From assembly GCF_002900095.1 (NCBI RefSeq), contig NZ_LLKN01000002.1, forward strand, positions 496,001-560,000: a stretch of 64,000 nt of DNA, written 5' to 3'. This document shows, one piece after another, positions 1-64,000 of this stretch. The notes beneath the pieces are model-generated. The model was not told the DNA's origin. It saw only the letters and a program-made list of their open reading frames with translations, and made no database searches. The DNA comes from Salegentibacter mishustinae. Its GTDB lineage: Bacteria > Bacteroidota > Bacteroidia > Flavobacteriales > Flavobacteriaceae. The position numbers and the translations under genes were made by a program. The first letter of the stretch is position 1, and every line of letters starts with the position of its first letter.

Positions 1-1471
1 CAGCAATTTTACGATCGTTGGCCAGGCGTGGCAGTTTATTTTGCCCGCCCAATTTGCCAATAGATTTCATATACTGCTGAAAACCGTTTTCCGGAACTCT
101 TGATATTTTTAATGGCTGAAGTATCTTCCCTTCAATAAGATCAAAATAGTAAGAATTTTGCTTTTGAAGACTTTCATCCAGAGTTTTACTGAATTTCGCC
201 AGATCTTCAGGCTCTTTTTCAAATTCTATAAACCACTCATGATAGGGTAATTCTTCATTTTTAGGGGTAATTTGAGGCGCTACCGTAAACTCGCTAATTC
301 TCGCCTTGGTTGCTGCAGTAGCTTCCTGCATTGCTTCTTCTACTTCTTTAGCGATCACGTGTTCCCCAAAAGCCGAAATAAAATGCTTAATCCTTCCTGA
401 AACCATTACTCGGTAAGGATTTGTACTTGTAAATTGTACCGTATCTCCAATATTGTAAGCCCAAAGGCCCGCATTTGAAGAGACCAGCATTACGTAATTC
501 ACACCCATTTCTACTTCGCCAACTGTAAGTCTTTTAGGATTTTCGTCGAAAAATTCATCTGCTTTTATAAACTCGTAGAACATTCCTGAATCAAGTTGCA
601 GTAACATTCCTTTTTCGGTTTGTTTATCCTGAAAAGCGAAAAATCCTTCTGATGCAGGATATAATTCTATACTATCTACTTTTCTGCCAATAAGGTTTTC
701 AAATTTAGAGCGGTAAGGTTCGTAATTTACACCACCGTAAATAAACAAGTCAAAATTCGGGAATAGCTCCCCTACTTTCTTTCCGGTTTTTTGCTGAAGT
801 TTTTCAAAATACATTTGAACCCAGGAAGGAATACCGCTAATAACGCTCATATTTTCGTTTCGGGTTTCTTCTACGATGGCATCAACTTTAGTCTCCCAAT
901 CGTCAATACAATTGGTTTCCCAACTTGGCATCCTATTTTTCTGAAGATAGGAAGGCACGTAATGCGCCACGATCCCAGATAAACGACCTAGTTTTACACC
1001 GTTTTTCTCTTCCATCTCGGGACTTCCCTGGAGGAAAATCATTTTTCCGTCTACAAATTTAGCATTTCCGGTTTCAGCGATATAACATAAAATCGCATTC
1101 CTCGCCGCATTTATATGCGAAGGCATAGAATCTTTGGTAAGCGGAATATACTTGGCGCCACTGGTTGTACCCGAGGTTTTAGCGTAATATAAAGGTTTTC
1201 CCGGCCATAATACATCTTCTTCTCCGGCTACCATTTTATCTACATAAAAACGTAATTCTTCATAATCCCGAACCGGTACTTTTTTAGAGAAATCGGCATA
1301 AGATTTAATATTTTTAAAATCGTGATCCTTTCCGAATTTTGTGTCTTTGGCTTTGTCAATTAGTTCCTGAAATACCTTCTTTTGTGTGGCTTCAGGTTTT
1401 GAAGCCCATTTATCTATTTTTTTGCGGATATTTTTAGCAAAAATCTTTGCTCCAAACGACTTTAAAGACAT
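1..1471 (-). CDS. GH3 auxin-responsive promoter family protein (3' end outside window)
   Basis: My own minus-strand translation starts at the ATG at 1469-1471 (MSLKSFGAKIFAKN) and stays open for 490 codons to the window edge, so the C-terminus is cut off. It has the acyl-adenylate-forming GH3 fold signatures: a phosphate-loop-like YYAKTSGTTSG, then LYPASEGFF and YNIGDTV. Plant GH3 proteins join amino acids to acyl acids; the substrate of the bacterial versions is unknown. Full-length bacterial members are about 500 residues, so only a few residues are missing. It lies downstream of the M23 peptidase gene in the same direction with 70 bp between them. The family call is firm; the function is not. 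Confidence 0.85.
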   Translation of the reverse strand, partial: MSLKSFGAKIFAKNIRKKIDKWASKPEATQKKVFQELIDKAKDTKFGKDHDFKNIKSYADFSKKVPVRDYEELRFYVDKMVAGEEDVLWPGKPLYYAKTSGTTSGAKYIPLTKDSMPSHINAARNAILCYIAETGNAKFVDGKMIFLQGSPEMEEKNGVKLGRLSGIVAHYVPSYLQKNRMPSWETNCIDDWETKVDAIVEETRNENMSVISGIPSWVQMYFEKLQQKTGKKVGELFPNFDLFIYGGVNYEPYRSKFENLIGRKVDSIELYPASEGFFAFQDKQTEKGMLLQLDSGMFYEFIKADEFFDENPKRLTVGEVEMGVNYVMLVSSNAGLWAYNIGDTVQFTSTNPYRVMVSGRIKHFISAFGEHVIAKEVEEAMQEATAATKARISEFTVAPQITPKNEELPYHEWFIEFEKEPEDLAKFSKTLDESLQKQNSYYFDLIEGKILQPLKISRVPENGFQQYMKSIGKLGGQNKLPRLANDRKIA

Positions 1472-1541
1472 AAGTTTTTTTGAAATTAAATGGTATGCTA
1501 TTACTTAAGCAACAGCTTAGCGCTGCAAAGGTCGTGATTTA

Positions 1542-2411
1542 TTAATCAAAATCAATATAATCTGTAGGGTCTACGGGCACGGCTTCATTCCAAAGCTCAA
1601 AATGTAAATGAGGGCCGGTAGTATATTCTCCGGTAGAACCGGCAGTTGCAATAACTTCTCCCCTTCTCACATTTTCGCCCTGTTCTTTAGATAGGGAAGC
1701 GTTGTGCTTGTAAACAGATAACAACCCATATTCATGCTTAATAATAATTACGTAACCGGTTTCTGTAGTCCATTCTGAAAAAATAACACGACCATCGGCT
1801 ACAGATTTAACCGGAGTGTTCTTAGCAACCACAATATCTACAGCATAGTGTTTGTCTTTAGCATCATAGCCTTCAGAAATTGAACCTTTAACCGGTGGAA
1901 ATAAAGAAAAATCTATATTATCTGTAGCAGAGGGCAACACGTTGTATTTATCTTCCTGGGCAACTTCTTCCCGCAAAAGAGAATCGGCGCGAGAGGGTTC
2001 AATGGCTTCAATTTCCTGCTCCATAATAGGATTTTCTAAAAGGGAATCTCTATGCAAACTGGAAGTATCGGCTTTACCTGTAAGTACATTTTTTATAGAA
2101 CTTAAATATTGATTATTAAGTTTTAAAACCTGCTGTAGGGAATCTGACTGGTAAGCTAATTGAGAAGCCTGTTGTTTTAATTGCGCAGAAGAATAACCGG
2201 GAATATATTCTTTAAGCGGAGTAAAAGCGATAATATATGTAGTGGCTGCAATAAGAATTATAGCACTTAAAGTAATAGTGACAAAAACATTGAGCCGCGT
2301 TAATTTAAAAGAGAGTTTTTCCTCAAAAGTATCTTCATTTAAAACCACCATACGGTATTTATGAAGTAACTTCCTGGTTATTTTTTTCCTGTCCTTTTTA
2401 TTTTTAGCCAT
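1542..2411 (-). CDS. M23 family (LytM) peptidoglycan endopeptidase, membrane anchored
   Basis: The protein has 289 residues. A basic cytoplasmic start (residues 1-40) is followed by one membrane helix at about 41-63, a linker, and a LytM domain from about 169 to the end. The zinc-binding pattern is present: H188 and D192 in HYAVD, then H268-x-H270 in HLHFELW. LytM enzymes cut peptide cross-links of murein or activate amidases in the periplasm. The form HYAVD in place of HxGxD is common in Bacteroidota members. A TATATTTG -7 element lies about 10 bp before the ATG, so the leader is very short. Divergent from tatA. Confidence 0.9.
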   Translation of the reverse strand: MAKNKKDRKKITRKLLHKYRMVVLNEDTFEEKLSFKLTRLNVFVTITLSAIILIAATTYIIAFTPLKEYIPGYSSAQLKQQASQLAYQSDSLQQVLKLNNQYLSSIKNVLTGKADTSSLHRDSLLENPIMEQEIEAIEPSRADSLLREEVAQEDKYNVLPSATDNIDFSLFPPVKGSISEGYDAKDKHYAVDIVVAKNTPVKSVADGRVIFSEWTTETGYVIIIKHEYGLLSVYKHNASLSKEQGENVRRGEVIATAGSTGEYTTGPHLHFELWNEAVPVDPTDYIDFD

Positions 2412-2421
2412 AATTCATTTA

Positions 2422-2429
2422 CAAATATA
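2422..2429 (-). promoter_or_regulatory. -7 element of the M23 peptidase gene
   Basis: CAAATATA on the plus strand reads TATATTTG on the minus strand, matching the Bacteroidota sigma consensus TAnnTTTG. It ends 10 bp before the ATG, so the transcript would be nearly leaderless. No clear -33 TTG was seen. Confidence 0.5.
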
Positions 2430-2578
2430 ATTTAAAATTTGTGTCACTTAATGAAGTTCATAAACATACTCCCAATTTTGAGCCATCCTGCTGATATGAA
2501 GAATGAATTTAGCGGTAAGCTCCTTTATATTTTATATAACCTAAGTCAAGTATAACTTAAATTTAAGCTATATTAACG

Positions 2579-2607
2579 TTGAAATTGCTTTATTCTTGTT
2601 AAGTTTG
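2579..2607 (+). promoter_or_regulatory. tatA promoter (TTG-N18-TAAGTTTG)
   Basis: TTG at 2579-2581 and TAAGTTTG at 2600-2607 are 18 bp apart, fitting the two-part Bacteroidota promoter. The expected start of transcription lies about 15 bp upstream of the tatA ATG. Confidence 0.6.
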
Positions 2608-2626
2608 TAATATTAAATCATATATT

Positions 2627-2839
2627 ATGAACGCATTTATTTTACCATTAGCCATTGGTGCCCCACAAATAATATTAATTGTTGTGGTAATTTTGCTTCT
2701 ATTTGGAGGCCGAAAAATTCCTGAATTGATGAGAGGATTAGGTAGTGGAATTAAAGAATTTAAAGACGCTTCTAAAGACGAAGACGGCGAAAAGAAAGTT
2801 CCATCTGATGATAAGAATTTTTCTAACGAGAAAAAATAG
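2627..2839 (+). CDS. tatA: Twin-arginine translocase subunit TatA/TatE
   Basis: The protein has 70 residues. A short periplasmic start is followed by a membrane helix (about residues 11-26), the hallmark [21 protein letters not shown] hinge and amphipathic helix, and a charged tail rich in Lys and Asp. TatA subunits oligomerise to form the pore that exports folded proteins carrying twin-arginine signals, working with TatC, which is not in this window. The gene is alone on its strand with its own promoter and a strong hairpin terminator. Length and motif fit the family well. Confidence 0.92.
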
Positions 2840-2860
2840 ACAAATACCTACCTTATAAAA

Positions 2861-2889
2861 AAAGCCCGAACTTTTTAAGTTTGGGCTTT
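2861..2889. terminator. Bidirectional terminator between tatA and the DUF4837 gene
   Basis: Arms AAAGCCCGAACTT (2861-2873) and AAGTTTGGGCTTT (2877-2889) pair over 13 bp with one G-T wobble and a 3-base loop. A-runs precede it and T-runs follow it, so it can serve both convergent genes. Confidence 0.85.
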
Positions 2890-2917
2890 TTTATTTGTTA
2901 AACGTAAAAGGTAAATA

Positions 2918-3898
2918 TTATTCAATATCGGCCGATTGCAGGATAGCATCCAATTCAAACATATTGTCCCGTTTTCCTCTAGATGGAGAGAAAACAAAGC
3001 CTTCAATAACTAAAAAGCGATCATTTGCTTCATCTTTAATAGCATAGTTTAAAAATGGCCCAGCCATAAATGCGCCCTTTACCTCCCAGGTTCCACGGGT
3101 TTCATAAGCGAATTTTCCATCAATTTCAGTTTCAAAAAGATAAGGAGCGTAAGCTTCTTCCGTGATCATATGAGTTCCTTCCGTAGGGCCGGGAATATGT
3201 GCTTTTCCAATTGAATCACGCATTTTTATGATATTACCAATGGTATTGGTATCGGCCTCAATTTGATTAATTGGAACTTCATAAATAAGGATTTCCATAT
3301 TTCCTTTTGGAATCTCTTTTCTTATCCAAACAAAATCTTCTTCTTCCAGGGCATATCTGTAAGCAGAAGGAAAATCAAGTGATAAACCGAACTTTTCTTC
3401 CAACTTACCATCCTTTTTAAGCGACTTTCGCATTCGGCGTTGCTTCTCTTTCATTTCAGTCTCCTTAAAGGCTGAAACCAGCTTTTGGGAACTTTCATTA
3501 ATCACATGAACAAGTTCTTCTTCGCTTTCACCAGAGATAATTACCCCGGTTTGCGGGCGGGCATAAAGATCTTTTACAATCCTGGCCCCGGCATCATCAC
3601 CTTCCTGTACAGAGATAAACGAACGGTTTCTTCGCACAAAACCACTAAATGTTTCAGGGGGAATTTGGCTTAAAGAGAACATTGGCTCCTCCTGCGGAAG
3701 ACCTTCTACCGTAGCGGCAAAATTATTCCTTATCGCTTCCCCAACCTGGCCTTCCCAAAGCTCATTTTCAATGATTAAGGTAATTTGATTAATATTTCCT
3801 GAAGAATCTGAAAGGATACGTTCTTCTGCTTTATCTCCATTTTCATTACAAGAGACTAGAAAAACTAAACTGAATAGAAGAAATAATGTTTTTTTCAT
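2918..3898 (-). CDS. DUF4837 family lipoprotein
   Basis: The protein has 326 residues with a lipoprotein signal peptide (LVFLVSC, lipid-modified Cys at about 17). The remainder is the DUF4837 domain (for example ENELWEGQVGEAIRNNF near the start and PLNYAIKDEANDRFLVIEGFVF-like segments near the end). The family is known from Bacteroidota only as a conserved envelope lipoprotein and has no assigned function. It is followed closely, same strand, after the transglycosylase gene, which suggests a shared transcript and a cell-envelope role. No catalytic residues are recognisable to me. Confidence 0.8.
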   Translation of the reverse strand: MKKTLFLLFSLVFLVSCNENGDKAEERILSDSSGNINQITLIIENELWEGQVGEAIRNNFAATVEGLPQEEPMFSLSQIPPETFSGFVRRNRSFISVQEGDDAGARIVKDLYARPQTGVIISGESEEELVHVINESSQKLVSAFKETEMKEKQRRMRKSLKKDGKLEEKFGLSLDFPSAYRYALEEEDFVWIRKEIPKGNMEILIYEVPINQIEADTNTIGNIIKMRDSIGKAHIPGPTEGTHMITEEAYAPYLFETEIDGKFAYETRGTWEVKGAFMAGPFLNYAIKDEANDRFLVIEGFVFSPSRGKRDNMFELDAILQSADIE

Positions 3899-3922
3899 TG
3901 TTTTTAGTTTGGTTTGAAATGA

Positions 3923-5506
3923 TTAGCCCTTAGAAAGTTTAAGTTTCATACCGGGTTTTAGGCTGTTAGCGCCCATATCATTCCAAGACCTCAAATTCTG
4001 TACCGTAACTCCCGGAAATTTCCTGGAAATGCTCCAAAGTGAATCTCCTTTCTTTACCGTATAGGTTTTTGCACTATTTTTCTGGCTATTTTCAGCAGCA
4101 ACATTTTGAGAGCTTACACCGGGTTTTCGTGGGTAGATAGTAAGATACTGGCCAATTCTAATATTATTGCCTCTCAGGTTATTCCAGCGCCTAATACTGC
4201 TCACTCCTACCCCGTATTTTTCAGCAATTTTTCCTAAATAATCGCCACTTTTTACGCGATACCTAACTTTATCTTCTGCTTTTACAAATTCAGGGAAAGC
4301 TTTTGCTTTCTTTTTAATATCCTCTTCGGCAAAATTATAGATCGCAGCCTCGTTGCTCACAAAAGCGCCACTAACGGTTGTAGGAAGCCTTATCATATAA
4401 TTTTCATCCTCTATAAAAGGAATCACATCTAATTTATAACTCGGGTTCAAAAACTGAAGCGTCTCTTCTTCTACCCCGGTAACTTCAGAAATCTGCTCGA
4501 AAGTAATCAACTTCTTTACTTTGATCGTATCTGTTTCAAAAAATGCAATTTCTGGAGCTTGTGGCTGGAAATTATGCTCATCGGCATATTCAAAAAGATA
4601 GAGTGTTGCCAAGAATGCCGGTACATAACCAGCAGTTTCCCTTGGTAAAAATCGTCTTAATTCCCAGTAATTATTGGAACCGCCACTACGGCGAATAGCT
4701 TTAGAAACATTTCCCGGACCAGAGTTATAAGAAGCCAATACTAAGTCCCAATCTTCAAAAGAACGATATAGGTTTGCAAGGTATTTTGCGGCGGCTTCAG
4801 TAGACATTTGCGGATCCATACGCTCATCTACATAACTGCTTACATCAAGACCATGGGCCTTACCTGTTCTGTACATAAACTGCCAAAGTCCGGTAGCACC
4901 CACCCAGGATTTTGCTCTTGGGTTTAAAGCCGATTCTACAATGGCCAGGTATTTAATTTCTAATGGAATATCATACCTATCCAATTGCTGTTCAAACATG
5001 GGGAAATAATATTCGCTTAAAGCCATAAGGCGCTCCATAGCTTTCTTATTTCGTTTTAAGTAGGAATTTATCACACTTTCCAGTACCGGATGGTATTGGA
5101 CGTTAAAAGGTGTACGGGCATTTAATTTAGCAAGCCTGGCCTTTAAAGTATCGGTAGGAAGTTCTTTATTAACCTCGTCTTCATAATCCTGTTCCCTGAT
5201 GCTTTTATACATCGTATCAAAAAGATCTGAATTGGTAAGCTGTGCTCTCCAAACAGAATCAATTTCGGCTGCACGAGGTAGATCTTCCAGCGATACCGAA
5301 GAAGAGTCCCTAATCACAGCCGAAATTGGTAATTTATCCCTGAATTCAGGGTCTGGATGAGCAAGAATAATTTCACTGCTATCTACCTTTTGGAAGATTT
5401 GTACTCTAAAATTAGCTTTCTCTACCTGCTTTCCCTTTGTTTCTTCCTGTGCATGCAAGCTAATTCCAAAAAAGAATACAAGAGATAAAATTATATGCTT
5501 AACCAT
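3923..5506 (-). CDS. MltD-like lytic murein transglycosylase with two LysM domains
   Basis: I start it at the ATG at 5506 (MVKHIILSLVFF), giving 527 residues and a clean signal peptide ending in LHAQ; the next in-frame start upstream is a TTG at 5515. The SLT domain carries the catalytic Glu at about residue 191 in AIVESALNP, with the GATGLWQFM and ASYNSGPGNV motifs that follow in this family. Two LysM domains lie at about 415-458 and 480-524 (YRVKSGD and YTVKKGD). The enzyme cuts murein glycan strands to 1,6-anhydro-muropeptides. It lies between pgk and the DUF4837 gene, all on the minus strand with short gaps. Confidence 0.92.
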   Translation of the reverse strand: MVKHIILSLVFFFGISLHAQEETKGKQVEKANFRVQIFQKVDSSEIILAHPDPEFRDKLPISAVIRDSSSVSLEDLPRAAEIDSVWRAQLTNSDLFDTMYKSIREQDYEDEVNKELPTDTLKARLAKLNARTPFNVQYHPVLESVINSYLKRNKKAMERLMALSEYYFPMFEQQLDRYDIPLEIKYLAIVESALNPRAKSWVGATGLWQFMYRTGKAHGLDVSSYVDERMDPQMSTEAAAKYLANLYRSFEDWDLVLASYNSGPGNVSKAIRRSGGSNNYWELRRFLPRETAGYVPAFLATLYLFEYADEHNFQPQAPEIAFFETDTIKVKKLITFEQISEVTGVEEETLQFLNPSYKLDVIPFIEDENYMIRLPTTVSGAFVSNEAAIYNFAEEDIKKKAKAFPEFVKAEDKVRYRVKSGDYLGKIAEKYGVGVSSIRRWNNLRGNNIRIGQYLTIYPRKPGVSSQNVAAENSQKNSAKTYTVKKGDSLWSISRKFPGVTVQNLRSWNDMGANSLKPGMKLKLSKG

Positions 5507-5554
5507 AATATTCAAGATTTTTAAAAGAACGTAAAATCGAAATTTTTAGTACGT

Positions 5555-6745
5555 CTATCTCCCTATTGCCTGGATACCTGGCAGGGATTTTCCTTCTAAC
5601 ATTTCTAGCATAGCTCCACCACCGGTAGAAACATAGCTTACTTTATCTTCAAAACCGAATTTTTTTACTGCCGCAACAGAGTCTCCTCCGCCAACTAGAG
5701 AGAATGCTCCGTTTTTAGTTGCTTCAGCAATTGAGTTTCCTAAAGCTACAGTTCCTTTTGAAAATTTATCCATTTCAAAAACTCCAAGCGGACCATTCCA
5801 AAGGATAATTCTTGATTTTTTTATTACAGCATCAAAGTTCTCGATACTTTCAGGACCGGCATCAAGTCCCATCCAACCATCTGGAATTTCATTTATCTTG
5901 CTAACATCTGTGGTAGCCTGTTCAGAAAAACTATCGGCAATAATAGAATCTACCGGAAGATGAACCTGTACGTTCTTAGCTTCAGCCTTTTTAAGAATTT
6001 CTAAGGCTAATTCCTGCTTATCTTCTTCAACGAGAGAATTTCCTATTTTTCCACCTTTGGCAAGAATAAAGGTATAGGCCATTCCGCCTCCAATAATCAA
6101 ATGATCTACTTTATCAAGAATATTCTCAATTACGGTAATTTTAGAAGAAACTTTAGCTCCTCCTAAAACTGCGGTTACCGGTTTTTCTTTACTATGAAGT
6201 ACTTTATCCAGGTTCTTGATCTCTTTTTCTAATAGATGCCCAAAACATTTGTCGTCAAAATACTTAGCTACTATTGTAGTAGACGCGTGGGCACGGTGAG
6301 CGGTACCAAAAGCATCGTTCACATATATATCACCTAATTTAGAAAGCTTTTTTGCAAAATCTTCATCACCGGCTTTTTCTTCCTTATGAAATCTAAGATT
6401 TTCAAGTAATAAAATTTCTCCGGGTTGCAAATTATCGGCTGCAGCATTAACTTCCTCTCCAACACAATCGTCCACAAATTTTGGCTCTACTGCAATAACT
6501 TCTGCAACTTTTGTGACAATATGTTTTAAAGAATATTTTTCTTCTCTGCCCTCTGGTCTGCCAAGATGCGACATTAAAACAACGCTCCCACCATCTTCCA
6601 AAATTTTAAGAATAGTTGGTTTTGCCGCCTCAATTCTATTAGCATCAGTTACTTCCTGATCTTTGTTTAATGGAACATTAAAATCTACTCTTATTAAGGC
6701 CTGCTTATCTTTAAAATTAAAATCGTTTAAAGTCTTCATTTTCAT
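5555..6745 (-). CDS. pgk: Phosphoglycerate kinase
   Basis: The protein has 396 residues, the usual length. It has RVDFNVPLN near residue 20, SHLGRPEG near 60, LLENLRFHKEE, and the C-terminal nucleotide-binding GGGDS-containing segment. It transfers phosphate from 1,3-bisphosphoglycerate to ADP in glycolysis, in the cytoplasm. Two in-frame ATGs sit six bases apart (MKMKTL); family members usually begin MKTLNDF, so the second (6739) may be the true start. A TATATTTG -7 element lies 81 bp upstream and the predicted 5' leader begins with a 7-bp stem-loop. Confidence 0.97.
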   Translation of the reverse strand: MKMKTLNDFNFKDKQALIRVDFNVPLNKDQEVTDANRIEAAKPTILKILEDGGSVVLMSHLGRPEGREEKYSLKHIVTKVAEVIAVEPKFVDDCVGEEVNAAADNLQPGEILLLENLRFHKEEKAGDEDFAKKLSKLGDIYVNDAFGTAHRAHASTTIVAKYFDDKCFGHLLEKEIKNLDKVLHSKEKPVTAVLGGAKVSSKITVIENILDKVDHLIIGGGMAYTFILAKGGKIGNSLVEEDKQELALEILKKAEAKNVQVHLPVDSIIADSFSEQATTDVSKINEIPDGWMGLDAGPESIENFDAVIKKSRIILWNGPLGVFEMDKFSKGTVALGNSIAEATKNGAFSLVGGGDSVAAVKKFGFEDKVSYVSTGGGAMLEMLEGKSLPGIQAIGR

Positions 6746-6790
6746 TTCTTTTTTTAAAACCTAAAATTCTGGTTTGGTTGATTAACATTA

Positions 6791-6820
6791 AGCACAACCG
6801 ACTTTCATTCAGCTTGTGCT
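6791..6820 (-). promoter_or_regulatory. Stem-loop at the predicted 5' end of the pgk transcript
   Basis: AGCACAA (6791-6797) and TTGTGCT (6814-6820) are perfect inverted repeats with a 16-base loop. They lie directly downstream of the pgk -7 element, so the hairpin would form at the 5' end of the mRNA, or the DNA site could be an operator. No function is known to me. Confidence 0.35.
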
Positions 6821-6825
6821 ATTTA

Positions 6826-6833
6826 CAAATATA
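6826..6833 (-). promoter_or_regulatory. -7 element of pgk
   Basis: CAAATATA, that is TATATTTG on the minus strand. It is back to back with the holB element at 6869-6876, so the two promoters share their upstream DNA. Confidence 0.55.
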
Positions 6834-6868
6834 AATTTTTCCGAAGACATTAAAGTGTATATAAATTT

Positions 6869-6876
6869 TATATTTG
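6869..6876 (+). promoter_or_regulatory. -7 element of holB
   Basis: TATATTTG ends only 3 bp before the ATG at 6880, so transcription would begin at or just before the start codon and the mRNA would be leaderless. Confidence 0.55.
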
Positions 6877-6879
6877 CTT

Positions 6880-8034
6880 ATGCTTTTTGAAGAAATAATA
6901 GGTTTACAGCATTTAAAGAAACATCTTACGACCACTTCAGATAATGGCCGTGTTCCGCACGCGCAGTTATTTGTTGGAAAAAGTGGTAGTGGTACTTTAC
7001 CTCTGGCCATTGCTTACGCACAATACATACTTCGCAAAAATAAGGAAGGAGAAAACAATTCTGGAAACAGCAATTGTAATGAGCGATTTAAAAAATTGGC
7101 GCATCCCGATCTCCATTTTGCATTTCCCGTTGCTGCCAATCAAAAAATAAAAAAACATCCTGTTTCTTCTCACTTTATAGAAGAATGGCGGGAATTTATA
7201 AAAACCAATCCCTACGGAAGTTTATTCGAATGGTACCAAAAACTTGGAATTGAAAATAAACAGGGTCAAATTGGTGTAGACGAAGCCCAGGAAGTAGTTA
7301 AATCGCTTTCCTTAAAAGCATATGAAGGCGGATTTAAAATTATGATCATTTGGATGGCCGAAAAGATGAATACCGCGGCTGCCAATAAATTGTTGAAATT
7401 AATAGAAGAACCACCAAACAATACGCTGTTTCTTCTAGTGACCGAAGATGAAGAACAGATTATACAAACCATACGGTCTCGTTGTCAAAAACTACATTTC
7501 CCTCCTTTACCGGAAGATGAAATTGCCGCATTTTTAGAAAAAAATGAAAATTGTACTAAATCTGAGGCTTTAAAAATTGCCCACCAGGCCAATGGTAGTT
7601 ATACCCAGGCTTTACATTTATTACAAAAAGATAGCGGAGATCAGCAATTTGAAACCTGGTTTATCAATTGGGTGCGTAGTGCATTTAAAGCTAAAGGAAA
7701 TCGATCTACGGTTCTTGAACTTATTGCCTGGAGCGAAGAAATTGCAGGAATGGGCAGGGAATCTCAAAAGAGCTTTTTATTGTATTGCATAGACTTTTTC
7801 CGCCAGGCCTTAATGCTCAATTATAAAGCTGAAAAACTGGTCTATCTTGAACCGGCAACACCTGGATTTAAACTGGAGAAATTTGCGCCCTTTGTTCACG
7901 GTAATAATATTAAAGATATTATTGAAGCTCTTGAAGAAGCCATTTATCACATTGAAAGAAACGGAAATGCAAAGATTATACTAACCGATCTTTCTATAAG
8001 ACTAACCCGATATTTACATAAAAAAGCCGCTTAA
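6880..8034 (+). CDS. holB: DNA polymerase III subunit delta'
   Basis: I start at ATG 6880 (MLFEEIIGLQHLKKHL), giving 384 residues; a TTG six bases upstream lies inside the -7 promoter element and is unlikely to be translated. The AAA+ clamp-loader fold is visible: PHAQLFVGKSGSGTLPLA is a degenerate P-loop lacking the Lys-Thr pair, which separates delta' from the ATP-binding gamma/tau subunit, then AANKLLKLIEEPP and the SRCQKL sensor-1-like motif. The subunit helps load the sliding clamp at the replication fork. A small membrane protein gene follows after 4 bp. Confidence 0.88.
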   Translation: MLFEEIIGLQHLKKHLTTTSDNGRVPHAQLFVGKSGSGTLPLAIAYAQYILRKNKEGENNSGNSNCNERFKKLAHPDLHFAFPVAANQKIKKHPVSSHFIEEWREFIKTNPYGSLFEWYQKLGIENKQGQIGVDEAQEVVKSLSLKAYEGGFKIMIIWMAEKMNTAAANKLLKLIEEPPNNTLFLLVTEDEEQIIQTIRSRCQKLHFPPLPEDEIAAFLEKNENCTKSEALKIAHQANGSYTQALHLLQKDSGDQQFETWFINWVRSAFKAKGNRSTVLELIAWSEEIAGMGRESQKSFLLYCIDFFRQALMLNYKAEKLVYLEPATPGFKLEKFAPFVHGNNIKDIIEALEEAIYHIERNGNAKIILTDLSIRLTRYLHKKAA

Positions 8035-8038
8035 AATT

Positions 8039-8434
8039 ATGGAGAACCTTTACGCGAATATTACCGAGATTCTTATTCTTTTATTTATTCTAATTACATT
8101 TTTACAATCTGGAATAGATAAAGCTTCAGACTGGAAAGGAAATACCGGTTGGTTAAAAGAGCATTTTTCAGGAACATTTCTTGCCGGGCAGGTGCCGCTT
8201 ATGGTCGGAATAATTATGATAATTGAGATCATTACAGGCTTTGCCACTATTCTTGGAATTATATGGCTAATCGCTTATAATGATCCTACAATAGCGCTTT
8301 ACGCTTGCATCCTGGCTGCTATCACTCTTTTAATGTTATTATTCGGACAAAGAATTGCTAAAGATTACGCCGGTGCCTTTACATTAACCGGCTATTTTAT
8401 CGTAGTGATCTTTGGAGTTTACTTAATGTCTTAA
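8039..8434 (+). CDS. Small DoxX-like integral membrane protein
   Basis: The protein has 131 residues with four predicted membrane helices (about 8-26, 50-72, 76-102 and 110-130) and a short hydrophilic loop GIDKASDWKGNTGWLKEHF after the first. That layout resembles the DoxX/DoxD-like family, whose biochemical role is mostly unknown. It starts 4 bp after holB and is probably co-transcribed with it. It ends 6 bp before a large palindromic repeat that may serve as terminator. The DoxX call rests on topology and the loop motif only. Confidence 0.65.
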   Translation: MENLYANITEILILLFILITFLQSGIDKASDWKGNTGWLKEHFSGTFLAGQVPLMVGIIMIIEIITGFATILGIIWLIAYNDPTIALYACILAAITLLMLLFGQRIAKDYAGAFTLTGYFIVVIFGVYLMS

Positions 8435-8439
8435 AATAG

Positions 8440-8562
8440 AAAGAGGTCTGAGAAGTTTTCTAAACTCGTCATCCTGAACTTGTTTCAGGATCTAGGTTAA
8501 AATTAACTTAGAAGCTGAAACAAGTTCAGCTTGACGAAAAGAATTACTTCTCAGACCTCTTT
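8440..8562. repeat. REPIN-like double hairpin (copy A) nested in a 17-bp terminator-type stem
   Basis: Outer arms AAAGAGGTCTGAGAAGT (8440-8456) and its exact complement (8546-8562) pair over 17 bp and end in T-rich sequence. Inside lie two hairpins: ATCCTGAA-CTTGT-TTCAGGAT and AAGCTGAA-ACAAG-TTCAGCTT, bounded by CGTCA and TGACG. The same inner core recurs at 18040-18118 and 19333-19394 with unrelated outer arms. It separates convergent genes (the DoxX-like gene and the OmpH-like gene). Confidence 0.85.
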
Positions 8563-8582
8563 TAAAAACTCATAACTTTAGT

Positions 8583-9098
8583 CTAGTTCTTGTTATAAGT
8601 CTCATTCAAATTATCAAGAATTTCCTGTGTTAGATCTTTCCCATCTTTCGCATACATAATATTGGCAGACTCGTTAGAACCAAAAATGTAGGTGTAGCCA
8701 TTCTCCTCTCCGTAATCTGCTACATAATCCTTAACTTTATCTACAATAGAATCTATAACAGCATCGCTCTGCTCTCTTAGGCGACTACCTTGCATTTGCT
8801 GTTGCTGTTGGATTCTTTGCTGCTTTTGCATTAACTCCTGCTCTTTTTCCTGGCGTTGCGCCTGAGACATAGAATTCATTTCCTGTTGGTAAGCCTGAAC
8901 TTCCTGCTGAAATCCTCTGGCAATAGAATCTAATTGTCTCTTTACCGAATCTGATTTAGAAGTAAAGTCAGCTTCAACATCTTTCATTTCTTTGTACTCC
9001 TGGATAAGTTTTGTGGTATCTACATAAGCCGTTTTTTCCTGGTCACAGGAAGTAAGCAAAACAGCAACTACCAAAATCATTAAAAGTTTTTTCATCAT
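8583..9098 (-). CDS. OmpH/Skp-like periplasmic chaperone, lipoprotein
   Basis: The protein has 171 residues. It begins with a lipoprotein signal (VVAVLLTSC), followed by the OmpH layout: a short beta segment YVDTTKLIQEYKEMKDVEADF, a long coiled coil rich in Gln and Glu (about residues 45-115), and a closing beta/alpha segment ending GYTYIFGSNESANIMYAKDGKDLTQEILDNLN. Skp-type chaperones hold outer-membrane proteins in the periplasm. The lipid anchor is a variation often seen in Bacteroidota. A TACATTTG -7 element lies about 20 bp upstream of the start. Confidence 0.88.
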   Translation of the reverse strand: MMKKLLMILVVAVLLTSCDQEKTAYVDTTKLIQEYKEMKDVEADFTSKSDSVKRQLDSIARGFQQEVQAYQQEMNSMSQAQRQEKEQELMQKQQRIQQQQQMQGSRLREQSDAVIDSIVDKVKDYVADYGEENGYTYIFGSNESANIMYAKDGKDLTQEILDNLNETYNKN

Positions 9099-9117
9099 TA
9101 ATTGAATTTGTTTGCCG

Positions 9118-9125
9118 CAAATGTA
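9118..9125 (-). promoter_or_regulatory. -7 element of the OmpH-like gene
   Basis: CAAATGTA on the plus strand is TACATTTG on the minus strand, 20 bp before the ATG. Confidence 0.5.
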
Positions 9126-9168
9126 TGAAAGTTAAATTTTCGATTTAAATCAAAACTGACTTATGAAG

Positions 9169-9193
9169 TATATATAAGAAATTCTTATATATA
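9169..9193. repeat. Perfect 25-bp AT-rich palindrome
   Basis: TATATATAAGAA, one central A, then TTCTTATATATA. It lies in the 227-bp gap upstream of the OmpH-like promoter. A second perfect palindrome, AGAAATAAGCTTATTTCT, occupies 9241-9258 in the same gap. Confidence 0.6.
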
Positions 9194-9325
9194 AAATTAT
9201 AATGATAAGTTTAATAGATTAAAAATGACTTAAATAGCTTAGAAATAAGCTTATTTCTCAAAATAACCCTAATTGTATATTATAATAAACTCAAAACAGT
9301 CTTAAACGCGCTTAAAACACGTTTT

Positions 9326-10159
9326 TTAGCATTTCTTGAAGAAATAGACGAGAGAAGAATACTCTGAAGTGCCTTGTGCTCTTAAATTTGATTCCAGGCC
9401 ATTTTTAAAAGCTTTTATCATATTTGATTTTCCAGTTTTGTTTTTTTCTGAAAGTAAACTCACATAGAAGGAATCAAAAACAAGAGGTTTGGTATTAAGT
9501 TTTTCAAAATTATGCTTTTTGAATAACCCGGTAATTCCAGTTTGAGAAAAATGCCAAAGATGTCTGGGCACATCGTAAGCCGCCCAATATTCTTTATAAT
9601 ATTCCGCATCAAAACTTTTAAAATTCGGAACCGCGATAACCGCTACCCCATTTGATTTTAATAAACGGTATAATTCTTTTACCTGAAAATCGAAATCTGG
9701 AACGTGCTCCAAAACATGCCACATAGAAATTACATCAAAAGAACTATCCTCAAAGTAAGATAATTCTTGCTGAAGCTCAATCCCTTTTTCAGCAGCTAAT
9801 TTTCTTGCCTGTGCATTTGGTTCAATGCCTTCAACATTCCATTTCTTTCTTTTGGCAGTTTGTAAAAAATCTCCGGTGCCGGCACCGATATCTAATAAGT
9901 TATTTCCTTTAGCAACTTTATTGATCCACTTTAACTTCTGCAGCAGCATAAAATTTTTAACCGCCTGGTAAATTTTATCGGTTAGAGTTTTACTGGAATC
10001 TGTATGAGAAATATAATTTTCACTTTCGTAGTAAGCCGAAAGATTTTCCGGTTTTGGAATGGTTTCTAAAATTTCAAAATCACTTCTCTTTTGTAATTGA
10101 AATTCCTCTCCAGAAACTAAATGATCTTTACAGGTTAAATGAAAACTTTTATCGCTCAT
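9326..10159 (-). CDS. Class I SAM-dependent methyltransferase
   Basis: The protein has 277 residues. The SAM-binding motif I LLDIGAGTGDFL lies at about residues 85-96, followed by VEGIEPNAQARKLA (motif II acid), FDVISMWHVLEHVPD (motif IV) and a C-terminal cap with PRHLWHFS. That tail resembles methyltransferases of the Methyltransf_23 type found near glycan or lipid genes, but the substrate cannot be read from sequence. Its ATG overlaps the stop of the upstream gene by one base (TAATG), so the two are translationally coupled. Confidence 0.85.
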   Translation of the reverse strand: MSDKSFHLTCKDHLVSGEEFQLQKRSDFEILETIPKPENLSAYYESENYISHTDSSKTLTDKIYQAVKNFMLLQKLKWINKVAKGNNLLDIGAGTGDFLQTAKRKKWNVEGIEPNAQARKLAAEKGIELQQELSYFEDSSFDVISMWHVLEHVPDFDFQVKELYRLLKSNGVAVIAVPNFKSFDAEYYKEYWAAYDVPRHLWHFSQTGITGLFKKHNFEKLNTKPLVFDSFYVSLLSEKNKTGKSNMIKAFKNGLESNLRAQGTSEYSSLVYFFKKC

Positions 10160-10635
10160 TAAAAGAATTTTTGATCGGGATTATTCACGGTAAAGTCTCT
10201 AAACTCCTCACGCATTTCAGTTAATTGTTCGAGTAACGGTTTTTGAAAAATAGAACTTTCTTCTAAGTGATCTACTCCGGTTTTGTCGGTTACTGTAATA
10301 CCAACAAAAAACTTTATATCGCTCTCTCTACTTTCAACGCCTTCTCCAAAAAAGAGTCCGGTGAGATCCATATACTCTTCCCTATCTGAATAATCAAAAA
10401 CGGTGACAATAAATTCGTGGTCTGATCCCTCTAAAAAACTTGTTTTAAAATTCATTAAATCATCTTCAATATCTAAGGCAAAATAATTCCTAAACCAATC
10501 TCTTGTTTTTTGCACCTTAATAGGACTACTAAATTTAAAAGAAGTGTAATCAAATTTATCTTCGGGAGAATTTAATTCTGAAGTCTTAATTTCCTTTACA
10601 GAATGCGTAGTAATTATGCAGGATTGACAAATCAA
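10159..10635 (-). CDS. Hypothetical lipoprotein with unclear start codon
   Basis: From the only usual start available (TTG at 10635) the frame gives 158 residues, MICQSCIITTHS onward, with no family I recognise. However the same frame upstream to about 10700 encodes SFLLLFTFLICQSC, which looks like the hydrophobic core and lipobox of a lipoprotein signal. No ATG, GTG or TTG lies upstream in frame before the TAA near 10725. Either a rare start such as ATT is used, or a start codon was lost, or there is a base error. The gene is coupled to the methyltransferase gene downstream. Confidence 0.55.
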   Translation of the reverse strand: MICQSCIITTHSVKEIKTSELNSPEDKFDYTSFKFSSPIKVQKTRDWFRNYFALDIEDDLMNFKTSFLEGSDHEFIVTVFDYSDREEYMDLTGLFFGEGVESRESDIKFFVGITVTDKTGVDHLEESSIFQKPLLEQLTEMREEFRDFTVNNPDQKFF

Positions 10636-10768
10636 AAATGTAAAGAGTAATAAGAAGCTCTTATTCCCTAAACTCGCTTTTAAAAAATGAAAAATGTGAT
10701 TGATCTTTAATATTTTTTCAAGTTAATCCTGTATGATTTATCTACACAAAGTACTTCAAAAATTAAAT

Positions 10769-10784
10769 TGTTCCACGTGGAACT
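10769..10784. other. parS-like centromere site 1
   Basis: TGTTCCACGTGGAACT matches the ParB-binding parS palindrome (TGTTNCACGTGNAACA type) in 15 of 16 positions of its own symmetry. It is 7 bp downstream of the mnmG stop codon. Confidence 0.75.
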
Positions 10785-10791
10785 TTTAAAA

Positions 10792-12663
10792 TTATCTTCC
10801 CATATAAACCAACAAAACAGAAATATCATTAGGACTCACCCCGCTTATTCTTGATGCCTGTGAAATTGATGTAGGTTGAATTTTATTTAGTTTTTCCCGT
10901 GCCTCAAAAGACATAGATTTGATCTTAGAATAATCAAAACTATTCGGAATTTTTACATCTTCCAACCTGTTTAATTTATCGGCATTATTTTTTTCCTTCT
11001 CGATATATCCGGAATACTTTACCTGAATTTCGGTCTGTTCTAAAATCTCGGTATTCAAATTATTCTCCTGAATATATTCTTCTACTCCAGGGAAATTTCG
11101 AACATCATCCATTGTAATATTCGGGCGGGAAAATATTTTAAAGATCTTATCGCTTTGTTTCATCGGAGAAGAATTATTCGCTTCCAAAATAGGATTTGCA
11201 TCCTCGTGAGAAACACTTTTATTCTTCAGGAAATTGACAAAATCGGAAGACTTTTCTTTTTTCTCTTCCATTTTTCGCATACGCTCTTCAGAAGCCAAAC
11301 CTAATTTATAAGAGCGTTCTGTCAATCTAAAATCGGCATTATCCTGCCGTAATAAAGTTCTATATTCAGCACGAGAAGTAAACATTCTATAAGGCTCTTC
11401 TGTACCCTTAGTAATAAGATCGTCTATAAGAACCCCTATATAAGCTTCGTTTCTCTTAATGATAAATTCTTCCTTCTCCTGAACCTTTAAAGCAGCATTT
11501 ATTCCTGCCATTAATCCCTGGCAAGCGGCTTCTTCATAACCCGTAGTTCCATTAATTTGACCGGCGAAATATAGTCCGTCAACCAACTTGGTTTCTAAAG
11601 TATGTTTCAACTGCGTAGGTGGAAAATAATCATATTCTATCGCATAACCAGGTCTAAAAAATTTCACATTTTCAAATCCAGCTACAGATCGTAAGGCTTT
11701 AAATTGAACATCCTCTGGAAGCGAAGTAGAAAAGCCATTTACATAAACTTCTACCGTATTCCATCCTTCTGGTTCAACAAAAAGTTGATGCCTATCCTTA
11801 TCAGCAAACCTGTTTATTTTATCTTCTATACTTGGGCAATATCTAGGTCCAATACTTTGAATACGTCCATTAAACATTGGGGATCTTTCGAAGCCATCTT
11901 TAAGAATTTCGTGCACCTCTGGCGAGGTGTAAGTCATATAACAAGAACGCTGTTTTTTTAAAGGCTGGGTTTCATCTAAAAAAGAAAATTTAGAAGGAAC
12001 ATCATCCCCGGGTTGCTCCATCATTTTAGAATAATCTAAAGATCTGCCATCTACTCTTGGCGGTGTTCCAGTTTTCATTCTACCAGATTCAAAACCTACA
12101 TCAACAAGATCTTTCGTGATTCCGGTTGCGGCTCTCTCTCCTGCTCTACCGCCTCCAAAATTCTTATCCCCAATATGAATTAATCCATTTAAAAAAGTAC
12201 CATTGGTTAGCACCACAGATTTAGCGCGAATTTCCAAACCTAAAGAAGTTCTTACACCTTTAAGTTCGTTGCCTTCTAAAATCAAACCGGCTACCATTTC
12301 CTGGTAGAAATCCAGATTTGGGGTTTGCTCTAATCTGAGTCGCCAATGCTCAGCAAACATCATACGGTCGCTTTGCACCCTAGGACTCCACATTGCAGGT
12401 CCTTTAGATTTGTTAAGCATTTTAAATTGAATGGCACTGGTGTCACTAACCAATCCGCTGTAACCACCCATTGCATCAATCTCACGCAAAATTTGTCCTT
12501 TTGCAATCCCGCCCATAGCAGGATTACAACTCATTTGCGCAATATTCTGCAGGTTCATCGTCACCAACAAGGTTTTAGAACCCATATTTGCGGCGGCGGC
12601 GGCGGCTTCGCTTCCAGCGTGACCAGCACCTACTACAATAACATCATATTCACTTTCGAACAT
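10792..12663 (-). CDS. mnmG: tRNA uridine-5-carboxymethylaminomethyl modification enzyme MnmG (GidA)
   Basis: The protein has 623 residues, full length. The FAD-binding VGAGHAGSEAA starts at about residue 11. The family motifs MSCNPAMGGIAKG, KTGTPPRVDGRSLDY and GQINGTTGYEEAACQG are intact, as is the C-terminal helical MnmE-binding region. With MnmE it installs the cmnm5 group on U34 of several tRNAs. A run of GCG/GCC codons near 12590-12606 encodes an alanine stretch in the FAD helix. It is flanked on both sides by parS-like sites, which fits the frequent placement of gidA near the origin/centromere region. Confidence 0.96.
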   Translation of the reverse strand: MFESEYDVIVVGAGHAGSEAAAAAANMGSKTLLVTMNLQNIAQMSCNPAMGGIAKGQILREIDAMGGYSGLVSDTSAIQFKMLNKSKGPAMWSPRVQSDRMMFAEHWRLRLEQTPNLDFYQEMVAGLILEGNELKGVRTSLGLEIRAKSVVLTNGTFLNGLIHIGDKNFGGGRAGERAATGITKDLVDVGFESGRMKTGTPPRVDGRSLDYSKMMEQPGDDVPSKFSFLDETQPLKKQRSCYMTYTSPEVHEILKDGFERSPMFNGRIQSIGPRYCPSIEDKINRFADKDRHQLFVEPEGWNTVEVYVNGFSTSLPEDVQFKALRSVAGFENVKFFRPGYAIEYDYFPPTQLKHTLETKLVDGLYFAGQINGTTGYEEAACQGLMAGINAALKVQEKEEFIIKRNEAYIGVLIDDLITKGTEEPYRMFTSRAEYRTLLRQDNADFRLTERSYKLGLASEERMRKMEEKKEKSSDFVNFLKNKSVSHEDANPILEANNSSPMKQSDKIFKIFSRPNITMDDVRNFPGVEEYIQENNLNTEILEQTEIQVKYSGYIEKEKNNADKLNRLEDVKIPNSFDYSKIKSMSFEAREKLNKIQPTSISQASRISGVSPNDISVLLVYMGR

Positions 12664-12683
12664 AAAAATTCTTCTTTCTAAAT

Positions 12684-13115
12684 TTATTGTTCCACGTGGA
12701 ACAATCCAATCTTTTCGTCTTCCTTCTGTCGCATTAAAGCGTCTTCACTTTCAGTCTTATCTCCATATCCACATAAATGCAAAATCCCGTGGATCATAAC
12801 CCTTTTAAGTTCATCAGAAAAATCAACATTATACTCTTTCGCATTTTCGGTTACACGATCTATACTAATAAAAATATCCCCGTTCAATTCGTCTCCTTCA
12901 GAATTATCAAAAGAGATAATATCGGTGTAAGTATCGTGATCCAAAAATTTGAGATTGATCTTATACAAATAATGATCGTCGCAAAAAATATAATTAATCT
13001 CTCCAAGTTGTTTTTCTTCTGAAGAGATTACTTTTCTAATCCAGGTATCAAAAGATTTTTCTTCCTGCAACTCGAAATCATTTTCCGAATAAAAATTAAT
13101 TATCTGTTCGCTCAA
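12684..13115 (-). CDS. ybeY: rRNA maturation endonuclease YbeY
   Basis: The protein has 143 residues. The metal site motif is HGILHLCGYGDK: the first two His are present but the third ligand of the E. coli form (GYDH) is replaced, as in other Bacteroidota members. YbeY trims the 16S rRNA 3' end and supports ribosome quality control. The start is a TTG at 13115; an in-frame TAA lies 12 bp upstream and the start overlaps the DUF4175 stop by 20 bp. The last codons, LFHVEQ then stop, are written by a perfect parS palindrome, so this C-terminus seems to be dictated by the DNA site. Confidence 0.9.
   Translation of the reverse strand: MSEQIINFYSENDFELQEEKSFDTWIRKVISSEEKQLGEINYIFCDDHYLYKINLKFLDHDTYTDIISFDNSEGDELNGDIFISIDRVTENAKEYNVDFSDELKRVMIHGILHLCGYGDKTESEDALMRQKEDEKIGLFHVEQ
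12688..12703. other. parS-like centromere site 2, inside the ybeY 3' coding end
   Basis: TGTTCCACGTGGAACA is a perfect 16-bp palindrome of the parS type. Read as codons on the minus strand it encodes part of LFHVEQ at the ybeY C-terminus. It is 1.9 kb from site 1, on the other side of mnmG. Confidence 0.82.
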
Positions 13116-16100
13116 AATAGGTTTTTACTTTCTGTTTATAAATTTCGCGCAAAGGTAAGCTTTGTCTATTTAAAATTTCGATAGAATTGAAATATTCTTT
13201 AGCCTTAATACTTTGATCTTTAGAGCGGTTATCAAACTGCTGAAGATTGGTTTCAGACTCTCGCTTATTATTTTCTCCCTGCTGCAAACGCGCCTCTTCA
13301 TATTCCATCAATTCGTGTTCCAATTGCTGCAATTTCTGAAGGTTTTCAGGATCAAAACCTTTATCCAAAAGTTGTTCCTCTGCATCCTTCATTTGTTCTT
13401 CAATTTGTTTTCCCTGTTGCGATCCTTCTTTTTCATTTAATTCCTGTAAGCTTTGCCGCAGTTCCTGCTGAGCCTTATAGATCTCAAACAAGCCTTCCAT
13501 CTCCTCTTCTCCCATTCCTTCCCCGGGTTTCTTTCCTTCATTCTGTTCTCCTTTTTGTTGTTTTCCCTGCTTCTGGAATTCTTTATTAATCTCCTGCTGC
13601 TTTTTAATAATATCCTGAAGTTGAAATTCTGAATTTTCTCCCTGCCCTTTTCCTAATTGTGGATTTGCCTGTTGTTGCATCATCGACAGAATTTCACTTA
13701 GCATATAAGCTAAATCATTTGCACCGGTTACCACATATTGCTGGCTTGCGGTTCCCTGGGGTAATTCATTCTCCGCAAGCCGCTCAAGAGATTTATCTAT
13801 GTCAAATTCAATATCGGTTAAGCTCTTAGTAATATTTTCGGTGATCATAGGGTTGCTTAGTGCAAGAGAATATAAACTGTCATCAATATGCCTAAAGTTT
13901 TCCCTAAGATCACTTTGTCTTCTAAGCCTGGCCGCGTATCCAGGATTATTGATATCTATTTTACCGAAGTCTTCCAATAACTCCTCCTGTTGAAATGAAA
14001 ATGTGACCAAATTATCGAGTATTTGTCGAAGCGTTTCAATATCGGCCTTTAATTCTTCTCCACTTTGCTGCATGGAACGCTGCTGCATTTTTTGACTCAT
14101 TTCTTTCATTTGCTGGGCAGCATTCTTCTGTTTTTCTTTTGCCTTTTCCCTGTCTCCTTTATCTAAATTCTCTTCTGCATCATTCAATTCTTTTTCTATG
14201 CTTTCTTCATCAATTTCTTCGCGCGGCAAATCGGTTGGCTTTTGTAAATCCTTATTATCATCTTCTAATTGATCCATTTCCTGCTTAAATTCTTCAAATT
14301 CTTCCCCAATTTCCTTTTGCTCCTCTAAAGATTCAGCATCAGAATTTTCTGACAGTTGATCTTGTTTTTCAGAAAGCTTATCCAAATCTCTCGCCAATTT
14401 TTGAAGTTTTTCTTCTACATAATAGCGTTTGGTTAATTCTAATAGCTGCTCTAAATTTCTTTCTTCACTTTGATTTCTTTTAGAAAGCTCTTCCAGTTTT
14501 TCTCCCAACTCTTCCCGGCTGATCTTATCACCCATTTCTTGCAACTCTTTCAATAGCGCTTCATTCTCCTGAAGGCGTTTTTCATTTCTATCCAAACGCT
14601 TTTTGAGTTTATCTTTTTCCAAAGAATCTGAATTCAATTCGTCCTTCTCCTTCTCAAAACTCTTCTTTAGTTTTTCAGAATAACTACGCATCATTTCAGA
14701 TTGCTGCTTTTGGCGTTGAATAAAGTTTTGAAGTTTTTTACGCTGATTATAATCCAGGTTTTCATTTTCCTTTTGCAGGCGGTTAAGTTCATTTAATTCT
14801 TCTTCGGAAGATTTAATATCCTTTAAACTTTTACTTAGATTATTAATGGATTCACCCTGTTGTTTTAGCTTTTCTTCCTCAATTTTATCTGCTGTTTTTC
14901 TGCGGAAACTGAAGGTTGAACTTTTGGTACTTTTTGATCCATTAACTCCATCATTATCCCAAAGCTGAAAATAGAAATTATAGGTTTCTCCGGGTTTTAG
15001 ATCCAAATTTCCGGGAAATGTGTAATGAAAATCATCAAAAGCGGCTTTAGAGATGGAAATCTCTTCTTTCTTAAGGCTATCTTCTTTATTTTCAATATAA
15101 TAAACCATATTCAACCTGTTCAAACCATAATCATCTGAAAGTTTACCATAGAAATATTGTGTACTATTATCTGTACTATCCAGTTTCTGTTGAATTTCAA
15201 TTACCGGATATTCATCCTTGATCACGTTTATAGAATAATCTAAAGCCTCAAAATTTTTGATCGTCTCATTTGAAGTGCTAACACTATAATCCAAACGGGA
15301 ATAAACCGACTGGGTATATTGGAAAGCAGAGTTTTCAGCAGGAAGTTTTATTAAAGAATCTTTTGTTGAAAAATTGAGAATTTCGGTATTTCTCGTATTA
15401 AAATTCCAGGTGATTTTTGTGCCTTCAGGTACGTTTACATTTCCAGAGCCGCTCAAACTATCGTTAAGCTTTCCTATGTAATTGGGATAGTCAAACTTCA
15501 TTTTAAAATCTAAAAGCTTGGGTACTTTTAGGGTTTCAAGAGTATATTCTTTAGAATTAATGCCGTTGGCACTCAATCTAAAATTTAAATTATTCTGAAG
15601 CCTTTTAAAAGTATATTCAAAACTTCCAGGGGCAACTTGTTTTAAAAAATAGGTTTGGCCGTTATAAGAAATTTCAGGCTTTTCGGGAGTAATATTTCCT
15701 TCTGCTTTTACCAGGATTTTATATTCAGAATTCTCCCTAGCTTTCAAAGAATCGTTTAAAATTATAAACCTGAATGGCGCAGGCGCTTCAAATTCGATAT
15801 TATATTTTGCGAGTCTATCTAATGAAGAAGAAATTAGCTTAATATTTCCGGTTACTAAAAGTCCTAAAATCAATACTACCGGAAATAAGGCGTATTTTAA
15901 GTATTTCCTGTTCTCCTTATAATCTACAGCACGGGTAAATGGAACTTTATTTAGTTCGGCCGACTTTTGTTCAATCCCCGCTAATAATAATTCAGATTGT
16001 TGCGAATCTTTTTTAAGCTGAAGAATATTCAGCAATTTATCGTTTACTTCAGGAAAATGTGATCCGATAATTCTTGAAGCTTCTTCATCATTTATTCCGC

Positions 16101-16356
16101 TGGAAAATTTAAAGAGTTTCGTTAACGGGATTATAATAAAGTATCCCAAAAGCATCACCTCTACTCCAACAAAAATCCAGAATAAAAATGTTCTTGCTGA
16201 TGGTTCTAACCACAGAAAATGTTCTACCGCCAAAACGCCTAGGAAATAAAGCAAGCCAATAGCCAGAAATAAGATAATTCCTTTCAGCAATTTATTCAGG
16301 TAAAACTTCCTGATAAAGGCAGCCAGCTTTCTTTTTATTTGATTGTAATTTTCCAT
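13096..16356 (-). CDS. DUF4175 family large membrane protein
   Basis: The protein has 1086 residues. Two or three membrane helices lie near the start (about 23-45, 53-78, 153-172), then an extracytoplasmic beta-rich region (about 190-480), then a very long charged coiled coil from about 490 rich in Glu, Lys and Gln (for example EEEMEGLFEIYKAQQELRQ). This is the DUF4175 layout of Bacteroidota; no function is known. The gene order DUF4175-ybeY-mnmG on one strand, with overlapping ends, points to one transcript. The coiled coil hints at an envelope-spanning structural role, which is inference only. Confidence 0.82.
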   Translation of the reverse strand: MENYNQIKRKLAAFIRKFYLNKLLKGIILFLAIGLLYFLGVLAVEHFLWLEPSARTFLFWIFVGVEVMLLGYFIIIPLTKLFKFSSGINDEEASRIIGSHFPEVNDKLLNILQLKKDSQQSELLLAGIEQKSAELNKVPFTRAVDYKENRKYLKYALFPVVLILGLLVTGNIKLISSSLDRLAKYNIEFEAPAPFRFIILNDSLKARENSEYKILVKAEGNITPEKPEISYNGQTYFLKQVAPGSFEYTFKRLQNNLNFRLSANGINSKEYTLETLKVPKLLDFKMKFDYPNYIGKLNDSLSGSGNVNVPEGTKITWNFNTRNTEILNFSTKDSLIKLPAENSAFQYTQSVYSRLDYSVSTSNETIKNFEALDYSINVIKDEYPVIEIQQKLDSTDNSTQYFYGKLSDDYGLNRLNMVYYIENKEDSLKKEEISISKAAFDDFHYTFPGNLDLKPGETYNFYFQLWDNDGVNGSKSTKSSTFSFRRKTADKIEEEKLKQQGESINNLSKSLKDIKSSEEELNELNRLQKENENLDYNQRKKLQNFIQRQKQQSEMMRSYSEKLKKSFEKEKDELNSDSLEKDKLKKRLDRNEKRLQENEALLKELQEMGDKISREELGEKLEELSKRNQSEERNLEQLLELTKRYYVEEKLQKLARDLDKLSEKQDQLSENSDAESLEEQKEIGEEFEEFKQEMDQLEDDNKDLQKPTDLPREEIDEESIEKELNDAEENLDKGDREKAKEKQKNAAQQMKEMSQKMQQRSMQQSGEELKADIETLRQILDNLVTFSFQQEELLEDFGKIDINNPGYAARLRRQSDLRENFRHIDDSLYSLALSNPMITENITKSLTDIEFDIDKSLERLAENELPQGTASQQYVVTGANDLAYMLSEILSMMQQQANPQLGKGQGENSEFQLQDIIKKQQEINKEFQKQGKQQKGEQNEGKKPGEGMGEEEMEGLFEIYKAQQELRQSLQELNEKEGSQQGKQIEEQMKDAEEQLLDKGFDPENLQKLQQLEHELMEYEEARLQQGENNKRESETNLQQFDNRSKDQSIKAKEYFNSIEILNRQSLPLREIYKQKVKTYFERTDN

Positions 16357-16443
16357 AATTGAAGCTTAAAAATACAACAATTTTGACGGAGTGATTTACA
16401 TAGTATTGATTCGGCTCTCATTAGGTTTCGTTTAATAAGGTTG

Positions 16444-16451
16444 TATCTTTG
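16444..16451 (+). promoter_or_regulatory. -7 element of gltX
   Basis: TATCTTTG, 21 bp before the ATG at 16473. An in-frame TTG at 16449-16451 is part of this element, which argues against using it as start codon. Confidence 0.6.
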
Positions 16452-16472
16452 CAGTTAAAAACAAAACTAGAT

Positions 16473-17990
16473 ATGTCTGCTAAAGTTCGCGTGCGTTTTG
16501 CGCCAAGTCCAACCGGCCCTTTGCATATTGGCGGGGTAAGAACAGCTTTATATAATTATTTATTTGCCAAAAAACACAAGGGAGATTTTGTGTTACGTAT
16601 AGAAGATACCGATCAAAACCGATACGTTGATGGTGCGGAAGATTATATTGTTGAATCGCTTAATTGGTGCGGAATTCCTTATGATGAAGGTCCGGGAAAA
16701 GAAGGTGATTACGGCCCTTACCGCCAGAGTGAACGCAAAGATATTTATAGAAAATACGCCGAAGAACTCCTGAAAAAGGGTCAGGCTTATTACGCTTTTG
16801 ATACCGCTGAAGAGTTAGACGCACATAGAAAAGACCATGAGGAAAAAGGCAAAACCTTTATCTACAACTGGCATAATAGAATGAAATTGCAGAATTCTCT
16901 TGCGCTTTCTGAAGACGAGGTTAGAGATAAATTAGATGCCGATGAGCATTATGTGATCAGATTTAAATCACCTGAAGACGAAAATCTTCACATAAAAGAT
17001 GAAATTCGTGGTGAAATGGAAATTGACACCAGCACTTTAGACGATAAGGTTTTGTTTAAAAGTGATGGTATGCCAACTTACCACCTGGCCAATATCGTTG
17101 ATGATCATTTAATGGAAATCTCTCACGTTATTCGTGGTGAAGAATGGTTGCCTTCGCTGGCGCTTCATTTTATGTTATACAGAGCTTTTGGATGGGATGC
17201 TCCTAAATTTGCGCATTTACCGCTTATTTTGAAGCCGCAGGGAAAAGGAAAATTAAGCAAGAGAGATGGAGATAAATTAGGTTTTCCGGTGTTTCCGCTA
17301 GAATGGAAAGATCCTAAATCAGGAGAAATTTCTGCGGGTTATAGAGAAGATGGATATTTCCCTGAAGCCGTTACCAATATGCTGGCTTTTTTAGGTTGGA
17401 ATCCAGGTACTGAGCAGGAATTCTTTAAATTAAACGAACTGGTTGAAGCATTTGAAATAGACAGGGTTCATAAGGGCGGAGCTAAATTTGATCCCGAAAA
17501 AACCAAGTGGTTTCAGCAACATTATATGCACGAGGCAGATGACAAAGTAGTCGCTAAAAAGCTTGAAAAAATAATTGAAGAGAAGGAGATTAAGGTTTCT
17601 TCAGAATACGTTTTAAAAGTAGTTACCTTGATGAAAGAACGCGCTGTTTTTGTAAACGATATTTGGGACCAGGGTTATTTCTTCTTCCTCGCTCCTACTT
17701 CATACGATCCTAAAAATGCTAAAAAAGCATGGAAGGATGATACAGGCGATTTGATACAGGAATTAATTCAGGTTTTAGAAAAAAAGGAAGATTTTAAGGC
17801 TGAAAACGTTCAGGCCGAAGTAAAAGCCTGGATCCAACAAAAAGAAGTTGGTTTTGGCAAGGTAATGCAGCCTTTTAGATTAGCTCTAGTAGGCGCTATG
17901 CAAGGTCCAGATCTTTACGAAATCGCTGAAATGATTGGAAAAGAAGAAACCATTTCCCGTTTGGAAAAAGCGATAAAAACGCTGGGGTAA
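16473..17990 (+). CDS. gltX: Glutamate--tRNA ligase
   Basis: I start at ATG 16473 (MSAKVRVRFAPSPTGPLHIGG), giving 505 residues. The class I HIGH-type motif is PLHIGG near residue 16, and the KMSKS-type loop is KLSKRDG near 260. Anticodon-binding helices follow to residue 505. It charges tRNA-Glu; because a glnS gene is also present nearby, it is probably discriminating rather than also charging tRNA-Gln. A TATCTTTG -7 element precedes it. A REPIN-like palindrome follows its stop codon. Confidence 0.96.
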   Translation: MSAKVRVRFAPSPTGPLHIGGVRTALYNYLFAKKHKGDFVLRIEDTDQNRYVDGAEDYIVESLNWCGIPYDEGPGKEGDYGPYRQSERKDIYRKYAEELLKKGQAYYAFDTAEELDAHRKDHEEKGKTFIYNWHNRMKLQNSLALSEDEVRDKLDADEHYVIRFKSPEDENLHIKDEIRGEMEIDTSTLDDKVLFKSDGMPTYHLANIVDDHLMEISHVIRGEEWLPSLALHFMLYRAFGWDAPKFAHLPLILKPQGKGKLSKRDGDKLGFPVFPLEWKDPKSGEISAGYREDGYFPEAVTNMLAFLGWNPGTEQEFFKLNELVEAFEIDRVHKGGAKFDPEKTKWFQQHYMHEADDKVVAKKLEKIIEEKEIKVSSEYVLKVVTLMKERAVFVNDIWDQGYFFFLAPTSYDPKNAKKAWKDDTGDLIQELIQVLEKKEDFKAENVQAEVKAWIQQKEVGFGKVMQPFRLALVGAMQGPDLYEIAEMIGKEETISRLEKAIKTLG

Positions 17991-18014
17991 AATATTTGAA
18001 GCATACTTTTAAAG

Positions 18015-18145
18015 TAGGCTGTTTGAAAGCTCTTTAAGACGTCATCCTGAATTTATTTCAGGATCTAACATTTGAATAATTAGTTCATATTAGAAGCTGA
18101 AACCAGTTCAGCTTGACGAAAATTTAAAATCTTTCAAACAGCCTA
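18015..18145. repeat. REPIN-like double hairpin (copy B) nested in a 15-bp outer stem
   Basis: Outer arms TAGGCTGTTTGAAAG (18015-18029) and its exact complement (18131-18145). Inner core 18040-18118: hairpin ATCCTGAA-TTTAT-TTCAGGAT, a spacer, and hairpin AAGCTGAA-ACCAG-TTCAGCTT, bounded by CGTCA and TGACG. It fills most of the 323-bp gap between gltX and the SPFH gene. Confidence 0.85.
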
Positions 18146-18224
18146 TCTTTGTTTTATTCCAATACGGCTAAGCAAACTACTTCAAACCAAGCTCACGAAG
18201 CATTATAGTTGGAAAATATATTTT

Positions 18225-18271
18225 GATTTCGAGATAAGCCTCCGTGTATTTGATCTCGATTATCGAGCAAA
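18225..18271 (+). repeat. CTCGATTATCGAG-family repeat, copy 1
   Basis: TTTCGAG...GCCTCCG followed by the 13-bp palindrome CTCGATTATCGAG (18255-18267) and CAAA. The palindrome ends 46 bp before the SPFH start codon. Six other copies occur in the window. Confidence 0.75.
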
Positions 18272-18313
18272 GTTTCACTATCTTGGTGAACAATCAATTC
18301 ATAAATTTCAAAT

Positions 18314-19276
18314 ATGCTTAGCTACGTCTTCATCCCAATCATTATTGTTTTATTTCTGGTGATTCTTTTCAGCGGAATTTTCACTGTTCGTCAACAAAAA
18401 GCGGCGATTTTAGAACGATTTGGAAAATTTAAAAGCATTAAAAATTCCGGACTTCACTTAAAGATTCCCATAATAGATCAAATTGCCGGTAGAATCAATT
18501 TAAAAGTACAACAGCTGGATGTTCTGGTAGAAACCAAAACCAAGGATAACGTGTTCGTTAAGCTGAAAATATCGGTGCAATTCCAGGTAATTAGAACTAA
18601 TATCTACGATGCTTTCTATAAACTTGAAAGTCCGGCAGACCAGATCACTTCTTATGTTTTTGATGTTGTAAGGGCTGAAGTTCCAAAAATGATTCTCGAT
18701 GATGTTTTTGAACGAAAAGACGATATAGCTATTGCCGTTAATCGTGAACTCAACGAATCTATGCAAGATTATGGCTATGACATCATTAAAACGCTTGTAA
18801 CAGACATTGATCCAGATGAGCAGGTAAAACATGCTATGAACAGAATAAACTCAGCAGAACGTGAGAAAGTGGCCGCAGAATACGAAGGAGAAGCCGAAAG
18901 AATACGAATTGTTGCTAAAGCTCGCGCTGAAGCCGAAAGTAAGCGTTTACAGGGACAGGGAATTGCCGATCAAAGAAGGGAAATTGCCCGCGGACTTGAA
19001 GAAAGTGTTGATGTACTTAATAATGTGGGGATAAACTCCCAGGAAGCTTCGGCTTTAATTGTGGTAACGCAACATTATGACACTTTACAAGCCATTGGCG
19101 AGGAAACCAACAGTAATCTAATTTTATTACCGAATTCGCCCCAGGCCGGCAGCGATATGCTAAATAATATGGTGGCTTCCTTTACGGCTTCTAACCAGAT
19201 TGGAGAAGCTATGCGTAAGAAAAACGAAGAAATTGAACAGGAGAAAAAGAATCAGGATGATTCGAGAAGGAAATAA
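18314..19276 (+). CDS. SPFH/Band 7 (stomatin-like) membrane protein
   Basis: The protein has 320 residues: one N-terminal membrane helix (about 4-26), the Band 7 domain (about 28-190, with RQQKAAILERFGKFKSI and IKTLVTDIDPDEQVKHAMNRI), a charged coiled coil with AEAESKRLQGQGIADQR, and a polar tail. Such proteins form large rings or microdomain scaffolds in the membrane and often modulate proteases. It matches the QmcA/stomatin group better than HflK/C. Flanked by a CTCGATTATCGAG repeat upstream and a REPIN-like palindrome downstream. Confidence 0.9.
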   Translation: MLSYVFIPIIIVLFLVILFSGIFTVRQQKAAILERFGKFKSIKNSGLHLKIPIIDQIAGRINLKVQQLDVLVETKTKDNVFVKLKISVQFQVIRTNIYDAFYKLESPADQITSYVFDVVRAEVPKMILDDVFERKDDIAIAVNRELNESMQDYGYDIIKTLVTDIDPDEQVKHAMNRINSAEREKVAAEYEGEAERIRIVAKARAEAESKRLQGQGIADQRREIARGLEESVDVLNNVGINSQEASALIVVTQHYDTLQAIGEETNSNLILLPNSPQAGSDMLNNMVASFTASNQIGEAMRKKNEEIEQEKKNQDDSRRK

Positions 19277-19305
19277 TAAAACCTATTCTTGTGTAAATAA
19301 AAAAA

Positions 19306-19419
19306 GGTTTGAAGGTTTGTTTTTGAATCATACGTCATTCTGAATTTATTTCAGAATCTAACACTTTAGAACCTGAAACAAGTTCAGGTTGACGGGGATA
19401 AAAAACAAACTTTCAAACC
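19306..19419. repeat. REPIN-like double hairpin (copy C) nested in a 19-bp outer stem
   Basis: Outer arms GGTTTGAAGGTTTGTTTTT (19306-19324) and AAAAACAAACTTTCAAACC (19401-19419), one wobble. Inner core 19333-19394: ATTCTGAA-TTTAT-TTCAGAAT and AACCTGAA-ACAAG-TTCAGGTT. Compared with copies A and B, both stems changed on both sides so pairing is kept. Confidence 0.85.
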
Positions 19420-19445
19420 CTAATAATATGTCTATAAGAAGTCCT

Positions 19446-19679
19446 TTAGCCTTTAACTTTAGCAGTTACCTTTCTTAAACCAGTAAGTTTTGTTACCGCT
19501 TTAAGAATAAAGGCTTTCTGTAAAATTGATCCTACCATACTCCCTGCAAGAGATAAAGGAGATAAAGCGCTTTTTGTGCGCTCTATATTCAATTTTATCT
19601 CCTCCTGGTCTATTTTGGTTTGAAGTTTCAGGATTTTTAGATCCCTATCTATTTCTTTAAATGAACTATATTCCTTCAT
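19446..19679 (-). CDS. Small DUF6327-like protein
   Basis: The protein has 77 residues: a charged helical N-terminal half (SSFKEIDRDLKILKLQTKIDQEEIKL) and a mildly hydrophobic C-terminal half. It looks like the small flavobacterial proteins filed under DUF6327, though I cannot confirm this without a search. It lies 5 bp downstream of the holin-like gene and, with the YtxH gene before that, forms a three-gene minus-strand operon. Such trios are typical stress-associated envelope genes in this family. Confidence 0.65.
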   Translation of the reverse strand: MKEYSSFKEIDRDLKILKLQTKIDQEEIKLNIERTKSALSPLSLAGSMVGSILQKAFILKAVTKLTGLRKVTAKVKG

Positions 19680-19684
19680 AGCGA

Positions 19685-20035
19685 TTAGTCGTTAAAAAAT
19701 TTTCTTGAAACTTTTACCAAAAGTAATTTTTCAATCGGTTTTTTTCCGAAAATTAGAACAAGGAGGAATAGTAAAAAATAGAATCCACCAACAATAAAGT
19801 AACCAGAAGACGGTGTACCTATAGCCTCGCTAATTACAATAGCCAGGGCTACAGAGATCAATATTAAAGCAAAAATGAAAAATATACCCAACAATAAACC
19901 CTGAACGAGACCAATGGCCCCCTTCATAGCAGATTTAAAGAATTGAAGCTTATAATATTCGGTATTGCTGTGAGCAAATGCCTTTAAATTATAATTTAAC
20001 TCATCAATACTCCTGGATAATTTTTCAAATGCCAT
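19685..20035 (-). CDS. Holin-X-like (Phage_holin_3_6 type) membrane protein
   Basis: The protein has 116 residues: an amphipathic N-terminal part, two strong membrane helices (about 45-69 and 77-97) and a short basic tail. This layout corresponds to the protein family labelled putative holin superfamily III, which is chromosomal and not linked to a prophage here. It is the middle gene of the YtxH/holin/small protein operon. Its function is unknown; involvement in envelope stress is inference from the company it keeps. Confidence 0.7.
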   Translation of the reverse strand: MAFEKLSRSIDELNYNLKAFAHSNTEYYKLQFFKSAMKGAIGLVQGLLLGIFFIFALILISVALAIVISEAIGTPSSGYFIVGGFYFLLFLLVLIFGKKPIEKLLLVKVSRKFFND

Positions 20036-20045
20036 AAAAATGTTT

Positions 20046-20417
20046 CTATACTACTGCTTTGTTAGGTTTACCTTTATCTCCGCTATCGCCTTCTTTTTGT
20101 AGTTTGGCGTTCTGCTTTCTAAGCTCTTCCAATTTCGTTTCCATTGCAGTAAGAATATCATCTGCCTTATGGCTGGCTGAAGAAAGTGTTTCTTCTAGAC
20201 GTGTTTCAAAATCTACACGAGCTTGCTTAGCTTTTTCAGTTAAATTAGAAGAAGTTTCAGTGTATTTTTTATTCAATTTATCCTGAGCCTTTTTGGACTC
20301 ATCTTTTAATTTCTTACGGGTTTTTTCACCGCTATCTGGAGCATATAATAAACCTACTCCTGCTCCAATTGCAGCTCCGGTAATTAATGCTAATAGTGTA
20401 CTTCCTGTATTTGCCAT
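20046..20417 (-). CDS. YtxH domain protein
   Basis: The protein has 123 residues. One N-terminal helix ALITGAAIGAGVGLLYAPDSGEKTRKKL, the YtxH signature, is followed by a Lys/Glu/Gln-rich coiled coil. Members are small membrane-anchored general-stress proteins in many bacteria; none has a known biochemical activity. It is the first gene of a three-gene operon and has a TATATTTG -7 element 34 bp upstream. Confidence 0.85.
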   Translation of the reverse strand: MANTGSTLLALITGAAIGAGVGLLYAPDSGEKTRKKLKDESKKAQDKLNKKYTETSSNLTEKAKQARVDFETRLEETLSSASHKADDILTAMETKLEELRKQNAKLQKEGDSGDKGKPNKAVV

Positions 20418-20450
20418 AATAGTTTTTATTAGTTAAGTTATTACTAAATC

Positions 20451-20458
20451 CAAATATA
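20451..20458 (-). promoter_or_regulatory. -7 element of the YtxH operon
   Basis: CAAATATA on the plus strand (TATATTTG on the minus strand), 34 bp before the YtxH ATG. Confidence 0.5.
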
Positions 20459-20556
20459 CAAGATGGATTAAGCGTATGCTGTTAATAACCGGTTAATATG
20501 TTAAAATGCTTTACTAAAATATTCTTAAAAAGCCACTTAACCAAATGAAGAACAGC

Positions 20557-22233
20557 TTATTTCTTCTTTGCCCAGGAATCCCTTAATGTTACTGTGCGAT
20601 TAAAGATTGGTTGTCCCTCTTTAGATTCTTTATCTACACAAAAATATCCTATGCGTTGAAACTGAAATTTATCCTGAATTCCGGCAGATTTTAAACTTGG
20701 TTCAACATATCCTTTTATCACCTGAAGTGATTCAGGATTTATAAATTCCATAAAATCTTTTTCTTTATCGCCATCCGGATTTTCAACACTAAATAAGCGA
20801 TCATACAGCCTTATTTCAGTCTCTAAAGCGTGTTTTGCAGAAACCCAGTGCAAGGTTCCTTTTACTTTTCGCATAGATTCTTCGGTGCCGCTTCCACTCT
20901 TACTTTTAGGATCGTAAGTACAATGGATCTCGGTTATATTTCCTTCGGAATCCTTTACTACTTCTTCGCCCTTTATAATATAAGCGTTCTTTAGTCGTAC
21001 TTCTTTCCCAAGCGTTAACCTGAAAAATTTTCTATTCGCGCTTTCCTTGAAATCTTCCTTTTCTATATACAGTTCTCTTGAAAATGGAATTTCCCTGTTT
21101 CCGGCCGATTCGTCTTCCGGGTTATTTTCTGCTTCTAACCACTCTTCTTTTCCTTCTTCATAATTAGTAATCACCAATTTCACAGGATCTAAAACACCCA
21201 TAACTCTTGGAGCTGTTTTATTAAGATCTTCACGGGCGCAAAATTCTAAATGTGCAACATCTATCATATTTTCCCGTTTTCCAACACCAATAGAATCGGC
21301 GAACTTTCTTATAGCATTAGGAGTATAACCTCTTCGCCTAAGGCCCGAAATTGTTGGCATTCTTGGATCGTCCCAGGAATTAACTACGCCCTTTTCTACC
21401 AATTGCATCAGTTTACGCTTACTAACTACCGTATGGCTAACATTTCTACGGGCAAACTCTCTTTGTTTAGGCTTTAATTCACCTTCTTTACTTACTTTTT
21501 CAATGAACCAATTGTATAGTTCACGGTGTGGTAAAAACTCCAGGGTACAAAAAGAATGAGAAATACTTTCAATAAAATCGCTTTCTCCGTGAGCCCAATC
21601 GTACATTGGGTAGATCTTCCAGTTATCTTTGGTACGGTGGTGGCTCTTGTGCAAACAGCGGTACATTACAGGATCTCGCATAAGCATATTAGGAGATTCC
21701 ATATCTATTTTTGCTCGCAAAACGTGTCCTCGTTCTGGAGTTTCCCCGTTTTTCATTTTCTCAAATAGGTCCAGGTTTTCTTCAATAGAACGTTTTCTAT
21801 ATGGGCTTTCCTTTCCGGGTTCGGTAGGAGTTCCCTTTTGCATCGCTATCTCTTCTGAAGTTTGGCTATCTACATAGGCATCTCCATTCTTAATCATTTC
21901 TACAGCCCAGTCATACAACTGCTGAAAATAATCTGAAGCATAACATTCCTTTTCCCATTTAAATCCAAGCCACAAAACGTCCTCTTTAATGGCATCTACA
22001 AATTCCTGTTCTTCTTTTATAGGATTTGTATCGTCAAATCTAAGATTTACAGGTGCATTGTATTTTTCTCCCAAACCAAAATTGAGACAAATAGAAGACG
22101 CGTGCCCAATATGCAGGTAACCATTAGGTTCTGGTGGGAACCTGAATTTTAATTCTTCCCTTTTGTGGGTATTTTGAAGATCTTCTTCTATAATTTGCTC
22201 AATAAAATTGAGTGGTCTTTTTTCTTCAGCCAT
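20557..22233 (-). CDS. glnS: Glutamine--tRNA ligase
   Basis: The protein has 558 residues, full length for GlnRS. The HIGH region is FPPEPNGYLHIGHASS near residue 30; the KMSKS loop is VVSKRKL near 270. The C-terminal anticodon-binding beta-barrels follow (for example RLKNAYIIKGEEVV). It attaches glutamine directly to tRNA-Gln, which makes a GatCAB route unnecessary for Gln. A TAACTTTG -7 element lies about 105 bp upstream. It is alone on its transcript. Confidence 0.96.
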   Translation of the reverse strand: MAEEKRPLNFIEQIIEEDLQNTHKREELKFRFPPEPNGYLHIGHASSICLNFGLGEKYNAPVNLRFDDTNPIKEEQEFVDAIKEDVLWLGFKWEKECYASDYFQQLYDWAVEMIKNGDAYVDSQTSEEIAMQKGTPTEPGKESPYRKRSIEENLDLFEKMKNGETPERGHVLRAKIDMESPNMLMRDPVMYRCLHKSHHRTKDNWKIYPMYDWAHGESDFIESISHSFCTLEFLPHRELYNWFIEKVSKEGELKPKQREFARRNVSHTVVSKRKLMQLVEKGVVNSWDDPRMPTISGLRRRGYTPNAIRKFADSIGVGKRENMIDVAHLEFCAREDLNKTAPRVMGVLDPVKLVITNYEEGKEEWLEAENNPEDESAGNREIPFSRELYIEKEDFKESANRKFFRLTLGKEVRLKNAYIIKGEEVVKDSEGNITEIHCTYDPKSKSGSGTEESMRKVKGTLHWVSAKHALETEIRLYDRLFSVENPDGDKEKDFMEFINPESLQVIKGYVEPSLKSAGIQDKFQFQRIGYFCVDKESKEGQPIFNRTVTLRDSWAKKK

Positions 22234-22336
22234 AATTTAATATATCAAGAACCTCCAAGAATAGAAGGTTAAAATCAGACAATTATTTATAAATTCGAGT
22301 ATTTTAGATTATTCCCCAATTTACAGGAATAAAGCG

Positions 22337-22344
22337 CAAAGTTA
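22337..22344 (-). promoter_or_regulatory. -7 element of glnS
   Basis: CAAAGTTA on the plus strand is TAACTTTG on the minus strand, 103 bp upstream of the start. Confidence 0.4.
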
Positions 22345-22429
22345 CCAAAAATTAGATCGCATAGCCCAAGCTTTCGAAAACAAGAAATAATATATTTATC
22401 TTTTATTATATATCAGCAAAAAATCTATT

Positions 22430-23146
22430 ATGCCAGAAGTTTTACTTATTATACTTTACTCTGCTTTTTCAGGAATTACCGTATTTTTTGGTGGATTAGT
22501 ATCTTATTTCTTCGGAAAAGAATTTAGCGGAAATAAGCATAAAAAGGAAATTAATCATTTTGTAATTGCCTTTGGTGGTGGTATTATCCTTGCCGCACTT
22601 GCCCTAGTTTTAATTCCAAAGGGCATAGAAGAATTAGAGCTTTTCCCGCTAATATTGTGTTTCGCAGCAGGAACATTAATTTTCTTCTTTTTAGATAAGA
22701 AAATAGAAAAATCGGGCAGTAAATATTCACAGCTCATAGCAATGTTACTGGATTTTATTCCTGAAGCCCTTGCGCTTGGAGCTATTTTTGCCACAGATAG
22801 AAAAACCGGAATTCTACTGGCTGTTTTCATCGGACTCCAAAATCTACCGGAATCTTTTAATTCTTACCAAGATCTTACCGCAAATACATTTAAACCCAAA
22901 AAAGCACTTAGTATCCTGTTTTTATTAAGTTTTATGGGTATAATTGGTGCTACTACCGGCTTCTATTTGCTTAGTGATTTGCCAAAAGTAACCGCAGGAA
23001 TTATGACTTTTGCCAGTGGTGGAATTTTATACCTTATTTTCCAGGATATTGCACCCAGTGTAAAACTGAAAAAGACCTGGTTACCGGCATTAGGAGCAAA
23101 CCTGGGATTTTTAATAGGAATTATTGGCGATAAACTTATTCATTAA
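22430..23146 (+). CDS. ZIP family divalent metal transporter
   Basis: The protein has 238 residues with seven to eight predicted membrane helices. The helix 4/5 metal-site region is recognisable as LLDFIPEALALG and GLQNLPESFNSYQDL, forms of the (H/N)xPE(G/S) motif. The cytoplasmic loop after helix 2 is short and basic instead of His-rich. ZIP proteins bring zinc, iron or manganese into the cytoplasm. Metal specificity cannot be told from sequence. It stands alone between glnS (divergent) and folB. Confidence 0.85.
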   Translation: MPEVLLIILYSAFSGITVFFGGLVSYFFGKEFSGNKHKKEINHFVIAFGGGIILAALALVLIPKGIEELELFPLILCFAAGTLIFFFLDKKIEKSGSKYSQLIAMLLDFIPEALALGAIFATDRKTGILLAVFIGLQNLPESFNSYQDLTANTFKPKKALSILFLLSFMGIIGATTGFYLLSDLPKVTAGIMTFASGGILYLIFQDIAPSVKLKKTWLPALGANLGFLIGIIGDKLIH

Positions 23147-23173
23147 TAAATTGAAATAAAGCACCCGCAAACC

Positions 23174-23181
23174 TATCTTTG
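23174..23181 (+). promoter_or_regulatory. -7 element of folB
   Basis: TATCTTTG, 75 bp upstream of the folB TTG start; the leader between them contains the CTCGATTATCGAG repeat. Confidence 0.55.
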
Positions 23182-23228
23182 TAAATTATCCTGGAGTAAG
23201 TTTCCAAGATATTACAGAACATACAAAT

Positions 23229-23244
23229 CTCGATTATCGAGTAA
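23229..23244 (+). repeat. CTCGATTATCGAG-family repeat, copy 2 (short form)
   Basis: Palindrome CTCGATTATCGAG at 23229-23241 followed by TAAA. Its TAA lies in the folB frame and blocks any upstream start. The upstream hairpin half seen in other copies is eroded here. Confidence 0.75.
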
Positions 23245-23256
23245 AAAAACAATCTT

Positions 23257-23613
23257 TTGGGAAGTATCAAATTAAAAAATATCAAGGTTTTTGCCTATCA
23301 CGGTTGTCTTGATGAAGAAGGAAAAATAGGTAGCGATTATCGTGTAAACCTTAAAGTTAAAGGCGATCTGTCTCACTCTGCCAAAACAGATGCGCTCGCA
23401 GATACCATTGATTATGTACATCTAAACAAAATTGTAAAGGAAGAGATGGCTATTAGGTCTAAACTTCTGGAAACTGTGGCCGAACGTATCCTAAAACGGG
23501 TTTTAGATGAAATCATCCTGGTACAAAAGGCAAAAGTTGAAGTATCTAAGATTAATCCGCCTATTGGTGGAAACGTGGCTATGGTTAGCGTTATAAGAAG
23601 TAAATCGCGCTAA
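23257..23613 (+). CDS. folB: Dihydroneopterin aldolase
   Basis: The protein has 118 residues, normal for FolB. It has the N-terminal IKLKNIKVFAYHGCLDEEGKIGSDYRVNL signature (Glu of the active site in the HGCLDEE segment), TIDYVHLNKIVKEEM, LLETVAERI and the C-terminal KINPPIGGNVAMVSV with the conserved Lys. It converts dihydroneopterin to 6-hydroxymethyl-dihydropterin in folate synthesis. The start is a TTG: an in-frame TAA is 15 bp upstream and no ATG occurs until MAIRSK deep inside. Confidence 0.92.
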   Translation: MGSIKLKNIKVFAYHGCLDEEGKIGSDYRVNLKVKGDLSHSAKTDALADTIDYVHLNKIVKEEMAIRSKLLETVAERILKRVLDEIILVQKAKVEVSKINPPIGGNVAMVSVIRSKSR

Positions 23614-23669
23614 TTTTTAAAATCATAAATTGCTGTAAGTCTTTTATTTTTTAAAGCTAAATTTTTTAT

Positions 23670-23677
23670 TACATTTG
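23670..23677 (+). promoter_or_regulatory. -7 element of tRNA-Cys
   Basis: TACATTTG, 15 bp upstream of the mature tRNA 5' end. Confidence 0.6.
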
Positions 23678-23692
23678 CCAACCCCAAAATAG

Positions 23693-23763
23693 GGCATCGT
23701 GGCCGAGTGGCTAGGCAGAGGTCTGCAAAACCTTGTACAGCGGTTCGAATCCGCTCGATGCCT
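23693..23763 (+). tRNA. tRNA-Cys (GCA)
   Basis: A 71-base cloverleaf: acceptor arms GGCATCG and CGATGCC pair perfectly; the anticodon loop CTGCAAA holds GCA; the T-arm loop is GTTCGAATC; the discriminator base is T, an identity base of tRNA-Cys. CCA is not encoded. Confidence 0.95.
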
Positions 23764-23764
23764 C

Positions 23765-23794
23765 AAAAAGCTCCTTTATTAAGGGGCTTTTTTT
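23765..23794 (+). terminator. Terminator of tRNA-Cys
   Basis: AAAAAGCTCCTT - TATT - AAGGGGCTTTTT hairpin with one wobble, running into seven T, directly after the tRNA. Confidence 0.85.
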
Positions 23795-23895
23795 ATGCGT
23801 AAGATTCAGGATATCTCATTTTAGAAATTGAATGATGCCGTAATTTTCCTGAAAGTTTAGGACGCTATATACATTTAATAGTTTGAAATTTTTGC

Positions 23896-24594
23896 TTAAT
23901 TATTAATGGTATCGTTTGGAGTAATCGTTTCTATTTGATCTTTGATTCCATTAACCTGGTTGGGAAAGAGTCCCTGGAAAATAAGCATTCCCCCAAAAAC
24001 AATGAGTAATATGCTAATCCCCTTTTTCATAAGATAGATTCGGTTTGGGGTAAGTTTTCTGTTCAATTTTTTGGCGAGTAGAATTTTAAAAATATCTAAA
24101 ACCAGGTATGTTCCTAAAACACTTCCGAAGAAAACCATTATTCGATCTTGTTCCATATCCAGTTTTGGCCCGAACACAATAATTAATCCCAGCCAGAAAC
24201 CCAATACTCCAATATTGATAAAATTTAGTAGAAAACCTTTTACTGCTAAGCCAAAATAATCGCTTTTGCTGAGCTTTCTTATCTCTGGGGTATCATCGTC
24301 CTGTCTAAGTACTTTTTTAGTCTGTACGAAGCTCATAACCCCGTATGTAGCTAAAATCATTCCGCCAAAGAGAAACAAAGCGGGATCGTCTTTAATACGG
24401 GAAAGTAATTTTGTGGTACTTAAGTAAGCAATAAAAAGAAATATAATATCTGCCAGGATTACTCCAAGATCGAAAGAAAAAGCAGCTCTAAATCCTTTAA
24501 TAGCAGCGGTTTCCAGTAGTACAAAGAAAACCGGACCTAATAAAAAAGCTAAAAAAAGACCTAAGGGTAAGGCTGCTAATACATCCTGAAACAT
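23896..24594 (-). CDS. LysE family transporter
   Basis: The protein has 232 residues with six predicted membrane helices and the LysE/RhtB signature near the start (ALPLGLFLAFLLGPVFFVLLETAAIKGFRAA). Members export amino acids or similar small solutes; the substrate is not predictable here. A TACATTTG -7 element lies about 18 bp upstream. It follows the tRNA-Cys terminator convergently and stands alone. Confidence 0.85.
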   Translation of the reverse strand: MFQDVLAALPLGLFLAFLLGPVFFVLLETAAIKGFRAAFSFDLGVILADIIFLFIAYLSTTKLLSRIKDDPALFLFGGMILATYGVMSFVQTKKVLRQDDDTPEIRKLSKSDYFGLAVKGFLLNFINIGVLGFWLGLIIVFGPKLDMEQDRIMVFFGSVLGTYLVLDIFKILLAKKLNRKLTPNRIYLMKKGISILLIVFGGMLIFQGLFPNQVNGIKDQIETITPNDTINN

Positions 24595-24611
24595 ACAATT
24601 GTATTATTTTA

Positions 24612-24619
24612 CAAATGTA
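24612..24619 (-). promoter_or_regulatory. -7 element of the LysE-family gene
   Basis: CAAATGTA on the plus strand (TACATTTG on the minus strand), 18 bp before the ATG. Confidence 0.5.
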
Positions 24620-24624
24620 ACCTT

Positions 24625-25296
24625 TTAGTTTTTTCTAATCACTTTACCGCCAAATAGGGTATTTTGGTCTAAAGTTTTAGGATTACCATACACATTTACG
24701 GTACCCCCGGCTCTAACCTTTGCTTCTACCCTGCCATTAGCAGTAATATCGGCTATTCCGCCTGCTTTTATGCTAATGGTGGTGTTTGTAGATTTTAGAT
24801 TTTTAGCGAATAATTTTCCGCCGGTATTGATACTTACTTCCTGATCCTCGGTTTTTCCTTCTACTTCTATTTCGGCACCAGTATTAGTATCTACATAAAG
24901 ATTATCAAGATTTACATCAGCAAAAATATCGGCTCCTTCAGAAGCATTTAAATGCAGAGATTCCTGCTTAAGTTTAGAATCTACCTTAATAGAAGCATTT
25001 TGGCGGGCATCAATTTTATCCAATTTTTTAAACTGAATAGTGATTTGAGTATTATCGTTGTCAAGAATTTCATCAATACTCATCCTCACCTTTAAAATTC
25101 CATTATCGACCTTAAATTTTACATCGGTTCTATTTTTCCCGGTCACTATGGCTTTATTCTGATTGGCCTCCTTTAAAATAACATCTAAACCATTATAAAC
25201 CTTAATTTCATTGAATTCACCCAAATCCTGGGTTAATTCCTGAGCGCTAAGCATTCCCGCACTCATTAAAAACAGTGCAAAAAAATATTTTTTCAT
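24625..25296 (-). CDS. Head GIN domain (DUF2807) secreted protein
   Basis: I start at ATG 25296 (MKKYFFALFLMSAGMLSAQ), giving 223 residues with a signal peptide cut after SAQ; an upstream in-frame Met would overlap rnr and spoil the signal. The rest is a right-handed beta-helix type DUF2807 domain (FNEIKVYNGLDVILKEANQNKAIVTG and repeated short strands rich in Gly, Asp and Asn). Such proteins are common in Bacteroidota and have no proven function; some contain adhesin-like folds. It follows rnr by 22 bp and is probably co-transcribed. Confidence 0.82.
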   Translation of the reverse strand: MKKYFFALFLMSAGMLSAQELTQDLGEFNEIKVYNGLDVILKEANQNKAIVTGKNRTDVKFKVDNGILKVRMSIDEILDNDNTQITIQFKKLDKIDARQNASIKVDSKLKQESLHLNASEGADIFADVNLDNLYVDTNTGAEIEVEGKTEDQEVSINTGGKLFAKNLKSTNTTISIKAGGIADITANGRVEAKVRAGGTVNVYGNPKTLDQNTLFGGKVIRKN

Positions 25297-25318
25297 CTTT
25301 ATTTGATTTAAAAAGTTC

Positions 25319-27505
25319 TTATTCTTCCTTTTTACCAATCAAGGTAAAATCTAAGTGTCTTTTCACTAAATCGGCATTTTTTACTTTTACAATTACTTCA
25401 TCTCCAAGCTGATAAACCATTTTAGTTTTTCTACCTACAATTGCATAGTTATCGGCATCAAAATCATAATGATCGCCTTTAATATCGCGTAGGCGAATCA
25501 TTCCTTCACATTTATTCTCTACAATTTCCACAAATATTCCGAAATCTGTTACCCCGGAAATCACCCCTATAAATTCTTTATCCTGGTGATCTTGCATAAA
25601 TTTCACCTGCATGTATTTAATAGAATCCCTTTCGGCATTAGAAGAAAGGTTCTCCATTTCACTACTGTGATGACATTTCTCTTCGTATTCATCTTCTTTA
25701 GCAGAAGGCTGACCGTCTAGATAACGCTGCAATAATCTATGCACCATAACATCTGGATATCTTCTAATTGGCGAAGTAAAATGCGAGTAATAATCGAAAG
25801 CTAAACCATAATGCCCAATATTTTCGGTGCCATAATAAGCTTTGCTCATCGTTCTAATAGCAAGCGTATCTACTAAATTCTGTTCCTTTTTTCCCTGTAC
25901 ATCCTGCAATAATTGATTTAAAGATGAAGATACAGTTTTCCTGTTTTTAAGATTTAAACCGTGTCCAAACCTGGAAACAAGACTGTTTAAAGAAACCAAT
26001 TTTTCTTCATCGGGTTCATCGTGACAACGATAAATAAAAGTTTTCTTTTCGTCTCTTTTTCCTATGAATTCAGCCACTTTTCGGTTAGCTAAAAGCATAA
26101 ACTCTTCAATAAGTTTATTGGCATCTTTGGCTGTTTTAAAGTAAACACCAACCGGTTCATTTTCTTCATCTAACTGAAACTTAACTTCAACTTTATCAAA
26201 TGAAATCGCACCCTGACGCATCCTGGTAGCACGCATCTTTTTAGCCATCTTATTCATTGTTAAAACAGCTTCAACAATTTCATCTTTTACCGTATAAGCC
26301 TTATCCTGAATAGAAATCTCTTCTGGAATATCTCCTTTTTCGGTTTCAATTATTTGTTGTGCTTCTTCATAAGCAAATCTGGCGTCAGAATAAGTAACGG
26401 TTCTCCCAAACCACTCGTTCACGACTTTTGTGTTCTTATCGATTTCAAAAACTGCCGAAAAAGTATATTTTTCTTCATTAGGCCTTAAAGAACAGGCGTT
26501 GTTAGAAAGTACTTCCGGCAACATGGGCACCACCCGATCTACTAAATAAACAGAAGTTGCTCGTTCGTAAGCCTCGTCGTCCAGCACTGTACCGGGTTGC
26601 AAATAATGCGAAACATCGGCAATATGAATCCCTACTTCCACGTTTCCATTTTCCAGTTTTTGAAAACTTAAAGCATCATCAAAATCCTTCGCATCTGCAG
26701 GGTCTATGGTAAAAGTCAATACATCGCGCATATCGCGACGTTTTTTAATTTCTTCGGGCTGAATTGAAGTATCTATCTGGTTGGCAAAATCTTCAATTTC
26801 CTGCGGAAATTCATGTGGTAAACCGTATTGTGCCAGGATAGAATGAATCTCGGTATGATGCTCACCCGGTGTACCAAGAACCTGTATAATTTTACCAAAA
26901 GGAGAATCGGCTTTTTCCGGCCACTCTTCTAATTCAACAACTACTTTATCGCCATCTTTTGCTTCTCCCATTTTGTTCTTCTGAACAAAAATATCGGTAT
27001 ACATTTTTGGATCTCCAATAACCACAAAACCAAAATCTTTCTGCATATCAAGAACCCCTACAAATTCGGTTCTTTTTCTATTTAAAATTTTAGTTACTTC
27101 TCCTTCAGATTTTTTATTGCGTTTTCGGTTATAAATATAAATTTCTACTTCGTCTCCATTAAATGCAGTATTTAGATCTCTTGGTGAGATAAAAACATCG
27201 TCTTCTAATTCGTCTACCATCGCATAAGCATAACCTTTGGTGGTCATATCTATCACTGCCCGGTAATAATCGTTGCTTTTAACTATTTTAAATTTTCCAC
27301 GGCCCTCTTCTTCAATTTGCTTTTTTGCAGCTAACTGGGCTAATTTTTTAATAATATTATTTCTACTATTAGCATCATTAACGCCAAGCTTAGCGGCAAT
27401 TTGCTTATGATTAAAGGTTTTACCGGCGTCCTTTCTAAGGATATCTAAAATACTTTTGGAAAGATTACTCTGGTGTTGGGATTTATTTTTATTCTTTTTA
27501 CTCAT
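25319..27505 (-). CDS. rnr: Ribonuclease R
   Basis: The protein has 728 residues. Order of domains: an N-terminal winged helix (about 15-80), two cold-shock OB folds, the RNB catalytic domain with the metal-binding TIDPADAKDFDDALSF near residue 265, and a C-terminal S1 domain (GVISGVTDFGIFVEIVENKCEGMIRL). It is a processive 3'-to-5' exoribonuclease acting on structured RNA. It borders the large AT-rich gap and is transcribed away from it. Confidence 0.95.
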   Translation of the reverse strand: MSKKNKNKSQHQSNLSKSILDILRKDAGKTFNHKQIAAKLGVNDANSRNNIIKKLAQLAAKKQIEEEGRGKFKIVKSNDYYRAVIDMTTKGYAYAMVDELEDDVFISPRDLNTAFNGDEVEIYIYNRKRNKKSEGEVTKILNRKRTEFVGVLDMQKDFGFVVIGDPKMYTDIFVQKNKMGEAKDGDKVVVELEEWPEKADSPFGKIIQVLGTPGEHHTEIHSILAQYGLPHEFPQEIEDFANQIDTSIQPEEIKKRRDMRDVLTFTIDPADAKDFDDALSFQKLENGNVEVGIHIADVSHYLQPGTVLDDEAYERATSVYLVDRVVPMLPEVLSNNACSLRPNEEKYTFSAVFEIDKNTKVVNEWFGRTVTYSDARFAYEEAQQIIETEKGDIPEEISIQDKAYTVKDEIVEAVLTMNKMAKKMRATRMRQGAISFDKVEVKFQLDEENEPVGVYFKTAKDANKLIEEFMLLANRKVAEFIGKRDEKKTFIYRCHDEPDEEKLVSLNSLVSRFGHGLNLKNRKTVSSSLNQLLQDVQGKKEQNLVDTLAIRTMSKAYYGTENIGHYGLAFDYYSHFTSPIRRYPDVMVHRLLQRYLDGQPSAKEDEYEEKCHHSSEMENLSSNAERDSIKYMQVKFMQDHQDKEFIGVISGVTDFGIFVEIVENKCEGMIRLRDIKGDHYDFDADNYAIVGRKTKMVYQLGDEVIVKVKNADLVKRHLDFTLIGKKEE

Positions 27506-27769
27506 TTCAATATTTAAAGTATAAAATTACGGCTTCTGCATTACATGAAGCCTATTTGCGATTAAAGTTTTGTTAAGCGCCCTGAAAATTATCTGCTTAT
27601 AAAATATTTTCACATTTACTTAACATAATTTCAATACTGGGTGAAAACCCTTGTTTTTTGTCTCCCAGGAATTAAGAAAACCTCAAATTCTTAATTTTTT
27701 CTTAATTTTAATTTAAGGTTTGTCGCAACCTTTATTTCCATCTTTGTAAGACTTAATAATCTGAGTACT

Positions 27770-27952
27770 ATGGATAAGGCCAAAAAAATATCGCTTCTTT
27801 TTTTTCTTATTTTCCTTTTTGGATTAATAGGTTTTATCGCATCTATAAACTCTTCTTTAAATAAGAAAAGCCAGGTAAATGTAAAATCTGCACAGCTATA
27901 TATGGATCATACGCTAAGTTATTCAGAAGAAACCATTTACTATTTAAATTAA
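27770..27952 (+). CDS. Small single-pass membrane protein
   Basis: The frame encodes 60 residues: a basic start MDKAKK, a hydrophobic helix (about 8-27) and a polar tail ending SEETIYYLN. A CATCTTTG sequence resembling the -7 element lies about 24 bp upstream of the ATG, with a TTTG about 16 bp further up. I recognise no family. The promoter-like sequence and the regular membrane-protein composition support it being real, but it sits beside the candidate replication origin and may be a chance frame. Confidence 0.4.
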   Translation: MDKAKKISLLFFLIFLFGLIGFIASINSSLNKKSQVNVKSAQLYMDHTLSYSEETIYYLN

Positions 27953-28624
27953 CTTAAAATACTGGATTTCAGTAAATTATTCTTCTATTTTTTTTATTTA
28001 AAGATCTATAATTCCGAATTTATTCATTATCAGAGTTTTAGTTTTTTCAGGATTTCTATTCATATATCTAAACCTCAAAATTCAATTTTAAAAGATATCA
28101 GTCAATGTTATTAACACTATATATAATTATCTTTTTTTCTTCTTTTTATAAAAATTAAAACTGATGGTTATTATAGCGTGTTAATTTGTAGAACAATTTT
28201 TTTAAGCTTTTCTTGGTTTTTAAGTTAGCCTAGTTTGATAACAACTTATTAACATACTTCTAAAGTTCTAAAAGACTGGAAATCTTACTATTTTAATATT
28301 TACTTAACAAAAGTTGATAACCGAATCTTAATATCTAATCGGGATAAATGAAAATGAATTTAGTGTTCACAACCTGTTTTTATATGCTGATAACTTCTCA
28401 AAAAATAGCGAACTTATAATTTGATTTATTCGAAGATATTTTGCTATTGAAATTTAAATCGAATACCGCAAATAAGTTTCTCAGTTTCTCATCAATGCTT
28501 ATCCACAATGCTATGTCAATACTAAAGCCTTGATTTATAAGCTTATTTAAAAAGTAATTAACAATTGAAAATAGCAATGTTACTAAGTGGTTTTTTTACC
28601 TTTGCTGCAGCTAAAAACTTAAAT
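27953..28624. other. Gene-free AT-rich gap; candidate replication origin
   Basis: No convincing gene lies in these 672 bp. The sequence is strongly AT-rich and holds an exact DnaA box TTATCCACA (28499-28507), two TTATTAACA (28108-28116, 28246-28254), and three TGATAAC (28236-28242, 28315-28321, 28388-28394; complement GTTATCA, near-box sequences) at 79 and 73 bp spacing. The flanking genes rnr and rpiB point away from it. The last 30 bp carry the rpiB promoter. The origin role is inference. Confidence 0.5.
28597..28604 (+). promoter_or_regulatory. -7 element of rpiB
   Basis: TACCTTTG, 20 bp upstream of the ATG at 28625. Its position after the earlier in-frame ATG and TTG codons supports the 28625 start. 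Confidence 0.55.
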
Positions 28625-29059
28625 ATGAAAATTGCAATAGGAAACGATCACGCCGGTACCGGATACAAGAAAAAGGTTGTTGATTACCTGAAAAACAAAG
28701 GTATAGAAGTTATTAACTATGGTACTAACAGTGATGATAGTGTAGATTATCCAGATTTTGTGCATCCCGTAGCCGATGATGTTGAAAACCAAAAAGTAGA
28801 TTTTGGAATTATCATTTGTGGCAGTGGTAATGGTGCAAATATGACCGCTAATAAACACCAGGGTGTACGTTCTGCTTTGTGCTGGACGGGTGAGATCACT
28901 AAACTAGCCAGAGAACACAACAATGCTAATGTATTGAGTATTCCTGCTCGTTTTGTTTCAGAACATCAGGCAGTAGATATGGTCAAAATTTTTCTTGAAA
29001 CTTCTTTTGAAGGTGGAAGACATCAAAAGCGAGTAGATAAGATTCCGGTTGAAAATTAG
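28625..29059 (+). CDS. rpiB: Ribose-5-phosphate isomerase B
   Basis: I start at ATG 28625 (MKIAIGNDHAGTGYKKKVVDYL), giving 144 residues, the normal RpiB length. The motif DHAG, the catalytic-loop GIIICGSGNGANMTANKHQGVRSALCW (Cys and the Gly-rich loop) and the closing EHNNANVLSIPARF are all present. It interconverts ribose-5-phosphate and ribulose-5-phosphate in the pentose phosphate pathway. The gene starts the plus-strand side of the AT-rich gap and ends in a strong terminator. Confidence 0.93.
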   Translation: MKIAIGNDHAGTGYKKKVVDYLKNKGIEVINYGTNSDDSVDYPDFVHPVADDVENQKVDFGIIICGSGNGANMTANKHQGVRSALCWTGEITKLAREHNNANVLSIPARFVSEHQAVDMVKIFLETSFEGGRHQKRVDKIPVEN

Positions 29060-29078
29060 AGATATTATCAATGTATAT

Positions 29079-29112
29079 AAAAGACTGTTTAAAACATTTT
29101 AAACAGTCTTTT
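29079..29112 (+). terminator. Terminator of rpiB
   Basis: AAAAGACTGTTTAAAA (29079-29094) pairs perfectly with TTTTAAACAGTCTTTT (29097-29112), followed by CTTTTATT. It is the clearest hairpin of this part of the window. Confidence 0.85.
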
Positions 29113-29148
29113 CTTTTATTATTTCGGAATAAATATTATTAGAAAAAT

Positions 29149-29586
29149 ATGGAGATTCTTATTAAAGATTTCAATGAACTTAGTATTGAAGAGCTTTACC
29201 AGGTATTACAACTTCGCTCTGAAGTTTTTGTAGTAGAACAGGACTGTGTTTACCAGGATATAGATGGTAAAGATCAAAATGCATTACACATTTTGGGTGT
29301 TAAGGATGGAAAAGTAATTGCCTACACTCGCTGTTTTGATAAAGGATTCTATTTTGATGAAGCCGCTATTGGGCGGGTTGTGGTTAAAGAATCTGAACGT
29401 AAAAATGCCTATGGCCATCTTATTCTAAAAGCTTCTGTAGAAGCCATTAAAGAGCGTTTTAAAACCGATAATATCAAACTTTCTGCGCAGCAATATTTAA
29501 CCAATTTCTACGAAAGCCACGGTTTTATGCAAATGGGCGAAGGCTATCTGGAAGATGGAATACCGCATATTGCAATGATTAAATAA
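29149..29586 (+). CDS. ElaA-like GNAT family N-acetyltransferase
   Basis: The protein has 145 residues and the ElaA signature LRSEVFVVEQDCVYQDIDGKDQNALHILG, then the acetyl-CoA-binding segment IGRVVVKESERKNAYGHLILKASVE. GNAT enzymes transfer acetyl groups to amines; the substrate of ElaA is unknown. It lies between the rpiB terminator and the convergent S41 protease gene, with 46 bp to the latter's stop. Confidence 0.88.
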   Translation: MEILIKDFNELSIEELYQVLQLRSEVFVVEQDCVYQDIDGKDQNALHILGVKDGKVIAYTRCFDKGFYFDEAAIGRVVVKESERKNAYGHLILKASVEAIKERFKTDNIKLSAQQYLTNFYESHGFMQMGEGYLEDGIPHIAMIK

Positions 29587-29632
29587 TAAAGTACTGAATT
29601 TTATTTTCGAAGCATTTAAAATGCAGGATATA

Positions 29633-31267
29633 CTACCTCAAAATTTCTGAATAACGCTGGCTGTTGTTTAAAATGGATTTAGCCTCTAAAATTTCAGGAT
29701 TGTTTTCAACATAATACTCATACAAGCCTTCTTTATAGAAATAGCGTTTAATAATCTCATCGGTTAAAATGCTTACTATTTCATGTTTCTTTTCGTCTAA
29801 TTCTTTCTTTTTCTGAGCTTCAATTTCAGTGGAAATACTTTTGTAATGACCTAAAATATCCTGTTCATAACCTTCTTTTGAAGCAATGGCAAGCAGTTCT
29901 TCAAGTTCCTGTTCTGTAGCGGTTTTATAGTCGAAATTAGAGGTTTTCAAAAAGGATTTGAAATTGTTGAAATCTGTATCAGTGAACTCAAATGATTCGG
30001 GATCTTTCAAGTCATTTTTATAGTAATATTCGGTAGCAAAATTAAAAATAGCATTTTGTGCTAGCAGCGCATTAGTAATGCTGCTGTATTCTGAAGTTTC
30101 CAGTTTAACATCGGGAGAAATTCCGCCGCCATCAAAAACGCTACGTCCGTTTCTGGTCTTAAACTCTTTATAATCTTCTACAGCTCTTTTTATAGCTTTC
30201 CCGTCTTCATCTCTTTCGGCATAATTTAAAGCCTGTATACACCTTCCGCTTGGCGTATAATAACGGGAAATAGTGATCTTAAGTTGTGTACCGTAAGCGA
30301 GCTCTTTTGGTCGTTGTACAAGGCCTTTTCCAAAACTTCTGGCACCTACCACCACTCCTCTATCCAGATCCTGAATAGCACCAGCTACGATCTCGCTGGC
30401 CGAAGCACTACGTCCGTTGACTAAAACTACCAGCGGAATTTGCGTATCTATAGGTTCTTTTTGGGTTTGGTAAGCTTTGTTATATTTTTCTATAACCGAT
30501 TTTGTGGTGGTGATCAATTCGCCTTTTGGCAGGAAAATATTACTCACGTTTATAGCTTCTGTTAATAAACCGCCGGGATTTCCTCTAAGGTCAAGAATAA
30601 TTTTCTCTGCACCCTGATTTTTTAGATCTTTTAGCGCCCTTATTGTTTCTGAAGAAGCTTTTGCGTTAAATCGGGAAAGCACTATATACCCGGTTTTTTC
30701 TTTTAAAAGTTCATAAAATGGAACTGCTTTTAATTGAATAGCACTCCTTGTAAGTTGGGTTGTTTTTATTTCTCCCTGGCGCTTATATTTTAAGTTGATC
30801 TGCGAGTCTGGGGAGCCATTTAGTAATTCTCCAACATCATCGGTGTAATCGGCTACTTTTATTCCTTCAATTTCAATAATTTCATCCCCGGCCTTTAATC
30901 CGGCTTTATCGGCTGGATAATTTTTATAAGGTTCCATTATAAGTAAGCTATTATCAACAACTTGCACGGTAGCACCAATGCCACTATATTCCCCAGAATT
31001 ATTGATTCTTGCGGCTTCTACATCCTGTTCGTTCCAGTAATTGGTATAAGGATCTAAATCTGCCAGCATCGCTTTAATAGCGGTATCCATTAAAGCAGCA
31101 GGATTGGTTTCTTCAACATAATTCATGTTGATTTCCTTAAAAAGTGTGGTAAAAATTTCAATTTGTTTGGCAATCTCAAAGAAATCAGATTTAAAGCCAA
31201 AACTGCTGAATATTAGAGTGGCACCCAGACAAATTACCGCAATTTTTTTGGTGAGTTTCTTTTTCAT
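29633..31267 (-). CDS. S41 family C-terminal processing peptidase
   Basis: The protein has 544 residues: an N-terminal signal or anchor helix (about 7-25), a PDZ domain (about 90-175, SGIGATVQVVDNSLLIMEPYKNYPADKAGLKAGDEI), and the S41 core with the catalytic pair in GRSASASEIVAGAIQDLDRGVVVGARSFGKGLVQ (Ser of SASEI, Lys of FGKG). A C-terminal helical extension of about 150 residues follows. CtpA-type proteases trim or degrade envelope proteins in the periplasm. It is downstream of rnpA in the same direction, with a CTCGATTATCGAG repeat 15 bp upstream of its start. Confidence 0.92.
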   Translation of the reverse strand: MKKKLTKKIAVICLGATLIFSSFGFKSDFFEIAKQIEIFTTLFKEINMNYVEETNPAALMDTAIKAMLADLDPYTNYWNEQDVEAARINNSGEYSGIGATVQVVDNSLLIMEPYKNYPADKAGLKAGDEIIEIEGIKVADYTDDVGELLNGSPDSQINLKYKRQGEIKTTQLTRSAIQLKAVPFYELLKEKTGYIVLSRFNAKASSETIRALKDLKNQGAEKIILDLRGNPGGLLTEAINVSNIFLPKGELITTTKSVIEKYNKAYQTQKEPIDTQIPLVVLVNGRSASASEIVAGAIQDLDRGVVVGARSFGKGLVQRPKELAYGTQLKITISRYYTPSGRCIQALNYAERDEDGKAIKRAVEDYKEFKTRNGRSVFDGGGISPDVKLETSEYSSITNALLAQNAIFNFATEYYYKNDLKDPESFEFTDTDFNNFKSFLKTSNFDYKTATEQELEELLAIASKEGYEQDILGHYKSISTEIEAQKKKELDEKKHEIVSILTDEIIKRYFYKEGLYEYYVENNPEILEAKSILNNSQRYSEILR

Positions 31268-31282
31268 TTTTCAATATTTTTA

Positions 31283-31312
31283 CTCGATTATCGAGATTAA
31301 ATCTTCCGAGGT
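31283..31312 (-). repeat. CTCGATTATCGAG-family repeat, copy 3
   Basis: Palindrome at 31283-31295; on the minus strand it reads ATTTAATCTCGATAATCGAG then TAAAAA, and a CCTCGG half lies upstream. It ends 15 bp before the S41 protease ATG. Confidence 0.75.
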
Positions 31313-31340
31313 GATTTAAGCCGATTTATAGAAATTCAGC

Positions 31341-31715
31341 TTATTTATTTTCCGATTCATTAAACTTCTCCATTACCTTTATCATTGCTTTATTTAGGTC
31401 TTCCAGGCTAATTTCGTCCCTGGAAATATAAATAAACATCAAGGCATAAGCTTGTGTGAAGTTGCTGGTTACAAGATACTTATTTTTTCTGAAAGCTTCC
31501 CGCATCAAACGTTTAATACGGTTGCGGTCCACAGCAGTTTTCACCAGTTTTTTAGGAACAGAAACTCCGGTTTTAAAATGCTTGATTTCAGGATTGGTAA
31601 TGGGAAGATAGATGAGTTTTAGCGGATATTTTTTAACCGATTTTCCTTCCTGAAATAATATATCTATGAGCTTTTTGCTCTTTAATTTTTCGTCTTTTCC
31701 AAAACTTTCATCCAT
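31341..31715 (-). CDS. rnpA: Ribonuclease P protein component
   Basis: The protein has 124 residues. The RNR motif is present as VDRNRIKRLMREAFRKNKYL near residue 60, and LKSKKLIDILFQEGKSVKKYPLKL near the start. It binds the RNase P RNA and helps mature tRNA 5' ends. It is not next to rpmH here, unlike in many bacteria. The S41 protease gene follows 73 bp downstream. Confidence 0.93.
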   Translation of the reverse strand: MDESFGKDEKLKSKKLIDILFQEGKSVKKYPLKLIYLPITNPEIKHFKTGVSVPKKLVKTAVDRNRIKRLMREAFRKNKYLVTSNFTQAYALMFIYISRDEISLEDLNKAMIKVMEKFNESENK

Positions 31716-31835
31716 ACTTCAAAAGTAAGCATAGTTTTAAGTTCTCTATTAATAATTGAAAATTTAAACAAGAATAAATAGTTCAAAAATCCTTTAATGA
31801 TTTTGTACTAATTTCAGTTCCTCGCTTTATTTTAA

Positions 31836-31970
31836 AGAGGAGGTGGCCGCAGGATGGAGGGGTGTTTTTTAAAAATTCTTTTTATTATTAAGTAACTAAT
31901 ATGAGGGAACCACCCCTTTCTTCAGCAGAAGCTGAAGTCATTCCCCTCCTTAAAAAGTAGGGGAACTTTT
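31836..31970. repeat. Imperfect inverted-repeat element upstream of rnpA
   Basis: The 332-bp gap between rnpA and the M1 gene holds GAGGAGGTGG and GGAGGGGTG on the left, and CCACCCCT and CCCCTCCTT on the right, which pair imperfectly over about 135 bp. Between them is a hairpin CTTCAGC-AGAA-GCTGAAG (31920-31937). It looks like a decayed intergenic repeat or MITE; I see no transposase and no gene. Confidence 0.45.
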
Positions 31971-31990
31971 TGAAAGCTATAAATAAAAAA

Positions 31991-32017
31991 CCTCACAGGT
32001 TTTATATACCTGTGAGG
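31991..32017 (-). terminator. Terminator of the M1 peptidase gene
   Basis: CCTCACAGGT (31991-32000) pairs perfectly with ACCTGTGAGG (32008-32017); on the minus strand it runs into six T. It lies 30 bp after the M1 stop codon. Confidence 0.8.
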
Positions 32018-32047
32018 TCTAAATATTGAACTTTAAATGTTGAAAAA

Positions 32048-33898
32048 CTACTCCTGTCCTTCTTCTTCTGAAGGTTCTTCGGCAGTATAAAGATTGTTAT
32101 CTCTTTTTACATCTGCCATGAGTTGAGATTCGTCTATTTCTATACTTTCTATCTCGCTAAGTGGTTTATCTATGTTTAATTCGTAAGTTGGATAGGCCCA
32201 GGCCCAATCTTTTGCTACGGTCCAGTTCTCGTGTTCTGCCGGCTTTTCCCAACGCATCATTTGTAATGGAATATAGATCATTTCTTCTTCCCCATTGCTG
32301 TAACGCACAGTGATATCTATAGGCATTGGCATTAGGTTGTGGCTCTCTAAAGTTACTTTAGTCGAATTTTCATCTACTTCGGTTACTTCTTTTATTCCGT
32401 AATCTATCTTAGCGGTAGTACGTGTCCAATCGTTTAAATACCAGTCTAATTCTGCTCCAGAAACTTTTTCAGCAACTCTAATAAAGTTGTTTGGGGTAGG
32501 ATGTTTAAATTTCCATTCATCATAATAACGCTTTAATGTTTTATCAAGATTATCTTTCCCGATAATATATCCTAATTGTGCTAAAAATACAGCTCCTTTA
32601 GAATAAGCAGCAGCTCCGTAAGCAGCATTTAAATTATAACGATCGGCCTGAGTGGTTTGTGGTTGCTCAACACCAGAGTTTGCCAATTGCATATATCCGC
32701 GGTAAGATCCGGTATGAGGGTTTTCAGCATAAGTTTCCATTACCTGGTTCATTGCAGCGCTGGAAATATAGCTGGTAAATCCTTCGTCCATCCACTCGTG
32801 TTTACTTTCGTTAGTGGCCATTAGGTGCTGAAACCAGGCGTGAGCTAATTCGTGTGCAGTTACCCCTACCAGGCTTCCAAAATTACGTTCTCCTGTGATT
32901 AAAGTTAGCATCGCGTATTCCATACCGCCATCACCACCTTGTGCCACGGTATATTGATCCCATGGATAAGGGCCGATATTTTCGTTGAAAAACAACAATA
33001 GTTCTTCGGTTTTTTCCTGGAGATTTTTCCAGTTTTCCTTTATTTCATCATTGTCTTTATAGAAGAAGTGAAGTACTGTTCCGTCTTCAGCAGTTCTTTT
33101 ATCGTGAATATATTCAGGATCTGCAGCCCAGGTAAAATCGTGCACTTTTGGTGCTACAAAATGCCAGGTATGCGTATCGCCTTCCGCCTGTACTTCTTCA
33201 ACAGAATAACCATGTCCAATTTCCTCGGGATTTTGAAGATATCCTGAAGCGGCAACGGTATAATCTTTATCAATGGTAAGTTTTACATCAAAATCGCCCC
33301 AAACTCCGTGAAATTCACGACCTATATAAGGCGCTGCGTGCCATCCTTCAAAGTCATATTCTGCCATTTTAGGAAACCACTGGCTCATAGAAAGTGCAAC
33401 ACCTTCTGAGCTGTTTCTTCCCGATCGGCGAATTTGTTCCGGCACCTGGCCTTCAAATTCCATATTAAAAGTAGCTTTTTCGCCAGGTAAAATAGGTTCC
33501 TCCAGCTCAACTTCCAACACGGTTCCAACTTCTTCATAAGAAAGTTCATTACCGTTTTGGTCCAGGCTGGATACTCTTAAATATCCCTGTTCTTCTTCGG
33601 TTAATTTAGAAATATGGTCTCCTACTCTCCTATCTGGGTCTTTTATGGTTAAGGAACGTACGTCCATTTCGCTTCCCGGTTGAAAAGCGTTAAAATACAA
33701 ATGATAAAAAACACGGTCTAAAGTATCGGGTGAATTGTTGGTATATACCAATTCCTGCGAACCGGTATATTGAAAATTATCAACATTCATATCTACCTCC
33801 ATCTTATAGTCTACGTGCTGTTGCCAGTAGCTGGTGTTGTTTTGGGCACTGGCCAGGGAGGTTGCAACAAGGGCCAGACTTAATAATAATTTCTTCAT
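32048..33898 (-). CDS. M1 family metallopeptidase (aminopeptidase N-like)
   Basis: The protein has 616 residues with a signal peptide (MKKLLLSLALVATSLASAQ). The substrate motif is GGMEYAM and the zinc site is HELAHAWFQH with the third ligand Glu in HEWMDEGF. It would remove N-terminal residues from peptides outside the cytoplasm. The C-terminal tail is acidic (TAEEPSEEEGQE). It belongs to a cluster of three exported peptidase genes (S41, M1, S8), each preceded by a CTCGATTATCGAG-type repeat. Confidence 0.9.
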   Translation of the reverse strand: MKKLLLSLALVATSLASAQNNTSYWQQHVDYKMEVDMNVDNFQYTGSQELVYTNNSPDTLDRVFYHLYFNAFQPGSEMDVRSLTIKDPDRRVGDHISKLTEEEQGYLRVSSLDQNGNELSYEEVGTVLEVELEEPILPGEKATFNMEFEGQVPEQIRRSGRNSSEGVALSMSQWFPKMAEYDFEGWHAAPYIGREFHGVWGDFDVKLTIDKDYTVAASGYLQNPEEIGHGYSVEEVQAEGDTHTWHFVAPKVHDFTWAADPEYIHDKRTAEDGTVLHFFYKDNDEIKENWKNLQEKTEELLLFFNENIGPYPWDQYTVAQGGDGGMEYAMLTLITGERNFGSLVGVTAHELAHAWFQHLMATNESKHEWMDEGFTSYISSAAMNQVMETYAENPHTGSYRGYMQLANSGVEQPQTTQADRYNLNAAYGAAAYSKGAVFLAQLGYIIGKDNLDKTLKRYYDEWKFKHPTPNNFIRVAEKVSGAELDWYLNDWTRTTAKIDYGIKEVTEVDENSTKVTLESHNLMPMPIDITVRYSNGEEEMIYIPLQMMRWEKPAEHENWTVAKDWAWAYPTYELNIDKPLSEIESIEIDESQLMADVKRDNNLYTAEEPSEEEGQE

Positions 33899-33928
33899 TT
33901 AATTGTGGTTTTTATGATCAAAATAATA

Positions 33929-33981
33929 CTCAATAATCGAGGTTTAAATGCTTGTTCCCGAAGCATCGCCTCGAAATTAAA
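33929..33981 (-). repeat. CTCGATTATCGAG-family repeat, copy 4 (diverged)
   Basis: CTCAATAATCGAG at 33929-33941 and a GCATCGCCTCGAAA half at about 33964-33979 correspond, on the minus strand, to TTTCGAGGC...CCTCGATTATTGAG. The palindrome ends 30 bp before the M1 start codon. Confidence 0.65.
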
Positions 33982-34035
33982 ATATTTTTTACTAATTATA
34001 CCTCGTGGCTTACACAGAGGTAGTTTAATTGAATT

Positions 34036-35709
34036 CTATTTAGTTTGTGAGGCTAAAATAAGCGCATTGTAAAGATTTACCATTTTACCGGAAGTAGATA
34101 ATTCTTTAAAATCCTGGGTATTGTTCCTGTCGCCGCCTACAATAACATCGGCATTGGTGGTTAAACCACTATCCATAATTACCTGTTTAACCTGCGCGGC
34201 GCTTAATTTTGGATAAAAAGAACGAATAATCGCTGCTACTCCTGCAACTGCCGGTGAAGCCATTGAGGTTCCCTGTAGGTATTCATATTCGTTATTTGGC
34301 GTAGTAGACCAGATCTTAGTTCCTGGAGCAAAAACATCAACATTTGTTTTTCCGTAGTTAGAGAAATCGGCTACTAATTGCGCACCATAATCATAATTAA
34401 GAGCACCAACAGTTAGAAAATTATCAGAAATTTCTTGTGGAGCTTCAGGATTTTGATCGTTTGGATAAACGGTATTTTCATCTAAATTAAGACCTTCATT
34501 TCCTCCGGCATTTACGATTAGCACATCGTTCTTTTCAGCATATTTAATAGCTTCTGTAACCCATTCTGGGTTTGGAGAGAAATACTTTCCGAAGCTGGTA
34601 TTGATCACTTTAGCACCATTATCTACAGCATAACGAATAGCCAGGGCAATATCTTTATCATATTCGTCTCCATCTGGCACAGCGCGTAAAACCATAATTT
34701 CAGCGTTATTTGCCACCCCATTTATGCCTATATTATTATTTCTTTCTGCAGCGATAATTCCGGCTACGTGGGTACCGTGTTTTAGATCTTCTTTATCTTC
34801 TGAAGGTCCCATTACATTGGCATTTCCGTAATCGGTATCGGTAATATCATAAGGATCGTCACCTACGGGTGCACGGCCATCTAAATCCAGGTTAAAATGG
34901 GTTTCCAGCCTGTTTGCATAATATTCTATGCCTTCATCCAGTTCCTCAAGCGCTTCAGGAATATTTTCATTTACATTATTCTGAATTTGCTGTAGCATTC
35001 CTTTATATTGAGCCATCTGGCCCGAAGCTTCCATCTTATTAAGCTCTTCTTTGGTATAATCTTCTTTACCAAGTTGTGAAGAAACAGCCTGGTGTGCAGC
35101 TACCAGTTGCTTTTTGATCTGCTCATACTGGTTTCTATTTTGAACGGTTTCCTCGTATTCTTTTCCGTACTCTTCTTTTGCTTCCTGGTAATAGATAAAT
35201 TCAGCACGATCTGCAGTGCTTATAGAACTTGCAGTTTTTCCTTCATATTTAGGTTTTAAGCGCTTATAAATACGGGTATACTCTAAATTCTCTTCTACTG
35301 CATCGCCAAGGAAGTTCCAACCGTGCATATCGTCTATATAACCATTGTTATCGTCGTCTTTTCCGTTACCGGGAATTTCATCGGTATTTGTCCAGATAAC
35401 ACCGTCAAGGTCTTCATGTTCAATATCAACGCCGCTATCTATCACGGCAACAATTGTTTTTTGACCTTTATTGTTTTTAATTATTTCTGAATATGCTTTT
35501 TCAACGCTCATTCCCGGAATAGTATCGGTCATAAGATCGGCCCCGCCCCAACCTTTTAACTGGGTTTCAGAAAGATCTGTAATTTTAAGCGGAATAGAAT
35601 CTATGTTGGCTATTGGCGTAGAAACTATTTTTGGAGAGCCACTTCCGCAGGAAGCTAAGATAAGTGCGCTTCCCATAACTAGCGCAGGTTTTAAAAAAGG
35701 TATCTTCAT
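34036..35709 (-). CDS. S8 family (subtilisin-like) serine protease, lipoprotein
   Basis: The protein has 557 residues with a lipoprotein signal (GSALILASCGSG). The catalytic triad is visible: Asp in VAVIDSGVDIEHEDL near 97, His in HGTHVAGIIAAE near 311, Ser in GTSMASPAVAG near 480. About 200 residues separate the Asp and His regions, against about 40 in subtilisin; this insert is helical and charged (EEYGKEYEETVQNRNQYEQIKKQ). The protease would sit on the cell surface or outer membrane. A CTCGATAATCGAG repeat lies 33 bp upstream. Confidence 0.9.
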   Translation of the reverse strand: MKIPFLKPALVMGSALILASCGSGSPKIVSTPIANIDSIPLKITDLSETQLKGWGGADLMTDTIPGMSVEKAYSEIIKNNKGQKTIVAVIDSGVDIEHEDLDGVIWTNTDEIPGNGKDDDNNGYIDDMHGWNFLGDAVEENLEYTRIYKRLKPKYEGKTASSISTADRAEFIYYQEAKEEYGKEYEETVQNRNQYEQIKKQLVAAHQAVSSQLGKEDYTKEELNKMEASGQMAQYKGMLQQIQNNVNENIPEALEELDEGIEYYANRLETHFNLDLDGRAPVGDDPYDITDTDYGNANVMGPSEDKEDLKHGTHVAGIIAAERNNNIGINGVANNAEIMVLRAVPDGDEYDKDIALAIRYAVDNGAKVINTSFGKYFSPNPEWVTEAIKYAEKNDVLIVNAGGNEGLNLDENTVYPNDQNPEAPQEISDNFLTVGALNYDYGAQLVADFSNYGKTNVDVFAPGTKIWSTTPNNEYEYLQGTSMASPAVAGVAAIIRSFYPKLSAAQVKQVIMDSGLTTNADVIVGGDRNNTQDFKELSTSGKMVNLYNALILASQTK

Positions 35710-35742
35710 TGTTTTTATTAATTACTTTTGAAAAATTATTTA

Positions 35743-35775
35743 CTCGATAATCGAGATTTAATGCCCAGAGGTAGT
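35743..35775 (-). repeat. CTCGATTATCGAG-family repeat, copy 5
   Basis: CTCGATAATCGAG at 35743-35755; on the minus strand ACCTCTGGGCATTAAAT precedes it and TAAAT follows. It ends 33 bp before the S8 protease ATG. Confidence 0.75.
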
Positions 35776-35791
35776 TTACTTAATTTATTTT

Positions 35792-36655
35792 TTAATTGAA
35801 AAGTTCGTTAAAAGTAAAGGTTTTGTCTAACCTAACCCCTTTTTCGGTGTTTTTTAAGGTGATAATTTCGTTGTGGGCATCGTGCTCCAGGAACAAATAA
35901 TAACCTTTATCTGCCGCTTTCTTCAAGAATTTTTCTTTTTCAGATAAAGTAAGCAACGGCCTGGTATCAAAACCCATTACATAGGGTAAAGGAATATGGC
36001 CGGCGGTTGGCAGTAAATCTGCCATAAACACAAGGGTTTTATCTTTATACTGAATATGCGGAATCATTTGTTTATCGGTATGTCCATCTACAAACAATAC
36101 GCCAAAATCAAATTCTTTAGCCTGGGTGTAGATTTCGTTCTCCTTACGATCTAAAAAATGAAGTTTCCCGCTTTCTTCCATAGGCAGAATATTTTCGGGA
36201 AGAAACGAAGCTTTTTCCCGGGCGTTAGGTTCTGTAGCCCATTTCCAGTGATCTTTATTGCTCCAGAATTTAGCATTTTTAAAAGCCGGTTCATACCCGG
36301 TTCTATCTTTATTCCGTTTTATAGCGCCACCCACGTGGTCAAAATGAAGGTGGGTTAGAAAAATATCGGTTATATCATCTCGGTGAAATCCATGTTTTTT
36401 AAGCGAATTATCTATAGAATGTTCGCCCCAGGGATAATAAAAACCGAAGAATTTTTCGCTTTGCTTGTCGCCCATTCCGGTGTCTACAAGTGTAAGTTTA
36501 TCTCCATCTTCAATTAAAAGGCAGCGAGCCGCCATATCTATCATATTGTTAGCATCGGCAGGATTTGTTCTGTTCCAAAGGCTTTTTGGAACCACGCCGA
36601 ACATTGCGCCGCCATCCAGTTTAAAATTTCCTGATTCTATGGGATATAATTTCAT
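35792..36655 (-). CDS. Metallo-beta-lactamase fold hydrolase
   Basis: I start at ATG 36655 (MKLYPIESGNFKLDGGAMFGVVPKSLW), giving 287 residues; the next upstream start would be a TTG at 36664. The metal motif is THLHFDHVGG near residue 103, with VDGHTDKQM and the final FLEHDAHNE supplying later ligands. The N-terminal layout resembles quorum-quenching-type lactonases and related N-acyl hydrolases, but the substrate is unknown. It follows the antiporter terminator on the same strand. Confidence 0.85.
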   Translation of the reverse strand: MKLYPIESGNFKLDGGAMFGVVPKSLWNRTNPADANNMIDMAARCLLIEDGDKLTLVDTGMGDKQSEKFFGFYYPWGEHSIDNSLKKHGFHRDDITDIFLTHLHFDHVGGAIKRNKDRTGYEPAFKNAKFWSNKDHWKWATEPNAREKASFLPENILPMEESGKLHFLDRKENEIYTQAKEFDFGVLFVDGHTDKQMIPHIQYKDKTLVFMADLLPTAGHIPLPYVMGFDTRPLLTLSEKEKFLKKAADKGYYLFLEHDAHNEIITLKNTEKGVRLDKTFTFNELFN

Positions 36656-36692
36656 AAGATTCAATTTAGTTTCTGCAAATTACTAAAAGCAA

Positions 36693-36732
36693 AAAACATG
36701 CACTGCTAAAATTCTGTTAGCAGGCATGTTTT
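36693..36732 (-). terminator. Terminator of the antiporter gene at 36762-38546
   Basis: AAAACATGC-A-CTGCTAA and TTAGCAG-GCATGTTTT pair with a one-base bulge; on the minus strand the hairpin ends in TTTTTT. Confidence 0.75.
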
Positions 36733-36761
36733 AAAACTTAAAGCTTCAATTAATGAAACTT

Positions 36762-38546
36762 CTATTCCAGATAAATTACTTTTTCACCTTCGGCTATGGT
36801 ATCGTTGTAGTGGAATGGCCTTATAATTCCTTCAGTATTAATGATAAAAAATGGTAAAATTGAATTTTTATCTCCCTTATGCTCTTTTACCCATTCCCGG
36901 GTGGATATCTCTTCTTTAATAGTGAGTGTATTTTCTTTAAAATCTCCATTACTAATTTTAGAGGCCCAGGGTTCTAATTCGGTTTTATTGGCAAAAAGTG
37001 AGGTCGCATTAATTTTATCGAGCATATTTACATCTGCCCCGGTTTCACTGGGCGATACCAATACAATTTTGTTAGGTATATAGAAAGCATCTTCGGCAAG
37101 TTGGGCAGCCAGAAAGTTTATTTCATTGTTACCGGTAAGCCCGATAAAAGTACCTTTTTCTATGGCTTTTGCATCTTCCATGGTTTCTTCCTTTAAAATA
37201 TTCCCATACATGCTGTTGAAACCTTGTGTTTTAGCTTCTGCAACCATTTCGCGGTTAGCATCTATTATTACCACCTCATTTTTATCTTGAAGTTTCTTCG
37301 CCATATATAAACCAAGCGGATTGGCACCTAAAATAATATAGCCACTCCTGGACTCCTGGTGTACCAATTCGTTTCTTTTTCTTAGCCAGTTTGTAGTCCA
37401 GGTTAAAAATAAAGGAACCGTTAATGTGGTGAAAATGGCCATAAAAACCAGGATAGAAAAGATCTCATTATTGATTATGCCCATTTGAAGACCAATACCC
37501 GCAATAATAATTTCTACCGCGCCCCGACCGTTCATTCCGGTTCCTACGGCAATACCTTCGCGCCATCCATAACCACTGGGAAGATAGAACAAGGCCGTAC
37601 CAAAAATTTTCCCTATCATCGCCACCAGGGTAACCACGATAAGCATCACCAAATCTGTTTGAAATACCTCCAGGGTTACATTAAATCCTGCAGAAACAAA
37701 GAAAATAGGCGCTAAAAACCCAATAGAAATATCGTGGAATATATTGTTGATATCTTTAGAAATTTGACGATTAAAAACGCCATCCCTAATAAATAGTCCT
37801 GCCATAAAAGCTCCTAAAATACTATGCAAACCGGCTACTTCGGCTAATTCTGAAAATCCCAGAACGATTATGAGAATTAAAGTGAAATGAAGCGTACGGC
37901 TGTTAATTTTAGATTTCATTAAAAATCTACCTAGCAGCGGCAAAAGATAAATCCCTGCAAGGGCTGTAAAAACAAAAAATAAGATGGCTTTTCCGGCAAC
38001 CCAGGCTAAACCAAGAGTATCTATACTTCCGGCATCTACATAACTTATAATTCCCGCAAAAATGACCAGGGCAAGGGTATCCGAAATGAGGGCACCGGCC
38101 ATAAGCACATAAGCAATTCTTGTATTGAGTAACTTTAGGTCTACTAAAATCCTGCTTTTGGTGGCGAGGGAAGTTACGGCTACGGCTATAGCTACAAAAA
38201 TAGCGGCCATTTGTGTTCCTCCAAAATAAATTATCGTGTAATAGCCGAGAGCAAAAGGAACTATAAAACCACCAATAGCGGCTAAAAGTCCCGGCCAGGA
38301 AGCTTTCCCAAGATCTCGAAAGTTGATCTCCATCCCTATATAAACCATAAGAAGGATGATGCCTACTTCGGCCAGCACGTTAATCATTTCTGAGGTTTCT
38401 AACAACCCAAGCAAGGCAGGCCCGAGTAAAATTCCTATGATTAATTCTCCCAAAATGGCTGGATAGCCCATTCTTTTGGCAGCCGATCCTCCTAACCAGG
38501 CACTGGTTAAGATGATTAACAAATTAAGGATATTTAATTCTTCCAT
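36762..38546 (-). CDS. Cation:proton antiporter (CPA2 type) with TrkA-N/RCK domain
   Basis: The protein has 594 residues: 12-13 membrane helices over about residues 1-385 (Na+/H+ exchanger family, with ILGELIIGILLGP and the GLHSILGAFMAGLF motif), then a C-terminal nucleotide-binding TrkA-N-like domain (YIILGANPLGLYMAKKLQDKNEVVIIDAN). It resembles KefB/C-like or GerN-type exchangers of K+ or Na+ against H+. It is divergent from a second antiporter of a different subfamily with 189 bp between, which suggests shared regulation. Confidence 0.88.
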   Translation of the reverse strand: MEELNILNLLIILTSAWLGGSAAKRMGYPAILGELIIGILLGPALLGLLETSEMINVLAEVGIILLMVYIGMEINFRDLGKASWPGLLAAIGGFIVPFALGYYTIIYFGGTQMAAIFVAIAVAVTSLATKSRILVDLKLLNTRIAYVLMAGALISDTLALVIFAGIISYVDAGSIDTLGLAWVAGKAILFFVFTALAGIYLLPLLGRFLMKSKINSRTLHFTLILIIVLGFSELAEVAGLHSILGAFMAGLFIRDGVFNRQISKDINNIFHDISIGFLAPIFFVSAGFNVTLEVFQTDLVMLIVVTLVAMIGKIFGTALFYLPSGYGWREGIAVGTGMNGRGAVEIIIAGIGLQMGIINNEIFSILVFMAIFTTLTVPLFLTWTTNWLRKRNELVHQESRSGYIILGANPLGLYMAKKLQDKNEVVIIDANREMVAEAKTQGFNSMYGNILKEETMEDAKAIEKGTFIGLTGNNEINFLAAQLAEDAFYIPNKIVLVSPSETGADVNMLDKINATSLFANKTELEPWASKISNGDFKENTLTIKEEISTREWVKEHKGDKNSILPFFIINTEGIIRPFHYNDTIAEGEKVIYLE

Positions 38547-38694
38547 AATTAATATTTTGGCTAATTAAACTACAAAATATTACTAATTTCAGAATATATA
38601 TGGAAATAGATAAAAGAAATGTAGATTTATATAAAAATTTCTTTTTTTAATTCAAAATATTCGAATTCCTTCTTTACTTGCGGTTAAATCAAGG

Positions 38695-38702
38695 TATTTT
38701 TG
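38695..38702 (+). promoter_or_regulatory. -7 element of the antiporter gene at 38736
   Basis: TATTTTTG, 33 bp before the ATG. Confidence 0.4.
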
Positions 38703-38735
38703 TAAATAGCAATTTATAGCTAAAATGATGAACGC

Positions 38736-40652
38736 ATGTTAGAACTGGCAAGTTTGATAATATTGGGGATCCTGGCCCAATGGGTGGCCTGGAAAATTAA
38801 AACTCCGGCAATTTTACCGCTTATATTAATAGGGCTTTTAGTTGGTCCTATTTCAACATTAATTAGTGAAGATGGAACCAAATGGGTAGAACCAATTTGG
38901 AATGGCTCTGAAGGTTTATTTCCAGGCGAAAGTCTTTTCTACTTCGTGTCGCTAGCCATTTCTATAATTCTTTTTGAAGGTGGTTTAACCCTTAGAAAAG
39001 GGGAGGTTGGTAATATAGGTCCTGTAATTTTAAAATTAATAAGTGTTGGTACTATCGTTACTTTTCTGGGAGCCGGTCTAGCAGCGCACTATATTTTTGA
39101 CCTTACCTGGCAGATTTCCTTTTTATTTTCGGCATTAATTATTGTAACCGGGCCCACGGTTATTACACCTATTCTTCGGAATATTCCTTTAAAGACTCAC
39201 GTGTCGTCAATTCTTAAATGGGAAGGAATCCTTATAGATCCTATTGGAGCGCTTATTTCAGTTTTAATGTTTGAATTTATTAGGGTAGAAGGCGGCCAGG
39301 ATTTTACGCAAACCGCACTAATTGAGTTCGGTAAGATCTTACTTTTTGGATTTACCTTCGGCTTTACGTTCGCTCATTTATTAGCATTTTTGATTAAAAA
39401 ACAAATAATTCCTCATTACTTACTCAATGTTTTCACTCTTGCCACCGTACTTGGTGTTTTTGTGATGGCCGACACATTTGCACACGAAAGTGGACTTTTA
39501 GCCGTGGTTATTATGGGAATGGTAATGGGAAATAAAGATCTGCCTAACATTAAAGAATTACTGTATTTTAAAGAGTCGCTTAGTGTTTTATTAATTTCCA
39601 TCCTGTTTATTTTACTGGCGGCAAATATTGAAGTTGAGGAACTTTTACTGGTATTTAACTGGAATTCACTTATTCTGTTTGGAATAGTGGTTTTACTGGT
39701 AAGACCAATTGGGGTAATTTTAAGTTCGCTTGGTTCCGGTTTAAAGGTTAAAGAAGTAGCTTTTATTAGCTGGGTTGGTCCTCGAGGTATTGTTGCTGCG
39801 GGTATTGCTTCTCTATTTGGACTTCGGTTGGCCCGGGAAGGTATTGAAGGTGCCGAATATATTACGCCGCTTGTTTTTATGATCGTGCTTTGTTCGGTTT
39901 TGCTAAATGCCGCTACTGCCAGGGTTTTTGCCCGACTGGTAGGTGTATTTATTAAAGATTCTCAGGGAATTTTGATCATTGGAGCTTCTTCAATTTCAAG
40001 ATTAATTGGAAAATACTTACACGATAATAAGCGTCATGTGGTGCTTTTAGATAACAATTCAGATAATGTAAAAAAGGCCCGAAAACTGGGAATTGATGCC
40101 ATTGAAGGAAGTGTTTATGCAGATGATTTAATGAATAATATTGAACTGAATGATATTGGTTACCTAATGGCGATGACCGGAAATAGCGACATCAACAAAA
40201 CTGCTATTTCAAAGTTTAAAAAGCAATTTGGTGAAAATGGTTCATTCAGGGTTATTACTGCAGATGAAATGAACAATCCTGAGAAAAACCCAACCGAAGG
40301 CTTATTCTCGCATACCGATGATTATATAAAACTTACAGATGTTTCCAGAAAGTATCCTAAAATCCACGAGATTACGCTTAATAGTAAAGAGCATTACGAA
40401 GGTCTTATAGAGATTTCAAAAACCGATACTGATATTATTCCTCTTTTTGTAAAAACAACAGATGGCGATCTTACTATTATTCCTTCGCATAGCTCTGAGG
40501 TAGAAATTGAAGAAGATTATCAACTCGTTTATTTAGGAAAGAAAATTCAACGAGAAGAAAAAGCCGAAGAAGATTACGATGAAACCATAGATAAAGAGGA
40601 AGCAGAACAGGATATAAATGAGAAAAAAGAGCAGGAGCAGGAAGACAGTTAA
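38736..40652 (+). CDS. Cation:proton antiporter (CPA1/NhaP type) with TrkA-N domain
   Basis: The protein has 638 residues: about 12 membrane helices (1-405, including ALIIVTGPTVITPILR and SWVGPRGIVAAGIASLFG, typical of NhaP-type Na+/H+ exchangers), then a TrkA-N-like NAD-binding domain (GILIIGASSISRLIGKYLHDNKRHVVLLDNN) and a very acidic 45-residue tail. It would extrude Na+ or K+ in exchange for protons. Its TAA overlaps the stop codon of the convergent yebC gene within the sequence TTAA. Confidence 0.88.
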   Translation: MLELASLIILGILAQWVAWKIKTPAILPLILIGLLVGPISTLISEDGTKWVEPIWNGSEGLFPGESLFYFVSLAISIILFEGGLTLRKGEVGNIGPVILKLISVGTIVTFLGAGLAAHYIFDLTWQISFLFSALIIVTGPTVITPILRNIPLKTHVSSILKWEGILIDPIGALISVLMFEFIRVEGGQDFTQTALIEFGKILLFGFTFGFTFAHLLAFLIKKQIIPHYLLNVFTLATVLGVFVMADTFAHESGLLAVVIMGMVMGNKDLPNIKELLYFKESLSVLLISILFILLAANIEVEELLLVFNWNSLILFGIVVLLVRPIGVILSSLGSGLKVKEVAFISWVGPRGIVAAGIASLFGLRLAREGIEGAEYITPLVFMIVLCSVLLNAATARVFARLVGVFIKDSQGILIIGASSISRLIGKYLHDNKRHVVLLDNNSDNVKKARKLGIDAIEGSVYADDLMNNIELNDIGYLMAMTGNSDINKTAISKFKKQFGENGSFRVITADEMNNPEKNPTEGLFSHTDDYIKLTDVSRKYPKIHEITLNSKEHYEGLIEISKTDTDIIPLFVKTTDGDLTIIPSHSSEVEIEEDYQLVYLGKKIQREEKAEEDYDETIDKEEAEQDINEKKEQEQEDS

Positions 40653-41410
40653 TCTTCGTGCTCCATTTCAGCTACCAACTCATCGGTGATTTCCATATTG
40701 TGATAAACATTCTGAACATCATCGTCGTCCTCAAATTTATCTACCAGGTTTAGTATTTTTTTGGCATCTTCTACCGGTAATTCTACGGTATTTAATGGAA
40801 TACGTTGAACTTCAGAAGATTTAACTTCAATTTCCAGGTCTTCTAATTTTGAAGACATTAGTCCAAAATCAGTAAATTCCGTATAGATAATTATAAAGTC
40901 TTTTTCTTTTTCAATTTTTGAGGCTCCACCTTCAATAAGTTCTAATTCAAACTCTTCGAGATCCATTTCTATCTTTTCTCTTTCTATGGTAAAAACTCCT
41001 TTTTTATCAAAAAGAAATTCCAGGGAACCATTGGTACCTAAATTTCCGCCATTTTTAGATAATGTAGATCTAACTGATGCTACAGTTCTATTTGTGTTAT
41101 CGGTGGTACATTCAATAAAGAAAGCAATTCCGTTGGGTCCATAACCTTCAAAAGTTACCAGTTCATAATTATCGGCATCCGCTCCGCTGGCCTTCTTTAT
41201 AGCACGTTCTATGGTGTCTTTGGGCATATTTACACCCTTAGCATTAGAAATTGCATTACGTAAGCCAGGATTGGATTCTGGATCTGGCCCGCCACCGTCT
41301 TTTACCGCAACGCTAATTTCTTTGATTACTCGGGTAAACTGCTTTGCACGTTTTTTATCCTGCGCACCTTTTCGGTGTTTTATATTCGCCCATTTACTAT
41401 GTCCGGCCAT
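40649..41410 (-). CDS. YebC/TACO1 family protein
   Basis: The protein has 253 residues beginning MAGHSKWANIKHRKGAQDKKRAKQFTR, the family signature, and ending in an acidic segment. The family was named as transcriptional regulators; more recent work links some members to translation of proline-rich stretches. It is downstream of lepA, another translation factor, separated by a terminator, and has a TAATTTTG -7 element. Whether it acts on DNA or ribosomes here cannot be read from sequence. Confidence 0.93.
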   Translation of the reverse strand: MAGHSKWANIKHRKGAQDKKRAKQFTRVIKEISVAVKDGGGPDPESNPGLRNAISNAKGVNMPKDTIERAIKKASGADADNYELVTFEGYGPNGIAFFIECTTDNTNRTVASVRSTLSKNGGNLGTNGSLEFLFDKKGVFTIEREKIEMDLEEFELELIEGGASKIEKEKDFIIIYTEFTDFGLMSSKLEDLEIEVKSSEVQRIPLNTVELPVEDAKKILNLVDKFEDDDDVQNVYHNMEITDELVAEMEHED

Positions 41411-41437
41411 TTTTTTATTTTTTTAATGGTAGACTTA

Positions 41438-41445
41438 CAAAATTA
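41438..41445 (-). promoter_or_regulatory. -7 element of the yebC-family gene
   Basis: CAAAATTA on the plus strand (TAATTTTG on the minus strand), 28 bp before the ATG. Confidence 0.45.
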
Positions 41446-41464
41446 AGAAAATGTAGAAAATCAA

Positions 41465-41492
41465 AAAACCTCACAGTAAGATGTGAGGTTTT
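41465..41492 (-). terminator. Terminator of lepA
   Basis: AAAACCTCACA (41465-41475) and TGTGAGGTTTT (41482-41492) form a hairpin 26 bp after the lepA stop; T-run on the minus-strand side. The stem resembles the one at 31991-32017. Confidence 0.8.
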
Positions 41493-41517
41493 ATATGAAT
41501 TTTAATAAGTTAAAATC

Positions 41518-43314
41518 TTAGTCATTCAACTTTAGAACCGCCATAAATGCTTCCTGTGGAATTTCAACATTTCCTACCTGGCGCATACGCTTTTTACCTT
41601 TTTTCTGTTTTTCCAGCAGTTTTCTTTTACGCGAAATATCACCACCATAACATTTGGCGGTAACATCTTTTCTTAGCGCTTTTACGGTTTCACGGGCAAT
41701 AATTTTGGCACCAATAGCCGCTTGTATTGGAATATCAAATTGTTGCCTTGGAATTAATTCCTTCAGCTTTTCACACATTTTCTTTCCAATATCGTAAGCG
41801 TTGTCTACGTGGAGTAGGGCAGAAAGCGCATCTACAATATTTCCGTTAAGTAAAACATCTACTTTAACCAGTTTAGACTCGCGCATTCCTATAGGTGAAT
41901 AATCGAAAGATGCATAACCTCTGGAAACGGTTTTTAATCTGTCGTAAAAGTCGAAAACAATTTCAGCCAAAGGCATATCAAAACTTAGCTCAACCCTTTC
42001 TGGAGTTAAATATACCTGGTTGGTGATTTCACCTCTTTTTTCTATACAAAGAGACATTACATTCCCAACATAATCGGCTTTGGTAATGATGGTAGCTTTA
42101 ATAAAAGGTTCTTCTACCCGGTTTAACGAAGAAGGTTCCGGTAAATCTGATGGGTTATTAACCAAAATCAGATCATTTGGATTTTTATTGGTGTAGGCAT
42201 GGTAAGATACGTTAGGTACGGTAGTAATTACCGTCATATCAAATTCACGTTCCAATCGTTCCTGAATAATTTCCAGGTGAAGCATTCCTAAAAATCCACA
42301 ACGGAAACCAAAACCTAATGCTGCAGAGCTTTCCGGTAAAAATACCAGAGAGGCATCATTAAGCTGAAGTTTCTCCATAGAACTTCTTAGTTCTTCATAA
42401 TCTTCTGTATCTACTGGATAAATACCGGCAAAAACCATAGGTTTTACATCCTCAAAACCGGCTACAGCTTCAGTAGTTGGGTTTTTAGCATCAGTAATGG
42501 TATCCCCAACTTTTACTTCGCGAGCATCTTTAATTCCTGTAATAAGGTAACCTACATCGCCCGTTTTTATTTCCTTACGCGGGAATTGCTTTAAACGCAA
42601 AGTTCCTACTTCATCGGCGAAATATGTTTTTTGTGTAGCCACAAATTTAATATTCTGGCCTTTTTTAATCGATCCGTTTATAACTCTAAAATAGGTTTCT
42701 ACACCTCTAAAAGGATTGTAAACCGAATCAAAAATAAGCGCTCTTAAAGGAGCATCTACTTTTCCGCTTGGTGCTGGAACACGGGTTATGATCGCTTTCA
42801 GGATTTCTTCTATTCCCAGTCCTGTTTTTGCACTTGCAGGAATAATATCTTCATATTCACAACCCAAAAGATCTACGATATCATCGCTTACAACTTCTGG
42901 ATTAGCACTTGGTAAATCTACCTTGTTAAGCACCGGAATTATCTCAAGGTCGTTTTCCAGAGCTAAATAAAGGTTAGAAATGGTTTGTGCCTGGATACTT
43001 TGAGCGGCATCCACTACCAATAAAGCACCTTCACAAGCCGCAATAGAACGGGAAACTTCGTAAGAAAAATCTACGTGTCCCGGTGTGTCAATTAGGTTTA
43101 AAACATACTTTTCACCTTCATATTCATAATCCATCTGTATGGCGTGACTTTTAATGGTAATGCCACGTTCACGTTCCAAATCCATACTATCCAGGAGTTG
43201 TTCCTGTTTCTCACGATCGGTTACCGAACCCGTAAAATCCAGTAAACGGTCTGCCAGGGTACTTTTTCCGTGGTCAATATGGGCGATTATACAGAAGTTT
43301 CTTATATGTTTCAT
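41518..43314 (-). CDS. lepA: Elongation factor 4 (LepA), ribosome back-translocase
   Basis: The protein has 598 residues, full length. The GTPase motifs are [13 protein letters not shown] (G1), [12 protein letters not shown] (G3) and LNKVDLPSA (G4); EF-G-like domains II, III and V and the LepA-specific C-terminal domain with the conserved [21 protein letters not shown] follow. It rescues stalled or mistranslocated ribosomes. Its -7 element lies 150 bp upstream at 43464-43471, so the mRNA would carry a long leader containing copy 6 of the palindromic repeat. Confidence 0.96.
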
Positions 43315-43394
43315 TAGGTAATTTTAATTATTGAATTCCATCAAAACACCTCGGGGGCAAGCCCGAGAAATATGAATTGGAAGTCTCTTTTTCA

Positions 43395-43439
43395 AATCGA
43401 GGCAAGCCTCGGCGTATTTAATCTCGATTATCGAGTAAA
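43395..43439 (+). repeat. CTCGATTATCGAG-family repeat, copy 6 (most complete)
   Basis: Hairpin CGAGGC-AA-GCCTCG (43398-43411), a TATTTAAT spacer, palindrome CTCGATTATCGAG (43423-43435) and TAAA. It is oriented away from lepA, toward the transporter gene 290 bp off, so it differs from the other copies in its placement. Confidence 0.8.
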
Positions 43440-43463
43440 AGGTAATCAACAAATTTAAGTTTA

Positions 43464-43471
43464 CAAATATA
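43464..43471 (-). promoter_or_regulatory. -7 element of lepA
   Basis: CAAATATA on the plus strand, TATATTTG on the minus strand. Confidence 0.45.
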
Positions 43472-43727
43472 GTTTATTTCATAGTCCTAAAAAGAAAGAT
43501 AGAATATAAGAATTGGAAGAAATTTCAATCTCTAAGTATTAATCTTAAAAAATCATTTAAATAAAAAAATGACTTATCTTTTGGTTATTTATAAAAAAAC
43601 TTACCTAAGTATACGTTGGTTATAAAAAAGTTTCCTTTTTTTGTAAGGAACATTTTTGTTATAATTTTCTAAAAAGGCATTAAGTTTAACCAAAATTAAA
43701 TATTAACTATACTTAAGATATACATTT

Positions 43728-44993
43728 ATGGCTGCTGAAACCGCAACTAATCAGAACAACACCAGTAGATCTATTGTTATTATAGGCGTGTTATTTTTCA
43801 TCTTCGGCTTTGTAACCTGGTTAAATTCTGTACTTATTCCATTCTTAAAAACTGCCAGCCAGTTAAATAACTTTGAATCTTATTTAGTAGCCTTTGCTTC
43901 TTATATTTCATATTTCGTAATGGCTATCCCTTCTGCCTGGGTACTAAAAAGAACCGGTTTTAAAAACGGTATGTCCCTTGGCCTTGTTGTGATGGCAGTT
44001 GGTGCTTTAATTTTTATACCTGCTGCGATGTCCAGAACTTATGCGATGTTCTTATTCGGTTTGTTTGTTCAAGGAACCGGTTTGGCTTTACTACAATCGG
44101 CAGCTAATCCTTATATCACTATTCTAGGACCCATTGAAAGTGCGGCAAAACGAATTAGTATAATGGGTATTTGTAATAAGGTAGCCGGTGCTTTAGCTCC
44201 TATTATTTTTGGTGCCATTTTGCTGAAAAATATGGATGCGATTGAAGCCAGACTGGAAGGCATGGGGGCTGCCGCAAAGGCAGCCGAGTTAGATGAACTT
44301 GCTTCCCTTGTAATTACTCCATACATTATCATGGCTGTTATTTTAGTAGGTCTTTCAGTGCTTATTTATTATTCTGCCTTACCCGAAATTGAAACCGATG
44401 GTGAAAATGAGACACTTGCTGCAGCTAATAAAAGTAAAACCAGCGTACTGCAGTTTCCAAATTTACTGCTGGGAACCCTGGCTATGTTTTTATATGTTGG
44501 AGTAGAGGTAATTGCAGGAGATACAGTAATTAGTTACGCGCGAGACGGGCAGGATATTGCTACAGATGTTGCCAAATATTTTACCACATATACCCTTATT
44601 GCCATGATTGTGGGATATTTAATTGGTACGGTAACTATTCCAAAATATATCAGTCAGCAAAAGGCTTTGCAGATTTCAGGTATTTTAGGAATTATACTGG
44701 GTCTTTGTGCAATTTTTACCGATGGTTATGTTTCAGTACTTTGTATATCGCTCTTAGGTTTAGCAAATGCTTTAGTATTTCCTGCGATTTGGCCTTTAGC
44801 GCTTAATGGCTTGGGTAGATTTACTAAAATAGGTTCGTCATTTTTAATTATGGCACTGGCCGGTGGAGCTATTTTACCACTTATCTACGGATATTTAGCC
44901 GATACTTTCGATCCTCAATCGGCTTACTGGATAGTAATTCCAAGTTATTTGTATATCTGGTTTTTCGCAGCAAAAGGGCACAAGATAAAATAA
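43728..44993 (+). CDS. FucP/NagP-like sugar MFS transporter
   Basis: The protein has 421 residues with 12 predicted membrane helices. The segments VLFFIFGFVTWLNSVLIPFLKTASQLN and GLALLQSAANPYITILGP are typical of the FucP/GluP/NagP sugar:proton symporters. It is followed after 10 bp by a GH20 hexosaminidase and then by murQ, so an amino sugar (GlcNAc or MurNAc) is the likely cargo. The pairing with GH20 is like NagP of chitin users, while murQ points to wall sugars. Substrate assignment is inference. Confidence 0.85.
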   Translation: MAAETATNQNNTSRSIVIIGVLFFIFGFVTWLNSVLIPFLKTASQLNNFESYLVAFASYISYFVMAIPSAWVLKRTGFKNGMSLGLVVMAVGALIFIPAAMSRTYAMFLFGLFVQGTGLALLQSAANPYITILGPIESAAKRISIMGICNKVAGALAPIIFGAILLKNMDAIEARLEGMGAAAKAAELDELASLVITPYIIMAVILVGLSVLIYYSALPEIETDGENETLAAANKSKTSVLQFPNLLLGTLAMFLYVGVEVIAGDTVISYARDGQDIATDVAKYFTTYTLIAMIVGYLIGTVTIPKYISQQKALQISGILGIILGLCAIFTDGYVSVLCISLLGLANALVFPAIWPLALNGLGRFTKIGSSFLIMALAGGAILPLIYGYLADTFDPQSAYWIVIPSYLYIWFFAAKGHKIK

Positions 44994-45003
44994 AGATTTT
45001 AGG

Positions 45004-46575
45004 ATGAGTAGTTTAAGTTTCAAGTTAGGTTTAGTTTTAGTGTTTTTTCAGCTGGGTTTATCCGCACAAGAACCCGAAGTTGAAAAACCGGCAATCATAC
45101 CGCAGCCAGCAGAAATTGAGTGGAAAGACAACTTCTTTACACTACAGGAAAGAACAGTGGTTTGTTTTAGTTCCGGTGCAGGAGCATCGGCTGCCTGGCT
45201 GCAGCGATTGCTGAGTAATACTTATACACAAAGCTATGAGATGCGGGGAGAAAATTGTAACGGTTTTAACCTTAATATTAATCCAGAACTGGAAGAAACT
45301 CTTGGTAAAGAAGGTTACAATTTAGAGATTACTGCCAGTACCGTCAGTTTAGAAGCAGCAACAGAAGCCGGATTGTTTTATGCTATCCAAACCTTGCGAC
45401 AAATGTTTCCAGCGGAAATAGAAAATGAAAAAATTTCGGAAGAAATAAAACTTCCCCAGGTGTCTATAACCGATACTCCAAGATTTGAATGGCGTGGGTC
45501 CATGCTTGATATTGCCCGTAGTTTCTTTGGAACAGATTATATTAAAAAGCATTTAGACCGAATGGCTTTTTACAAATTAAACAGACTTCACTTACACCTA
45601 ACCGATGATCAGGGATGGCGTATAGAAATAAAACAAAAACCTAAATTAACCGAATTAGGAAGTAAAGGTGCTGTTAAAGGCGGTAGATCTGGTTATTTAA
45701 CCCAGGAAGAATATAAAGAAATCCAGGAATATGCAGCGGCGAGAAATATTGTAATTGTTCCTGAAATTGATATGCCGGGACATATCTATTCGGCCTTAAT
45801 GGCTTACCCAGAATTAAATTGTGAGGATTTCAGCAATATAGAACCTAGAATGGCGACTCCACCAGAATTATTCCACGAATACAAAGTAGGATGGAGTAAA
45901 CTATGTCTCGATAAACCTGAAATTTATGATTTCGTGGCCACAGTTTTGGGTGAAATGGCTGAAATTACTACCGGAGATTATTTACACATCGGGGGAGATG
46001 AGATTGAAGATGAACGCTACAAGGAATTTGTGGTGAAAGCAGATTCTATTGTTCAGGGCCTTGGTAAAACAACTGTAGGCTGGGAAGAAGTTACCCAGGC
46101 AGCAGTAGACAGTTCTTTTATTAGTCAGCGTTGGAATGGGAAAACCAAGAGTGTAGTAAAAACGCCCGTAATAGAATCTATTTGTTCTAGTTTTTATTAT
46201 GATCACGCTAACGTGCCGGGACAGGAAATGACTAATAACTGGTGTAAAGAAGATGGAGTTTCTTTAAAGGACGCATACACATTTAAGGTAGAAAATCCGA
46301 ATACAATAGGGGTAGAGGCTCCGGTTTGGACCGAGATGGTACTTTCTAACGAAGCTGCAGACGATAGGTTTTGGCCAAGAACAATTGCCATGGCAGAAGT
46401 TGGATGGACTAAAGAGAAGAAAAAAGATTATAAGAACTTCCTAGAACGCCTGGGAGATCAAGGCTTAAGACTTGATCTTATGGATGTAAATTATTTTAGA
46501 AGCCCAGAAGTAGATTGGAATAGCGACCCTAAAAAAGGGATTTTTTCAGAATTTATGCCTAAATCTAAATTTTAA
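45004..46575 (+). CDS. GH20 beta-N-acetylhexosaminidase
   Basis: The protein has 523 residues with a signal peptide (ending GLSAQ). An N-terminal alpha/beta domain (about 30-150) precedes the catalytic barrel (DTPRFEWRGSMLDIARSFF, HLHLTDDQGWRIEI). The catalytic Asp-Glu pair is D332-E333 in HIGGDE, where the Asp holds the substrate acetamido group and the Glu is the acid. It frees terminal GlcNAc (or GalNAc) outside the cytoplasm. Immediately downstream of the transporter, so release and uptake are coupled. Confidence 0.93.
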   Translation: MSSLSFKLGLVLVFFQLGLSAQEPEVEKPAIIPQPAEIEWKDNFFTLQERTVVCFSSGAGASAAWLQRLLSNTYTQSYEMRGENCNGFNLNINPELEETLGKEGYNLEITASTVSLEAATEAGLFYAIQTLRQMFPAEIENEKISEEIKLPQVSITDTPRFEWRGSMLDIARSFFGTDYIKKHLDRMAFYKLNRLHLHLTDDQGWRIEIKQKPKLTELGSKGAVKGGRSGYLTQEEYKEIQEYAAARNIVIVPEIDMPGHIYSALMAYPELNCEDFSNIEPRMATPPELFHEYKVGWSKLCLDKPEIYDFVATVLGEMAEITTGDYLHIGGDEIEDERYKEFVVKADSIVQGLGKTTVGWEEVTQAAVDSSFISQRWNGKTKSVVKTPVIESICSSFYYDHANVPGQEMTNNWCKEDGVSLKDAYTFKVENPNTIGVEAPVWTEMVLSNEAADDRFWPRTIAMAEVGWTKEKKKDYKNFLERLGDQGLRLDLMDVNYFRSPEVDWNSDPKKGIFSEFMPKSKF

Positions 46576-46607
46576 ATTATTTTAGATATTTTATTTAAAA
46601 CATTTCT

Positions 46608-46627
46608 CCTCGAGTTATAGATCGAGG
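46608..46627 (+). repeat. Short CCTCGA palindrome upstream of murQ
   Basis: CCTCGA (46608-46613) and TCGAGG (46622-46627) with an 8-base loop, 22 bp before the murQ ATG. It may be a far relative of the CTCGATTATCGAG repeats or an operator; evidence is thin. Confidence 0.3.
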
Positions 46628-46649
46628 TATATTATAATTAAACCTAAAA

Positions 46650-47465
46650 ATGGAGAATAATAATCCCGATACCGAAAAAACTTCCAAGTATAACGATTTA
46701 GAGAAAATGAGTACTTCAACTCTACTTCACAATATAAACAAAGAAGATAAAACAGTTCCAGAAAGTGTTGAAAAAGAACTTCCAGCAATTGAAAAATTGG
46801 TGGATGCCATAGTACCTAAAATGGAATCCGGTGGGAGATTATTTTATATTGGAGCTGGAACAAGTGGAAGACTGGGGGTTTTAGATGCTTCTGAGTGTCC
46901 TCCTACTTTTGGGGTATCAGATGAATTAGTTATAGGCTTAATTGCCGGTGGTGATATTGCGTTAAGAAATGCAGTTGAAAATGCCGAAGATGACACCAAC
47001 CAGGCCTGGAAAGATCTTCAAAAATTTCAAGTTTCAGAAAAGGACGTGGTAGTAGGGATTGCTGCATCAGGGACTACTCCATACGTTATTGGCGGAATTA
47101 AAGATGCCAGAGCAAAAGGAATAGTTACCGGTTGCGTAACCTGCAGTTCAGGCAGTCCTTTGGCCGCAGCAAGCGAGTTCCCAATAGAAGTAGTTACCGG
47201 CCCAGAATTTGTAACCGGGAGTACACGAATGAAAGCAGGTACTGCGCAAAAGCTGGTATTGAATATGATCTCAACCAGTGTAATGATAAAACTAGGCAGG
47301 GTAAAAGGCAATAAAATGGTAGATATGCAACTTTCCAATAAAAAATTGGTTGGTCGTGGTACCAGGATGATTATGGAAGAGCTAAATGTAGATGAAGCTG
47401 AAGCCGCACGATTGCTTGAAACATACAAAAGTGTAAGAAATGTACTGGCAAAATATGAAAGTTAA
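46650..47465 (+). CDS. murQ: N-acetylmuramic acid 6-phosphate etherase
   Basis: The protein has 271 residues. The SIS domain carries GAGTSGRLG at 68-76 and DASECPPTFG, with E82 and E113 in the places of the two catalytic acids of E. coli MurQ. TGSTRMKAGTAQK closes the fold. It splits D-lactate from MurNAc-6-phosphate to give GlcNAc-6-phosphate in the cytoplasm. It needs MurNAc delivered as the 6-phosphate, so a kinase must be encoded elsewhere. Third gene of the transporter/GH20 operon. Confidence 0.95.
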   Translation: MENNNPDTEKTSKYNDLEKMSTSTLLHNINKEDKTVPESVEKELPAIEKLVDAIVPKMESGGRLFYIGAGTSGRLGVLDASECPPTFGVSDELVIGLIAGGDIALRNAVENAEDDTNQAWKDLQKFQVSEKDVVVGIAASGTTPYVIGGIKDARAKGIVTGCVTCSSGSPLAAASEFPIEVVTGPEFVTGSTRMKAGTAQKLVLNMISTSVMIKLGRVKGNKMVDMQLSNKKLVGRGTRMIMEELNVDEAEAARLLETYKSVRNVLAKYES

Positions 47466-47542
47466 TATTCTGCCGAATATTGCTTGTAACCTTTCTAAAG
47501 TAGCATTACTTAATTTTTAGTGATTAATTGTTGTAAATAATT

Positions 47543-48298
47543 CTATAATAAGTCCAGGCCTATACTTCTATATTTTTGTAGTTCCGGTGAGTTAGGTTCT
47601 AACTCCGTAATAAGGGTATCTACAGCAATTGTGTCACAAACTTTAAAACGATTATAGGTGTTGAGCTTTTTAGAAATGGTAAGTGAAACCAATTTTTTGG
47701 AAGATTTAACCATGGCTTTCTTCATTTGCGCAACCTCCCAATCTAATTCAGTAACACCTTTTGCAATATCCATATAGCCCGTACCTAAAAAGCAGATATC
47801 GGCCGTGATTTCAGATAAAAGATTAATAGCGCTTCCACCTGCGGCAAGTTGCGATCCTCTTGATAATTTCCCCCCTATAAGATGTACCTCATCATGTTTA
47901 GAAGCGTTGTTTAACAATTCTACAGCCATTGGGAGGCTGGGAGTAAAGAAGGTTAAATTCATTTTTCTGGGAAGTAATTTTGCAAGCTCTAAATTAGTAG
48001 AACCTCCGCTAATTAGCACCACATCGCCATGGTTTATAAGTTCTACTCCTTTTTTTGCAATAATAGATTTGTTTTCATATTCATATACCTCCCGGGTATT
48101 ATCGGAATGAATATTAAATCCATTTGAAACCGCTCCCCCGTGAACTTTTTTAAGGCGTTTTAATTTATCCAATTCCATGAGATCCCTTCGCACAGTATCC
48201 ATAGATACGTTAAGAGTTCGGGTTAAGTCACTTAGTAACACCCTGTTATGTAGATGTACTTCGTCAAGAATAATTTGATGGCGCTCAGTTTTTTTCAT
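47543..48298 (-). CDS. DeoR/GlpR family transcriptional regulator
   Basis: The protein has 251 residues: a winged helix at about 3-58 (RVLLSDLTRTLNVSMDTVRRDLMELDKLKRLKKVHGGAV, the family recognition helix) and a DeoRC sugar-phosphate sensing domain (ISGGSTNLELAKLL, ITADICFLGTGYMD). It sits between the murQ operon and the SusC/SusD operon and is divergent from susC. The natural reading is a repressor of both sides released by a sugar phosphate such as MurNAc-6-P or GlcNAc-6-P; the ligand is inference. Confidence 0.92.
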   Translation of the reverse strand: MKKTERHQIILDEVHLHNRVLLSDLTRTLNVSMDTVRRDLMELDKLKRLKKVHGGAVSNGFNIHSDNTREVYEYENKSIIAKKGVELINHGDVVLISGGSTNLELAKLLPRKMNLTFFTPSLPMAVELLNNASKHDEVHLIGGKLSRGSQLAAGGSAINLLSEITADICFLGTGYMDIAKGVTELDWEVAQMKKAMVKSSKKLVSLTISKKLNTYNRFKVCDTIAVDTLITELEPNSPELQKYRSIGLDLL

Positions 48299-48342
48299 AT
48301 TAAATTTTTGGAACTGGTTTTTGGGTTAAAGACAGTATATAA

Positions 48343-48350
48343 CAAAATTA
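48343..48350 (-). promoter_or_regulatory. -7 element of the DeoR-type gene
   Basis: CAAAATTA on the plus strand, TAATTTTG on the minus strand, 45 bp before the ATG. Confidence 0.4.
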
Positions 48351-48440
48351 ACTCGAATCAAATTAATATGTTAAAATTTTTGAATTGTGATTTTTAAAGT
48401 AAGGCTACTGTTTTTTTATTAAAATTCGATATATGCAATT

Positions 48441-48507
48441 AAAAATAGCAAAAAATAGGTTAGTAGCGCAAAAAAACCGCAAAAAAGGTAAATTATTGCA
48501 ATTTTTT
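48441..48507. promoter_or_regulatory. Phased A-tracts upstream of the susC promoter
   Basis: A-tracts at 48441-48445, 48450-48455, 48470-48476 and 48481-48486 and a T-tract at 48502-48507 have centres about 9.5, 20.5, 10.5 and 21 bp apart, near whole helical turns, so the DNA should be curved. Three tracts are preceded by GC, giving a repeated GCAAAAAA that could also be the DeoR-type operator. Confidence 0.5.
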
Positions 48508-48508
48508 A

Positions 48509-48539
48509 TTGCTATTAATTAATTTATATGATATGTTTG
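48509..48539 (+). promoter_or_regulatory. susC promoter (TTG-N20-TATGTTTG)
   Basis: TTG at 48509-48511 and TATGTTTG at 48532-48539, 28 bp before the ATG at 48568. It lies directly downstream of the phased A-tracts. Confidence 0.6.
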
Positions 48540-48567
48540 TTTCATAATCAATTGTTAATGTATTATT

Positions 48568-51500
48568 ATGGGAAAACGTTTTCGTAAGTCTATTTTAGTG
48601 TTGCTCTGCCTATTTTCAATTCAGGTGTGGGCACAGGAGAGAGAAGTTTCGGGAGAAATCTTTGATACGGATGGAATGCCACTACCAGGGGTGAACGTAT
48701 TTATAGAGAATACATCCAAAGGAACTGTAAGTAATTTTGATGGGGAATTTTCTCTAAGTATTCCAGATGAAAACAGTACAGTGCTGGTTTTTTCATCTTT
48801 AGGATTCCAGGAACAGAAGATTACTGTTGGGAATCGAAACAATTTCACTATTACTATGCAAACCGATACTGAAGGTTTGGACGAAGTAGTGGTAGTTGGG
48901 TATGGTAGTCAAAAACGGAGTAATGTAACCAGTTCAATCTCTACGATAGATACAGAAGTTTTGGATTCAAGACCAATTACCGATGTTGCACGTGGTTTGC
49001 AAGGTGCAAGTCCCGGGATAACGATTACAACTCCTACCGGGCAGATTGGTCAGGACCCAACTATAAGACTGCGTGGTAATATAGGAACTTTAAGCCCTGG
49101 AGGCGGCGGTGCTCAACCCTTAATTTTGGTCGACAACGTTGAGGTTTCCAGCCTGCAATCTATAAACCCACAGGATATTGAAGATATTTCAGTATTAAAA
49201 GATGCAGCATCTACTTCTATTTATGGAGCCAGAGCTGCCTGGGGTGTGATTTTGGTGACTACTAAAAATGGTAGACGAAGCCAGGCACCAACCGTTAACT
49301 ACTCGAATAACATTTCATGGTCTACTCCAACTAATACTCCTACAGTGGCACCTGCGGCAGATGGAGCCGAGATGGCTTTTGCGGCTGTGAGAAGAAGAAT
49401 TCCTTCTTTAGATGCATTTGGATTGGTGAATATGTATTTAGATGATACCGCGATTGAAAGAATGCGAGAGTGGGAAGAACTATATGGAGACCAGAATTTA
49501 AGTGATGAAATGGTTCTTGGCCGTGATTTTGAAATAAGAGATGGAAGATTGTTTTTCTATCGTCCGTGGAATCCCGAAGATAAGTTCGTTAAAGAATGGG
49601 CGCCACAGCAAAAACACGATCTTTCTGTTTCAGGAGGAAGTGAAAAAACCAACTACTATGTTGGTCTTGGTTACCTGGAACAAGGTGGAGTTTATAAAGC
49701 AAACCCAGATGAATTTGAAAGATATAACCTTAACTTAAGTGTTAATACTTCTATTACAGACTGGATGGATGTTAGAGCCAAAGTATTATATACCAATACA
49801 AAAACAACAGAACCTTTTGCTTTTGGATCTGCTACCTATGATGCCTGGTATTATACCACCAGATGGCCGGCATATTATCCTTACGGAACTTATGAAGGAA
49901 ATCCTTTTAGAAGTCACGTAAACGAAGTAGCACAGGCAAAGATGAACCAAAATGATAGGGCTCTAACCAGAATTAATTTAGGTACCACTATCAATCCTAT
50001 TGAAAATCTAGATATTAATTTTGATTATACTTTTGATGGTGTAGATAGACACGAACACCAGGTTGGTGGATCGGTTTCGGCTTACAATTTCTGGGCTACC
50101 GGGCCAGATCTAGTTTACGAGCCATATACCAGTCCAGCGTATGACAGGGTTGTTTACAATTCTTCCTGGAGTAGAAGAAACACGGCAAAAGCTTTTGCTA
50201 CTTACGATCTTAATATAGCTGATGATCATCAATTTGAAGTTACTGTTGGTGGTGATGCCGAAGAGTTTGAATTATGGGCACAATCTTCTCAAAGAAGAGA
50301 TTTATTAAATCCAGATCAGGGAGAGTTAGACCTGGCTACAGGAGATCAGTTCGTTGGAGGTGATAGAGAAAATTGGACCACTTTAGGTGCTTTTGCTCGA
50401 ATTAACTATTCATATAAAGAAAAGTATCTACTTAACGTAAATGGTAGATATGATGGTTCTTCCAGACTTTCAGCAGATGAGAAGTGGGCATTTTTCCCAT
50501 CTATGTCGGCTGGTTGGATAGTTACCAAAGAAGATTTTATGGATGCTGTAAAACCAACTTTGTCTTTCCTAAAGTTAAGAGGTTCTTATGGATCTGTAGG
50601 AAATCAAAATGCGCTAATCTCAAACATTTATAGAACAATGTCGTCTTACAATACCGGATGGTTAATAGACGGCGAAAACCAGTTAACTACAGGAACTCCT
50701 GGTGCTTTACCGGCAGATCTTACCTGGGAAACTGTAACTACTTTAGATTTAGGTTTCGATGCTCGTTTCTTTAAGGATAAATTAGGAGCTAGTTTTAGCT
50801 GGTACGAGAGAACAATTAGCGATATGCATAGTGCGGGGGTAACTTTGCCTAATTCTTTTGGTACTTCAGCTCCAATTAGAAATTTTGGTGAGATTCAAAC
50901 CAAAGGTTGGGAGCTTGAACTTGATTTTAGCCATACTTTTGATAACGGACTTAGCATAAATACTAAAGGTAACTTAAGTGACTTTAAAGAGAGAGTAACG
51001 AAATTTGCAAATACTACCGAGGGAATAAATTCCTATTATGAAGGGAAACAATTGGGAGAAATTTGGGGATATGAAACAGATAGATTTTTTACTGAAGCAG
51101 ATTTTGATTCCGACGGTAACTTAGTAGAAGGCATTCCTTCTCAGGAAATCTTCGAAACCAATGGTTGGTTCCAGTACGGTCCCGGAGATATAAAATACAA
51201 AGATTTAAATGGTGATGGTGTTGTAGATTTTGGATCTAGAACAGTAGGTGATTCTGGAGATATGAAAAGAATTGGTAACTCCACACCTCGTTATCAATAT
51301 GGATTGCAAATAGGAGCAAACTGGAAAGGTTTTGATTTTAATATGTTTATGCAGGGTGTTGGAAAACGTGATTTCTGGGCAAACGGGCCGGTATTTATTC
51401 CTGGGTATCGTTATGGAGAAGCCTGGTATGAGCACCAGTTAGACTACTGGACACCAGAAAATCCAAATGCATATTATCCAAGACCTAACGACCAGCAACA

Positions 51501-51798
51501 ATCTAATAATGCGATGAACTTTTTACCGCAGTCAAAATATTTATTAGATATGTCTTATTTGAGAATGAAGAACATCACCTTAGGATATACTATTCCAACT
51601 TCTCTAACAGAAAAATTTCAGGTAGAAAGGTTTAGAATTTATGCCAGTGGTGAGAACCTTTTCGAATTCACAGGTGCACAGGTTCCTGTAGATCCTGAAG
51701 TAGACTATACCTCAGCTGGTCTAAATGACACCTCAACCTTTGGACGTGTTTACCCATTTAGAAGATCATTTTCTCTAGGAGTTCAGGTAACACTATAA
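48568..51798 (+). CDS. SusC/RagA family TonB-dependent outer-membrane transporter
   Basis: The protein has 1076 residues: signal peptide (ending VWAQ), a carboxypeptidase-like regulatory domain (about 25-105, VSGEIFDTDGMPLPGVNVFIENTSKGTVSNFDG), TonB box region DEVVVVGYGSQKRSNVTSS, plug with ISVLKDAASTSIYGARAAWGVILVTTKNG, and a 22-strand barrel ending FSLGVQVTL. With the SusD lipoprotein it forms a lidded importer for oligomers. Context makes muropeptides or another amino-sugar glycan the likely cargo. Only 20 bp separate it from susD. Confidence 0.96.
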   Translation: MGKRFRKSILVLLCLFSIQVWAQEREVSGEIFDTDGMPLPGVNVFIENTSKGTVSNFDGEFSLSIPDENSTVLVFSSLGFQEQKITVGNRNNFTITMQTDTEGLDEVVVVGYGSQKRSNVTSSISTIDTEVLDSRPITDVARGLQGASPGITITTPTGQIGQDPTIRLRGNIGTLSPGGGGAQPLILVDNVEVSSLQSINPQDIEDISVLKDAASTSIYGARAAWGVILVTTKNGRRSQAPTVNYSNNISWSTPTNTPTVAPAADGAEMAFAAVRRRIPSLDAFGLVNMYLDDTAIERMREWEELYGDQNLSDEMVLGRDFEIRDGRLFFYRPWNPEDKFVKEWAPQQKHDLSVSGGSEKTNYYVGLGYLEQGGVYKANPDEFERYNLNLSVNTSITDWMDVRAKVLYTNTKTTEPFAFGSATYDAWYYTTRWPAYYPYGTYEGNPFRSHVNEVAQAKMNQNDRALTRINLGTTINPIENLDINFDYTFDGVDRHEHQVGGSVSAYNFWATGPDLVYEPYTSPAYDRVVYNSSWSRRNTAKAFATYDLNIADDHQFEVTVGGDAEEFELWAQSSQRRDLLNPDQGELDLATGDQFVGGDRENWTTLGAFARINYSYKEKYLLNVNGRYDGSSRLSADEKWAFFPSMSAGWIVTKEDFMDAVKPTLSFLKLRGSYGSVGNQNALISNIYRTMSSYNTGWLIDGENQLTTGTPGALPADLTWETVTTLDLGFDARFFKDKLGASFSWYERTISDMHSAGVTLPNSFGTSAPIRNFGEIQTKGWELELDFSHTFDNGLSINTKGNLSDFKERVTKFANTTEGINSYYEGKQLGEIWGYETDRFFTEADFDSDGNLVEGIPSQEIFETNGWFQYGPGDIKYKDLNGDGVVDFGSRTVGDSGDMKRIGNSTPRYQYGLQIGANWKGFDFNMFMQGVGKRDFWANGPVFIPGYRYGEAWYEHQLDYWTPENPNAYYPRPNDQQQSNNAMNFLPQSKYLLDMSYLRMKNITLGYTIPTSLTEKFQVERFRIYASGENLFEFTGAQVPVDPEVDYTSAGLNDTSTFGRVYPFRRSFSLGVQVTL

Positions 51799-51818
51799 TT
51801 TTAAAAAACTTAGTTATT

Positions 51819-53534
51819 ATGAAAGTAACAAACAAAATATTTATTCTTTTCTTTCTTGCCTTAGGTGTTGCAAGTTGTGAAAAAGATTTCCTGGACACTC
51901 CACCACAGGATGTCCTGGTAGATGAAACGTATTGGTCTAGCGAAGTAAACGTAAAAACCTTTGCTTACGGTTTTTACACCGCATATTTTTCGGGATATGG
52001 CTCAGGGTATACCTGGGGGAAATATTTCTCTGGACAAAGCTTAAACGATGATTTTGCACCTACAAACCCACCTAGGTTCACGCTACAGGTTCCGACTTCA
52101 GGTGGTGGATGGAGCTTTTCCTGGGTGCGTAAAGCAAATATCTTTATAGACCGGGTGCAGGGGGTAGATATGGAAGAAGAAGCCATAAACCACTGGACAG
52201 GTATTGGAAGGTTTTTTAGAGCTTTAGAATATCATGATTTGGTAAAAGCTTTTGGTGACGTTCCTTATTACGACCAGGAACTTGCCGAAAATGATCAGGA
52301 AATGCTGTATAAAAAGCGCGATGATAGAACTTTTGTAATGGATCGTGTTCTGGAAGATTTTCGCTTTGCGGCAGAAAATGTTAGAGACAATGTTGAAAAC
52401 GAAGGCTTAGAAGTAGATAGAAGCGTAGTTCTTGGTTTTATGTCTAGAGTTTTCCTATACGAAGGTACCTGGCAAAAATATCACGAAAATAATAATGAGA
52501 AAGCAGCCGAATACCTTGAGGCAGCAAAATGGGCGGCTCAGGAAGTAATTGAATCAGGTAATTTTTCATTAGCAAATTATAGAGAAGTATTTAATTCCCT
52601 GGACCTATCTGGAAACCCTGAAGTATTACTGTATCGTGAGTATGAAGAAGGAATGGTTACCCACTCCCTTAACAGTTATAACAATAAAGAACCTCAAACA
52701 GGGGTGTCTAAAGACGGGATCGAGTCTTATTTGGCTGAAGATGGTCTGCCTATTGGAATTTCAGACCTGTACCAGGGAGATAAAGGAATTGAGAATTTAA
52801 TGGCCAACCGCGATCCTAGAATCTATGAAACTTTCGTTTCAGATGAATTAAGAATTAACGGTGTAGATCCTAACTATTCAACCACAGGAATTGCTACACA
52901 TAAATTTTTAAATGAAGAAATTGCCGATGAGCCAAGAGGAAATTCTAACTTAAACCCTACAGATGCGCCGGTAATTAGGTACGGCGAAATTTTGGTTAAC
53001 TATGCAGAGGCGGCTTATGAATTATCTACAGTAGGTGGTCCCGCTTTTACACAGGAAGATCTTGATAAATCTATTAATGTATTAAGAGACAGGCCGGGTA
53101 TTAACCTTCCGCACCTGGAAGTTTCTGGGGACCAACCTGCAGTTAACGGGCAAACCTATGATGATCCTCAAAGAGATCCAGATGTAGCCCCAATCCTATG
53201 GGAAATTCGTCGTGAGAGAAGAGTTGAATTAATGTTTGAAGGATTTAGATTAGACGATTTAAAACGTTGGAAAAAACTGGAGTATACAGATATGGTTCAG
53301 TATCCAGATATTAACAGAGGTGCATGGATAGATAAATCAAATTATCCAGATGCTAATTTGGAAAATCTTGCTGTTACCGGTGGAGGAAACGAAGGTTACT
53401 TAATTCCGGCATCTGCCGAAGAATCGTTAAGAACCTTTGATGATCCGAGAGTTTACCTTCAACCCATTCCTTTAGATCAAATTACATTGTATAGAGATCA
53501 GGGAGTAGAGTTGGAACAAAATCCAGGTTGGTAA
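51819..53534 (+). CDS. SusD/RagB family surface lipoprotein
   Basis: The protein has 571 residues. The lipobox GVASC places the lipidated Cys at 20, followed by EKDFLDTPPQDVLVDETYW, the usual SusD start. TPR-like helices form the core (for example AAEYLEAAKWAAQEVIESGNF), and the C-terminus has the typical LWEIRRERRVELMFEGFRLDDLKRWK. SusD caps the SusC barrel and binds the glycan. A strong terminator follows. Confidence 0.95.
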   Translation: MKVTNKIFILFFLALGVASCEKDFLDTPPQDVLVDETYWSSEVNVKTFAYGFYTAYFSGYGSGYTWGKYFSGQSLNDDFAPTNPPRFTLQVPTSGGGWSFSWVRKANIFIDRVQGVDMEEEAINHWTGIGRFFRALEYHDLVKAFGDVPYYDQELAENDQEMLYKKRDDRTFVMDRVLEDFRFAAENVRDNVENEGLEVDRSVVLGFMSRVFLYEGTWQKYHENNNEKAAEYLEAAKWAAQEVIESGNFSLANYREVFNSLDLSGNPEVLLYREYEEGMVTHSLNSYNNKEPQTGVSKDGIESYLAEDGLPIGISDLYQGDKGIENLMANRDPRIYETFVSDELRINGVDPNYSTTGIATHKFLNEEIADEPRGNSNLNPTDAPVIRYGEILVNYAEAAYELSTVGGPAFTQEDLDKSINVLRDRPGINLPHLEVSGDQPAVNGQTYDDPQRDPDVAPILWEIRRERRVELMFEGFRLDDLKRWKKLEYTDMVQYPDINRGAWIDKSNYPDANLENLAVTGGGNEGYLIPASAEESLRTFDDPRVYLQPIPLDQITLYRDQGVELEQNPGW

Positions 53535-53563
53535 TTATATTTATATTTACAGGTGAGTTAGCT

Positions 53564-53596
53564 AAAAGTCCTTCAGAATTTTTCTGAAGGACTTTT
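53564..53596 (+). terminator. Terminator after susD
   Basis: AAAAGTCCTTCAGAA (53564-53578) and TTCTGAAGGACTTTT (53582-53596), a perfect 15-bp stem with a 3-base loop, followed by CTTTAATTT. Confidence 0.85.
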
Positions 53597-53625
53597 CTTT
53601 AATTTACTCCTAAAATCTTCAAACT

Positions 53626-55227
53626 ATGAAAAAAACAATTCTTTCCCTATTTGCTGTACTCTTGTTTTTTTATTCCTGTAAAACTACTCAGGAAGTACAG
53701 GAAAAAACAGAAACACCGGTTACCCCAGAACCTGAAGAAGTAGTTGAAGAAATCCCTACAGAGATTGATGTTCCTGAAAAAACTCCAAAAGAAGAAGTAG
53801 TATGGGATCCAAATACTCCAAAAAATATTGAAGAATTCCGTGCGGCCTGGATTGCAACAGTTGCCAATATCAACTGGCCCAGTAAACCCGGTCTTTCAAC
53901 TTCAGCACAGCAGCAAGAAGCACTGGAATTGCTCGATTTTTTAGAAGAACATAATTTTAATGCAGTAGTATTCCAGGTACGTCCGCAGGCTGATGCTCTT
54001 TACAATAGTGAAATAGAGCCATGGTCTTATTATCTTACCGGAGAACAGGGAAAAGCTCCCGATCCTTATTACGATCCGCTTAAATTTTGGATAAATGCTG
54101 CTCACCAGCGCGGACTCGAATTGCATGTTTGGTTAAATCCTTATCGCGCTCATCATACCACAGGAAAAGAAATCAGCGAGAAATCGGTTATCAAAACTAA
54201 TCCAGATCTGGTGGTAGAATTAGAAAATGGGATGTGGTGGATGGATCCTGCCCAAAAAGGAACTCAAGATCGTTCTTCGGCAGTAGTAATGGATATTGTA
54301 AAACGCTATGATGTTGATGGTATTCATTTTGACGATTATTTTTATCCTTACGATTCTTATAATAATGGTAAAGACTTTCCAGACGATTTAAGTTGGAAGG
54401 CCTACCAGGCTGCCGGCGGACAACTTTCCCGTGGCGATTGGCGTAGGGAAAGCGTAAACGTTTTTATCAAAAGAATCTATGAAGAAATTAAAGCAGAAAA
54501 GCCACATGTAAAATTCGGCTTAAGTCCTTTTGGAATTTGGCGCCCGGGTTATCCAGAATCTGTTCAGGGTTATGACCAGTATGATAAATTATACGCCGAT
54601 GCTAAACTATGGCTTAACGAAGGTTGGATAGACTACTACACCCCGCAATTGTACTGGAAAATAAGTCAGTTAGGGCAGAGTTTCCCGGAATTATTAGGCT
54701 GGTGGCAAAGTGAAAACACCAAACAACGCCATTTATGGCCGGGAATGAATGTTGGTGGGGAAGGTGACGAAATGCATATTACCGAAGTGATCAATCAAAT
54801 TATGATTACACGAGGAATGCTTCCGCAGAGTAAAGGAGCAGTGCATTGGAGCATTGGACCGCTTATAAAAAATCCAGAACTTGCAAAAGCATTAAAAGAA
54901 GGGCCTTATAGAAAGAAAACCCTGGTTCCGCCAAGTCCCTGGTTAGATAACACCCCACCAGAAATTCCAAACGTCACGGTAAATGAAAATCTTGATAAGA
55001 TGGAAATTACCTGGGGAGTTGAAAATGAAGAAGATATTGACAAGTGGGTGCTATACTTTAAATACGAAACCGGAAACTGGGATTATAAAATTTTAAATTC
55101 CGAAAAAAGAAGTCAGGATTTACAGAAAGAAGTGGGAGAGAAGAAAACTAAACTTCAAAAAATTGGAATTACTTCGGTAGATCGTACCGGTAATCAAAGT
55201 GAATTTATAGAAATTAAAGTAAATTAA
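53626..55227 (+). CDS. GHL10/DUF187 (YngK-like) glycoside hydrolase lipoprotein
   Basis: The protein has 533 residues: lipobox FFYSC with Cys18, a Glu/Pro/Val-rich linker, then the GHL10 barrel (EEFRAAWIATVANINWPSKPG, VVFQVRPQADALYNSE, YDVDGIHFDDYFYP) to about 440, and a C-terminal fibronectin-type beta domain. The family is classed as a glycosyl-hydrolase-like group related to clan GH-A; some studied members act on peptidoglycan-derived or amino-sugar glycans. A surface glycanase for this locus is the likely role. The gene follows the susD terminator, so it may have its own promoter. Confidence 0.85.
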   Translation: MKKTILSLFAVLLFFYSCKTTQEVQEKTETPVTPEPEEVVEEIPTEIDVPEKTPKEEVVWDPNTPKNIEEFRAAWIATVANINWPSKPGLSTSAQQQEALELLDFLEEHNFNAVVFQVRPQADALYNSEIEPWSYYLTGEQGKAPDPYYDPLKFWINAAHQRGLELHVWLNPYRAHHTTGKEISEKSVIKTNPDLVVELENGMWWMDPAQKGTQDRSSAVVMDIVKRYDVDGIHFDDYFYPYDSYNNGKDFPDDLSWKAYQAAGGQLSRGDWRRESVNVFIKRIYEEIKAEKPHVKFGLSPFGIWRPGYPESVQGYDQYDKLYADAKLWLNEGWIDYYTPQLYWKISQLGQSFPELLGWWQSENTKQRHLWPGMNVGGEGDEMHITEVINQIMITRGMLPQSKGAVHWSIGPLIKNPELAKALKEGPYRKKTLVPPSPWLDNTPPEIPNVTVNENLDKMEITWGVENEEDIDKWVLYFKYETGNWDYKILNSEKRSQDLQKEVGEKKTKLQKIGITSVDRTGNQSEFIEIKVN

Positions 55228-55267
55228 TTCGGGGCGAGCCCACGATGTAAAAAATGAAAAGTATTTT

Positions 55268-55315
55268 AGATTTCGAGCCATGCCTCGGAACAATAAATCT
55301 CGATTATCGAGTAAA
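55268..55315 (+). repeat. CTCGATTATCGAG-family repeat, copy 7
   Basis: TTTCGAGCCATGCCTCGG, spacer with ATAAAT, palindrome CTCGATTATCGAG (55299-55311), TAAA. The palindrome ends 14 bp before the symporter ATG. Confidence 0.78.
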
Positions 55316-55325
55316 TTAATTATAT

Positions 55326-56783
55326 ATGAGCCCTATTCTCGTTTTTGGCGTAATAGCCGGTTATTTTCTTTTATTACTGGCTATTAGTCATTTTACTTCC
55401 AAGCAAGCCGATAACAATACCTTTTTTACCGCAAACAGGCAATCGCCCTGGTTTCTGGTAGCTTATGGGATGGTTGGCGCAACCCTATCTGGTGTTACAT
55501 TTATTTCGGTTCCCGGAGAAGTTGGTAACTCCAACTGGACCTATTTGCAATTTGTGATGGGGAATATGGTGGGATACGCGGTAATTGCGCTTGTTTTAAT
55601 TCCGTTGTTCTATAAATTGAAATTAATTTCTATTTATGAGTATTTAAAAGATCGCTTCGGGCAAAATTCTTATTATGCAGGCGCATCTTTTTTCCTTATT
55701 TCCCAAACAGTAGGTGCTTCTTTTCGATTATTTTTAGCGGCTTTAGTCTTGCAAATCGCCTTTTTTGATGCTTTTGGAATTCCGTTTTGGGTTACGGTAA
55801 TGATCACCATTGCTCTAATATGGTTATATACATTCCGCGGAGGAATTAAAACCATTGTTTGGACAGATACGCTGCAAACAAGCTTTTTACTACTGGCGGT
55901 AGTAATAAGTATTTGGATGATCACAGATCATATGGAGCTTAGTATGGCCGATGTTTTTGCAACAATTGGTAAAAGTGAAAAGTCTACAATTTTTGATTGG
56001 GACTGGCGCTCTAATAATGCATTTTACAAGAGTTTTCTGGCGGGAATTTTTATTACTATCGCCATGAACGGGCTTGACCAAAACGTAATGCAGAAAAATC
56101 TAACTTGTAAAAGTAAAGGTGAAGCACAAAAGAATATTTTTTGGTTTTCTATCGTGTTTTTCTTCTCAACGGTGTTGTTTTTAGCTTTGGGAGTTTTACT
56201 TTACAAATATGCGATGGACCAGGGAATTGCGATTCCTGAAAGAACAGACGATCTTTATCCATTGCTCGCATTAAACCACTTTGGAATTCTTGCCGGTGTT
56301 GTTTTTTTATTAGGAATTACCGCCGCCGCATTTTCCAGTGCAGATTCAGCATTAACTGCGCTCACTACTTCTTTTTGCGTAGATATTTTAGATATTCAGA
56401 AAAAAGAAAAAAATCAAAAAAAGACCAGGTTATTGGTTCATATTGGCTTTACCATTTTAATGTTTCTGGTAATTATAGTCTTTAATTCGCTAAACGATAG
56501 CAGCGTGGTAAGCGCTGTATTTAAAGTAGCCGGATTTACCTATGGCCCGCTTTTAGGCTTATTTGCTTATGGTTTATTGTGTAAAAATCCGGTTAGAGAT
56601 AAATGGGTACCCGTGGTATGTATTTTATCACCGGTAATTTCAGTAATTTTAGATTTCAATTCTGAAGCCTGGTTAAACGGTTATCAGTTTGGTTTCGAAA
56701 TTTTGTTGGTTAATGCCGCAATAACCATGTTAGGCCTTTTCGCCCTTTATAGACCTAAGACCGATGAGGTTTCTATTGACTAA
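55326..56783 (+). CDS. Sodium:solute symporter (SSS family)
   Basis: The protein has 485 residues with about 13 membrane helices. SSS features are GMVGATLSGVTFISVPGEVG near the sodium site and LLGITAAAFSSADSALTALTTSFCVD. It resembles the symporters placed in Bacteroidota loci for sialic acid, MurNAc or muropeptides. It precedes the dipeptide epimerase by 12 bp, so a wall sugar or small murein peptide is the probable cargo; this is inference from context. Confidence 0.9.
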   Translation: MSPILVFGVIAGYFLLLLAISHFTSKQADNNTFFTANRQSPWFLVAYGMVGATLSGVTFISVPGEVGNSNWTYLQFVMGNMVGYAVIALVLIPLFYKLKLISIYEYLKDRFGQNSYYAGASFFLISQTVGASFRLFLAALVLQIAFFDAFGIPFWVTVMITIALIWLYTFRGGIKTIVWTDTLQTSFLLLAVVISIWMITDHMELSMADVFATIGKSEKSTIFDWDWRSNNAFYKSFLAGIFITIAMNGLDQNVMQKNLTCKSKGEAQKNIFWFSIVFFFSTVLFLALGVLLYKYAMDQGIAIPERTDDLYPLLALNHFGILAGVVFLLGITAAAFSSADSALTALTTSFCVDILDIQKKEKNQKKTRLLVHIGFTILMFLVIIVFNSLNDSSVVSAVFKVAGFTYGPLLGLFAYGLLCKNPVRDKWVPVVCILSPVISVILDFNSEAWLNGYQFGFEILLVNAAITMLGLFALYRPKTDEVSID

Positions 56784-56795
56784 ATTTTTAAGAAA

Positions 56796-57812
56796 ATGGA
56801 ACTAAAATTTCATCCATACAACCTGGAATTAAAAAACACCTTTACCATAAGTCACGGTTCCCGGGATGTTCAGCCAACTTTAATCGTTTCCTTAAGCGAC
56901 CGCGGATTTACCGGTTATGGAGAAGCTACGGCAACTTCTTATTACGGAGTTACGATTGAAAAAATGCAGGCCGATATTCTTAATATTGAAGACTTAATTG
57001 CTGAAAATATTCTCCTGGAACCTGAGGAACTATGGGAGTTAACTTATCCGCATTTAAAAGAAAATCCATTTGCGCTATGTGCATTGGATATGGCCATGCA
57101 TGACCTCCACGGAAAAAGAAATCGCCAACCGCTTTATCAATTATGGGGGCTGGATTTAGAAAATATTCCGCTTACCAATTATACTATCGGGATAGATTCC
57201 GTAGAAAAGATGGTTCAGAAAATTAAAGAATTTCCCTGGCCGCTTTATAAAATCAAACTCGGAACCGAAGATGATGTGGCTATTGTTAGTGAACTGCGAA
57301 AACATACAAATTCTGTATTTCGGGTAGATGCCAACGCCACCTGGACGGTAGATCAGGCTATAGAGAATGCTAAAGCTCTAAAAGAATTAAATGTTGAATT
57401 TTTAGAGCAGCCTTTAAAAGCCAACGATTGGGAAGGAATGGAAAAACTTTATAAAGAATCGGTTTTGCCACTTATTGCCGATGAAAGTTGTATTGAAGAA
57501 AGCGATGTTGAAAAATGTGCCGGTTATTTCCACGGAATAAACATTAAACTCACAAAATGCGGAGGATTAACCCCAGGGAAACGAATGATTTTAAAAGGAA
57601 GATCTCTCGGTCTAAAAGTAATGGTGGGTTGTATGACCGAATCTACTGTGGGGATTTCAGCCATTGCACAATTATTGCCGCTCCTGGATTATGTAGATAT
57701 GGACGGTGGACTTTTAATTAAAAATGATATCGCTGATGGTGTAAAAGTCTATGACGAAAAAGTACATTTCCCAGAAAGAAACGGCACTGGGGTTGAATTA
57801 TATGAGAAATAG
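56796..57812 (+). CDS. L-Ala-D/L-Glu (dipeptide) epimerase
   Basis: The protein has 338 residues of the enolase superfamily. The catalytic lysine of the first motif is in LYKIKLG near 150, the magnesium ligands are D in FRVDANATW, E in LEQPL and D in ADESC, the second lysine is in NIKLTKCGG, and GCMTESTVG is the specificity loop of dipeptide epimerases. It converts L-Ala-D-Glu from murein peptides to L-Ala-L-Glu for use as food. Its neighbours (symporter and NlpC/P60) mirror the Bacillus ykfA-D set. Confidence 0.92.
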   Translation: MELKFHPYNLELKNTFTISHGSRDVQPTLIVSLSDRGFTGYGEATATSYYGVTIEKMQADILNIEDLIAENILLEPEELWELTYPHLKENPFALCALDMAMHDLHGKRNRQPLYQLWGLDLENIPLTNYTIGIDSVEKMVQKIKEFPWPLYKIKLGTEDDVAIVSELRKHTNSVFRVDANATWTVDQAIENAKALKELNVEFLEQPLKANDWEGMEKLYKESVLPLIADESCIEESDVEKCAGYFHGINIKLTKCGGLTPGKRMILKGRSLGLKVMVGCMTESTVGISAIAQLLPLLDYVDMDGGLLIKNDIADGVKVYDEKVHFPERNGTGVELYEK

Positions 57813-57821
57813 AAATACGCC

Positions 57822-57855
57822 ATTCTGTCCCGAAGTTTCGGGATCGTTTCAGAAT
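57822..57855. repeat. Degenerate single REP-like hairpin
   Basis: ATTCTG (57822-57827) and CAGAAT (57850-57855) enclose TCCCGAA-GT-TTCGGGA (57828-57843). The flanks CGCCATTCTG and CAGAATCTAAG resemble the left hairpin of the REPIN-like elements at 8.4-19.4 kb, with a second small hairpin in the loop. Confidence 0.55.
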
Positions 57856-57923
57856 CTAAGCTTTTAAAAAAATAAAAATCATTCGTGAATTTGTGGCGAA
57901 AACAACAAACTAAAACTGGAATA

Positions 57924-59150
57924 ATGAATTTAATAAAACCTTATTTAACCTTTTTACTAACGCTTTTCTTATTTGCCTCCTGCGAGGAGAAAGAAGAAAA
58001 AAAAGAGGAGAATCCGCTTCAAACCCAAATAGCAGCAGTAGAAAAAACCTACGCGCCAGATGGCCGGGTAGCCCTTTTTGAAGTTACAGCTGTAAAAAAC
58101 GGAGAAACTTATATTCTTAAAGGAGAATCTAATGATCCTGAAGCCGTAGATTCATTAAAAGAAAAGCTGAAATCAGAAAATATCAAGTTTACCGATAGTA
58201 TTCAGGTACTTCCAGATACTGAAGCTTTGGAAGATAAAATTCGTGGTGTCGTAAAAATTTCAGTGGCAAATTTAAGGGATGAGCCAAAACATTCGGCGCA
58301 ATTGGTTACTCAGGCAACCCTGGGAATGCCGCTTAAAGTTTATAAAAAAGAAGGAAGTTGGTATTATGTTCAAACGCCGGAGGGTTATTTAGCCTGGGTA
58401 GATTACGGTGGAATAGAAAATATGACGGAAGAAGAATTTTCTGCCTGGAAATCTCAGGATAAATTAATTTTTACCGAGCCAACGGGTAATTCTTATACCG
58501 AAGCCAATTCAGATTCTCAGACAGTTTCAGATCTGGTGGCGGGGAATATTTTAGAGCTTCTAAGCGAGGAAAATAACTTTTATAAGGTAGAATATCCAAA
58601 TGGTAAAAAAGCTTTTGTAGAGAAAGCCTATACGCAGCCATATAAAGAATGGGTTTCTTCGCTGGAACAAAACAAAGAAGACCTGGTAGCCACGGCGCAT
58701 AGATTGATGGGATTACCTTATTTATGGGGTGGTACTTCTCCTAAAGGAGTAGATTGCAGCGGTTACACCAAAACCGTTTACTTTTTAAACGGAATGGTAA
58801 TTCCGCGGGATGCTTCCCAGCAAATTCATACCGGGGATGTGGTTGATACCGATAAGAACTTTGAAAATCTTGAAAAAGGCGACCTGCTTTTCTTCGGAAA
58901 ACCGGCAACCGATTCTACTTCAGAGCGCGTAATTCACGTAGGAATGTGGATTGGTGATAACAAGTTTATTCATTCTATGGGCGAGGTACATATTAGTAAT
59001 TTTGATACCGAAGCCGAAGATTTTGATGAATATAATTACAATCGCTACTTACGAACCAAGCGAATTTTAAACAAAGAAGATAAAGGCTTAATTTACCTAA
59101 AAAACACCGATCTTTTTACTACTTCAGAAACTGAAGAAGTAAAGATGTAA
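57924..59150 (+). CDS. SH3-NlpC/P60 endopeptidase (YkfC-like), lipoprotein
   Basis: I start at ATG 57924 (MNLIKPYLTFLLTLFLFASC), giving 408 residues with lipid Cys at 20; the earlier TTG start breaks the signal. Two bacterial SH3 domains (about 110-165 and 185-240) precede the NlpC/P60 domain, with catalytic C278 in GVDCSGYT, H338 in VIHVGMW and H350 in FIHSMG. YkfC-type enzymes cut D-Glu from meso-DAP in murein peptides, giving L-Ala-D-Glu, the substrate of the epimerase just upstream. Strong terminator follows. Confidence 0.92.
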   Translation: MNLIKPYLTFLLTLFLFASCEEKEEKKEENPLQTQIAAVEKTYAPDGRVALFEVTAVKNGETYILKGESNDPEAVDSLKEKLKSENIKFTDSIQVLPDTEALEDKIRGVVKISVANLRDEPKHSAQLVTQATLGMPLKVYKKEGSWYYVQTPEGYLAWVDYGGIENMTEEEFSAWKSQDKLIFTEPTGNSYTEANSDSQTVSDLVAGNILELLSEENNFYKVEYPNGKKAFVEKAYTQPYKEWVSSLEQNKEDLVATAHRLMGLPYLWGGTSPKGVDCSGYTKTVYFLNGMVIPRDASQQIHTGDVVDTDKNFENLEKGDLLFFGKPATDSTSERVIHVGMWIGDNKFIHSMGEVHISNFDTEAEDFDEYNYNRYLRTKRILNKEDKGLIYLKNTDLFTTSETEEVKM

Positions 59151-59169
59151 ATTTTTTGATTTATAATGG

Positions 59170-59201
59170 AAAAGCTCCAGTTATGGAAAACTGGAGCTTT
59201 T
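59170..59201. terminator. Bidirectional terminator between NlpC/P60 and the glycosidase fusion
   Basis: AAAAGCTCCAGTT (59170-59182) and AACTGGAGCTTTT (59189-59201), perfect 13-bp stem with A-run before and T-run after. It serves both convergent genes. Confidence 0.88.
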
Positions 59202-59207
59202 TTTGTG

Positions 59208-62200
59208 CTATTCTTCAAGCTTTTCGAATAAGTAATAACCGCCACCTTTATCCCAGCTGCAGAAAATTATAGTATTCTCATTTTTTGAAACTCCTATGCC
59301 ACGAGGTTCGGCACCATTAACTTCAGGTATTTCTAAAGTCCACATTTGCTGTTTTTCTTCATTTCTGTAATGAATACTCGAAGGCGAAATTCCGCTGGAA
59401 CGTACAGCGGCATAAATGGCATTATCTATAACTTGTATCGCACTAGAACCGGCAGAAATGCTGGTAATATCCTTTTGCCTGGTATAATCTCTGCCATTTT
59501 CACTGCTATAAATCTGGATCTTTGGGCTACCAGGATCGGGGAAAAGAAGTGTTTTTCCATCCTGAGTCATATCGAAAGTTCGCGCTAGATTTCTATCTTT
59601 TAGCTTAAGAGTTCTTAGCAGTTTAAAAGTTTCTCCCTGCTGTTTTAATACGTAGTTAGGGTCTTCCCCAAACAGTGACATCGCATATATTTCTCCGTTT
59701 TTAGCTGCGCGCGGTGCAGTAATTGCTCTTGCGCCTTTAGGTGCTTCCCAAACAGCAAGTCCTTTCCCGGTTTGGGCATCAATTTTAATCAATCTGCGAT
59801 TAATTCCCGCTAGAATATTTCCGTCTACATCTACTCCAATGCCGTTTACAGGATTTAAATTATAGACCTCGCCGTTTATTTCTACTGAAGTTAGAGGCGA
59901 AAAATCTATTTCTTTATTGCTAGAATCTTTAATTATTAATCCATTATTATAATCGGCGAGCCATAATTTCCCTTCGTTATCCCATTCGGCGCCATAGCCA
60001 GCACCAGATGCAGCTAATTTTCCTTTAAAGGTATATTTTGGAGCTGGAACTTGTGCAAGATCGTCCAGGGCTTCATCTGTTTTCATCAAATTTAAAGCGG
60101 TTGGAGCAGCGTAGGAAAAATTGCTGCCATCTGTTGCCAGGATTCTATGGTAAAAGCTTTTCGGTTCACCAATTTCAGAATTTCCAAGAAGATCAAACCA
60201 TTGTTTTTCTGTCATTTTTAAGCTTGTTTCTCTACCGGTTTTTTTCTGAAGAATTATTTCTGAAAAATCCTTTTTAGGTGAAAGTTGATAGATATAACTT
60301 ACAAAATCGCCGTCTTTATCTATCGCCTGACTCCATTTTATTTCGTAGAGTGCCTCAATATCGCGTACTGCATAAGTGTTCTTCGGGTAATGAGAAGTGA
60401 TTTTAGCAGGTTCTGGTGCTTTATTTTGAGTTGGTAATAATTGAGCTCTTAAATTTCCTTTTTTGGTATTTATTTGAATATAGATACCACCAAAATTAAG
60501 ATAGCTCTTAATTTCTTTAGTAAGTTCTAGTTGAGAAGAAAAGGTACCACTTCCTGGCGAAGATGCTTTGAATTTCACTTCTTTCAGCAATTCGCCTTCT
60601 TCGGTATGTCTTTCCTTATAGATACCTATAGGGTTTTTATCAGAAAAATTTGAAGTTATATTGAAATAGCTTCCTGAAAGTTTAAGCTTATCTTCTTCAA
60701 TTTTAGCCTCAACCTGGGCGATGCCGGCAATATCTTGTTCTTTAGTGTTTAAGGAAGAAAGGAATGCTTTAAATTTTTGACTTTCGGGGATATCCCTGCG
60801 CAACATATAACCGTTTACTCCTATCATTGCAGATGGTAAAGTCTTTTCTTCAAATAAACTCATTTCTGCGGCTTTGTCTTTCTTTATATCATAAGTACTA
60901 TAAACAATAGAATCTTTTGAATTAAAAATATCCATAATCGTTATAGTATTTACAGGCTTTTGGCTTTGTGTTAACCACGAACGAGGTCCGGAACCTGCAG
61001 CACCCGTATTTAGGAATTCCAGTTTTCCCCTTTTCCCAGGGTAATAGGCGTGCTGGTGCCCGCTTATATAGGTCTTTACCTTATATTTTTCAAGAAGATG
61101 CTGGAGTTCTTTAGCATTTTCCAGTACATTACCTTTTGAATCTCTCTCCTGGGCTACGCTATAAAGTGGCATATGGCCAATAACAAATCTATGGGTAGCT
61201 TTTTTAGCTTCTGGAGTTTGAAATTGTTTCTCCAGCCATTCCAGGTTTTCTTCGGTGATCTTGGAAGAAGAAGCCTCCCAGGAAACAAAAAAGTTATTTT
61301 TCGCTATAAACGAATAGTAGTTCGGGAAATTAGTATAGTCTATAAAATGCAGGCCTGTTTTGTTAATATTTTCTTTCCAGAAGTTTTTAGCAAATTTATG
61401 TTCTACGGGGTAGCTTCTTGGGCCATCGTGATTGCCCAGGGTAAAAGCAAAGGGAATTTTTTCTTTATGAAGGGGTTCTATAATATGTTTTTTAAAGCCA
61501 TTCCACATTTTTTGTAGTTGGGCTGTTTCAGAAACTCCCATTCCTGCTACCATATCGCCACCACAAATCACTAAATCTGGTTGCCAAATCTTCGGAATTC
61601 TATTTATTATGCTATCTACCTGCCATTCGTAATTAGCAGCACCCAATCCAGAATTTAAGTCTGAAATTACAGCGATACGTAAATCTCCGCGTTTGGGTAG
61701 TACTGGAGAGCCTTTTTTAGCGACTAATCTTATAGCATCTGCAATAAATTTTCCTTTAGTAGCTCCAATAATCTCCAGGGTATCTCTGGGGCCAATTTCA
61801 AAATTGCCCAATACATTCCATTTTCCTAAATTATCGAGAGATTTTTGATTTATGAAAAGGGTATCACTTTTGCCTTCGCTATGTAGAATGTAATTTACAC
61901 GTTCAGAATTATTTTGAGTGTTTACGGTGAACCAGGAGGCTAGTTGGTAATTATTTCGCTCAATACCTTCAAAAGTATAAAATGCCTTATTTATTTTGTT
62001 TGAAGTGGCTACCCGGGAGGCGCTCTCGCCATAATAATTAACCTGGTTCGAGCTGTTCCAAATTCCTGTTTCAGAATAATTCCTGTCTTCGGTATCAAAG
62101 ATGATTGGTTTTGGACGTTGCGGTACCTGGGTTTCAGCGATTACTAAAGCTCCCGCATTCTTCCTTAAACTATTCCGATTTCCGCCGGTGATATCTGCAG

Positions 62201-63002
62201 GAATATTTACCACCTCGTTGGCAGCAACCATAGCCGAAGATCCGCCACCATCTAGATTTACTGCATTTTTAGCACCAACATCTAACATTAATTGTGCTAA
62301 TTCGCCTAAACTTACTCCCGCACTGGCTTCCTGCCGCCCATCTACCACCATCATAATTAGGGTATTTTTGTCTTTGTAACCAATAGCACTTCGCGGATGG
62401 CGGGCTAAATGACTTCCCTTAAACCCTTCTTCTTTATCAGTTAAATTTATTTTTCCGTTTTTTAGTAAAATCGGTCCGCCACCAACTGCCTGGTTTACAT
62501 CCCAATTTTCTGAAGCTGAATGAATATCTGGTGAGGCCAATTTCTTTGGAATATCATTTTCCCTGGAATTCACCCAGGCGATTTCCGGCACTCCGTTTTT
62601 CATTCCAAATGCACCCCTGGAAATTTCATTGCTGGGTCCCGGAGCAATAACCTCTCCGTCCTGGATAATAGCGCTTACCGAAGAGTTTGAAGCAAAATAT
62701 CCGCCGTTTATAGCCAAAATCCCATTTCCTCTGTTATAAGTTTCTTTAGTAGTTTCCCTAATGGTATTACTGCCAATAGAACGTAATTTTAGATTTTCGT
62801 CACTTAAGTCTATGAGAGCATACATTGCTCTTACGGGCTTATTATCTGGTAAAGTTCCATAAGCGTTATAAATCTTTATGGATGCCGGTAGATTAATGTT
62901 TAGATCTTTTCTTGGCTGCCAGTTAAGGTTTATTTCCTGGGCTTGCAGGGGTAAGAAAAGTAAAAGACCTAAAATGCTAATGATTAATTTAGGTGCTTTC
63001 AT
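59208..63002 (-). CDS. Phosphodiester glycosidase - metallophosphoesterase fusion with CHRD and propeller-like domains
   Basis: The protein has 1264 residues and a signal peptide (ending LQAQ). In order: a NAGPA/DUF2233 phosphodiester glycosidase (about 55-290; AINGGYFASNSS, MMVVDGRQEASAGVSLGELA, NLDGGGSSAMV); a golvesin/xanthan-lyase-type beta domain (about 300-430); a metallophosphoesterase (about 437-690; AVISDLNSG, CGGDMVAG, GNHDG, GHMPLY, GHQHAYYPG); a CHRD-like domain (about 760-860); a fibronectin-like part; and a propeller-like end (about 1000-1264). NAGPA domains split sugar-1-phosphodiesters, so teichoic-acid-like or glycan phosphodiesters are possible targets. Outer domains are less sure. 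Confidence 0.8.
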   Translation of the reverse strand: MKAPKLIISILGLLLFLPLQAQEINLNWQPRKDLNINLPASIKIYNAYGTLPDNKPVRAMYALIDLSDENLKLRSIGSNTIRETTKETYNRGNGILAINGGYFASNSSVSAIIQDGEVIAPGPSNEISRGAFGMKNGVPEIAWVNSRENDIPKKLASPDIHSASENWDVNQAVGGGPILLKNGKINLTDKEEGFKGSHLARHPRSAIGYKDKNTLIMMVVDGRQEASAGVSLGELAQLMLDVGAKNAVNLDGGGSSAMVAANEVVNIPADITGGNRNSLRKNAGALVIAETQVPQRPKPIIFDTEDRNYSETGIWNSSNQVNYYGESASRVATSNKINKAFYTFEGIERNNYQLASWFTVNTQNNSERVNYILHSEGKSDTLFINQKSLDNLGKWNVLGNFEIGPRDTLEIIGATKGKFIADAIRLVAKKGSPVLPKRGDLRIAVISDLNSGLGAANYEWQVDSIINRIPKIWQPDLVICGGDMVAGMGVSETAQLQKMWNGFKKHIIEPLHKEKIPFAFTLGNHDGPRSYPVEHKFAKNFWKENINKTGLHFIDYTNFPNYYSFIAKNNFFVSWEASSSKITEENLEWLEKQFQTPEAKKATHRFVIGHMPLYSVAQERDSKGNVLENAKELQHLLEKYKVKTYISGHQHAYYPGKRGKLEFLNTGAAGSGPRSWLTQSQKPVNTITIMDIFNSKDSIVYSTYDIKKDKAAEMSLFEEKTLPSAMIGVNGYMLRRDIPESQKFKAFLSSLNTKEQDIAGIAQVEAKIEEDKLKLSGSYFNITSNFSDKNPIGIYKERHTEEGELLKEVKFKASSPGSGTFSSQLELTKEIKSYLNFGGIYIQINTKKGNLRAQLLPTQNKAPEPAKITSHYPKNTYAVRDIEALYEIKWSQAIDKDGDFVSYIYQLSPKKDFSEIILQKKTGRETSLKMTEKQWFDLLGNSEIGEPKSFYHRILATDGSNFSYAAPTALNLMKTDEALDDLAQVPAPKYTFKGKLAASGAGYGAEWDNEGKLWLADYNNGLIIKDSSNKEIDFSPLTSVEINGEVYNLNPVNGIGVDVDGNILAGINRRLIKIDAQTGKGLAVWEAPKGARAITAPRAAKNGEIYAMSLFGEDPNYVLKQQGETFKLLRTLKLKDRNLARTFDMTQDGKTLLFPDPGSPKIQIYSSENGRDYTRQKDITSISAGSSAIQVIDNAIYAAVRSSGISPSSIHYRNEEKQQMWTLEIPEVNGAEPRGIGVSKNENTIIFCSWDKGGGYYLFEKLEE

Positions 63003-63021
63003 AACAATAAAATTTAGGAGG

Positions 63022-63608
63022 TTATCTTAATTGAGGTAATTTTTGATATAGGTTGCTACCGGGACAACTGGTATCGGCCTGGTCTCTATGGCCGCTAATT
63101 GTGTTACGGGAAATACGGTACTCACCGGAAATATAAGAGATAAGTTCTTTTAACTTTCCCATTGTTGAGGTAATACTTTTTCCTTATTAAAATCCCCTTC
63201 TACTACAATTAGTACATGGCCGTCAAGGTTGTAATTAGTATTAGAATCGCCCTGGAATTTTATCTCCCTTCCTTCAGCAATTTCACCATTGGTTGCAATA
63301 TAAAAATGATAAGGAACATCTGCCCAGGCTTTTTTTATGCTACCATCGGCCATTGGGGAATCTTTAAGGGAGAAATTTTGCAATGCCTGCAGTTTCTTTT
63401 CTATAGAAAGTTCCGGTTTTTGAGGCATCCCTGTATGGTGAATGGTAATAAATTTCGGTTTATGCACTTTCATTTCCATGATCGGTTCTTGGGCATTCCA
63501 GTCTTCTCTTTGAACAATAGCTAATTCATTTTTAGAATTTTGCTGAGCAAAAAGTGAAATACTACTAAAAAACAACACCAGCAAACTAAACTTACCTATA
63601 TGACTCAT
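63022..63608 (-). pseudogene. N-acetylmuramoyl-L-alanine amidase (Amidase_2), frameshifted
   Basis: The first frame (63150-63608) encodes a signal peptide (SISLFAQ), VQREDWNAQEP, the zinc His pair region FITIHHTGMP, and VPYHFYIATNGEIAEGREIKFQGDSN, then stops after QQWES. The next frame (to 63022) supplies the missing end: KLKELISYISGEYR, then SGHRDQADTSCPGSNLY with the third zinc ligand H and the C. Adding one A in the run GGGAAAG (63158-63170 region) would rejoin them. So this is a recent one-base deletion, or a sequencing error. Intact, the enzyme would cut stem peptides from MurNAc. Confidence 0.8.
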
Positions 63609-63654
63609 AAGATTGCCTTATTTATTTTAAATCGTTTTTTCTGAAAAAAGATGC

Positions 63655-64000
63655 TTACAAATACTTCTTATGTAGCTGGTAAAGCACTTTTAGATCGTGT
63701 ATACCGAAAGGCTTGTCTAAATCTTCCTGGATAAAATGAAGTTTAAATGCGCTTTTAGCTGCCTCTAAATCTGAAGTATCAAATCCTATAATTTTAAGGG
63801 CATTTTCAACATTAAAATCTGCCGGAATTACTTCAGGGAAAACCAATTTATCTATAAATGGAATTCTGGTATTAAGTGGGCTGTTGAGGTGAATCGCTAA
63901 AGGATTAGGTTTAAAAAATTCGGCTTCCAGTTTTAAATTTTCTACTTCAGCTTCGTCATACCATAGCCCAAAACCTTCTTCGGCCAATCGTTTCCAGGGG
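63655..64000 (-). CDS. Hypothetical protein, C-terminal 114 residues
   Basis: The frame is open to the right edge (PWKRLAEEGFGLWYDEAEVENLKL onward) so the N-terminus lies outside. It ends FGIHDLKVLYQLHKKYL. I do not recognise the family. It is upstream of, and in line with, the amidase and glycosidase genes (46 bp spacing), so it is probably the first or second gene of that wall-degrading operon. Confidence 0.6.
   Translation of the reverse strand, partial: PWKRLAEEGFGLWYDEAEVENLKLEAEFFKPNPLAIHLNSPLNTRIPFIDKLVFPEVIPADFNVENALKIIGFDTSDLEAAKSAFKLHFIQEDLDKPFGIHDLKVLYQLHKKYL

Follow-up and report, generated by a model that had tools for sequence, protein, structure and literature searches.

Import of sizeable peptidoglycan pieces across the Gram-negative outer membrane is, to our knowledge, poorly known, and a SusCD-centred gene cluster of Salegentibacter mishustinae raises the question of whether the bacterial cell wall could be the substrate of such an importer. 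The cluster lies in a window of 64,000 nucleotides (NZ_LLKN01000002.1, positions 496,001-560,000, forward strand), on whose scale all coordinates are given. Gene content, gene families and recurrent linkage are read directly from sequence, and on these grounds we consider it quite probable that this is a peptidoglycan-foraging utilisation locus with a glycan arm and a peptide arm; that it is dedicated to peptidoglycan and feeds on cell wall, as the initial annotation had it, is what we infer from them.

Profile matches recovered every gene that the initial annotation had listed, but one amidase gene proved to be interrupted and the locus runs beyond the window. The forward strand begins with an MFS amino-sugar porter of the NagP/GluP type (43728-44993; Pfam MFS_1), which exceeds the NCBIfam cut-off for gluP (295.7 bits against 202.6) and falls below that for NagP (403.9 against 625), followed by a GH20 beta-hexosaminidase (45004-46575; Pfam Glyco_hydro_20, 4.5e-77) whose N-terminus by eye resembles a signal peptide, and by the MurNAc-6-phosphate etherase MurQ (46650-47465; TIGR00274, 319.8 bits against a cut-off of 302), encoded once in the genome. 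A DeoR-family regulator on the reverse strand (47543-48298; Pfam DeoRC and HTH_DeoR) is divergent from susC (48568-51798, forward; TIGR04056, 858.4 bits), which encodes the TonB-linked outer-membrane importer and adjoins susD (51819-53534, forward; Pfam SusD_RagB), encoding the lipoprotein that forms the binding lid. On the same strand lie genes for a GHL10 lipoprotein (53626-55227; Pfam GHL10, 2.1e-61), an SSS sodium:solute symporter (55326-56783; above the Pfam SSF cut-off and below that of TIGR00813, at 152.4 against 184), a dipeptide-epimerase-like enzyme (56796-57812) and an NlpC/P60 plus SH3 lipoprotein of the dipeptidyl-peptidase VI type (57885-59150).

The reverse strand then carries a fusion of an NAGPA phosphodiester glycosidase, a golvesin domain and a metallophosphoesterase (59208-63002; Pfam and PDB matches), with PDB matches to NAGPA and to the DUF2233 entry 3ohg and no Pfam match in its C-terminal half. 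Next to it, the interrupted Amidase_2 reading frame (63150-63608, reverse; 28.1 bits against a cut-off of 26) stops early; because the same protein runs through to a conserved end in three related loci (L006, L007 and L067), the gene is either broken here or affected by a sequence error. The reading frame at 63655-64000 (reverse) covers the C-terminus of a second Amidase_2 lipoprotein, which is intact when followed past the window edge (L057:1655-2593; the full-length protein matches Pfam Amidase_2 at 2.5e-31). The locus extends about 10.7 kb further, to approximately 74708, where the second amidase is accompanied by a NagB/PIG-L fusion, a ROK regulator, a NagX-like protein, a NagZ-type GH3 plus beta-lactamase protein (L057:7224-10172) and a TonB-linked outer-membrane protein. 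With susC and susD adjacent and linked to GH20, GHL10, NagZ, MFS, SSS, DeoR and ROK genes, the cluster has the composition of a SusCD PUL.

The solved structures nearest in sequence support the proposal, made in the initial annotation, of a peptidoglycan substrate handled through both glycan and peptide. The GHL10 lipoprotein matched a single PDB sequence, Cwp19 (2.5e-71), and is a predicted cutter of peptidoglycan glycan strands; E. coli DigH presumably carries the GHL10 domain too. According to the parts of the sources drawn on here, Cwp19, which shares the Pfam domain GHL10 with the window lipoprotein, cleaves peptidoglycan (PMC6016235) and DigH cleaves peptide-free strands (PMC12288456, in a text that does not mention GHL10), both in autolysis or daughter-cell separation, whereas the window protein is a lipoprotein in a SusCD locus. 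Residues 117-396 of the NlpC/P60 protein, including the catalytic Cys region, align with dipeptidyl-peptidase VI (3pvq, 8.5e-86), and the locus probably encodes a gamma-D-Glu endopeptidase of this type. The epimerase is closest to 3iji, 3ijl and 3ijq (1e-61); the best match, 3iji, is titled muconate cycloisomerase, and we take it to be a dipeptide epimerase; the entries that follow are titled dipeptide epimerase and L-Ala-D/L-Glu epimerase. The enzyme passes no NCBIfam cut-off (218.9 against 400 for DgcA, the best, and 139.6 against 343 for the L-Ala-D/L-Glu epimerase model) and is likely of the L-Ala-D/L-Glu type; for this protein, the MFS porter and the SSS symporter, substrate names are family-level assignments. 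Despite strong sequence matches to the references for dipeptidyl-peptidase VI (3pvq, 3npf) and dipeptide epimerases (3iji, 3jva, 1jpd), the window genes differ from these in being linked to SusCD and MurQ.

From these families we infer activities, locations, an order of steps, regulation and a SusCD substrate. SusCD in the outer membrane would capture soluble peptidoglycan pieces from other or dead cells, with TonB energy driving import. Stem peptides would be stripped by the two amidases, one of them broken here, the bared glycan strands would be cut by the GHL10 lipoprotein, and GlcNAc and MurNAc would be released by NagZ, GH20 and a NamZ encoded elsewhere, before MurNAc and GlcNAc enter the cytoplasm through the SSS symporter and the MFS porter. 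There, a kinase also encoded elsewhere would form MurNAc-6-P, MurQ would convert this to GlcNAc-6-P, and a single fusion protein would complete the path to fructose-6-P through its PIG-L and NagB halves, a role assigned to the fusion because the genome contains no NagA above cut-off. Freed peptides would be trimmed to L-Ala-D-Glu by the dipeptidyl-peptidase-VI-type enzyme and made digestible by the epimerase, with the DeoR and ROK regulators sensing amino-sugar phosphates.

The MurQ etherase of a MurNAc catabolic operon and the NagZ-type GH3 of NamZ-NagZ exo-hydrolysis are both found in the locus, which lacks NamZ and any MurNAc kinase, including one of the BadF type. The single NamZ of the genome is at C2:2527k, and its only BadF match, below the Pfam cut-off at C2:1941k, is the kinase candidate. 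SSS homologues adjoin murQ in six other loci (L075, L077, L106, L137, L032 and L035), and the window symporter is a candidate MurNAc importer. The sections used here of work on Tannerella forsythia, which concerns AmpG and MurT at the inner membrane, describe a murTKQ operon that pairs MurQ with a symporter, as in the window, but has the kinase inside the operon; that symporter is placed in the sodium symporter superfamily in the introduction and in the major facilitators in the discussion (PMC5790795).

An AlphaFold model of SusD (mean pLDDT 84.2) has the SusD fold, and a Foldseek search with it returned ordinary SusD matches with no clue to the ligand. Between susD and the gene for the GHL10 lipoprotein, a 15-pair hairpin (53564-53596, forward) has the longest stem among 20 terminator-like sites, a number not in excess of shuffles (17.3, sd 5.0), and is a possible mid-operon attenuator. 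A promoter scan gave 43 sites, fewer than in shuffles (54.5), and inverted repeats in four intergenic regions, considered as regulator operators, were AT-rich and unconvincing.

Conserved co-occurrence among relatives, suggested at the outset as a check, was then evident around SusD. Of seven peptidoglycan markers, one or more lay within about 10 kb of 29 of 38 close SusD relatives (at least 53% identity) and two or more within that distance of 23 of 38, compared with none in any of 29 control SusD loci; far relatives had one marker in 3 of 11 cases and two in 0 of 11. The near and far groups were divided, by our own choice, at a gap between 53% and 46% identity, and the models for the markers, derived from clusters within those same SusD-relative loci, were then run in the same way on the controls. 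These comprised 9 of the 13 SusD places of the S. mishustinae genome, all outside the window, and 20 matches from eight other genomes, hand-picked from the top-scoring ones with contig-start matches and three others skipped (two on contigs already used). Some control loci are mutually orthologous, and contig ends truncate five of the controls; some relative loci also fall short of full length (for example L011, L013, L023, L027 and L030). The Fisher p of 2.5e-11 for relatives versus controls is not a true probability, since the loci are non-independent (several are from congeners, and the contig of G395/L066 is as long as that of L016).

GHL10 accompanied 27 of the 38 close relatives, MurQ 18, a metallophosphoesterase-propeller protein 15, GH20 and NamZ 9 each and NAGPA 5. 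Such linkage is seen in four families, among which the order of the genes varies, and in one relative (L008) the amidase of this locus is fused to NamZ. The nine marker-free relatives belong to Algoriphagus (three), Siphonobacter (two) and Chitinophaga (four); the Algoriphagus loci do contain a BadF-type kinase, and one marker-free locus, L023, is cut short by a contig end. Outside the seven markers, two own-genome controls had GH3 proteins that match the NagZ model at low scores (92 and 115, where matches elsewhere reach at least 380), two other controls had GH20 and one a NagP-type porter. A distant GH9 was seen in L059 (blastp, 26%).

MurQ alone is not evidence because it is near-universal in the family, occurring in 59 of 60 genomes (single-copy in 58 of the 59) and mostly away from SusCD, and its co-occurrence was rejected as proof. 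The SusD orthologue (E <= 1e-150) is found in 2 of the 60 family genomes and 3 of 9 genus genomes, and in one genome, G030, it and MurQ are on separate contigs. Among 59 fetched non-window MurQ loci, many of them cut by contig ends, five had a SusC match. Equivalent loci in L075, L081 and L106 combine SSS, MurQ, NagZ and NamZ with unrelated SusCD pairs (in L075 also with NagB/PIG-L), another such pair sits inside the same NagP-GH20-MurQ-GHL10-SSS cassette in a congener (L084), and a similar cassette in another genus (L141) has no SusCD. The SusCD importer looks like an exchangeable foraging add-on.

Several of these observations could be read otherwise. The MFS porter and GH20 also suit chitin oligosaccharides, and with the nearby NagZ, NagX-like protein, ROK regulator and NagB/PIG-L fusion they are all usable for GlcNAc; SusCD might import chito-oligosaccharides, from which GH20 and NagZ would free GlcNAc for import by the MFS porter and catabolism by NagB/PIG-L, the murein genes being neighbours for the amino-sugar end of metabolism. 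We regard this as quite unlikely, given that the locus has no GH18 (the only one in the genome is about 1.35 Mb away), that no use on chitin is known for the amidases, the dipeptidyl-peptidase-VI-type enzyme, the epimerase or MurQ, and that the relatives add NamZ, once amidase-fused, and carry GH20 less often than GHL10 or MurQ. Still less likely is a locus that recycles the cell's own murein, with SusCD serving an unrelated glycan and merely sharing the site. Recycling genes exist anyway, with MurQ so widespread and AnmK present in the genome, and the SusCD-free block of L141 and the marker-free SusD relatives fit that account, but the same SusCD orthologue accompanies peptidoglycan genes across four families and several gene orders, two other SusD types stand in equivalent loci, and patchy presence suits foraging over housekeeping. 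The peptidoglycan-foraging reading has counting against it, besides the chitin-compatible MFS porter and GH20, those same marker-free relatives, the scarcity of markers among the far relatives, the separate contigs of the SusD orthologue and MurQ in G030, the family-core status of MurQ, the missing NamZ and kinase, a kinase candidate below cut-off, a fold search that gave no clue to the ligand, and an epimerase, NagP and SSS that pass no specific NCBIfam cut-off.

A narrower form of the foraging reading, compatible with it, would make the locus a specialist on Gram-positive walls, in which the NAGPA-phosphoesterase would strip off wall teichoic acid, or some other polymer attached through phosphodiesters, and make the glycan available as food. 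A GlcNAc-1-phosphate bond connects wall teichoic acid to MurNAc, which counts in favour of such a role. In the portions of the sources used here, NAGPA enzymes free phosphodiester-linked sugars (PMC12419801, citing Das 2013), and a surface component, e.g. (lipo)teichoic acid, is the predicted target of ShfP-like phosphoesterases of the calcineurin type, a group with PQQ propellers or NAGPA in its relatives (PMC11188070, preprint). NAGPA and the metallophosphoesterase-propeller protein recur among the close relatives, and the latter stands at the position of the NAGPA fusion in Christiangramia; however, the two proteins are weakly similar (24% over 215 residues), and the fusion could instead target DNA, phospholipid or different phosphodiester glycans, or serve as a means of obtaining phosphate. 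The specialisation is unlikely, and a correspondingly small chance attaches to its fuller version, in which the enzyme would cut the GlcNAc-1-phosphate-6-MurNAc anchor of wall teichoic acid or of a similar polymer and so expose the glycan to amidase and GHL10, with the exchangeable SusCD importing peptidoglycan fragments.

The initial annotation knew of no well-described SusCD locus of precisely this make-up, a view overtaken by similar predicted loci already in print (PMC10199937, PMC10233909). As described in the parts of the paper used here, the Urechidicola symbiont of Idas mussels has a PUL of about 27 kb, mostly called murein metabolism, that has in common with the present locus SusCD, deoR, a sodium co-transporter, murQ, nagB, L-Ala-D/L-Glu epimerase, amidase and GH3, and differs in having two susCD pairs and AmpG, dacA, nhaC, GH18 and GH171 in the locus; it includes a GH10 that may or may not be GHL10, the comparison is by description, and its function is predicted (PMC10199937). 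For 69 PULs of macroalgal Bacteroidota the predicted substrate is peptidoglycan, the same predicted class of SusCD plus peptidoglycan; the terms GH171, GH73, GH23, murein and muramidase are absent from the main text of that paper, and the portions used here give no composition for these loci (PMC10233909). The sections drawn on from PMC6987092 and PMC10877868 treat peptidoglycan genes but no such SusCD locus, PMC11382707 contains no Sus, SusC or TonB words, and our literature searches found no experimental test of a peptidoglycan SusCD. The present locus appears to be a well-supported further case of a kind already predicted in print.

A SusCD pair linked repeatedly to a nearly full murein catabolic set provides named genes for testing outer-membrane peptidoglycan import, and Salegentibacter is a marine genus with cultured strains. 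The peptidoglycan-foraging reading further predicts that MurNAc has a porter of the SSS type and that a single protein stands in for NagA plus NagB. If it is true, the bacterial cell wall would be a dedicated food for some marine Bacteroidota.

Each of the genes that the initial annotation had assembled into a SusCD-centred locus was present as an open reading frame with a family match in the 3.82-Mb genome of Salegentibacter mishustinae, in which the window spans positions 496001-560000 of contig C2. On the forward strand, genes for a nagP-type MFS porter, GH20 and murQ precede a reverse-strand deoR; susC, susD, GHL10, a sodium:solute symporter (SSS), an epimerase and an NlpC/P60 lipoprotein follow on the forward strand, and then a NAGPA phosphodiester glycosidase fusion (59208-63002) and amidases on the reverse strand. 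The closest named genome found was that of Salegentibacter salarius, with a SusD match of 98%. The locus extends beyond the window edge. Numbered as in the window, three further reverse-strand genes encode another Amidase_2 lipoprotein (63655-64593), NagB fused to PIG-L (64596-66518, or 2596-4518 of the own-genome stretch L057) and a winged-helix ROK protein (66547-67833). Three forward-strand genes come next, for an HGSNAT-domain protein that we take to be NagX-like (68050-69207), for a NagZ-type member of GH3 that also has a beta-lactamase domain (69224-72172) and for an outer-membrane protein linked to TonB (72303-74708). The first Amidase_2 gene (63150-63608, reverse strand) is interrupted, through either pseudogene formation or sequencing error, and its counterparts in three relatives' loci (L006, L007 and L067) continue to a conserved end; L006 and L007 are the versions of the locus in S. 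salarius and S. agarivorans. A hairpin of 15 pairs with a T-rich tail lies directly 3' of susD (53564-53596) and possibly lowers expression of the genes downstream.

Several of the encoded enzymes resemble proteins of peptidoglycan breakdown. MurQ scored above the TIGR00274 cut-off, the NlpC/P60 lipoprotein matched dipeptidyl-peptidase VI (DPP6; 8.5e-86), and the epimerase best matched 3iji (1e-61) and then entries titled dipeptide epimerase, falling below every NCBIfam cut-off. For the NAGPA part, the matches were to structures of NAGPA and to 3ohg, a DUF2233 structure from a bacterium. The one PDB sequence matched by the GHL10 lipoprotein was Cwp19 (2.5e-71), and the GHL10 domain is presumably also present in DigH. 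Excerpts from the respective papers describe Cwp19 as a peptidoglycan lytic transglycosylase (PMC6016235) and E. coli DigH as degrading peptide-free peptidoglycan strands (PMC12288456). Elsewhere in the genome we found NamZ (contig C2, 2527k), AnmK and a candidate BadF-type kinase, under the Pfam cut-off, adjoining genes read by eye as gap and pfk. Because no NagA in the genome passed the TIGR00221 cut-off, the PIG-L half of the NagB/PIG-L fusion may replace the NagA step, which would make this protein a combined deacetylase-deaminase.

As the initial annotation had proposed, we searched relatives for co-occurrence of SusD with seven peptidoglycan markers (MurQ, NamZ, two amidase types, DPP6, epimerase and GHL10), and the expected association emerged. 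A pattern search with SusD gave 127 matches, and 49 loci were retrieved from among them; these were picked by SusD match, and their selection is therefore independent of murein genes, the marker models being derived from clusters of these same loci. At SusD identities of at least 53%, 29 of 38 loci carried at least one marker and 23 at least two, and markers occurred in 0/9 control SusD loci of the same genome and 0/20 others. Loci with at least two markers came from Flavobacteriaceae, Cyclobacteriaceae, Hymenobacteraceae and Sphingobacteriaceae. Genome surveys added five loci, all with one marker and two with a second, one of the two probably being L016 again. MurQ was found in 18 of the 38 close-relative loci; a stretch of 21.7 kb covers about 0.6% of such a genome, so random placement would predict well under one. 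Four arrangements were seen: nagP-GH20-murQ upstream (Salegentibacter, Christiangramia, Salinimicrobium), divergent murQ-deoR (Arenibacter, Sinomicrobium pectinilyticum, Cellulophaga), murQ-GHL10 upstream on the other strand (Echinicola), and murQ downstream, accompanied by SSS if the contig reaches far enough (Pontibacter, Arcticibacter). Christiangramia echinicola carries an amidase-NamZ fusion.

Several observations counted against the peptidoglycan reading. Nine of the 38 close-relative loci lack all seven markers, more distant relatives (SusD identity of 46% or less, n = 11) barely carry them, with one marker in three and two in none, and surveyed genome G030 has SusD and MurQ on separate contigs. 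A fold search with SusD gave no clue to its ligand. Nor does the peptidoglycan model account for a metallophosphoesterase-propeller protein and GH9-type proteins, which recur in 15 and 12 of the 38 loci, respectively.

Further features were noted in the relatives. The metallophosphoesterase, with a PQQ-type propeller, lies beside SusCD at L008:17211-19127 and in 15 other loci of L006-L054, and in Christiangramia it holds the place of the Salegentibacter NAGPA fusion. GH9-type proteins occur in L019, L021, L022, L025, L026, L028, L031, L033, L037, L038, L040, L043 and L050, and L106:4125-6638, the one locus submitted to Pfam in this respect, joins GH9 and a polysaccharide deacetylase domain in one protein. 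A creatininase-family protein is encoded between the MFS porter and GH20 in L008 (3416-4177), L009, L010, L025 and L028.

MurQ is core in the family and its placement inside a SusCD locus is the exception, since 59 of 60 family genomes have MurQ and 5 of 59 fetched non-window MurQ loci, many ended by the contig, had a SusC match. At least one of NagZ, NamZ, GHL10, DPP6 and epimerase accompanied MurQ in 13 of the 59, four of these being among the five SusC-bearing loci. SusD relatives were found in 8/60 family genomes at E <= 1e-30 and, at E <= 1e-150, in 2/60 family and 5/395 class genomes, the source genome included in both; within the genus, the window SusD occurs in 3/9 genomes.

SSS homologues directly adjoin murQ in L075, L077, L106, L137, L032 and L035, and the four compared share 51-54% identity with the window SSS; the homologue in L054, which is without murQ, shares 48%. 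The likeliest role of the window SSS is that of a candidate MurNAc porter. Its gene sits beside peptide genes, however, so it may instead be a peptide porter. Sections of the paper on Tannerella MurT (PMC5790795) assign that transporter to the sodium symporter superfamily (introduction) or to the major facilitators (discussion).

SusCD loci for peptidoglycan are a kind already known as a prediction, given that, in the portions consulted, one paper presents a PUL of a Urechidicola symbiont, which has two pairs of susCD along with deoR, nis, murQ, nagB, epimerase, ampD, GH3, GH18, GH171 and GH10, as mostly concerned with murein metabolism (PMC10199937) and another names peptidoglycan as the predicted substrate of 69 PULs (PMC10233909). 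To this the present analysis adds the linkage test with controls, the full extent of the Salegentibacter locus and the apparent exchange of SusCD. A congener's locus at the same lepA site (L084:6957-20000) corresponds to window 43728-56783, with identities of 92% for NagP, 73% for GH20, 83% for MurQ, 77% for GHL10 and 85% for SSS; inside this cassette lie an unrelated SusC/SusD and a DUF4397 protein, with SusC at only 25% identity and SusD without significant similarity, an apparent swap of importer. This L084-type SusD occurs in 1/9 genus genomes. L075, L081 and L106 combine SSS, MurQ, NagZ and NamZ with a different SusD family (SusD-like_2, by Pfam run on L075), and L075 additionally has NagB/PIG-L. 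In another genus, NagP-MurQ-GHL10-epimerase-DPP6-NagZ follows lepA (L141), with SusCD absent within the 20 kb. Collectively, we read these comparisons as suggesting a peptidoglycan catabolic block that is fitted with differing SusCD importers and would serve foraging rather than housekeeping.
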